Part shown: piece by piece, positions 1 to 42,389 of the stretch | Layout: each line of letters starts with the position of its first letter | Position numbering within the stretch: the first letter of the stretch is position 1 | DNA from: Saccoglossus kowalevskii | Taxonomy: Eukaryota > Hemichordata > Enteropneusta > Harrimaniidae | NCBI RefSeq assembly: GCF_000003605.2 | Contig: NW_003116451.1 | Location: 64,650-107,038, forward strand | Direction of reading: 5' to 3' | Length of the DNA stretch: 42,389 bases | Position numbers and translations under genes: made by a program | Notes under the pieces: model-generated | The model's database searches: none | What the model saw: only the letters and a program-made list of their open reading frames with translations | What the model was told of the DNA's origin: nothing

Positions 1-450
1 ACCAACTGTGTAATAAAAGTTCTTTCTGTAGAAGTTTTAATAATTTGCATAAATTTAAAGATAATTTATCTAGGCATTCATGATGGTGATTAAATGCCTC
101 TTTAATTTAATCCTATCATATGTTCCATCAGGTCGTTAATTTCTATACTATAATTCTTTGTTAGAATGCTTCACTTTCATTTTGCGAGACAATTGTTTAT
201 CAAGTGAGGAAATATTACCAAATTTTGTATCATTTCAAATTTCACTGCGGTTTTTCATATAAATCTTAATGACCCTCGTAAATCATGAATTTCTCAAAAG
301 ACCAAAATATAATTGTAGTATATTGAATGTCTATGTCGTTTTCGCATTAACACATCAGTTGATGACGCCAATTTTTCCTTTCATTTTGGTTATCAGTAAA
401 CGCTTTCACCAGGCGATGTGTTTACATTAGTTAATGCTTATAGAATTTGA
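1..450. other. Non-coding AT-rich stretch, nothing recognised
   Basis: No exon, RNA gene or repeat structure is visible. Open frames are short and AT-rich, with no splice-site pairing that I trust. Confidence 0.6.
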
Positions 451-563
451 GTCCTAATGATAACAACACACATTAAAAACGCAAAGGCTCATGGGTTATT
501 TGTAAAAAACTACATGCTATGCTCGTCTGCTACATGCTTAAGGTGGTGACTTTCTTGCTTTAA
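451..563 (-). repeat. MITE family A, copy 1 (5'-truncated)
   Basis: From the segment reading gtcctaatgataacaacaca to the terminal gctttaa, this aligns along its length with the copy at 4681-4844. It shares the internal AAAGGCTCATGGGT block and the degraded terminal inverted repeat ending in TTAA. The opposite terminal repeat is missing, so it is a decayed partial copy. Confidence 0.75.
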
Positions 564-1455
564 TTCATTTTTACAAGTTTTTTCCAAGTCCTAAGCTATT
601 GGCAATTTTCATTCATTTGGTCAAAATATAATCTACAAAAATTAGATAATAATACATATATCACTTTAAGTGATGGGAATTTAACAATTTAACACCTTTA
701 ATCCACAAAAGTTTTCTGTTTCCTCAATCTTTTGAAAAGCCTATTTTCTTATTTTTTCCGTCATAATTTTGATGTAATATTTTGCAAATTTGTAGGTATT
801 TCTTGGTTAGTTCTTTGGTAGTTTTAAAACAAGTAGACATATCGGATCAGGAAAAATCATTTTATTTCTCGAATGCAACCCAAGTTCACATAGACAGGTA
901 ACTACTTTAGAATACTTTATTTTCGCTTGGAACTAATTTTTGCTATTTTCGGAATGATTCAGTGAAAATTAGATCCAACGAATATACCATTGTTTCTATA
1001 TTTTACATTCAACTTGTCAAAAATCAGTGAAAATAAATTCCATACAAAACATCCAAAAGTCTATTCAGCGAAAATTAATTGTAGCTAAATTAAAGTATTT
1101 TACAGTAGATTGCATTTTTAATTAGATATCTGACAGTCTACTTATAATTACATGTACAATGAATATGTTCGTCACGATTCTATAAAGCTGTTTATTAAAT
1201 TTTTCAAAGGATTGTAAAATTAAATTACATATTGAAAAGACTCTTTTGAAGTCAACTTGACAGTGAGATTAATGTATACAATGGAATCATTATAGACATG
1301 ATTGATAGTTATTAAAAAATTGGCATTACATTGATTATTTAATCCTTTCTGTGCTGTGAACAAAATATCACTGTCACATTCCATATACCTATTTTTGTGG
1401 CTGACAAAGTTTGTAAACCACTGGTGTATATTACGTTCACATGTACACTGTAGTG
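564..1455. other. Non-coding AT-rich stretch
   Basis: No gene is recognised. The only structure is a short segment at 1064-1107 that resembles one end of the family E MITE, listed separately. Confidence 0.5.
1064..1107 (-). repeat. Possible solo end of a family E-like MITE
   Basis: The segment reads from cagcgaaaattaattg through ctaaattaaa to ttttacagta. This resembles the right end of the element at 37003-37219 (gcgaatt, ctaaattaaaa, ttttacagta). No matching left end is obvious upstream, so it may be a truncated copy or chance similarity in AT-rich DNA. Confidence 0.3.
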
Positions 1456-1635
1456 GCATTCACGTTAGAGATCTCGGCACGTTGTCTAGACCCGGGACCG
1501 AGTCGGCACATGCTGAAACTTGTGTGTGAATGGTCGTGACTGAGTCGGCTACGTGCCAAAAAAAAAAAAAGATCTTGGTCCCGATAGATGATCGGGCCGA
1601 AACTCAGCACGTGCCGAGATTTGCTGCCTGAACGC
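1456..1635. repeat. GC-rich inverted-repeat element, possible MITE
   Basis: A GC-rich island of about 180 bp in AT-rich surroundings. The left arm (gcattcacg, then atctcggcacgt) is matched, inverted, by the right arm (cacgtgccgagat, then gcctgaacgc). The centre has a second imperfect pair, gggaccgagtcgg and gtcccgatagatgatcgggcc, separated by an A-run. The outer GNRTTCANG motif recalls the ends of the 750-bp element at 18696-19445. I could not define a clean target-site duplication. Superfamily unknown. Confidence 0.5.
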
Positions 1636-2737
1636 TCGACACAAGCCAAAATCATGCCCTCGGTGGTAAATTTAAGAGAACATACGCTGATTCATACTTA
1701 TGAAATGACGATAAAGGGAAATGCAGATACAATGTATATATGGTCGGATGCTGTAGTAATGAATAAAATGAATGCAAATCGTCGTCCAGCGATGCATATT
1801 TATGTGCTGCTGCAACCACTATTTTCTTACAATGCTACATTGACGTGAAAAAATAATTGTTTTTGTAGTCTTCTTTGCCGTTCATGTGCACGATGACTCG
1901 TAATAAATACCATAACAACAAATGGATATAATTTCATTATAGCAATTATTATTCTCGTCTGCAAATAGTTTTCCATGTTTAGGTCAAATAACATATCACG
2001 AATGAGGGTGTATTTGAGTATTCACTATTGAAAAGTGCTCCCCCAAGTGGTGAGGCAGAAACAATATTTATTTTTTTAAAGAGAATTGTTTACATGTACA
2101 ATACAGTATTTTATTGGACTTCAAGCACATTCACTTGGGGCCAAGTTCGGCTGCGTCTGAGCCTTGACGTGGCCGGACCATCTTCAACAAGAAAAGCATG
2201 TCAAGGTCACTGTTTCATTCGGCTTTAGACTTACTGGACTAAATGTCAGACCAATTTCGACCCAATCGTATAAACACACACACAATACTCTCCTGTTAAT
2301 TTTCGGAAGTAGCAATAGTTCAACCCCATTAAAGTGCTGCCGTCTAAACTTAGTATCAGTACCTTAACTTTTACAACAACAATACAATAAATGTGAGCAA
2401 TTGATATCAATCAAATGATTGACCGTTGGTCTGGAGCTAATTTCCAGTATAAATCTATTTATATTTGAGAAGGCAATGTGTGAAATGTCATCACTCCCTA
2501 ATTGTATTGTTACACATCTCCATTGAAGTTTTTTTTATCCCAGCTGAATGCCTTGGTGCAATTCAAAAAATATATTCCTTGCACAATTAGACTTAAATAC
2601 ACCCTATCCTTCAAATTAAAAAAAATACTGATCTTTAAGTTCAATTTGTTGCATATCTAGTGTTCTCTCCCTAAAGCAGTAATTCAGAGCTCTCACACAT
2701 ACATGTACAAGTGATACAGTCGTCATAACATATTGTG
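1636..2737. other. Non-coding stretch, nothing recognised
   Basis: There are open frames of 60-90 codons on the + strand, but they have no recognisable domain, no convincing splice sites and no repeat structure. Confidence 0.5.
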
Positions 2738-2899
2738 TTAAAGTGGGGGAGTCGTCACTTGTGCATGCTTCAGGTGGCCATAGCGTGTCATTGTTTACAA
2801 ACAAGTGTCTACCCATGAGCCTTTGTGTTTTTCGCGTGCGTTATCATCACTTGAGACTGAATTCCCATGCGTGCGTAGGTAACGACCTTCCCGCTTTAA
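2738..2899 (+). repeat. MITE family A, copy 2 (TTAA-flanked)
   Basis: A 162-bp element bounded by TTAA at both ends. The left end, TTAAAGTGGGGGAGTCGTCA, is matched by the inverted right end, TTAAAGCGGGAAGGTCGTTA. The interior carries the family block TGTCATTGTTTACAAACAAG and CCCATGAGCCTTTG. TTAA target duplications are typical of piggyBac-type transposons, so a non-autonomous piggyBac-like origin is inferred. It has no coding capacity. Confidence 0.85.
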
Positions 2900-4680
2900 G
2901 ATATGGGTTCATGTGACTATACAGCATGTGATAATTATATACCGGTAGTTTGTTTACAGAAAATTCAAAGATGTGACAATTGTTATTCAATAAAATTGAA
3001 TATTTTTTAATTTTGAATTTCACCAAAACCCCATTTGCGTTTATTGTATTGCTATATTAACATACTGTTACTATATTTACATATTAAGCATATGCACTAC
3101 AGGTAGTAAATATGAGTACATTTAATTACCGGTATACTAAAAATGCTATTTTATTGCTATTATTACTGAAAAGCATTTTTAAGCAAATTTATTCATACAA
3201 TTTGTAGTGAGAATAAAAACAAAAACACAGCTACTTGGTACTACATTGAGATTTTAAAACCAGATCCTTTTAATAGATATCTCCACCAGCTGTGAATGAT
3301 TAAAGCTGATATATTCCAAGCCTACGCACTCAACCCTCACCTTAATGTCATCAAACAAACCAACCTTTACCACTTTTATCTAACTCTTTGGTTCAAATTT
3401 TTATACACAATTTTTTTTAAACATTTTTCACATTAATATGTATTTATCTTTTGTTATTTTGGATAAAGTTGATATCTGTATTTGGTTTATTCAAAGCGTA
3501 TCTTCAATAGAAACACGCATCAGCTAACATTTGTATATATTTTATGCTTGATTGTTGAAAGCAATGTTTTTGTATACCAATGCCTTATTTTTATCATAGA
3601 CACGCCTCTATTTACATAAGTGTATTCTCTACTACACATACCAATAATAAAGCAAATACAATGTACTATGATTTTACATAGCTTATAGGTCTTGAGTAAT
3701 TTTGTTTAAAATATTCCAGAAAAATTATTATGCAAATGGATTATTTTGCAAAAGTTAACAAAAGTTGACTTTGACATTGAAAGCAAACGTATGTACAGTA
3801 CATTACAATTTGTTGCCATGTATGTACATAGGTTGAAGTATCTCTATTATCTGTCTTGAATGTCAATCTGCAAAACCTGGCTACGGTCAGTCATGCTTGC
3901 ATAATACATGTAATACTCAAATTCCTCTAATGGAAACGCATTTTTTTGTCTTCTGGGCATTGAACTTGGATCCAAGGTCAATCATTTTGTGATGCACAGA
4001 GCTTGCAAGTCCTAATTTATTGGGTGAATGTCAAAATAAATCAGTCAGCTTCTCACTTAGCATAGAGGTCTAACAGGACGAGTTTGTTTAGAGCAAATTT
4101 CTTTTTGCAAAAAATTATTGAAACTTGTCAATAATTATTAATGGTTAGATCTTATCAAGGATTTAGAAAATATGCAAGTTTTATAACTATGTACTATGTG
4201 ATATGAAGAACTCAAGGGAAAGGAATTAAATTATGTGCACCTCTATCGATCATATTTCTTGGAAAGGTTCACTTGCGTAAACAGTTGCCAATTCTAAAAT
4301 ACAAAATATGTAAGATTAACATGAACCAGTTCTTTCACAGGCTTACTAATTTTCCATTAATTGCATTAATGTAGATTTGTCTTTTGATTTTTCTTTAAGA
4401 TCAGACCATCTCACATTTCATGTGACTTTTCAATTCATGTGTGAGGTCATTGTCACATATCACACATTTGCATACCCTTATCATATATGAATCTTTGACA
4501 TTATTCATGCCTCCCTAATTAGTGTATATTTCTCACTAATTAGTGTATATTTCTCAAATCAAGGCTAACCTTTATCTCTTTGAGTGACATCATTTCTTCC
4601 CCCGCAATTTGAACATAAAAAAAATCATGAGTGACAACAGTGACACATAACGTCTGGAACTGTCGCCTGTCACAAAAATA
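2900..4680. other. Non-coding AT-rich stretch with one short duplication
   Basis: No gene is recognised. A 21-bp unit, ctaattagtgtatatttctc plus a, is duplicated head to tail at 4515-4535 and 4536-4556. Otherwise the sequence is unremarkable. Confidence 0.6.
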
Positions 4681-4844
4681 TTAAAGCGGGAGGGTCGTCA
4701 CCTGCGCACCTGCAGAAATTAGTCCCAAGCGACGATAACAACACACGCTAAAAATGCAAAGGCTCATGGGTATATGCTTGTTGGTAAACAATGACATGCC
4801 ATGGCCATCTGACGCATGCGCAGGTGACGACTCCCTCGCTTTAA
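4681..4844 (-). repeat. MITE family A, copy 3 (TTAA-flanked)
   Basis: A 164-bp element in the opposite orientation to copy 2. Its ends are TTAAAGCGGGAGGGTCGTCA on the left and, read inward on the other strand, TTAAAGCGAGGGAGTCGTCA on the right. The terminal inverted repeat is about 28 bp and continues into CCTGCGCA. This is the best-preserved copy in the window and the best reference for the family. Confidence 0.88.
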
Positions 4845-5264
4845 ATATGAAAATATAAAAGTTTGTGAACAGTCTGATTGATGCTAGCGTTTCAATGCGG
4901 CAAGCCATAAGAACTGTTATCTTTATTTTATATACAAAAGAGTTTCATTGACTGCCCATTATTTGTAATTGTAGCTAGGAAGTCTTAAATTCACTTGTTG
5001 TAGTGCTCCACAGGGGGTTGAAGATTTTGAAATTTCATAAGATAACCCCGCAGAGATGTAAAAAGCAGGAATCGCTTCAGAATTAACTTATTAAGTGTTT
5101 CTAAAAATAGAAAATTGAAATTACCTCTGTCGGGGATTTTTAATAAAACAGCTATTAAACATTAGCAATAAAAGTTTATTTATTTTTTGTTGAAAATGGA
5201 ATTTGCTGATTAAACATCCAGTTATATTTTCATGCTGTGCCATGTGAAGGCATTCTTCATTCGA
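4845..5264. other. Non-coding stretch, nothing recognised
   Basis: AT-rich sequence without open frames, repeats or splice-site pairs that I can support. Confidence 0.6.
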
Positions 5265-5380
5265 GGTCATCTGAAGTCACACAGCCAAGGTCAACTGAGG
5301 GCACACTACCCTGGTGAACTAAGGTAATACTGCCAGGGACAAATGAAGTCACACTGCTATGGTCAACTGTGATCACATTA
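5265..5380. repeat. 24-bp minisatellite, about five units
   Basis: Five head-to-tail units of 24 bp (the last partial) follow the consensus GGTCAACTGAAGTCACACTG plus CCAT, with several substitutions per unit. The units start at 5265, 5289, 5313, 5337 and 5361. Several units contain (A)GGTCA-like hexamers, so the array also looks like a series of nuclear-receptor half-sites. That reading is inference only. Confidence 0.8.
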
Positions 5381-6275
5381 TGGAGATTATTTTGTTTATT
5401 TTCTTAAAAAATTTTACTTTATTTGGTGCAAAATTATTAATGATTAAGAAAAAAAATTGCGCGAATAAATAAGGTGGGAGGTTTAATTTATGCACGTGTA
5501 TACAATGTACTACTATCCATAGTTAGACTACTAATGCGCCTCCAGTGTTGAAAAATGGAAAGTGCATAGATTTCAGTGGTTCAGTTAGAACAAATGTAGA
5601 CTCATGCAGATTAGAATCTCTCTACGGTTGAATGACAATATGCAGATTAATATTCCCACTGTTGGAACAACATGAACTTGAACTAAATATCCTGTCATAA
5701 CTGTTAACATCTTTAATACATCAACTGTCAGTGTTTGAGACTATTTGGTAGACCGGTCTAAAAAAACCAACTAAATTAAACATTTTCAGCATATTGAAGG
5801 ACTTGAACTTGAAAGTTGAGAGAACACCTAATTTCAAGGTCAATTATATAGAAATCATATAGAGGATTTCTATATTTTTTAAAGGTCACCAATGGAACCT
5901 CATTGAGTGTCATGGCAATTACCTATGCAAATGTGATGCTAATCTAATAAAGAAAATTCTGCTTTCTTGCATTTCCGTTTCATGTTAGCATTTATTTATC
6001 TATTTTACGTTGTTTTGACTTGTAAACAAGAAAAGTAACATCATTAAAAAATTTACAACAACCATAATTAAAATTATTATATTAAAAATAATACTTGGTT
6101 GTCCAAGCAAACAATTCTGAAAAACTGGAAAATATAATTGTTCAAACAAATTAATAATGAACAATATTACAGAATTACTGGCTCGTTCTATATTAAATAG
6201 CTGGGGAAATCATCATCTTTCTCATCTGTATTTTTTGTTTACATCAGTGTAGGCTAGCACAGTAGTAAATTTATA
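5381..6275. other. Non-coding AT-rich stretch
   Basis: No exon or repeat is recognised. Base composition is strongly AT-rich throughout. Confidence 0.6.
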
Positions 6276-6413
6276 TGGAGGTGACAGGGATGAACTAGAT
6301 TATCGGTGCCATCCTCCCTACAGCTCCCTCATAAAATACTCTACTTTCTACATCCTAAAAAAAAAATAAAGTGGATGTCACATCCCCTCGTTTCGTCCGT
6401 CCCTGTCACCCCC
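6276..6413. repeat. Short inverted-repeat element, possible MITE
   Basis: The left end, ggaggtgacagggatgaa, is repeated in inverted form at the right end, tcgtccgtccctgtcacccc, giving an imperfect terminal repeat of about 17 bp around a 138-bp element. The interior is CT-rich, then has an A-run. No clear target-site duplication is seen and no second copy was found in the window. Confidence 0.5.
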
Positions 6414-6752
6414 AAAAAACTTGACATGCAGCCTAATAAATTACAATGATATCATTTGTGTAGAGTCCCATATTTCATGCAACAGTACTGTAGCAGGTGT
6501 TTTTTATGTCGAAGATATGAGGGATTGTTAGTAGACAATAAAATAGAACAAAATATCAGATGTAATAATGTTGTGTCAAATGCCATCTGGTGTTTCTGAA
6601 GTTTACATAAGTCAATATTTGAGCCATGCAACATTTTTTGTGAAATATTTAGCCAAATTTTGTAAATATTACAAATTATTATTGTAGTAGCCAACAGAAT
6701 GCAATAGTTGTATTTATTATAAGCATTGCACATCTCATTTACATAATTGTAT

Positions 6753-6778
6753 GTGCTTTTAATAGAGAGAATACAGTA
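6753..6778. repeat. Solo end of MITE family D
   Basis: The sequence gtgcttttaatagagagaat followed by acagta matches the family D right end (gcttctaatagagcaaatac, then agta). No matching left end was found nearby, so this is a truncated copy. Confidence 0.45.
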
Positions 6779-8633
6779 CTGCTAGAATTCCTTTGCTGAG
6801 CTTTTGAGATATGAATATTCTCCTATGAACTGCTTTTCAATATACTGTAGTTTAGTGCATCTAAATTTTGCAAATTTTGTAGAACTAAAAAAACATAAAG
6901 ATGCATGCCTCTTAGTGAAAGTTTCTCTAAGTTCCCGACCTGAATGTGTCGCCACTTTCCCAGCAGCATGTGCATAATAAACTTAAAACTTTAAAAGTAT
7001 GTTGTCCTAGTCAAACATATAAAACTATTATTACACTTCATTACACAAAGTAACAGGCAATTATTATTTATTAACATGATGATGTCATACTTGCAAGCAG
7101 AGATATGAAACCTGTTAATACCACTTGCCGATATAGTGTTGAAGAGCTCTGAGCTGTATGTCTGCAATTCTGATGAAACGTGCATCTCATCAATTATAAA
7201 AACAAATCCCTTAAAAACATTGGCATTAGCACTTTGTTCGCTCGGCTGTGTCATCGCTGACCTTTGACCCACCGAACATATTCTTGCTACACAGGGAAGA
7301 CTCCAGGCGTATTTTAATTCTGACCGTTGAGACTTGAAACGTCTTGAATTATTCAAATCTCATTTGTCGCTTTATTGCTCAGCCGTTTCTTTGTGGTAAA
7401 ATATTTACTTCCTTTTAACGTCTTCAGTCTGTCGTGATTTTCTTATTTTATACCCTAATCGTAAAATATTTACAGTATGTTTTATTTTCGTGAGAGTTGT
7501 TTAAGCATGATGTTTCAACGCTATCTTTTGTGCATCTAGTTGTCATTATTTTTTCCAAATAATTCTGTTATTGACAAGAACAGATGTTTTTGGGGAAGAT
7601 ACATGTAACTCTTTGTCTTTAGTGAGGAAATCCTTGTTCACTGCAACAGGCAAAATGATAATGGGTCATTGTACACCATGAATTGACAGGCAAGATTCAT
7701 ATTTTTCTGCTTTCTTCAAATGACAGAACAATTCTTGACTCCTTGCTGGAGTGAAATGAGTGAAAGAGCAGCCTTCAAATGTGTTTATTTGAGCAGGGCA
7801 TCCAACCGAATCCTAAACGCTAGAATGAATTCTAAACCAACTTGTGTTTGTCATTTCTATGAGATTTTATTGCATGTCACGCTACATGTCATCTCATAAC
7901 TCACTCTTCAATTTTAGGATGTGAAAATAAAAATGTAAACTTCCATAGAACATTAATCAATCTAACCTGTCTTCCTCCACCAGTGCTGGAATTAATCTAC
8001 ATAACTCTATACATATCACTGTCTGTCATCGGTTTGAAGATAATCTTTTATGCCATTTTCTTTTCGACTTGGTAGTGTACAATTACTTGAGAGTCAATAA
8101 TAATAAAATATTTTTGATGAGAAATTGTTTATTTTAAAGTTTCAGACAGTAGCAAGTTACTAAAAAGACATCGTTTTACATGATTGTGCTTCTTTTTGAA
8201 CCAAAATCACTTTTTCAGCTTTTAATAGAGCAAATCTGTTTTTCTATATGACCTGTCCTTTTTATAGTGCAAATTTCTATTTGAACAAATACAAAATATA
8301 TAGGAAACATCATTTCATAGTCTGATGTCACTATTTCATTAGTTCTTTTCGTTCTATTTTCGTAGATTGTAGATTTTAGTACATGTATTAATTTTGGTTT
8401 TGGACAGACATAACCTGACGCTGTTTTATAGATTATGATCAACTTATGATGTCTAATATTTTTGATGGAAAACACATATTACTGTAATTTTCGATTTGTT
8501 GGTGTTTTATACGGAGTTTATTTGTACTGATTTTTGATGAGTTGAACATAAAAGATTATTATATTTATACTTTATGAACCATCCCCGAATACAGTGAAAA
8601 TAAATTCCAAAAACTTCATAAATTTTATAGTAA

Positions 8634-8936
8634 ATGGGCACTACTTTGTCCAAGGTTACGAAATTGTCTGGTGGTGAAGTGGTTAAAGAACCTTGGCATG
8701 GAGACTGGAATGAGAAATCAGTGAACCAAAGTAATAAGATAAATAAACTTGCAATCCTCATTTACTGGGATTTCATGGTCAGTACAATGTTGAGTCTACC
8801 AAGTGCAGTAACCTTCCACGCCTGTGTAAAAGTACATGGATCAGTGGTCTTTCCTGCTTACAGCAAACTACAACATCTGGTAATAATTATATCCCCAGAT
8901 AATAACAGGCAGGTTATGTTGTATAAACTTCACTGA
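8634..8936 (+). CDS. Unrecognised 100-codon open frame, coding status doubtful
   Basis: I do not recognise this. The frame opens with MGTTLSKV, which fits the N-myristoylation pattern M-G-x-x-x-S. Residues 9-35 are polar, with GEVVKEPWHGDWNEK the most protein-like stretch. The rest alternates hydrophobic segments without a domain. A possible splice donor, caaa|gtaata, lies after about residue 32, so only the first third could be an exon. The opposite strand is also open for 84 codons, and no promoter or neighbouring exon supports it. Chance is the most likely explanation. Confidence 0.15.
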   Translation: MGTTLSKVTKLSGGEVVKEPWHGDWNEKSVNQSNKINKLAILIYWDFMVSTMLSLPSAVTFHACVKVHGSVVFPAYSKLQHLVIIISPDNNRQVMLYKLH

Positions 8937-9924
8937 TTGAAAAAGGCTCATATGCTCAGTAAAATCTAAAAATAATATTCCTTTATCATGAGCAGTGTCT
9001 TCTGAGACAGATAGCTGTATGTACTATAAAACATGCTCGTGTTTTAAAATTTGTGATGCATTTTATGCATATTAATTAGGTGATTTGCATAATTGTAAAT
9101 TGTGTTGTTTTAATAGTTACTGAATTTCATATATAAACCTTTTGAATGTCATATTTTGAACAAGACCTACAGGAAATAAACAATTTTCTTTAAAAAAATC
9201 TTAAAATTGTGGCAAATGTTTCTTAATTTTGGCAGCAACAATGAAATTGTTCAAAGGGTGAAATAATATTATGATGAAATTATATTATGTGAAAGTGTTG
9301 AACAAAAATACAGCATCCCCAAACCACACAAACAAGTCCAGCTTAAATGAAAATATAATGTATTTCAGGAAATTTGATTTTTACAGAAAATGACCCACTT
9401 CTTTCTTTTTTGCATACAATTCTACATTATTAAAGTAAATACACTTAAAGCTAAGAGCATTCCTTTCACTTAGTGCACCAATTTGATATAATATACATGT
9501 ATGTCAATATTCAATAACAAAGTGGTTATCACAAATTTATCTTGATTTGTCAAATCAGTGGGAAGTGTAAGTCAGGATCACCAGACAGTAAAATTATATG
9601 ATTAGTCGTTTCAATTGAAATAAAAATTGAAACCAAAATTGTTTTGACATCTGTAAACCATTTAATTTTCTAAAAAATCTTTGATGTGATAATTTTGTGA
9701 AACTCTTGAGGACAAAATTTTGTGAAAGTTGTTCATGTACAAAAAATTGTCTCTTGTGCCATTCATTTGTGTGCTTTTTAAAATCTTCTTCCACATTAGG
9801 CGGGAAAATGTGTGGTGTTCAGTGGGTTATCAGTGTGTCTAACTAGAATTCACTCCTTAAATGTAACTGTGCCCACCTAAATTAATAGTTTGGACATTTT
9901 TATACATATTTCTATACCTTTTTT

Positions 9925-10553
9925 AGCTCCGCTGTCGACTTTGTCGAGCGGAGCTTATCATATGAGTGATTGTTCGTGGTCGCCTGTCGTCCGTCGTCGT
10001 CCGTGTCAATGTTTTACTTTTTCGACTTCTTCTTGAAAACTACAAGCCTGAACCCTTTGATACTTGGTGTATACGTACCTTGGGTAGACCTCTCTCAGAT
10101 TTGTTCATTTCATGATGATATCTTCAATTCTCTAATTTTGGTGAATATTTTTGTCATTTTTGGTAAAAAGTGATATTTTCAACTTCTTGTTAAAAACCGC
10201 AAGTCCAATTGCGTTGATATTACATATATAGGTACTACATGTGGATCTCTCTCAGATTTGTTCATTTTGTAATGAAATCTTTAATTCTCTAATTTTGGTG
10301 AATATTTTTGTCATTTTTGGTNNNNNNNNNNNNNNNNNNNNNNNNNNNNNNNNNNNNNNNNNNNNNNNNNNGGTAAAAAGTGATATTTTCGACTTCTTGT
10401 GAAACCGCAAGTCCAATTGCTTTGATATTACATATATAGGTACTACATGTGAACCTCTCTCAGATTGTTCATTTTCTAATGATATCTTCTGTTCTTTAAT
10501 TGCCATGTGCATTGCTAACAGCGGAGCTATCTCAGCCGACAGGCTGCTTGTTA
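9925..10553 (+). repeat. Hairpin-headed tandem-repeat element 1 (pearl/Helentron-like)
   Basis: It opens with a strong hairpin: AGCTCCGCT (9925-9933) pairs with AGCGGAGCT (9947-9955). A 2-nt bulge (GT) and an inner CGAC/GTCG stem with a TTT loop lie between. Next comes a GTCGTCCGTCGTCGTCCGTG stretch, then at least three monomers of about 155-160 bp, sharing TTCTCTAATTTTGGTGAATA and GGTAAAAAGTGATATTTTC. Near the end, AGCGGAGCT recurs at 10520-10528, an inverted copy of the head. The assembly gap lies between monomers. The layout resembles pearl-type elements, which are tentatively linked to Helentrons. No ORF is present. The exact 3' end is uncertain. Confidence 0.75.
10322..10371. other. Assembly gap of 50 N
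   Basis: A run of exactly 50 N inside the tandem monomers of the surrounding repeat element. The sequence resumes with ggtaaaaagtgatattttc, the same phrase that starts the preceding monomer at 10161, so the gap probably marks collapsed or unresolved monomers. Confidence 0.99.
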
Positions 10554-10770
10554 GTCAATTTTAGTCCTAATTGATATAACTTTCTCCACAGGTTATTGAT
10601 CAATAATGATTTCTGAAAGAAATTATTTTGTGGAAGGTGACAAAAGATGACTTTGCCGGTCAAAGGGTTAGTCATGTTCCAATGATACCACGGTATAGTG
10701 TATGGTAATTTAGCTATTCAGGGAAAATTGGCAGTGAAGTTATCACGAGAAAGACACAGTCAGGGGTACT
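10554..10770. other. Non-coding spacer
   Basis: Nothing recognised between the tandem-repeat element and the G-tract minisatellite. Confidence 0.6.
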
Positions 10771-10900
10771 AGGGAGTCGCAGTGATTTTCACAGGTATCC
10801 TTAGGGAGCGGGGGGGGGGGGGGGGTCACAGTGACTTTCACTGGGATCCTAGGGAGTCAAGTGAGTTTCATAGGGCTCTTAGGGAGTCGCAGCGACTTTA
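10771..10900. repeat. Degenerate ~30-bp minisatellite with a 16-G tract
   Basis: Four units begin AGGGAGTCGC or similar and continue CAGTGATTTTCAC, then a GGGATCCT-like end. They start at about 10771, 10803, 10851 and 10881. The second unit is longer because it contains 16 consecutive G (10810-10825). The array creates a short open frame that I regard as non-coding. The G tract could form a G-quadruplex and is a likely site of length error or polymorphism. Confidence 0.8.
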
Positions 10901-11157
10901 TGAAATTTTGTGCTATCATGAAATAGCAAACATTTTTAATGGCAACAATTTATGTTTTACACTAAGTTGAACATTTATGATCATCGATATGAATACATGA
11001 AAGAAAAGACATTTTTTATACTCCATTATTTTTACAACTTTAATCTTTTGTGAGTAGTTGGTATGTCACTGACTGAACTTTTTCAGCACCATAATTTGTC
11101 CTGCAAAATTTTGTGTAAATTTGTTTGTATTTTTATATAATTTGCTGTATTTGTCAA

Positions 11158-11322
11158 TTAAAACGGAGGAGTTGTCACCTGTGCATGCGTCAGATGGCCA
11201 TAGCGTGTCATTGTTTACAAACAAGCGTCTACCCATGAGCCTTTGCGCTTTTAGCGTGTGTTGTTATTGTCGCTTGGGACTCAATTCCTGCATGTGCGCA
11301 GGTGACGACCCCTTCAATTTAA
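11158..11322 (+). repeat. MITE family A, copy 4 (TTAA-flanked)
   Basis: A 165-bp element in the same orientation as copy 2. It begins TTAAAACGGAGGAGTTGTCA and ends, on the other strand, TTAAATTGAAGGGGTCGTCA. The interior matches copy 2 closely (AGATGGCCATAGCGTGTCAT, ACAAACAAGCGTCTACCCAT). The TTAA flanks are intact. Confidence 0.88.
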
Positions 11323-13468
11323 CATTTTGAGCACCAAGATCAACTTTTTTTACCATTCACAAAATTAAAACCCACTTAATTTTGTTTTGCAAAATTTGAT
11401 CAAGATCTATAGTCCTTTTATTCAACAATTATCCAAAAATATATAAAAATAGGCAAAAAGCTGTACTACTACTGCTGTTCATGAATTTAGCAAGTCGGCG
11501 AAAATAAAAAAAAAAAATTGTAGCAGTTAAAATTTCACAAAACGACGTGTCAATGACTTTCACCAAATTTTGTCTTTACAAATCCCATAAAATCCTGAAA
11601 TCACGCAAATTTCTAGTATCAGTAGTGAAAATTACACAATTTACAGTTGAATGTGGTTTGGTAGAACAAGCCATAATTATTCTATCCGTGACCTACATAT
11701 ATATAAGTGAGCAGGTTGTAAGAATGAGAGAAACATCATGTCATGAATGTTGACTGTTTTAATAGCTGCGACAGAGCAATGAACAAAGGAGGAACACACA
11801 AGATTAGTACAGGCACTGTCAGTTGTTACCTGAATGATAAAGTACATTTAGAGTGGTAACTAGGCACACTGCATGTCATTTTGTTAACTTGAATTATATT
11901 TGCCAGGAGTTGATAAAGTTATGTTACAAGCAAGCTGATTGAGTTAGGTATTTAAATTTATAACACCCATTCTGATTGGTAAAGATTGATTGTATAAAAC
12001 TAGCTATGATTGGTCTGTGGTGTTATGTTAAGAAAATATTTTAATTAAATCTGTAAAGTGATCTTTCAAGAGATTTATGATAATTATGATCTTTTTTTTA
12101 GTGGTTAGTTTAAACTGCAAATGTAGTTGTAAATTTACACTGTCAGGATGTGTATGTGCAGACATAGTTGATATGTAGAGTGATCACTGTTGCCTAGCAG
12201 GCATAAAGCACGACACTAGCATACTTCATGGGTTTACTCATCCACGATCTCTCATACAATTTGTCCATTCATAATGAGCACTGCACATGTATTTAATGTC
12301 TTCATCTGCCACCTGGACTTGTGTATTGTAATTTCACTGCTGGGCATCACGTGTGTTCACTCGTTTCACATTTCACCTCTTGGATATTAACGTGCACAGT
12401 GACTCTGAACTGAAACTGATAATGAATGTGTAAGTACATATTTTTATCCTCACCACAAATAATATGTCTCTTGAAAAAGGTCAGGATTTTTTTGTATAGA
12501 ATTTTTTCCTGCTATTGTGTGTTTGTCAAAGAGTTTTGAACTGGCTGTATGGAATTAATAATTCTCTGAGACCCACAGTTAATTAACACATCTGTCATAG
12601 TGTATGCCTGTATCCCAAACTACAAAATGCTAATCCAGTAGTTAGGATTAAATTACGCAGGAATTTAATATGGAAGCAAATATTTATTTTTTATTTCTTC
12701 AATTTGCTTGTCATTATGAATCGATTCATTTCACAGAAAAAAAATCTCTCTCTACCTTTTCAGATTTTTTAATCTGTACTTTTCAAATAGTTTCAAATTA
12801 AAGACAGTTTTACTATTGACGACATTTGAGAATTCTACATATGTTGCATGTATTCAATGTATTTGGTGTGCCAACTATATAATTGATAACTAATTAAAAA
12901 GCGCATATTATTTGGAGAGATGAAAAGAACATTTTATTTTCTATACTCATGTGAAACACAATTCCTCATGGATCTAATTTAAAATGACTCCCAGTCATCA
13001 CATAGTTAGCATTTTATTTCCGTAAAGGTGAGCTCCCCTGCTGGAATTTTAAGTTCTCAAAATAACTGAACCTGAATTAAATTAGTCCCACATACCAATT
13101 GCATGGAGCCTTGTTTAGGATGAACCATTATACAAGTAGGGGGACAAGTACTGGTTAAGATGGGTGGTTCACTGCAGTGTATATGATTTTGGAAAAGCCA
13201 GGCAGTACAGTTGTTGCTGTGTGGTTTATTAATCAGATAGATAGCTTTGACTTTAATGCTTGTTTGCTGATTGTTAACAGTTTTGATTGTTATCTGATTG
13301 GATCTGGTTGTTTTTTGAGTGACAATTTGTTTATGTTGATGACTTGTGCCAGTGCTAGCATAAAGCACTATGCAAACAGTGTTTAAATGCTAAGTCAACT
13401 TACTGCTTTACTGTGGAGTAAGTGGAAGGAGTATACTGCCTGTATGCCTTGTGTTTTGGATTCTCTAG
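11323..13468. other. Non-coding stretch, nothing firmly recognised
   Basis: AT-rich sequence without a recognised exon. A GTAAGT-type donor occurs at 12431, but no open upstream segment with a credible acceptor goes with it. Confidence 0.5.
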
Positions 13469-13539
13469 GATCTACTGTCTGATAGATCATCTAGTAATTT
13501 GGATATCATACGTCTGCACCTCTCAATTGAAATGATGAG
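13469..13539 (+). CDS. Candidate 71-nt internal exon, product unknown
   Basis: I do not recognise the product. The segment is preceded by a pyrimidine-leaning tract ending ttctctag and followed by a near-perfect donor, atgatgag|gtaagtct. It is open from its first base, encoding 23 codons starting DLLSDRSSSNLDIIRLHL, and ends in phase 2. It cannot splice directly to the RAPGEF exon at 29781, which begins in phase 0, so it would belong to another transcript or to an unseen exon chain. An open 71-nt frame arises easily by chance. The splice sites are the main support. Confidence 0.28.
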
Positions 13540-16410
13540 GTAAGTCTTGTCAATGTGATTAATTTCCATTTCTGGTCTGGTGCTGAAAGACGGGCACCTT
13601 GAAATGTTTTGTATTTCTGCACAGTAGCTACCAATACCATGTGCATGCTGCGTTTCGTTTTTTCGTAAGTCCTTGGAGTCTGCAGCTGTGCTTCTCCCTT
13701 AATTACTACCTTGTCAAGTGTTGCCAATTGCTGGTATGATGATTGATGTTGATTTATCTGGCTACCTCCCTTAAGTACATCTTCACTAAAACATTTCCAG
13801 TCTTTAGACTCTTGGGATGTGAAGAACCTTGTTAGATTGTTAATTTCAGATGCCTTGTACTTTTTTCATGAGTACATGTTTTACAATGAAAAACTGTAGT
13901 CAAGTAAGTAGCTATTGTATGCTGTAATGTTTCTGGATTCATGTCTGAATGTTTATAATACAATCCATCATGTTGTGTGACTGAAGAGAGACTTGTGTAT
14001 TCCTGTTGTGTCTTTTTCAATCTTGCATTGCTGCTCTTCTCAGCACAGACATAGCTTACCCCATACTAAGTAACGGCATGGGATCTTTTATAAAAATAAA
14101 TTTGACTACTCTTTTTCTGCATATATAATTATGTTTTTTCTGATTGTGAAGTGGATTAGATATAAGCTTGGTTACCCAAAGATGATGCTTTTATTCTGTG
14201 AAAATATTGATAGGTCTTGCCTGATTAGTTGAGATTTGGGAAAATACAATGGTTTAATAGCATGGATTTCTCCAATGAGTTAGTGGTAATTATGTGGTAC
14301 TAGGAGTAAGAATTTTTATGTAGCGAGTCTGGATAGTGCAGATGAGTCAACCTTCTGTATGTTTATTTCAAATGGATTTCCTTAATGTTGTGATAAGGGT
14401 TTCTCTCAAATTTGAAGGGTTCTAGAATGCTGAATTTAGAGTTAACACAAATTCTTCTCAAACAGAATTAATTGAGGATGTTGGTAATTGCTTGTGAGTG
14501 ACATCAATTTTGTTCTTTTAATTTATGATTGTATTAAAAAAAACACGATACAATGACATGTCAATTTAATAATGTAATAAATCAGTCAGCAATTAATTAT
14601 TATTAAAAATAAAGCAAAAATGCGATTTCATTTTAGATTTGTTTATGTAGTTGGGTATTAATATTCCTTCAGTATAGATGTTATATTATAATTATATATA
14701 TCTTACAATGATTTAATATCACTTAAATGGAATACATTTCATCAGTGAAATTAATATAATGCGTTTGCACTCCTTGAATTCTGCCATATTGCATACATTT
14801 TTGCATGGAGGAGAAATTTTGCAATTTTTTTATTTTTAATATTATGTATGATTCTATGCAGCAATGTATAATAATTATGTTGATATTACTGAGCAGAATA
14901 CTGTTACCATAGTACCGGGTAACAAAATATAAGATAAAATGTCAATTGACCATTTCCAAGAAATTTTATTCTCTGGTTTCTGGAAAAATCATCTGATGAT
15001 GCCACAATTTGGTATTCAGTTTTGTATTGTAATGGTTGATTTGTGCAACTATTTTAAGTATTATGTAAATAGATTACAAATGGGTCTCATTCTCGTTCAG
15101 GTAGAAGCCTAATTATGAATGGAAAACACACTATAATATTGTACCGTATATTGTGATTGGTAGGGTACTTTTTGTTATTCAAAATTTTTTAAAAAATTTG
15201 TGTTTTAAAAAAATAGGCCATTTAACTTTATCATTGTGTTGCATGTAATTATTTGGCCCATTTGCTCAAAATATGATACTGTCATATCTATAGTCAGCTT
15301 TCTCAAAAATTACAAATAGATTTCTACATTGGAGTGAAACTTGATTTCTTAATCAAACCTAAAACTTGACAGAGAACATTTTTAGCATAACAATTTAAAG
15401 TTTATGGTATTATGAAAATTTTGGTTGTTTTGAAAAACCACTGACAGTAAATAAATTCTCATGATTCAGTTGAAGTTTTTTTTACTCTTTAGTGGCACCA
15501 GCATTTGTACATATTACGTAATGCAAATTTAGTAGCCAAGCTGTCTCCGTGGTTTACCCTCTGCCCTGACTAGTGTGACTTGTACAACGTTTTTAATTAT
15601 TGTCCACATGTCTCATGAAATGGATTAGGGCTTGTAGTAGCAATTTCCGGCCGGGAATGAATACAAATGCCCTGCAGCATGTTGGTGTGGAACGCAATAA
15701 TCTCAAGACCTATGACAACGTACACTGACAACGAAACGGGACAGATAAAGCAGCTAGAATCTTCTACTATTCACCTAATAATGTCGCAAACATTATTGAA
15801 GGTTTCTTTATTTCATCTTGTTGACAGTACTTCAATAATAACTTTATTACACTACCAAACCATCAGCGGGTTCAGTATGGTAAATAAAAAGTATTACAAG
15901 ACTAGGACAATTCTAAATACACTACAATACAATAAGAACAAATACGAATAAAAAAAACAAAAACATTTAAGTTGCAATATTAAGGCTAAGTGATGTATTA
16001 GATGATTTGATTTTACATGAATTCTAAGAAGTATTAATTAATTGTTCCAATTTCAATGACTTACAGCTCATTCGGATGTTTTTTGATTATTTTGTTTTAT
16101 TTGCTTAATGTGTTGAATAGTTTTTTCTAGTGCAAGTTTACAAATGTTTGCCTCTTTTCCGAGTTACTCCTACTTGAAGTAGTTTGGAAAAACAAATCCT
16201 GAAATATCCTACCTTGGGGGTGCTTTGTTGATTGATAGCAAGATTGTTTGGCAATCTGAACTATGATTGATGTTTTCATTTAAAAACAATTCATAGTGCC
16301 ACTTTAAAAAAAAATAATGATAATTTATTTGTATTAAATTCTATCAATGAAAAGTTTCTAAAATTATGTTAACCGAATGTGTGTACATTTCGAGTGAAAT
16401 TTTCAATACG
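13540..16410. other. Non-coding stretch, one region of atypical composition
   Basis: No gene is recognised. At about 15540-15960 the GC content rises, and the minus strand carries AATAAAG motifs (reverse of ctttatta near 15840). This could be the decayed 3' end or LTR of a retroelement on the minus strand, but no reverse transcriptase or terminal repeats are visible. The rest is plain AT-rich DNA. Confidence 0.4.
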
Positions 16411-16520
16411 TTGATTCAATTCAGTAATATTAAATATAGGTCTGAAAAGTTGATTCAATTCAGGAATATTAAATATAGGTCTAAAAAATTGATTCAATTC
16501 AGTAATATTAAATATAGGTC
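16411..16520. repeat. 39-bp tandem repeat, 2.8 units
   Basis: Three head-to-tail units start at 16411, 16450 and 16489 with ttgattcaattcagtaatat, followed by taaatataggtct. They differ by only a few substitutions, so the expansion is recent. Because 39 is divisible by 3, a + frame stays open and translates as repeats of LIQFSNIKYRS. I treat that as a by-product, not a protein. Confidence 0.9.
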
Positions 16521-16729
16521 GAATCCTAATTGCTTTAGGGAACAGGAAATGTTGTACTTTCCTGTTAAAGAAAAAATATGTGGCAATATATTTTGTTTGC
16601 CTTCTTGGGAATACTACGGATAGTATAATGCCCCAGCGGGATAATAATGCCCTCTTTAATTATAATGTCACTCTGGATAAGATTGGAAAATAAATTTATG
16701 CAACTTTCTGTTCAGTATGTTGTACATTC

Positions 16730-16845
16730 ACCCAGAGTTGGGAGTCGATCCTTTGTGGTGTTTAATCAAGGTATGGTTTGAACTCAAGTCCAACCGACCA
16801 ATCATAAGTTTGGTGCAAAAACCACACTACTTAGCATACTGTTGT
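16730..16845 (-). mobile_element. tRNA-derived SINE (minus strand)
   Basis: On the minus strand there is a B-box-like GAGTTCAAACC (reverse of 16775-16785), close to the GGTTCRANTCC consensus. About 50 nt before it is an A-box-like TGCTAAGTAGTG (reverse of about 16826-16837). The spacing and order fit an RNA polymerase III promoter inherited from a tRNA. The tail beyond the B box is not clearly delimited and no cloverleaf closes properly, so this is a SINE head rather than a functional tRNA. Confidence 0.5.
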
Positions 16846-18057
16846 AATAGACCAATTTCCGTTCTCTGTGAGATACAGTGTTATGTGTGAAATCAGATGT
16901 AAAAACAGGATTAACAAAGGTCAGAGCGACATCAAAACATTGCATGAGATTTGACAAATGCAAAAGTATTTTGCGATCATTTCCATGCTTATTAATTTGC
17001 TATATACATTTGATGATGGTCAATTTTGATGAAGTATAGGTAATATTTTAAGTCTCTCAAAGATTGGCATTTTGACATTGAGGTTAAAAAAAGGATATTT
17101 AAATTCAAAATTAAATCATTCGGTTCGCGTCTTTAATGCAATACGCAAGACCTTGCAGTAAACGACAATCACTTTAATATTGAGTTCATGTCCCACTGAG
17201 AAGTCAGACCAACACAGCATTGATGTAGTGACTGCACACAAACAATGCAATATTACAAGTAATACTAGTACATGTACAATGTAGGTGATGATAGGAAATA
17301 CCTTGTTTCACTTAGTGGGGTGTCACCTTTCACTTTAGCTGCCTGACCTTGTGTAAAGTCAATCCTGGAAAAGGCAAGAAAGTCTTGGTTTAGTTGATTG
17401 ATATTTTCTCTGAAATTGACATTGTAATCGGACATAACCTCGTTTCGAGTATTGAAGGGGGGGGGGGGTTCACAAGTTGCTATTAGCTGTATTGTGGTGA
17501 TAAATCCTACCCACCCCCATAAAATTGAATTGACCTCCCATTTTATTATGTTTAAATTCTATGAATACATCACTATTCTACTCATGTCTATGTTCTGGGG
17601 CTAGTAATTTGTCTGTACATGTTTGCCCTGAATGTTACCATGCTATTAAACTTCTTTAAGATGCATTGATATACTGTACTGGTACAATCTGTTTTCTTTG
17701 TAATGCAATCTACATTGAACACAAACTTATTTCTAATTTAAAGTGTTCAAACTTTTTAATGCCAATCCTTCTGTCACTTTTCACAAAAATTAACCTAATT
17801 TTTTGTTGAAAACTTTGATCAAGACTTGTAACTGATAGGAAATTATGTCCATTTGATCCGAAGTTGACATGGAAATTTTACGAAAATACAAAGAATGTGC
17901 AAAATGTTGCATTCAAATTTTGGCGTGAAACCTTACGGCACTCGAAAGGAATTATATCGCCATCATTCTTAGTGTATTCTTCGCAAAAAAGCAGGATGTT
18001 ATTGTCTACACCATGTACTACTATAGAATCCATGCCTACATGTTGTTCTATCGCTGT
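16846..18057. other. Non-coding stretch with a 12-G tract
   Basis: No gene is recognised. A run of 12 G is at 17457-17468. A 90-codon open frame starting at 17864 has no recognisable domain. Confidence 0.55.
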
Positions 18058-18221
18058 TACTATTGTATTTACTCTCTTAGAAGCACATACTCTTATGTAC
18101 GGTAAATATCATGTTAAATACGCCTGCATTTCTTGAGTTTTGTCTTCAAAATATAAAAAAACAAAAAAACAAAAAAACTTATTTTGGCCTTGCATGCACT
18201 TCCGATAGAGTAAATTCGGTA
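18058..18221. repeat. MITE family D, diverged copy
   Basis: The left end, TATTGTATTTACTCTCTTAG plus AAGCACAT, is mirrored by the inverted right end, TACCGAATTTACTCTATCGG plus AAGTGCAT. Both match the family motif GTATTTGCTCTATTAGAAG. It is flanked by TA. The interior has an A-rich tract of repeated caaaaaaa. Confidence 0.6.
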
Positions 18222-18695
18222 TCTTTTGGAGGATTGGAGGACATCAAGAACTCATCTCAGTATGTAAGTTTTCAGTACCTCCTGTGACGGTTAATAATTA
18301 CCGATTCTCACTTTTTTGGGATTTCTCGAAGACGTAATAAATCTAAACTCATCTCACATTCAAAAAAAGCATTCTGTGGTTATCGCAATTCAATACGTCC
18401 ATTACAGAATCAATCAGGATATACAGCTTAGTCATAAACACTTTGTAACTGGAACAGTAATTGTCCATTAGTCTGTATATTTGATTATCCTGGACTGGGC
18501 CGAAGCTTAAATGTAAATGAATTGGGATCCATTGTAGGCTTTACTCGAAATCAATCACTATCGTTGTTCAAAGGTCGTTAGAGGTTATCGCTGAAGAAAC
18601 TAAAAGTGGATTTATATGTACCTATATACATGTACATAATAATAATCAGCATGACATCAGTTTATACTGATTTGTTGTCAGCGTAATTTACAATT

Positions 18696-19445
18696 AGTTG
18701 TGTTCACGTTACACGAAGTACGGGCTAAGATTTAACCTGATTTAGGCTTATCTAGCATATTTGCATTTCAGCTAAATCCAATTGCGTCCACGCACAGGGA
18801 GGGCCATTCGTTAGCACGGGCTAAGGGGCCCCATCAGTTGGTGACCTTTGGCAAGCCGCTATTTACGAACGAAAAATGGATGACACGCGCGAATTTCTAT
18901 TTCTGTTGCTGACATGTTTCGTTCTAATTTTGAAGCGGCATGCACTGGAACGCGAGAGAAAACGGACCCATCTTATTTGGGTGCACAGAAACAGTATACA
19001 ACGGCGTAACAGATTACAGAGTTTTATTAATGCATGTCGTAGACAGCGAACCAAATTTATTTTGTCTACGATTGAAGCTACTGTACGCTCTACTACAGCA
19101 TGGATGTACTAGTACATCCATGACTACAGCGACCCGATCAGTGTGGAAGCGTGTACACTGAGCTCGATTGCCATTTTGGGAATGAGAAACTTGGATATAT
19201 TTGATCACGTGCATATTGTTCACACCCAAAGGTTGATGCAGAGGGCGCTTAGCCCTGGGCTAAGCGTTCGCGCATACTTCGTTAGCCCGTGCTAAGGGTC
19301 TAGACCGCGTCTTAAATTCGGATCAGATTTAACCCGTACTTAGCATTCCTTAGCCCGTGCTTAAGCGTTCACGCACGTTTGCTTAGCACAGGCTAAGGAA
19401 TTTGACCTCATAGCCCGTGCTAAGGAGCTGTGCGTGAACGCAACT
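18696..19445. mobile_element. Harbinger-like non-autonomous DNA transposon, 750 bp
   Basis: The left end AGTTGTGTTCACGTTACAC and the inverted right end AGTTGCGTTCACGCACAG form terminal repeats. They are flanked by a 3-bp direct repeat ATT (18693-18695 and 19446-19448), which suggests a target-site duplication. Near-palindromes of the form TTAGCACGGGCTAAG or its variants occur about seven times, clustered in both subterminal zones (around 18714, 18812, 19248, 19284, 19350, 19382 and 19410). A second GCGTCCACGCACAG motif lies inside the left arm. A short ORF remnant sits in the middle. A 3-bp duplication and subterminal repeats suit the PIF/Harbinger superfamily. That assignment is inference. 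Confidence 0.72.
18876..19112 (+). pseudogene. Possible Harbinger transposase N-terminal remnant, 78 codons
   Basis: This frame lies inside the 750-bp element, between its two repeat-rich arms. It begins MDD, has a leucine-rich stretch (residues 7-20), then a basic stretch with RERKRTHLIWVHRN (about residues 26-39) and another basic patch near residues 42-61. Many animal Harbinger nucleases start with an acidic-hydrophobic segment, then arginine-rich sequence and a W-V-H/R-P-like motif, and this is weakly similar. The DDE catalytic region is absent, so it could not encode a working transposase. The resemblance was judged by eye and may be coincidental. Confidence 0.35.
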
Positions 19446-19578
19446 ATTGTAAAAATGCTTATCATTTTGATTTATACTCATACTCTATATATTATTCAAT
19501 GGGTGTCAAGTTAATTTCGTGATATCAAATTGTTTTGTCAGTTTCAACCAAGATTTACCATCTATTTGAATCAATATA

Positions 19579-19762
19579 TACTGTAAAATCTGTATTAGAA
19601 GATGCAGCTTCTATTAAAATGATACACTGCAACAGAAGGGATGTGGCTTCTATTCGAGCATGTACACATATGAGAAATGGTGAATGTTTGCTTAACATTT
19701 GTTCAAAAAAAATGGGTGCGACTTCTATTAGAGATGCGGCTTCTAATACAGATTTTACGGTA
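19579..19762 (+). repeat. MITE family C, copy 1 (TA-flanked)
   Basis: A 184-bp element. Its left end TACTGTAAAATCTGTATTAG (plus AAG) is repeated inverted at the right end as TACCGTAAAATCTGTATTAG (plus AAG). Inner inverted pairs involving GCTTCTATTA and TAATAGAAG extend the symmetry. A TA target and long inverted ends suggest a Tc1/mariner-type MITE. A second copy lies inverted at 40606-40786. Confidence 0.85.
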
Positions 19763-20094
19763 CGTGTCTTGTATGTTTTATTCAGTTTACATAATGTAAA
19801 TCTATTTAATTTCACTGTTTTGATATTTATTTCATTTTGTGTATGTTAAATTAACTACTATTTTATGATTTAAAGTGCCACAGCACATTTTTTCTTTGTG
19901 CTTTTAAATCTTCGTTATGTATACTACATGTAATATATATGTGCCGGGGTAAGTTATAAACCATCATCCGCCCAATAAAGATGTTGTGCAGAAACATGAT
20001 ATAGTGTATATACAATACATGTGTCAGCAGATTTGAGTTTTCGAGTTACGTGCTACTTTCTTTACTCGTATAATGTGTACAACATGTTTTTCAT

Positions 20095-20356
20095 TTAAAG
20101 GGCAGCAGTCATTGTGCTGCGCATGTGTGACATTTGTTACATTGATAAACATTGATTTTTCCACAATCCAATGCGCTCTTCAAATGGAAGTCACAAGAAT
20201 GAGGTTTGATCTGGGCGCAACTTGTGCTAATTATCGCCACTTGGTAACTTCTCAGTTTGTACTCGTTGATCTGGGCAACAGTCAAAGTCACCATTTTTGT
20301 TTATATGAGAATCGTATATCTCGCACATGCATGGCGCGACGACTGCCACCCTTTAA
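20095..20356 (+). repeat. MITE family B, copy 1 (TTAA-flanked)
   Basis: A 262-bp element bounded by TTAA. The left end TTAAAGGGCAGCAGTCATTG and the inverted right end TTAAAGGGTGGCAGTCGTCG share an imperfect terminal repeat that continues into CGCGCCATGCATG-like sequence. Interior blocks ATTGATAAACATTGATTTT, CACAATCCAATGCGCTCTTC and GATCTGGGCGC are shared with the copy at 22385-22655. The open frames across it are incidental. Confidence 0.87.
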
Positions 20357-21888
20357 ATCGATTACAAGAGTATATGTAATTTTGACTTGTGCGTTCTTAT
20401 TTTTGAGATGCACTTTAATACAGCAAATACGATACATGAAATATGTGTGTATTTTTTGTGATCAATTCATTGTAAAACTGTTGTGAAAATCAGTGTCGAC
20501 ACAACTAAATTCACAATTTTATTTTTCCCTAGGGCATAATATTCCTCCTAATCTGAAACATGGTGAATTAAAATGATAAAATAATTAATAAAATTAAATT
20601 TGCATCATTTTTCGACGAGAATGCTTGGCTAAGTGCACATCCACCCATGATTTCTGGAACTGAGTGGGCTCCAAGTTGGATGATTATGGTATTTAAGAAA
20701 TAACCACCCCAGATTATATCGATACTCGAAATGTACCATAAACGTTTTTTAGAAGCCAAAACAGGAATTGACATTTTAAAAATTTGCAATATATTGACCA
20801 TTTGCTATAAACAAAATATTGGACAAAACATTTATTAGTGCTCTTCTATTAGAACAAATACTGTAATTCAAAGTTTTTAATTCTCATACACGTAATATGA
20901 CATGAGCAGACATGAGTGATTACCTTAAGATTTTTGTGTCAAACCATGCAGTAGACCCAGATTCAAGCTACTTCTGTGGTAATACCGGTAATCTTAATAA
21001 TCAAGTTTTAAAAAGCAATATTAAACCAAATACAGGTCATTGTTTGAATATCGTATTGCACTGTACTCGTGTTGGTACTGCACTGTACTCACTTCCTAAG
21101 CAATAGTGTGAACCCCATGGGGGAAAGCTGAGGTTGTACTTTAATGGAGGTCTTTAATAGAGCAGTGAAGTAATTAAATGGATTTTTGATTGCACCACAT
21201 TTATCACTGAGATACGAGTTTTCAGGTCTTATCACCAAGCAGTTCATCTTGATGGATGAATTGGGAAAAGGAACTTGAGAATTGGGTCTCATTTGCATAT
21301 GCATCTAGCTAGCATCATTTCTTTGACGTGCTTTGATTGGTTTTGTTCAGTGACCAGACATAATTGAACAAATATAAACAGAATTTTTGTTTTGAGACAA
21401 TGAAACTTTTGACTCCTAAATAGCAGAGATGTTTCTATTGTCGGAATGTGGTATATCTTAATGATCCAGCATACAATAATGTTTTTTGTGCACATCTATT
21501 GGAGATGCACTTCCAATAGAGGCAATACAGTACTGCCATCCATCCAACCTGCAGCAAGCACACAAGAGCAAACAGTGTGGGCTGTCTTCTCTGTTGGAGT
21601 GTTATTACATGAAGGAATCATATCCTGACATGTCCCATCAATCATATTGATGAGATACAAAAACATGATGAAGGATATGAATTCAGAACTTACATGGCTC
21701 TGTGTACACAGAAATGCACTGCATGGATGAATATTAGTTTTAAATATTTATATTTGATTATTTTTTCGTTATTAATGTGAGTTTTTTTTTAAAGTGATCA
21801 CTCATTTATTTGACTGTTGATTGTAACCGCTAGATTTCTTGCGAAATGTCATGATTGTGTAAAATTCATCTTTCACAACCTGTGGTGT
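20357..21888. other. Non-coding stretch with two solo MITE ends
   Basis: No gene is recognised. Family D-like terminal sequences are at 20838-20865 (gtgctcttctattagaacaa, then atactgta) and 21507-21532 (gcacttccaatagaggcaat, then acagta). Confidence 0.5.
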
Positions 21889-22065
21889 TTAGTGTATCCC
21901 CCCAGCATTAGGGAGATTGTAGGTTTGACTTCTATGGTCAGCTGCCACTTGGCCTGCATGCTAGGTTTGCAGCATTTAGGATTATGAATCTGTCAGAGGG
22001 AACGTAAAACTGTGATGCAGTTCCATGTTCTGTGCCTGTCCTGGGTAAAAAAATCACATTGTTCT
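21889..22065 (+). mobile_element. tRNA-derived SINE (plus strand)
   Basis: An A-box-like TGGTGTTTAGTG (about 21892) is followed about 40 nt later by a B-box-like GGTTTGACTTC (21922-21932), in the order and spacing of an internal RNA polymerase III promoter. A body with GAGGGAACGTAAAACTGTG follows, then ctgtcctgggtaaaaaaatc, an A-rich stretch that may be the tail. The SINE family is not identified. Confidence 0.5.
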
Positions 22066-22384
22066 TGTCGTGATGAGTAGTCAATTCTTGTAGATATCTG
22101 AAACTGTTTCTCACCTCAGGGCCCTCTTGAGTATAAATAACATAAATAATTCATAATGCGTTTCACAGTATGTTGTGCCAATTTCCCTCAAAAGGAAAAT
22201 TTCATCGTTAGAGTTTTTTTTTATTTGGATGTTAAGTGCAAGCATTGAGGCCATTGTTCAGACACCTGTTAATGAAGTACAGTTGTTATGATCTACCAAT
22301 AACATTGATATGTAAGTTTTTCATCCCAACTAATTTATGCTAAATATACATTGTAGATTAAGCCACCAAATCATATTTACAAGA

Positions 22385-22655
22385 TTAAAGGGTGACAGAT
22401 GTCGCGCTGCGCATGTTCGACATTTGTGTTGATAAACATTGATTTTCCCACAATCCAATGCGCTCTTCTAATGCAAATCACAAGTATGAGGTTTGATCTG
22501 GGCGCGACTTGCACTAATTACCGCCAGTGACACCTTCGATACCTTCCAATTACCTAAATAATACCTAATTAGAGCTTGGTAACGTCTCAGTTTGTACTCG
22601 TTAATGAGACCCATATATCCCACACATGTGTGGCGCGAGGACAACCACCCTTTAA
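22385..22655 (+). repeat. MITE family B, copy 2 (TTAA-flanked)
   Basis: A 271-bp element with intact TTAA flanks. Left end TTAAAGGGTGACAGATGTCG, then CGCTGCGCATG. Inverted right end TTAAAGGGTGGTTGTCCTCG, then CGCCACACATG. It aligns with copy 1 throughout, apart from an insertion of about 50 bp (roughly 22527-22575) that contains repeated ACCT/TACCTAA motifs. Same orientation as copy 1. Confidence 0.87.
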
Positions 22656-23833
22656 CTTCACTGATGTTACTGCTTTAGTAAGTGTGGCACTCACCTGGTG
22701 GTCAGAATGCGGCCTGAGTAATGAACTTTATTTTTTATGTCTTAGCATGCATGTGGTTTGGAAGACGAAAAACACACTGACTAACGGTATATGTGGGAGG
22801 AATATTCAAGCCTGATGAATTAAATTGGCGAATATATAAAATATAAATTTAATTCACAAAAGAAATGTTCGAATGCAGAATTGTGAATACCCAAGATTGT
22901 CAATTGGTCTTGCCGCAAATGTTGACTGGTGTCAAGCTATTTCAAGCAAGGAAACCTCAAATCAAACTGAATTTGTTTGTTGTGTTTGAAATTCTGTGGG
23001 GTAGTTATTTTGTGAAAAGACAAATTGTTGTGGGAGTACGTGAATAAAATATTTGTGTGCAAGCAACCTTCTCCAGACTCCCAAGATATCAATGGGTATA
23101 ATCTTTTACCACTTTTCTGATCTGCTTTTAGGATTTTTTGCTGTCATAAAAAACTGAAAATTTGGTTACTTTGGCCTTAATTGATTTCTACTTTCCTAAT
23201 TGGGATGACTCATCATTATCTGCTCAGATGTGATTGGTTTCATGCAGATAGTAAACATATAATTAAATGTAAATGAGTAAAGATACACCTTGCTTTTATT
23301 CCCAAGACTGAGGACTGACGTAATTGCTTGGTTGAACATTGTCATTGTTCATTTCAGCGTAGAAGTAAATATTTGTATTGTACTGTGTATATCAAAATGG
23401 AAATAAGAAACATGGAAATAGACAAACATTAGTGAATGTAATATGAAATAATTCACAAAATACTGGAATTTACTTCTGAGGGTTGTGAGTGCATCGTATA
23501 GCGAAGGTATTGTCCCAGACATGCAATGTCAAGGACAATACTGTTGCATACAATGTCCAAGATGGTAAATTCTGGTATTTTGTGGTTAACATTATTTATA
23601 TGCCTATTCTGGACTAAAATGAAAAAAAAAAATGAAACAGAGCAGTTTGAACTTGCGTTTGTAAAGTTGTTTAACATTGAAAGCCACTTCACTGTTACCC
23701 ACACAGCCTGCATTTTTAAAGTTGATAACATCGTCTGAAGATATTCAATGTGACTGCACAAATACATTCACAAGACAGTTTTAATACCTTTTATGAAAGC
23801 GTGAGAGCGGTTGCAGCCGTTCCTATGGTCCGA

Positions 23834-23856
23834 CTGAGTATGAAACGAATACTCAG
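23834..23856. other. Short perfect hairpin
   Basis: CTGAGTAT (23834-23841) pairs with ATACTCAG (23849-23856) around the 7-nt loop GAAACGA. Flanking GGTC (23827-23830) and GACC could add imperfect pairing. Function unknown. The stem is too short for a microRNA precursor. Confidence 0.5.
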
Positions 23857-24999
23857 ACCTTGCATCAGTGGATTTCATGCAAGTGGTTCATGCAAATTTC
23901 CAATACATTTCTGACGGTGCCTGGTGACAAACTAGCTCTGAAAGCATAGGCGATATGATAGCGATGGTCAGTACCATTTGTGAATTATATGAATGACCTA
24001 TGTTACGCATCGGTCAGTTTTTTATGATTGACTTTATCGCATGCAAACGATGTATAGGGTATAAAAACTTAGACCGAATACTAAAATCAGTGTAAATCTG
24101 GTATATTGACCATGCATAGATTTAGCATCCTTACTATATTTTTTTATGGACGACTGAAAAGTGGCTACTGGAGACTGTTTACTCCCTGTTTGTAAATGCA
24201 TGGTGGATTAATTCTTCAAATGAAAATATGGGCTTGTACATGTGCATCATATATGTTGGAAAACTTCATTTGCAAAATATTTCTTCATATAACATGATGA
24301 ACTATTCCTAGCAAATAGCAAGATTAATTAAAACACCTACCTCTACCTACAATATTTTTTTTTTTTTTCACTTTATTGCATTTGGATATATTGAATGCTA
24401 TAACCCCACTCCTTCTCACTTGCAATATGCAATATATTTATAATATTTTTATAATTTTTATTTTAGTTTTTCTCCAAATGGACAGTATTTGCATTGCCTA
24501 CACGTTTCGATCTTTTATTGTACAAAAGATGCCAGACATTGACTTTTGTGTTCTCTTCTGTTTTCTTGCGGTTACATTGACTTTCTCGTCAAACATACAT
24601 TTAACCATAAAATCGTGGCCAAGTTTAAAGTGGACTGATCTTGTATGCATAATTAAATAAGGTTCAATATTGAATTAACTGTTTCTTTTATGTTCTAATG
24701 GTTCATGCCTACGTGATCAGATGAAATGGACGTGCTTTGCATATGTAATTAATTAAATAGAATAGATTATGTTCAATTTAGGGACGCTATTAATTCACCG
24801 TTTCCCCCCAGGAGGTTAAAATGAAGGAAGAAATAGGTACATTTATACATTTTACTAACTTATATATAATCAGATTTTCCATAATTGTGAAATTTAGTTG
24901 TTACTAATTTCATATTTTTTTTGTACATTATAATAAAATTAATCTGATAAGTGCATTTTGAAAACATTTCAAAATAAATTTTGGGAATTTAATTTTTCA

Positions 25000-25013
25000 C
25001 CACAAGAGGGCGC
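25000..25013 (+). promoter_or_regulatory. CTCF-like motif 1
   Basis: CCACAAGAGGGCGC matches the vertebrate CTCF core CCASYAGRKGGCRS at 13 of 14 positions. Binding in this organism is not shown by sequence. Such sites also occur within repeats. Confidence 0.4.
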
Positions 25014-26511
25014 AACCAAATTGTTAGACTGATCATTGTGATGCAATAAAAGATGCAATTCATAGAAAAAAAATATACATTTGTAAAAACAAAAAACATA
25101 TAATTGTGAAAATAAGGTATAATTTATTGATTAGATTAAACATAAATGTAACCACATGCTACTTAGGGGGGGGGGACAAATGTTGCACTCTCTTCTATGC
25201 TTGATCCAACGAGGAATGCGGCTACATGATGTGTAATGCTGTTATGCATCGTAGAGGTGCAAATAGACTCACACTCAAATTCTATTTTATTTTGGACTTG
25301 CAAAAAACCACAGACCACTGTATTTTATGGAGCACACAGATACTGACTTAGCCATGCCTGAATATATCTGCTATGTCTTATATCTTTTTATCTGTAACCT
25401 TGTTAAGCTCGTGTCAATTTTGCTCTTTGAAATAAGATTGACTGATTTCTTTTATTTTATCTATAAAAATATCCTACAAATCAGTAAAAGAAAATGGCTG
25501 TGAATCTCAGGTTAAGGAGTTAAGGGATTATTGATTCAAATATTTATGTACACAGATTAGAATATGATATAATGTTACAATGCAATATACTTACTTCAAT
25601 ATTTACATGCTATGGGTCATAAATACGTTGACTCATTTTTGATCATACTTCTCAATCGCATAAATGTTTTATTAGAAGAAATGGGAGTCGTGATACATTA
25701 GAAATCACAACGTTATGTTTTAGGCTCACTAACTTGCATTCATTGTTTTGATACTCTTGATTTTTTGTGTTTAATATTTATTTTATTGTTTATAATCTCT
25801 GATTAAGATTTTATAAACGCCAACATTCAGCAATGATAAAATGCGATGCCTATTATAATGTGTTTCACGGCCTGAAATGACTTAAGGGCGTCCACGTGGA
25901 TGACATTTTAATAAAGTTACTCTAATGCTTACGCTTGTGTTAGAAAATACATGAAATCTTCTTTGCTACAAATTGGCTGATTTCTCCGACTTCCATAGAT
26001 GTGTCGAATAAAAATTGAAACGGTTTACATTATTTGGTTTGGATTTGAAATGAACTTGTGTCTGTGAATAGACTCGCAAAATGTTGTGGTTTTTGTTGTT
26101 GTTGTCAGTTAAAAATGATAGATTTGGGTTGTGTTGGTTTCCATCCAATTTTTGGTGAACACGTAATCTTCTTTTTCCTTTTTTGGGACATATGGGGTCT
26201 ATCTTCAGATAATGTGAACGTTTTAATTATGTCATAAATTACTATTGTATACCTTTATTTACCAATTAACAGGGGAGATGGAATGATCTGATTAGCATTT
26301 CAATTAGCAATGTGTACTTAGTGTTTTATCTTGATTAATGGGAGATATTTCAGTTAGTAATCCTGTTCGTACTTTAGATTGGTAAAATCTCATGCCGATA
26401 TTTAATGTATATATCAGTTTGGCAGTAACTAGGCAACAGAACTGTCATTTTGAAAAAATAGGCCAATATGCAAAAAAAATGTTATTTTCAAGACATTTTC
26501 ATTAAACACAA

Positions 26512-26614
26512 TACCATATTTGCTCTATTAGAAGTACTTGCATAAATGATGGAGAGTGTCTATGACCACTATACATTATTTGTCTATATGCCCTTTAATA
26601 GAGCAAATATGGTA
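26512..26614. repeat. MITE family D, short copy (103 bp)
   Basis: The left end TACCATATTTGCTCTATTAG and the inverted right end TACCATATTTGCTCTATTAA are nearly perfect inverted repeats of 19-20 bp around a 60-bp interior, with a TA boundary. This is the cleanest family D copy. Confidence 0.85.
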
Positions 26615-27934
26615 GTATAATTAAAGCATTATTTCATTTTAACCTGTTTTTGATTCTGAGAAAAGTTTGAGACAATAAAACTAATTTTAGGAAATGTATG
26701 TAATTAATCACCCTCTTTTCACATGTAAAACTTTTAGATATGAAGTACTCATGTTTAGAAGGTTCACTGACAAAACTGGTACATGTGTGTACCTTATAAA
26801 CAGAAATATCCTTGTATTCTGGGGCAGAGTACTGTCAATTTTTTTATTTTCATTTCGAATTTATTTTTGCTAAAGGTGTGAATAAATAAAAATGAAATCC
26901 AATAAAAATAATCTTTTTTTTTTATATTTTACATTTTACCAATCAGCCAAAATGTCTTTTCAGCAAAAAAATTAATTACAGAAAAAAAAATATTTTACAT
27001 TAAATCCTAATGAACTTTTTACTGAGTTTTGTATTTTTATTTTTTAGTTGGCTTCTACGTTAATGACTTCTGAGCTGATAATGCCGTGTGTATAGTCTAC
27101 ATTTATCTTGGCTTGAAAACTGATCAATAAATGATCTCCAACATTTAAAAAAAAATTATTAATATCGACACTTCTATTCATAATACGTCCCAACATTGAG
27201 ACAATTTAACAATTCTAAACTACTTGTGTCGTATGACCTCATTTTATGTGTGTGGTTTTATTTGTCGCAATTCGTTACCTTCCAGCGTATTTGGACATTG
27301 TAATTTTGATTTTGAAATGCATACTGTGATGCACTGAGCTTGTAATATGCCGCAAGCTACAATGTATATTTGTTTAAGTAGACTGCTTCATTTACAGTCC
27401 TTCCACAGTTCACATCTGCGTAAATATATATCGACTAACTTTCAGTGTTAAATCTAGGTCATACATCTGTGGACAAATTTGATGAAATATTATAGAATTG
27501 TTTATGTTCATAAGAAACTGTCAATCATGGCTCTGATATCTGTCTGTGTTATCATGTCTCAGTATTGGCACCAGAGGGCGCAATTGTATTAGATTTCAAT
27601 TTTGTACATGGTTTATTTGGTGATTGATAATTCTGGTTAAAGGGAATATAAACGAAATGTAGATTTTGTTATTTTAATTATTATAATATATGATCTTGTT
27701 TTTTTGCGATGGTTTTCTGTTAAAATTATTTGAACAACAATGCAAAATGTATCACTGCCACACATTTTCGTGATTTGACACTGTGTATAGGATCTCAGAG
27801 AAATTTTCGCTGCTACAAAATTTTGCGAGTCATTGAAAATTTGTCTCTTTCAAAATTAAAGCAATTTATAATATGCTTTTTTTTGTGGAAATTCAGATTC
27901 AATCAAAGCCTCCCAATGTAGAACTTTTTATTAA
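26615..27934. other. Non-coding AT-rich stretch
   Basis: No gene is recognised. It holds a CTCF-like motif at 27568-27581 and several A- or T-rich low-complexity tracts. Confidence 0.55.
27568..27581 (+). promoter_or_regulatory. CTCF-like motif 2
   Basis: GCACCAGAGGGCGC matches 13 of 14 positions of the CTCF core, in the same orientation as the sites at 25000 and 30170. Confidence 0.4.
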
Positions 27935-28380
27935 TCCCCATTCAAACGAAGTAATTTGATTGTTCGTATGACAGTCCGTCCATCCAGAGTCGTATTTCAG
28001 AACCCTCTGGACCAATTCCATTGATTCATTGCATGTACCTCGCACTTTATGTAGGACATATGCAAATGCAGTGGTTCAGTAAAGGCCGACTGGCAACCAT
28101 TTTGTTTTTTCAAAATGTGGTATTGTGGACATGCTTTGTCAGTTTTTGTTCAAATTCAGTACATACGATATACATAGTTAGGATACAAGTCTATGGCGAT
28201 TTGTGTTTGTGATCAGATCAAAGATGGTTGACTGGCAACATCTTGTTTTTTCAAAATGTGGTATCGTGGACATGCTTTGTCAGTTTTCATTCAAATTTGG
28301 TATAGTTTGTACATCATACTCAGATACATATGTAGAATACATGTTTATGACAATTTGTAGAACTTTTTATTTTACCCTGA
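27935..28380 (+). repeat. Hairpin-headed tandem-repeat element 2 (decayed)
   Basis: It begins aatccccattcaaacgaagt, a degenerate form of the head of the element at 40797 (agtccccgttcggacgcagt). A remnant of the GTCC-rich stretch follows (agtccgtccatcc). Next are two monomers about 142 bp apart sharing GACTGGCAAC, TTGTTTTTTCAAAATGTGGT and GGACATGCTTTGTCAGTTTT. The phrase gccgactggcaaccattttg also occurs, little changed, in the 41-kb array (gccgactggcggccattttg), so the two are related. The hairpin no longer pairs well. Two overlapping short frames across it are incidental. Confidence 0.65.
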
Positions 28381-29780
28381 TTTAATTTATACTGAAAGCT
28401 AATTGTAATTAAATTTTGAAGATTTTGCATATAAAGTGAGTGATTATAACTTTCACCTTTCTGAAAACTTTTGCTATGCTGTTTTCATGCATATTAGAAT
28501 CTTTTTAACTGTTAATTGCGTGATATCTTTCGGTTGTAAAGGGTAATTCTAATAATATTTCACACGCTGGGAATTACTACTTCATGAGAGATCTGAAAAC
28601 ATTAAAGATATTTATATAAAAAAAAAATTGACAGTTTGGGTAATTTATTTGGTATTGATGTTACGCCAAGCTGTTTCAGTTAAGTTACTGATTATATGTA
28701 TAATAATTTTAGTCTTATCGTACTGTAGCATTCATCTCTTTGTCATACATACTTGTATACCAGCTATGATAATTTTTTCGAAAAGAAAAGAAGCTAAATG
28801 CCTGAAAGTGAAAGCACGTTGCTGTGAATGAGAAACCTGATGGATTTTTCCATCGACCAATTCTGCTGTTTTTTCATTGTTGCACTGCTTTTTGTAAAAC
28901 GTAATTGCTTATTGGATTTTTTTGCCGAATTGCTGTTCCTACCTCTATCTCATTTTATTGAAATGTTTTGTTGACTCTTCTAATCATCGATAACTTTTTA
29001 AAAAAATCCAAAACAGCAATATTGAGGTTTCTGTAAACCTCATTTGTTGCCATAATAAATCTATTTTAAATTCAAAATGGCTGCTGAATTAAAGCATGTG
29101 TCTCTATGGAAACAAGCCCTCTGCCATCTACTAAATGGCATTCACATTGCAGGTTTAAAGTTTTATACAATTATGTCTATGAGGTACTGCATGTTTATAT
29201 AGACCAAAACTTTTTTGGTATAATTGTTAAAAAACTTTGTATTTGTAACACAGTATTCACTGTGTACTGCTATACTGTAAAGTGAAAAAAACAAAATTCC
29301 TTTTTTTCGAAAAAAACATGATTCATTGGCTAGTTTTAGGCATTTCAAATTAGTTTATTGCAGTGACTGTAAACAGTCTTGTCTTTGTACAAACCTTTCA
29401 TTTCGTGAGAGAAAAATCTTCACAAACAGGGAATGTGGTTCTTTAGGCAAGATGTTAGAATGATTTGTGCGAGCACGAGATCAAGTGATAAATTCTTATA
29501 CAGTCTGCAGTATTAACTTCAACTCTGTTCATATCTGTCAGCTTTGGCCAGCTTTTCTCAATAATTATAGGAAAAGCTTGCCTGAACTAAAACTAAACTG
29601 TAATCTCTACCATCCTTAGAGAGATTATCTGTAATGAAAGTGGTTTAAAAGAAAAAACAGAAAGGTCTTTCTGATGCCCAAGGGGGAGTGGGCTTATATG
29701 CTTTAGGTACTTGTATCCAGATCATCGATTCATCTATGTTGTTTTACTAACACATATTTATTGTGTGCTTTTTTTGTCAG
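28381..29780. other. Probable intron 5' of the first recognised RAPGEF exon
   Basis: AT-rich non-coding sequence ending in the acceptor tttttgtcag. No exon matching the expected RAPGEF N-terminus was found here or further upstream. Where the intron begins is unknown. Confidence 0.5.
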
Positions 29781-29908
29781 GATTTGCAGTATATTTATTC
29801 CCAGTTACATGGGATGGAAGCGCTAAATACGCTGAGAGAACCAGCGTTGAGGGCGATATGCAAATCTCTGAGATACGAGTTCCATGACGCCAACGATATA
29901 CTTTACTG
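29781..29908 (+). CDS. RAPGEF2/6-like (PDZ-GEF) exon: start of N-terminal cNMP-binding-like domain
   Basis: A 128-nt internal exon beginning in phase 0 after tttttgtcag and ending in phase 2 at the donor ttactg|gtaaac. It encodes 42 codons opening DLQYIYSQLHGMEALNTL, then LREPALRAICKSLRYEFHD and ANDILY. RAPGEF2 and RAPGEF6 share the same order: an acidic start, the invariant HGMEAL, an L-R-E segment, R-Y-E and A-N-x-x-L-Y, as the first part of the N-terminal cyclic-nucleotide-binding-like domain. The family activates Rap1/Rap2 by GDP-GTP exchange at membranes and junctions. Later domains (second cNMP-like, REM, PDZ, RA, CDC25) are not in the window. No stop or frameshift is seen. The N-terminal exon before it was not found. 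Confidence 0.93.
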
Positions 29909-30067
29909 GTAAACTGCCATACTCTATTAATAGTGGTGTGTGTTTACGTAAATGACAATTGTGTAGTCAAGTCTTATTTTATGGATCTTGTATGCAATAA
30001 ATTTATCGGTTTATATGTGTTTCTAGTAGTTATGCGGTAAGAAAATGAATGAAAACATGAAAGTGAA

Positions 30068-30158
30068 TACTGTATTTCTGAATATAGTACAATAAATGCA
30101 AATTTTGGCTTATGTACGCTTTTATCAGAATTGTGCTTCTAATAGAGCAAATACAGTA
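30068..30158. repeat. MITE family D copy inside the RAPGEF intron
   Basis: The left end TACTGTATTTCTGAATATAG and the inverted right end TACTGTATTTGCTCTATTAG plus AAGC form an imperfect terminal repeat around a 91-bp element. The TA ends match the family. It sits about 64 bp upstream of the next exon. Confidence 0.65.
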
Positions 30159-30169
30159 GTAGTATTTGA

Positions 30170-30183
30170 CCACTAGAGTGCGC
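30170..30183 (+). promoter_or_regulatory. CTCF-like motif 3
   Basis: CCACTAGAGTGCGC matches 13 of 14 positions of the CTCF core. It lies 12 bp after the MITE and 38 bp before the exon at 30222. Binding is not shown. Confidence 0.35.
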
Positions 30184-30221
30184 TATATAACTGTTTGTTA
30201 TCTCTTGTTTGTACTTTACAG

Positions 30222-30305
30222 TCGTGATGAACTAAGCATTTCCTGGTTCATTCTCTTATGTGGCTCTGTCTTTATTGACGGATCTATGTATTTGCCGAGA
30301 AGCAG
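30222..30305 (+). CDS. RAPGEF2/6-like exon: core of N-terminal cNMP-binding-like domain
   Basis: An 84-nt exon between acceptor gtactttacag and donor agcag|gtgagt. Its first base completes a Cys codon from the previous exon. It then reads RDELSISWFILLCGSVFIDG, followed by SMYLPRS, and ends in phase 2 with AG. The W-[FY]-I-L-L-x-G-S-V-F-I-x-x-S-M-[FY]-L-P-R-S series is the hallmark beta-strand segment of RAPGEF2/6 and separates it from EPAC-type (RAPGEF3/4) cNMP domains. In vertebrate relatives this domain is reported as atypical for cyclic nucleotide binding, and the phosphate-binding cassette would lie in later exons, so binding cannot be judged here. The frame is intact. Confidence 0.94.
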
Positions 30306-32946
30306 GTGAGTATTCTCTTCCTAATTTGCATCCTGGTTGCCCTGACAATTTGTGATGTTACCATGGTAGCAGCGTGTCTTGTGTGTGTCTTCTAATTAGA
30401 TTATTCTTATCGTGCTATTGTCAATTTTTCAGCTCACTAGGGAGTTGGGGTTTGTAGTAATAGCCTCTAGTTATGTCCTTTCAGGTCTTCGTTTATTAAG
30501 TTAGCCTTTCTTTAGCAAATGCCAACCTTCTTGTCAGAACATTTCTAAATATAAGTAACATAATTTGCTGTACATGATAGGCCAGTTAGTGTTGTATTTC
30601 TTTAAGTCAAATCTTTGTCTGACCTGAAAAAGAGAAAAATAAAGCCCATTCTCATGATATCGTTTTTTCGCATTACCAAGTGATACGTTGCGATACCGCT
30701 TTTTTTTTCATTGCGATTGTCAAGATCTTACTAAAAATAGAACTGACTTCACTATAGAACGTCATTCAGGATATGAAACGTTGACATGTGCAGCGGATGA
30801 CGATGATTTCATCCCCAACTTACTTCACTACAGCTTTTGAATGGTTTGTTGTAAATCACAAGGGAAGTTCATTGCCTGAACAAAGATCCTTTGCTAAATT
30901 ATTTCAACACCATAGCAGTTATGAATATATTTATTTATTTTTTTGTCTAAATCAAATGTTTTTACGAATAGTCATTACATTATATAATGCTTGGGGATTA
31001 CTACGACTACTATGGAGATGGTATGAAGTAATACTATAATATCAACGACATCCTTATCTAATAATCTTGTGATAGTTAGCTTCAACTTCATTTCATTATT
31101 AAATTGAAACAGAAATTGAATCTGTTCACTGCAAGATCTTATGTCGCAAAAAATTTGAATTTCTTTATTTCATAGCTCACATCGAAAGGCTTATCTTTGA
31201 TAGAGGAATATTGCGTTATATATCCGTATTTCATCAAATTGACCGTCATCAAATATATATAGCACATTAATAATACATTTGTGATTGTTGAATCCCTAGC
31301 AATATTTGACATTATTATGATGCTTTAACCTTTGTTTGTCCTGTCTTGTTTTTCGTTTGATTGCACGCATAATAACGCTAGAATTCACGGTGATTGGAAA
31401 ACGGTCTGTTTCTACATGTGTGTAGTATAAAAACTATTTTTTTGGGGAAGAAAAAAAAACCTATTAACCTCCATTTTGAAGATTTTGTTTTATTTTTTTC
31501 TTCATTTTATACTTGAATGCTTCTACTCGATCTCGCTGATTCACGCTGATTTCTTCTGTTGATGAGATCTTATCAGCATACTTAACTAAATTACATTAAA
31601 TTAGCAAAAGTTGACCTTGGCAGTAAGCAGTGTTACTGTGGTAAAGCAAAGGTTAGCAAGGAGATATTGTAAAGTATCAGAAATGTATTTCCTTGTTTTC
31701 GTTGATTCATTTCATCTTATTCATCCCGGTATTCTGAGAAATAACCTCCAGGAATTATCATTTCCGCACTTCTCAATACCTATCAAAGAACATAAGAAGA
31801 GGTGGATAATAAAGCAGATGATAAAAATGAATAATTCGATTATGTTACCATAGAAACTACTATAGTTCTGCTATGATAATTGTAGTTATCATATTTCCAA
31901 CTTCCTTTTGTGCAAGGTGTATCTCCATCAGTACATCTTTAATTTCTCTGTAGAATAAAATATTGCTTTATGAGAACGTGCACTCTAAGAAAACATTTGA
32001 CTATTTCATTTTTCTGTTCATTTTTGGTTGAAAAATTAGGGTGAAATGATGTTTTTGTCTGTTCTCGGATTTGCCTCGATCTACTGTATTTCATTCAAAT
32101 TACATATACTCAGTATGTATAGATAATACACAATACAATTACATAAGTTGATATTCACAATCAAAGTGTATTATTTTAGGTAAAAAAATAGGGTTAAAAC
32201 CACGAGCCAATTGTAGGTGAATAGGGCATGGGAAGCTGTGAGCACTGTGTTATGGCTCCATTGTATGAAGGAAAAGCAGTTTAGCTCACTGTTTCACCAC
32301 ACATGTGAACCACTCTTGAGTATAGAAACTACTGTAAATAACTCGCGGGTTGCTTAGCAGTTGTTGCATCAGACACATGATCAGTAGACCTGAGCTCAAA
32401 TCCTGCACCAACTCCAAAAACCCCTATCCTGAGTGAGTGTGCTACAGACACAATGGGAAGGGCAGTTCTACTGACTGAGATTCATTCACTAACAAATGCA
32501 ACTTTTGGGTAACCCTGGTTAAGGTCTGAAAATGCTTGTGTTCGACTGGGCCTGGTTGACGCCAGAATAGCGCATTAAAATTGCCATTTGATTGGGAGAT
32601 GGTCGCACAGTCCTGTCATGTAGTCCTAAACATGAATATGGTTTCTGTGGCAAAAATGCATCTATCAGAACTTGCACTTGCACTTTGAACATAACTACTG
32701 TAAGCTGCTTTATATTTGTAAAACAAATTGACGTGAATTTTGTAGCAGGGCACAATTTGTCTTTGAGACAGCAATCGAGTCGCAAAGACTATAAATGTTG
32801 TTCCTCACTAATTCTATCAACTTTAGTCACAACATGCATAAATACCAAGTTGAGCAGTTAATAAAACAAGAACACGTTTGAATTTATAATCCCATTATCG
32901 ATTAGTCTGGTCATTTAAAATGAATGATGGCATCTCCCTTTTTCAG
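30306..32946. other. RAPGEF intron, about 2.6 kb (if the next exon is correct)
   Basis: Runs from gtgagt to tccctttttcag. Open frames of 80-90 codons inside have no recognised domain. A tRNA-derived SINE lies at 32342-32520. Confidence 0.6.
32342..32520 (+). mobile_element. tRNA-derived SINE in the RAPGEF intron
   Basis: An A-box-like TTGCTTAGCAGTTG (from 32350) is followed 43 nt later by a B-box-like AGCTCAAATCC (32393-32403), the spacing seen in tRNA genes (positions 8 and 52). The tRNA-like head is followed by an unrelated body containing gtgtgctacagacacaatgg. No aminoacyl-acceptor stem closes, so it is not a working tRNA gene. The 3' boundary is approximate. Confidence 0.5.
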
Positions 32947-32983
32947 TGCCAGAGTTATAGGGAAACTATCATGTAGTTTACAG
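32947..32983 (+). CDS. Probable RAPGEF2/6-like 37-nt exon
   Basis: Acceptor ctccctttttcag and donor ttacag|gtaaat are both strong. The first base, T, completes AG from the exon at 30222 to give Ser, so the joined sequence reads MYLPRS|S and then ARVIGKLSCSLQ, ending in phase 0. Vertebrate RAPGEF2 has PRSS, then a Gly-Lys/Arg/Ser-rich linker at this place before a C-E-C-x-V-L-E-P strand. A short basic-polar exon here is in keeping, but the residues themselves are not diagnostic. The C-E-C exon was not found in the following 9.4 kb. If this exon is wrong, the gene simply continues elsewhere. At 37 nt it would be unusually small. Confidence 0.58.
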
Positions 32984-35900
32984 GTAAATCTGTAGTTATC
33001 TAGTTTTATTGTCACATTGTTGTTCAGGGATCTCTTGGATTACCTTTCTTGCCTATTAAAACATCCAGGATGTCAGATCACACGTCTTCCCCCGCAACCG
33101 AGCATACACTCCCAGAAAATATTACTGCTAAATCTCAACTAATGGTGTCCAAGTCAAAGTAAATGCCAGTTTTAGAAAATTAATATTTTGTGAAAATTCA
33201 TAGGAGTAAAATTAAAATATTAAGACCAGGTCATAGGTCATAATTTTTCCTGCCAACACTTTCTAAAATTTTCTGTATTTTTCTTTAATTTCTTTGTTAA
33301 TTTTAGATCAGATCAGATGGACATAATATCTCATAAAAAAAATTAAAAAAAAAGAGAGCTCAAAGAGTTAAATGTGTGCACTAGGTTTCGTGATGGTTAC
33401 AAGAACTTGTTTTGTGACTTAATTAATAGTTGGTCATATGAGGCAAACCTGAATTCATTGACTGACCCCCCTACCCCCTGTATCACTTTAAATATGTGAT
33501 GATGTCCTAAGTAACAAAGTTGATGATCCTTAGCTTGAAGATAATAAAATTCAAAATTAACTGTCCGTGAATTCCTGAAATAGACTTATATGCAAATTAG
33601 CTATGTTCTGAATGAATATACCTCACTTGTGAACAAAAGCATGCCATAAACAACAATAGTTGTGTTCAATTAGAGAGCACAATTGAACTTAGTAATGGCA
33701 TTTTGCATACATTGTTCAGTCACTACATTTTAATTTAGAATAGACTTGTATTCCTATTGCTTTTTGATGGAGCGAACCATTTGCAAGTTTAGGGGATACG
33801 GCTTTGTCAAAACAGGGATCACAGCGTGCGTATGTTTATGTGGCCTGGAACACCACAGGCATTAAGTCGGTGACAGTCACTGGTCATTGGAATGTGATTG
33901 GAATTTCCATGACAATACTCGTGAAATCTGCATAATAATAGCAAGGATTCCTCACATGGGTAATTCTGACAGGTGTTGTGGTCGCGAATGGAAGTTATTT
34001 ATTCTCGGTGCTTTAGTGTTTTTACGTCTGACGTTATTCTCTATCGGGAAAAGTGTCACATCAGTGATTGTATTTCAGTTCAGCTGCCTGAGCTGCTCTT
34101 GAAAGCATTATTAGACGCTGACTTCACTATATCAGTTGTAAGATATACTCCGAATCTGAGATATTCTTTCTCATTGGTGGGTTTCAAAGCAGTTGACTTC
34201 CCTGCTTTAAGACATTTGTGTGTCCCCAGCAAACCTACCATACAATGGCGTTATGTACTGATGTGATCGTGATGCTCCGTCCATGCCTGCTAAGACATTA
34301 GTTGAACACTGACAATAGAAGTACTCTACTCTTAGTAGAAATGACAGGAGGTATGTTTTTCAAATATTCACAGTTTCACTATCAAGCAGGTGTGACCCGC
34401 CATGTCAGACATTATACTGGTCTTAACACCCTGGGGTGAGAGTCCAAAGACATTAATGGCCTATTGTACTAATTGATTGTTGACCCCCTTTATAAGTACG
34501 CGTGAAAATGCAAATTAGACAGTTATGGTTTGTGTTTTACAACAAGTTTGACTTTTAAAATTAACTAATAAACACTAGAAGTATGTGAATTGTTCTATGC
34601 CAACATTTGACAACACATTTGTTAGGTGATCACAAGTTGTTAATGTCTAATCTCTTGACTGTTTGTTACTGCTTTCACGCTGAGAATTGAGACCTGTATG
34701 TGAAATGTCTTATTTTTAGTTGCATATAAATGTGTTTAGATAAACTTAAATAAATAATTTTTTGTTACACAAAGCCAAATTATTATTAATACAGCTTGAC
34801 TGATTTTTTGAAATTGCTTGAAAATATGACAAGTACAATTTAAAAAAAACAAAATCTATAGCAGTGTAAAATGCAATATAGAAAACCTTTTTTTCAATTA
34901 TTTCAAATTATTAATCCAGCAAACACCACGTATGGAAGAATACATCACAAACAGGCAAAATGAACTTGACAAACATAATGATAAATGGTTAAATTTAATA
35001 TAAATACCAGTAATATATATTTATTATCGAATGTATTTTCATTCTGTTACATCCGTTTTTTGTATTTATCTTTTCAGTCTTTTTCTTTCAGTGTACCTTG
35101 TTTTGTAAACCCTCCACATTATATTAAGAAAATAAAATATTTCTCAATATAAAAAAACATGAACAAAACAGAAATGGTGGAAAACTTGTCAAATTATTTT
35201 TTTCATCACTTATAGTGCTTCTCCTCCACAGGATTATGTTGTTGTCATTTTTTGCTTTCCCCATCATTTTTTTTGTTTAGGATATTTTTTTATAACATAT
35301 CATAGGAATATAAGAATTATAATTACAAAATACAAGAAAGTAAGGAAATCAACAAAAATATACTCAGATTATTTAGGCTACAAACCTTGAATTATTGTAT
35401 TTTAAAATCAAAGAAATGCATATTGATTCATGTCACATGTGTTGAATGGAGAACTAAGTACATCTATAGATTTTGGCATTCAAAAGTGAATTTAAAAATA
35501 GACTAACCTTTTTCAAATGTCTGTTATAGAGAAACTATTTTTAAATTTTTCTTTGAAGGGTGTCACTTTTCTTCCAATATTCAGTGCGGCTTCTTTATGT
35601 ATTTTTCTGTAATCTCCTTCTTAATTTTTGACAAGATTTTTCGTCAGCCCTTGATCTGTTTTTTTGACAAAATACAGAAAAAATTAAATAGATTTCATAG
35701 TAACATTATTCGGCATTTCAAGGTTTTTTAACTTCTTCTAGATTGGAAGGATTTACATTTCAGCATTTCTCATTTTTGAGAATTCAATTATTATCTTACA
35801 GTACTGTATCCTCTGGCGATTACAGTTACGTACCAAAGTAATTATATACTGAGAAAGACTTCATTAATCGCTAGATTTTATTTTCGCTGATAGAAAAATA

Positions 35901-36489
35901 ACCTGAATTTCAAACATGGTGACAGTTATTTATGTATTGTTCACAAAACCATGACTTGCTGAATATCTGTTAAATTTTCTAAAATTTATCACAAAATATT
36001 TTGACTTACATAAATGAACTAATTATATTGTATATTTCTCATATTAATTGTTGTAGTCCTTGTAAAAGACATGACAATAATTCCATAATTCCCTGCCCAG
36101 ATTATCGCTCAATATACAATAATCAACTGCAGTGCCTGACAGGAGCTGTCTGAGATTTTGTTTAGCATGTCTATTCAAAACACCACAATCCGAAGATTTT
36201 CGAAAAGACTCCTTGCATTTATTTAATTAATTTGATCTATCACAATATTACTCGAAACACGGCAAGGACATGTCATTGCCCTTTCTACAATGCAAGGTGT
36301 TCTTGTATACAAACAGTCATGACAGGAGGGAGTGGCCGTGGAGGAAGTGAACGTGCATAAAAGTCTCTGATGTCAGGAAATGCACACATGTGTAGCGTAC
36401 AATAGAAAGCCAGTCGTAGCCAAAACACTTGTCATTTCACAAAGCGTAATGACCTAATAGTGATTTCACAATTGCTAATGGGTCAGTAA
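32984..36489. other. Probable RAPGEF intron, no exon recognised
   Basis: About 3.5 kb of AT-rich sequence. Two marginal exon-like segments (about 33072-33161 and 34081-34139) were considered and rejected. No repeat family member is clear. Confidence 0.5.
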
Positions 36490-36538
36490 TAACGTTATTA
36501 TGAAGTACACCGTGTAACGTTATTATGAAGTACGCTGT
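36490..36538. repeat. 25-bp tandem duplication
   Basis: taacgttattatgaagtaca occurs at 36490 and again, as taacgttattatgaagtacg, at 36515. The period is 25 bp with two nearly identical units. Confidence 0.9.
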
Positions 36539-36594
36539 ATTGATGTTTAACAAACTAATTTACGTTGAGATGTAGACCGAAATAAAAAAGAGTC

Positions 36595-36724
36595 TAAACT
36601 AAATTTGTTCTTTTAGAAGTGCATGTTCAATTGAAGTGCACATAAACCAAGAGTTACATATAATGAACAGGATTATTAAAATATGACTTCTGCAATTTTC
36701 TACTTATAGAACAAATACACTGTA
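36595..36724. repeat. MITE family D, diverged copy (130 bp)
   Basis: The left end TAAACTAAATTTGTTCTTTT plus AGAAGTGC pairs imperfectly with the inverted right end TACAGTGTATTTGTTCTATA plus AGTAG. The T-TTTGTTCTNTNAG core matches the family. It lies directly upstream of a family A MITE. Confidence 0.5.
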
Positions 36725-36734
36725 CATACATATC

Positions 36735-36858
36735 TTAAAGGGGGGGGGAGTCGTCACCTGTACATGCATCAGATGGCCATAGCGTGTCATTGTTTACAAA
36801 CAAGCAAGATTGGGACTTAATTCCCCCGCGTGCGCAGGTGACGACCCTCTCGCTTTAA
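36735..36858 (+). repeat. MITE family A, copy 5 (internally deleted)
   Basis: A 124-bp element with intact TTAA flanks. It begins TTAAAGGGGGGGGGAGTCGT and ends, on the other strand, TTAAAGCGAGAGGGTCGTCA. It matches copy 4 up to ACAAACAAGC, then skips about 40 bp and resumes at TGGGACTTAATTCC. The deletion removes the CCCATGAGCC block. Confidence 0.87.
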
Positions 36859-37002
36859 AAGTAATCACTAAAACATTTTGATGTTGAGACCTTCGTTCAT
36901 GAAGTCTACATTATGACACGAGACATTCTGTGTTTAGCATATCACCTGCTTATGTGGGTTTTTCTTGTTCATTTCGGCTATACACGAAGGCTTACAGCAG
37001 GT
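36859..37002. other. Non-coding spacer
   Basis: Nothing recognised between two MITEs. Confidence 0.6.
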
Positions 37003-37219
37003 TACTGTAAAATGACTAATTTTCACTGGGTTTAAATTTCGCTGATTTACCATTTCAGACATATTCATTGGGTTTTAAATTCACGGTTTTATCATTTAGA
37101 TAATGTGTTATATGATCAATTTTACATATTCCCTTGGGGTTAATTTAGTGCATTTTCTAGCCAGCGAATTACCGGTAAGCTAAATTAAAACCCAGTGAAT
37201 AATTAATCCTTTTACAGTA
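37003..37219. repeat. MITE family E (217 bp, TA-flanked)
   Basis: The left end TACTGTAAAATGACTAATTT plus TCACTGGGTTT is mirrored by the inverted right end TACTGTAAAAGGATTAATTA plus TTCACTGGGTTTT, an imperfect terminal repeat of about 35-45 bp. The interior contains further CACTGGGTTT/ATTGGGTTTT motifs. The TACTGTAAAA tip is shared with family C, suggesting transposase cross-recognition or common origin. Confidence 0.8.
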
Positions 37220-37904
37220 TGTGTTTTAAAGACCCTGTGAAATATACAATGCTACAAAATGTTTCAATTTTCTTTGCTTGAAGGCATTTACATACAATGT
37301 CAAAAACTGACCAAAAAAATATAACACAAAATTCACAACTACAGTGTACATTTCAATCCAATACAGTCACAGTGGGTGGTTCAAGTTAATAAGGTCTTAA
37401 TCAGGGAATTGCTGGGAAAACTATGATGGCGCAATGTCCGCATGAGGGAAATCTTCCATTGTACGCATGTATTATTCAATTGTGTTGCGATATATATTTA
37501 GAAAACTGAATATTGTGTTTCTATATGTTTTACTAAGATACTGTGGCAGGTACTAGTTACAGCAATGCTGTTATGTTTCACACTGATGTTGCCATTGAGG
37601 CCTGGCTGATTGCTGCTCCAGTTGATGACTATTGGAGATAACTGCTCCCTCTTGTTTCAATTAAGTTAATAAATACCCTGTTTTTAGTTATTATGTTGAT
37701 GATCTATCATTTGCAAATGATTGACAAGGTTTTGAATATTCAAGTTTTATGTTGTTGTATTGGACACATTTTCAGGTTGGCTAATTTCCAGTGCAGGTGA
37801 AGACATACTATTTTCTTTGCTTTGATTTTTCTTTTCTTTGATGTAACATTTTTTTCTGTGTGAAATTTTCCACATTATGCTGGTGGCCTTTGACATTATT
37901 TTTT
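37220..37904. other. Non-coding stretch, nothing recognised
   Basis: No exon, repeat or RNA structure that I can support. Confidence 0.6.
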
Positions 37905-38280
37905 GAAATGTATACTGTTTTAATTTCATGAGGAACACATTTTCAAAGTCATTGGAAATCGTGAAATTTGTTGGCAGTAAAAATTTAATAGGGGTAATAC
38001 AATTTTGTGAAGATACAGAGTGAAGACGATTTTTGCAGACTTTTGTATACCACTTCAATTTTGCGAACGAAAAATTTTTGAAGTCATTTAAAATCACAAA
38101 ATTTTGTGGCAGTGAAAACTTCACTGGGGTAATACATTTTTGTAAAGATACAGAGTGAAGATGATTTTCGCAGAATTTTGTATACCACTTTAATTTTGCG
38201 AGCGAACAATTTTTGGAGTTATTGGAAATCGCAAAATTTCGTAGCAGTGAAAATTTCACTGAGGTACTAAAGATGCAGAG
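37905..38280 (-). repeat. 135-bp tandem repeat, about 2.7 units, open on the minus strand
   Basis: Units are spaced by exactly 135 bp: the phrase ggcagtgaaaacttcactgg and variants recur at about 37973, 38108 and 38243. So do GATACAGAGTGAAGA and TATACCACTTNAATTTTGCGA. Because 135 is a multiple of 3, one minus frame stays open for 170 codons (37747-38259) and repeats a 45-residue block with LAKLKWYTK and LHSVS. The units have diverged with substitutions while the frame stayed open. I favour a satellite-like repeat, since there is no signal peptide, known domain or splice context. Confidence 0.8.
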
Positions 38281-40170
38281 TAAAGCGACTTTTGACCTCA
38301 GAAATAAATTGTTAAATCATCAGAAAAGTGAAAATTCCTAGAAGTGACAATTAGGAATAGTTATTATTTTAATGTCTAACATGCATGGAATTGTCTGTTA
38401 CTACAACTGAGAAACATAAAAATAAACACTGTCAGGCATTTCACAATCTGAGTGCATTAGTGAACACTTAAATTTCATGTAAATCTGATTCCTGGCTAAT
38501 GGACCATAGTCAAATTTTTACTGATACAAAATCTTTGCTCCACCAGCGAAAATTTTTATTGTGAAAGTGTTTTCTCAATACATTACAAGTCAACAAACAG
38601 GTGCACCTAACTAATATAATGATACTTTAGTATAATTTATTGATTTCTGCACAGAAATACTGAATTGTCGCACCATTGCTATTGATTTTTTTTTTTTTGC
38701 ATAAAGTCTTTTTGAGGTTGATAAAAGCAATTATCTTCCCAAAATGCTTTCAATTCTCAGGAGAGACTTGAAAATTCACCCCTACTAGTTGCGTATTCTA
38801 GTGCTTCCACTATGCATATGAAAATGTAAACTTATTATTGCATAATAATATCACAGAATTTGATAATAAAAACATATTATTGATAATAAAAATATAAGAG
38901 ATAGTAAAAACATACTTTTAATAATGAAAATACATTTTGATAATAAAAAGAATATTTTGTGCTGCCCCTTGTAAAGCATCACTTTCCCCACCCTCTTTAT
39001 AAATAGAATATTCCTATACCTAGTACTCTTTTTATATTTAAAATATCGAAAGGTTTCCTGTTCGTCAGTCATTATTGTATTATATTAGTCGTGAATAGCT
39101 ATATCACGATGTAATTTCTCATCTTTGCTGGTAATGTTAGAACTATTCTGCGAGTAACTTTGATGCTGAATAAATGTATCTATTACATCATCAGTGAATT
39201 CATCACGATGTAATTTTTCTGGATTTTGAAAAAAACACAGGAAAGGTTTATCAGTACCATTGTATTACTGCTTTCAAAGAGTTGTGTTTCTCTGTCATCT
39301 AATGTTCTTAAGAATGTAGTATGGATAATTTTGAATAGTTAACAAGTATTAACTGCGCCTCCGCGAATAATTAAAACACCTGGGAGACAAATTTTCATAT
39401 ACCCAAGAGTTTTAATATTTGTTTTGTCATTACGTATTTGGGATTTGACTAATCATGTGTTGATTTGAATGTCCATGGTCTCTGCGGCGAACACTGCAGT
39501 GTAACGTCCAACATCCTCACACTGGCAGTCTCTGGACAACAAGGAGATATTTATCATATTTTCAATATGTTTATTTACACGAATATTTTGATGTCATATA
39601 GTCATCTGGCAACCCTGTCGACGGCCTGGTTACATTTGTTTACATATTCAAATTGTGCACTTCATTTGTGTTGTGCTACCAGCGATTTGAGTGGATACAG
39701 TCTTGTAAGCTGCTCACTGCACAGGTGAAATATTGTTGTGATTTTCAGCAATATGATAATATTGTTGCGATTGTCGAAGTTTTCAAGTTTGCCAAACTTG
39801 GACTTTAAACTTTTTGCATTTCAATATCCAAATTATGCAACTCACACCCTAAGATGCTGAAAACTTGATCACAACTGAATCTACACACAGCTCGATGATG
39901 TTCAAGTCAGAGCTGACAATCATTGATCTTAATACACTCTGCTACATGTACATGTTAAATTCTGTAAACTAGCATGTTTAAGTTGCTTTTAAAATTGTGC
40001 CACATCCCCTAGTTCAAATGGGAAAACTTTTTGACTAAACGTCAAGTTCAATATCTCAGTTTATAAAAAGAAAACCCTTGCTCCAGTATGTAAATTGGCA
40101 AGACAAGTTCGCTCCAACTGCTTGTAAAAAGAAAACACACACAAAAAACAACACTTTCTTTACCAGCTGA
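38281..40170. other. Non-coding stretch with a TGATAATAAAAA-type low-complexity tract
   Basis: At 38865-38955, TGATAATAAAAA-like words recur five or more times. Elsewhere nothing is recognised. An 87-codon + frame at 39465 is unassigned. Confidence 0.55.
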
Positions 40171-40400
40171 CACTTGTAATCCTGTTATGGGTAATGATCA
40201 AGTTTTTTACAGTGACTTTGATTTTGTCATTCGTGTGACCTTGAAAACACACACACACAAAAAAACACTTGCTTTGTCAGCTTATACTCAATTTCCCTAC
40301 TCCTGACTGAAAATAAAGCACTTGTAATCCTGTTAGCGGTAGTGATCAAGTTTTTTTACAGTGACTTTGATTTTGTCATTCGTGTGACCTTGAGCTTGCT
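40171..40400. repeat. Direct duplication, 148-bp period
   Basis: cacttgtaatcctgttatgg at 40171 recurs at 40319 as cacttgtaatcctgttagcg. Both continue with TGATCAAG, TTTTTTACAGTGACTTTGAT and TTTGTCATTCGTGTGACCTT. Each copy is about 80 bp. The spacer contains an ACACACAC tract (40246 onward). The near-identity points to a recent duplication. Confidence 0.88.
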
Positions 40401-40605
40401 GCCAGTAGCAGGTGAGGACAAAGACTTCAGTTATTTATAGCTTGTTCCAAGACAGTTATTTTTATTATGTTAATCCCCGACTTGTATGTGGGCCAAGTGA
40501 TTTTTTCACATAGTAGTACGGTATCATTATTTTTTTTTAGTACAAATTTTTTTTTAACATGCATGCATTTTATGTGCAAAAAAAGTTCCTCAACTTGTTC
40601 CTGTG

Positions 40606-40786
40606 TACCGCAAAATCTGTATTAAAATTCACATTTCTAGAAGTTGCACCCCTTCTTTTTGAACAACTGAGAACCAAAAATTCACCATCTCTCATATGTG
40701 TAGGTGCTCTAATAGAAGCCACATCCCTTCCATTTCATTGTATCATTTTAATAGAAGCTACGACTTCTAATACAGATTTTACAGTA
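40606..40786 (-). repeat. MITE family C, copy 2 (TA-flanked, inverted)
   Basis: A 181-bp element that is the reverse complement of the copy at 19579-19762 along its length. Read on the minus strand it starts TACTGTAAAATCTGTATTAG, shares AGGGATGTGGCTTCTATT and ACACATATGAGAGATGGTGA, and ends with inverted GTACCGCAAAATCTGTATTA. It ends 10 bp before the hairpin of the next element. Confidence 0.88.
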
Positions 40787-40796
40787 TATGTTTGTT

Positions 40797-42389
40797 AGTC
40801 CCCGTTCGGACGCAGTCCGAAAACGGGGACTTATGTTTTGCCCTGTGTGCGTCCGTCCGTGCGTCCGTGCGTCCGTGATCACCTGTATCTCGAACATGCA
40901 TGAACCGATTAAGTTCAAACTTCACTCATACATCACACATGTATGGGACATATGCACATGCATTTTTTTCATGATCCAATTAACGATAGCCGAATAGCGG
41001 CCATTTTAAGTCCGAAAATGCATCAAAATCACACATTTTCACCATTCCGGACCCGGATCTCAGTTATGCATGGACGGATTTCGTTCAAATTTGGTACATA
41101 CATTAAACATAATAGGACCTTGATGCACGTCATTTTTTTTTTTTGATCGGGTTTGAAATGGCCGACTGGCGGCCATTTTGTTTTAAAGAATTCAGTTCTG
41201 GATCCGTATCTGAGACATGCTTGGATTGATCGAGTTCAAACTTCACACACACAAGGTACATCATGTCACAAATATGTATGTGCATTTGTTTCATGATTTC
41301 ATTAACGATAGCCAAATGGCGGCCGCTTTAAGGCCGAAAATGCATTGAAATCGCACATTTTCACCATTGCGGACCCGGATCTCAGTTATGCATGGACCGA
41401 TAAGTTCAAACTTCACTCGTACATCACACATTATATGTGACATATGCACATGCATTTTTTTCATGATCCGATTAACGATAGCCGAATAGCGGCCATTTTA
41501 AGGCTGAAAATGCATCAAAATCACACATTTTCACCATTCCGGACCCGGATCTCAGTTATGCATGGACGGATTTCGTTCAAATTTGGTACATACATTAAAC
41601 ATAATAGGACCTTGATGCACGTCATTTTTTTTTTTTCGGATCAAGTTCGAAATGGCCGACTGGCGGCCATTTTGTTTTGAAGAATTCAGTTCTGGATCAG
41701 TTTCCGAGACATGTCTGGATTGATCAAGTTCAAACTTCACACACACAAGGTACATCATGTCACAAATATGTATGTGCATTTGTTTCATGATCTCATTAAC
41801 GATAGCCAAATGGCGGCCGCTTTAAGGCCGAAAATGCATTGAAATCGCACATTTTCACCATTCCGAACCCGGATCTCAGTTATGCATGGACCGATAAGTT
41901 CAAACTTCACTCGTACATCACACATTATATGTGACATATGCACATGCATTTTTTTCATGATCCGATTAACGATAGCCGAATAGCGGCCATTTTAAGGCCG
42001 AAAATGCATTGAAATCGCACATTTTCACCATTCCGAACCCGGATCTCAGTTATGCATGGACGGATTTCGTTCAAATTTGGTACATACATTAAACATAATA
42101 GGACCTTGATGCACGTCATTTTTTTTTCGGATCAAGTTTGAAATGGCTGACTGGCGGCCATTTTGTTTTAAAGAATTCAGTTCTGGATCCGTATCCAAGA
42201 CATGTCTGGATTGATCAAGTTCAAACTTCACACACACATGGTACATCATGTCACAAATAGATATGTGCATTTGTTTCATGGTCCGCTTAACAATAGCTGA
42301 ATGATGGCCATTTTAAGGCCGAAAATGCATCAAAATCACGTATTTCACAATTCCGGAACCGGATCTCAGTCATGCATGAATGGATTTTG
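40797..42389 (+). repeat. Hairpin-headed tandem-repeat element 3 with higher-order repeat (runs off the window)
   Basis: The head is AGTCCCCGTT (40797-40806) paired with AACGGGGACT, an inner CGGAC/GTCCG stem, a GCA loop and a 2-nt bulge. This is the same plan as element 1. A GTCC-rich stretch follows (gtccgtccgtgcgtccgtgc). From about 40862, monomers of roughly 150-170 bp run to the window end. Each carries a GGATCTCAGTTATGCATGGA-like phrase, then a GTTCAAACTTCAC-like phrase. They come in three types, so the exact repeat is a ~493-bp trimer: TATGCACATGCATTTTTTTC recurs at 40951, 41443 and 41937. The array is CpG-rich with palindromic GGCGGCC. Short frames in it are incidental. The 3' end is not in the window. 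Confidence 0.85.

Follow-up and report, generated by a model that had tools for sequence, protein, structure and literature searches.

Contig NW_003116451.1 of Saccoglossus kowalevskii carries three tandem-repeat arrays, each preceded by a head, and the question arises whether these are mobile elements and to which class they belong. The stretch of DNA analysed here, referred to as the window, comprises 42,389 nucleotides with a GC content of 33.5% and a single gap of 50 N, which is located within element 1. All three elements lie on the forward strand: element 1 at about 9919–10562, element 2 at 27933–28355, and element 3 from 40795 to the window end at 42389, with its right end beyond the window. 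The elements are very probably non-autonomous Helentron/Helitron2-type rolling-circle transposons (HINEs, pearl-like) that carry satellite arrays. A link to pearl elements and Helentrons had been suggested by a sequence-only reading of this DNA. This link proved right and is firm for element 1, in which the published HINE parts occur in the published order.

The two ends of element 1

Element 1 is a complete HINE-type copy with both subterminal inverted repeats (subTIRs) and with T-runs at both edges. The 5′ subTIR, TAGCTCCGCTGT (9924–9935), is matched over 12 of 12 positions by the reverse complement at 10518–10529, which constitutes the 3′ subTIR, ACAGCGGAGCTA. These are the only two exact sites in the whole window. 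In a downstream reverse-complement search, none of 2000 dinucleotide shuffles reached a match of 12 bp, and two reached 11 bp. The 5′ subTIR has a second partner, a 9-bp internal inverted repeat (IR) at 9947–9955, separated from it by 11 nt, and the two together form the hairpin at 9925–9955. The head is followed by a GTCC/GTCG microsatellite-like stretch (9979–10007) and by about three monomers of ~157 bp (10019–10501), which contain the assembly gap (10322–10371). The palindrome CAGCCGACAGGCTG (CAGCC-GACA-GGCTG; 10533–10546), with a 5-bp stem and a 4-nt loop, is found 3 bp past the 3′ subTIR. By folding, the palindrome is weak: the 3′ end gave a z-score of −1.22, which is not significant, with 23 of 200 shuffles folding as well. 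Since this end folds no better than chance, the case for it depends on the pair of matching repeats and on how the parts are ordered. The right end of element 1 had been overlooked in the sequence-only reading.

Both edges of element 1 are T-rich. The sequence TTTTTT stands ahead of the head. On the other side AATTTT, the candidate 3′ end, finishes at a distance of 33 bp from the 3′ subTIR and 16 bp from the palindrome. We infer that element 1 terminates at this AATTTT, at position 10562. The longest word shared by the two edges is 6 nt, and no target duplication was seen when the edges were compared. The dinucleotide TT directly precedes the head in all three elements, and the surrounding DNA is AT-rich.

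The succession of subTIR, IR, GTC stretch, array, 3′ subTIR and palindrome follows the published order, and element 1 is assigned as a HINE on this ground. In the Cg_HINE elements of the Pacific oyster, as portrayed in the relevant passages of PMC7492417, the subTIR measures 11–12 bp, the IR 7–12 bp and the spacing 1–12 nt. GTCC, GTCY or GTCK microsatellites are present in six of eleven of them, TT is preferred, and target duplications were not found, according to the same passages. The likeness is one of published anatomy, and it covers the 5′ subTIR, the IR, the GTCC-type microsatellite, the satellite-like monomers, the 3′ subTIR, the palindrome and the TT ahead of the head. The pearl elements of bivalves (CvA, CvE, CvG, MgE and DTC84) are re-classed as non-autonomous Helentrons in these passages (PMC7492417). 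Here the likeness, by description, lies in their arrays of up to six central repeats of ~160 bp. DINE-1 and the mite HINEs, as far as described in parts of PMC4067079, also share subTIRs, a 3′ stem-loop, microsatellite or tandem repeats and T-rich surroundings with element 1; TT or T-rich sites are the ones they prefer. In the mite HINEs the palindrome is located 8–35 bp from the end. An IR next to the 5′ subTIR is found in DINE-1, whereas the mite HINEs are presented without it in those parts.

Excerpts of PMC5148889 describe Helitron2 as having a hairpin at each end and terminal inverted repeats that are asymmetric. According to the same excerpts, the FoHeli elements of Fusarium end with ATTTT, and their 3′ repeat lies upstream of it by 20–40 bp (legend) or 38–51 bp (text). 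FoHeli1 and FoHeli2, which belong to the Helitron2 group, have a start hairpin, a 12-bp inverted repeat tens of base pairs before the 3′ end and, given the candidate end of element 1, the ATTTT end in common with element 1. The sequence TCAGCCGA..GGCTG of FoHeli1 also resembles the element 1 palindrome, a likeness found post hoc. Both Fusarium elements differ in being 5–6 kb long with a transposase gene and in their preferred site, which is after TNAT and not TT as here (PMC5148889, in part).

Classification of element 1 as a canonical Helitron (Helitron1) was rejected. The features looked for were 5′ TC, 3′ CTRR about 11 nt after the palindrome, and insertion between A and T. Element 1 starts with TTAG and not with TC. 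Also the position of CTRR is wrong: the motif nearest to the palindrome is CTAA at 10567–10570, 20 nt beyond it.

Inverted repeats close to both ends of element 1 would equally be found in TIR-type MITEs, moved by a cut-and-paste transposase, that happen to contain tandem repeats. Pearl was reportedly described in just these terms at first. For element 1 this origin is very unlikely: besides the 3′ copy its start repeat has another inverted partner, a palindrome comes after the 3′ repeat, and the edges show no target duplication. Moreover, if the proposed end is right, the 3′ repeat is situated ~33 bp inside the element.

Head hairpins and kinship of the three elements

The hairpin had been described as intact in two of the elements and decayed in one, and DNA folding agrees with this. 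The element 1 hairpin, with a 9-bp outer stem, a 4-bp inner stem and a TTT loop, folds at −13.1 kcal/mol (z −7.24; 0 of 200 shuffles). The hairpin at the head of element 3 (40797–40831; 5′ arm 40797–40806, 3′ arm 40822–40831) has a 10-bp outer stem, a 5-bp inner stem and a GCA loop and folds at −15.6 kcal/mol (z −6.92; 0 of 200 shuffles). The head of element 2 is at the chance level, with a z-score of −1.17 and 27 of 200 shuffles as strong. Hairpins of this kind are rare in shuffled sequence: five GC-rich perfect hairpins (arms of at least 9 bp, at least 5 G/C per arm, loop of 3–16 nt) are present in the window, against a mean of 0.16 and a maximum of 2 in 100 shuffles. They are the heads of elements 1 and 3, a hairpin at 19246–19266, and two within the element 3 array.

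Elements 1 and 3 share a head plan consisting of an outer stem, a 2-nt bulge, an inner stem and a 3-nt loop. The shape, previously claimed to be the same, is similar in the two hairpins but not identical: the bulge of element 1 (GT) interrupts the 5′ strand, and that of element 3 (AA) interrupts the opposite, 3′ strand. The hairpin of element 1 is the subTIR plus the IR, and the subTIR letters that the 9-bp IR leaves unpaired make up its GT bulge. The claim that shape is conserved over sequence, and that the hairpin is recognised structurally, is not supported, since there are two hairpins only, their bulges lie opposite, and the 12-bp repeat is exact including the bulge letters. The recurrence of the start repeat letter for letter over 12 bp, bulge included, instead points to recognition by sequence, which may operate at both ends of element 1. 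In sequence, the hairpin heads of elements 1 and 3 are similar to a degree equalled by 51 of 500 shuffles. Compensatory changes in the stems were discarded as proof of structure: with two hairpins, each picked as palindromic, paired changes prove nothing.

Kinship of all three elements had also been proposed. The layout is indeed common to them, and alignment scores reveal homology between elements 2 and 3 in both head and monomers. The head score for this pair is 28 (null maximum 23; reached by 0 of 500 shuffles) and the monomer score 115 (null maximum 56 in 200 shuffles). Element 1, on the other hand, has no significant sequence kinship with the other two. Its monomers score 28 against element 3, with a null mean of 29.8, and a borderline 45 against element 2, with a null maximum of 44; its head compares with that of element 2 no better than 340 of 500 shuffles. 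These scores divide the elements into two sequence families of common layout, with element 1 standing apart from elements 2 and 3. The monomer length of 140–165 bp estimated before was roughly right: the monomers of element 1 measure ~157 bp, those of element 2 ~141 bp, and those of element 3 170, 151 and 171 bp.

A microsatellite followed by tandem repeats is clear in element 1, and elements 2 and 3 contain short GTCC stretches; arrays are present in all three. The GTCC-rich stretch said to follow the head stands out in element 1, where the density of GTC is the highest in the window (7 GTC in 45 nt). In element 3, where sequence reading places the stretch at 40849–40877, the density is nothing special: 4 in 45 nt, equalled at eight other places in the window. 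The exact sequence GTCCGTCC occurs at three sites in the window, namely in the heads of element 2 and of element 3 (at 40851) and at 6395. Pairwise comparison of the stretches was equalled by 26 (elements 1 and 3), 214 (1 and 2) and 109 (2 and 3) of 500 shuffles. At most, the GTC stretches of the three elements are alike in composition.

The array of element 3 (40885–42389) is a trimeric higher-order repeat, A170-B151-C171, of which three units are seen before it runs off the window end. Among these units of 170, 151 and 171 bp, the nine same-register pairs average 91.9% identity and the 27 other pairs 61.6%. A true higher-order repeat is typical of satellite arrays. Together with the three further GC-rich hairpins of the window, two of them inside this array, it would suit ordinary, non-mobile satellites fronted by chance or cruciform-forming hairpins. 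We consider this extremely unlikely, as the array of element 1 is enclosed by matching 12-bp ends, two array families have one head layout, and GC-rich hairpins are rare in shuffles. Element 3 fits a HINE-type element cut by the window end. The IR near the 5′ subTIR, 9 bp at 11 nt in element 1 and decayed in element 2, measures 10 bp in element 3, and the arm spacing there is 15 nt, above the 1–12 nt of Cg_HINE. This spacing, the unremarkable GTC density of element 3 and the chance-level likeness of the heads of elements 1 and 3 speak against the HINE assignment.

Element 2 and its flanking direct repeats

Element 2 consists of a decayed head reaching to about 27952, the sequence GTCCGTCCATCC at 27974–27985, and about 2.5 monomers. 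It stops inside the array, the final monomer following the preceding one as far as the word TTTGT. Subterminal inverted repeats at both ends, of ~11–15 bp in HINEs, are found in element 1 (12/12 bp) and not in element 2, where the next 1.6 kb contain no reverse-complement match of at least 7 nt to its start. Element 2 is a single old copy. It appears to be an old relative of element 3 that begins properly but lacks a right end.

The edges of element 2 share an exact 16-bp direct repeat, TGTAGAACTTTTTATT, which the sequence-only reading had overlooked. The left copy (27917–27932) ends just before the head, and the right copy (28356–28371) begins at the monomer break, so that both abut the element. 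When tandem arrays are excluded, TGTAGAACTTTTTATT is the sole exact direct repeat of at least 15 nt at a spacing of 200–800 nt in the window; 15-mer pairs of that kind averaged 0.16 in 200 block shuffles, with a maximum of 4. The repeats are read as a probable target duplication. A tandem insertion was rejected as their source, the sequence left of 27917 being, by eye, unlike a monomer end. No such direct repeat is reported for Cg_HINE, and HINEs are described as free of target duplications, in the passages of PMC7492417 concerned. Element 2 would therefore have arrived by another route or through unusual sealing of its end.

Such a route could be target-primed reverse transcription, in which an antisense transcript ending at the hairpin is copied by LINE machinery, giving rise to element 2 or to the whole group. 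An insertion of the LINE type leaves one end exact and the other truncated, and the target duplication of LINE and SINE retroposons measures 7–20 bp and is accompanied by a 3′ tail. The 16-bp repeats do adjoin the head of element 2 on one side and a broken monomer on the other, which is the outcome expected of such an insertion. However, sequence reading revealed neither poly-A nor any other tail past the repeat of element 2, which is one copy only. Element 1 has neither a tail nor a direct repeat at its edges longer than 6 nt, and it possesses a full Helentron-type right end. Reverse transcription is thus an improbable explanation.

If element 2 is instead of Helentron type, its structure could be the fossil of a second, one-ended route of integration, an idea that we hold doubtful. 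The exact 5′ hairpin end would be joined, copying would halt in the array, and sealing of the loose end at a staggered cut would produce a ~16-bp target duplication. The cut might perhaps be made by the retrotransposon-derived endonuclease carried by Helentrons or by LINE machinery. Should a 16-bp duplication round a truncated copy recur elsewhere, it would bear on the integration of Helentrons, which carry an endonuclease domain. That a single element is complete and that 16-bp direct repeats lie on both sides of element 2 are further observations that do not favour the HINE assignment.

Relatives and a candidate mode of movement

A six-frame search of the window (18 stretches, E up to 0.01) gave no Pfam match, as expected of non-autonomous elements. 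The window likewise gave 0 matches to Rfam (gathering threshold) and 0 tRNAs. Additional heads of the element 3 type did not stand out in the window: when up to three mismatches were allowed, 14 matches were found where 18.6 were expected.

Relatives were sought with chosen hairpin patterns in collections of viruses and prokaryotes, and these patterns picked out 10 stretches of viral_contigs and 82 of genome_contigs (92 records). A GTC-type stretch within 150 bp accompanied one of the 140 pattern matches on both strands. This lone match, in a contig titled uncultured Ruminiclostridium, was dismissed from its sequence as not an element. Further patterns gave 0 matches in viral_contigs. A blastn comparison of the three elements with the 92 records revealed no match at 1e-3. 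Relaxing the cutoff to E 10 brought up 16 short matches, with 0.022 as the lowest E-value, and among the ten listed most fell on the hairpin itself. The lack of relatives in these virus and prokaryote collections is expected for an animal element. A search of literature text for the letters of the hairpin arms returned, among the matches listed, unrelated subjects only.

For the elements as non-autonomous Helentron-type transposons, the following course may be proposed. A Rep/helicase encoded by an autonomous Helentron at another genomic locus would recognise the sequence of the 12-bp repeat at either end and nick at the T-rich start. Rolling-circle synthesis would then copy the strand through the array and stop at the 3′ subterminal repeat and palindrome, and the product would be joined to a TT target, leaving no duplication. 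The array would be cargo, its length changing and its higher-order repeats arising through unequal exchange or rolling-circle slippage. The autonomous gene, encoding a Rep/helicase-endonuclease, would be bracketed by TAGCTCCGCTGT or TTAGTCCCCGTT ends. Satellite-carrying Helentrons are believed to disperse satellite DNA across the genomes of invertebrates, and the window would add two sequence families to them, one with a complete copy. The right end of element 3 would be predicted to repeat the start of the element in inverted form (AACGGGGACTAA-like) and then to continue into a palindrome. The start of element 3, TTAGTCC..GGACTT, resembles that of FoHeli2, given as T[c/a]AGTCC..GGACTT in the excerpts of PMC5148889, a likeness likewise noticed post hoc.

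Direct repeat and array structure of the Helentron-like elements

The truncated element 2 (27933-28355), whose head is decayed, is bracketed by an exact 16-bp direct repeat located at 27917-27932 and 28356-28371. This repeat resembles a target-site duplication. The array of element 3, which follows its head hairpin and occupies positions 40885-42389, is a trimeric higher-order repeat of 170 + 151 + 171 bp. The B monomers, the 151-bp middle members of the trimer, contain a perfect hairpin with 9-bp arms in two of the three trimeric units.

Elements with inverted ends

An element of ~190 bp with terminal inverted repeats of ~31 nt is found in two copies, 19573-19763 and 40605-40792, which lie in inverted orientation and match at 85%. 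The hairpin of element 3 starts four bases after the end of the latter copy. A second MITE-like family, ~170 bp in length and with inverted ends of 28 nt (TTAAAGCGGGAGGGTCGTCACCTGCGCA), is represented by five copies or fragments (459-563, 2738-2902, 4675-4844, 11158-11328 and 36729-36858) and by an additional 27-nt match at 917-943.

Other palindromes and tandem duplications

The short palindromic motifs GCTTAGCC/GGCTAAGC are clustered in GC-rich DNA at 19246-19400. Two more short tandem duplications in the window, of 135 and ~148 bp, are located at 37909-38266 and 40171-40393.
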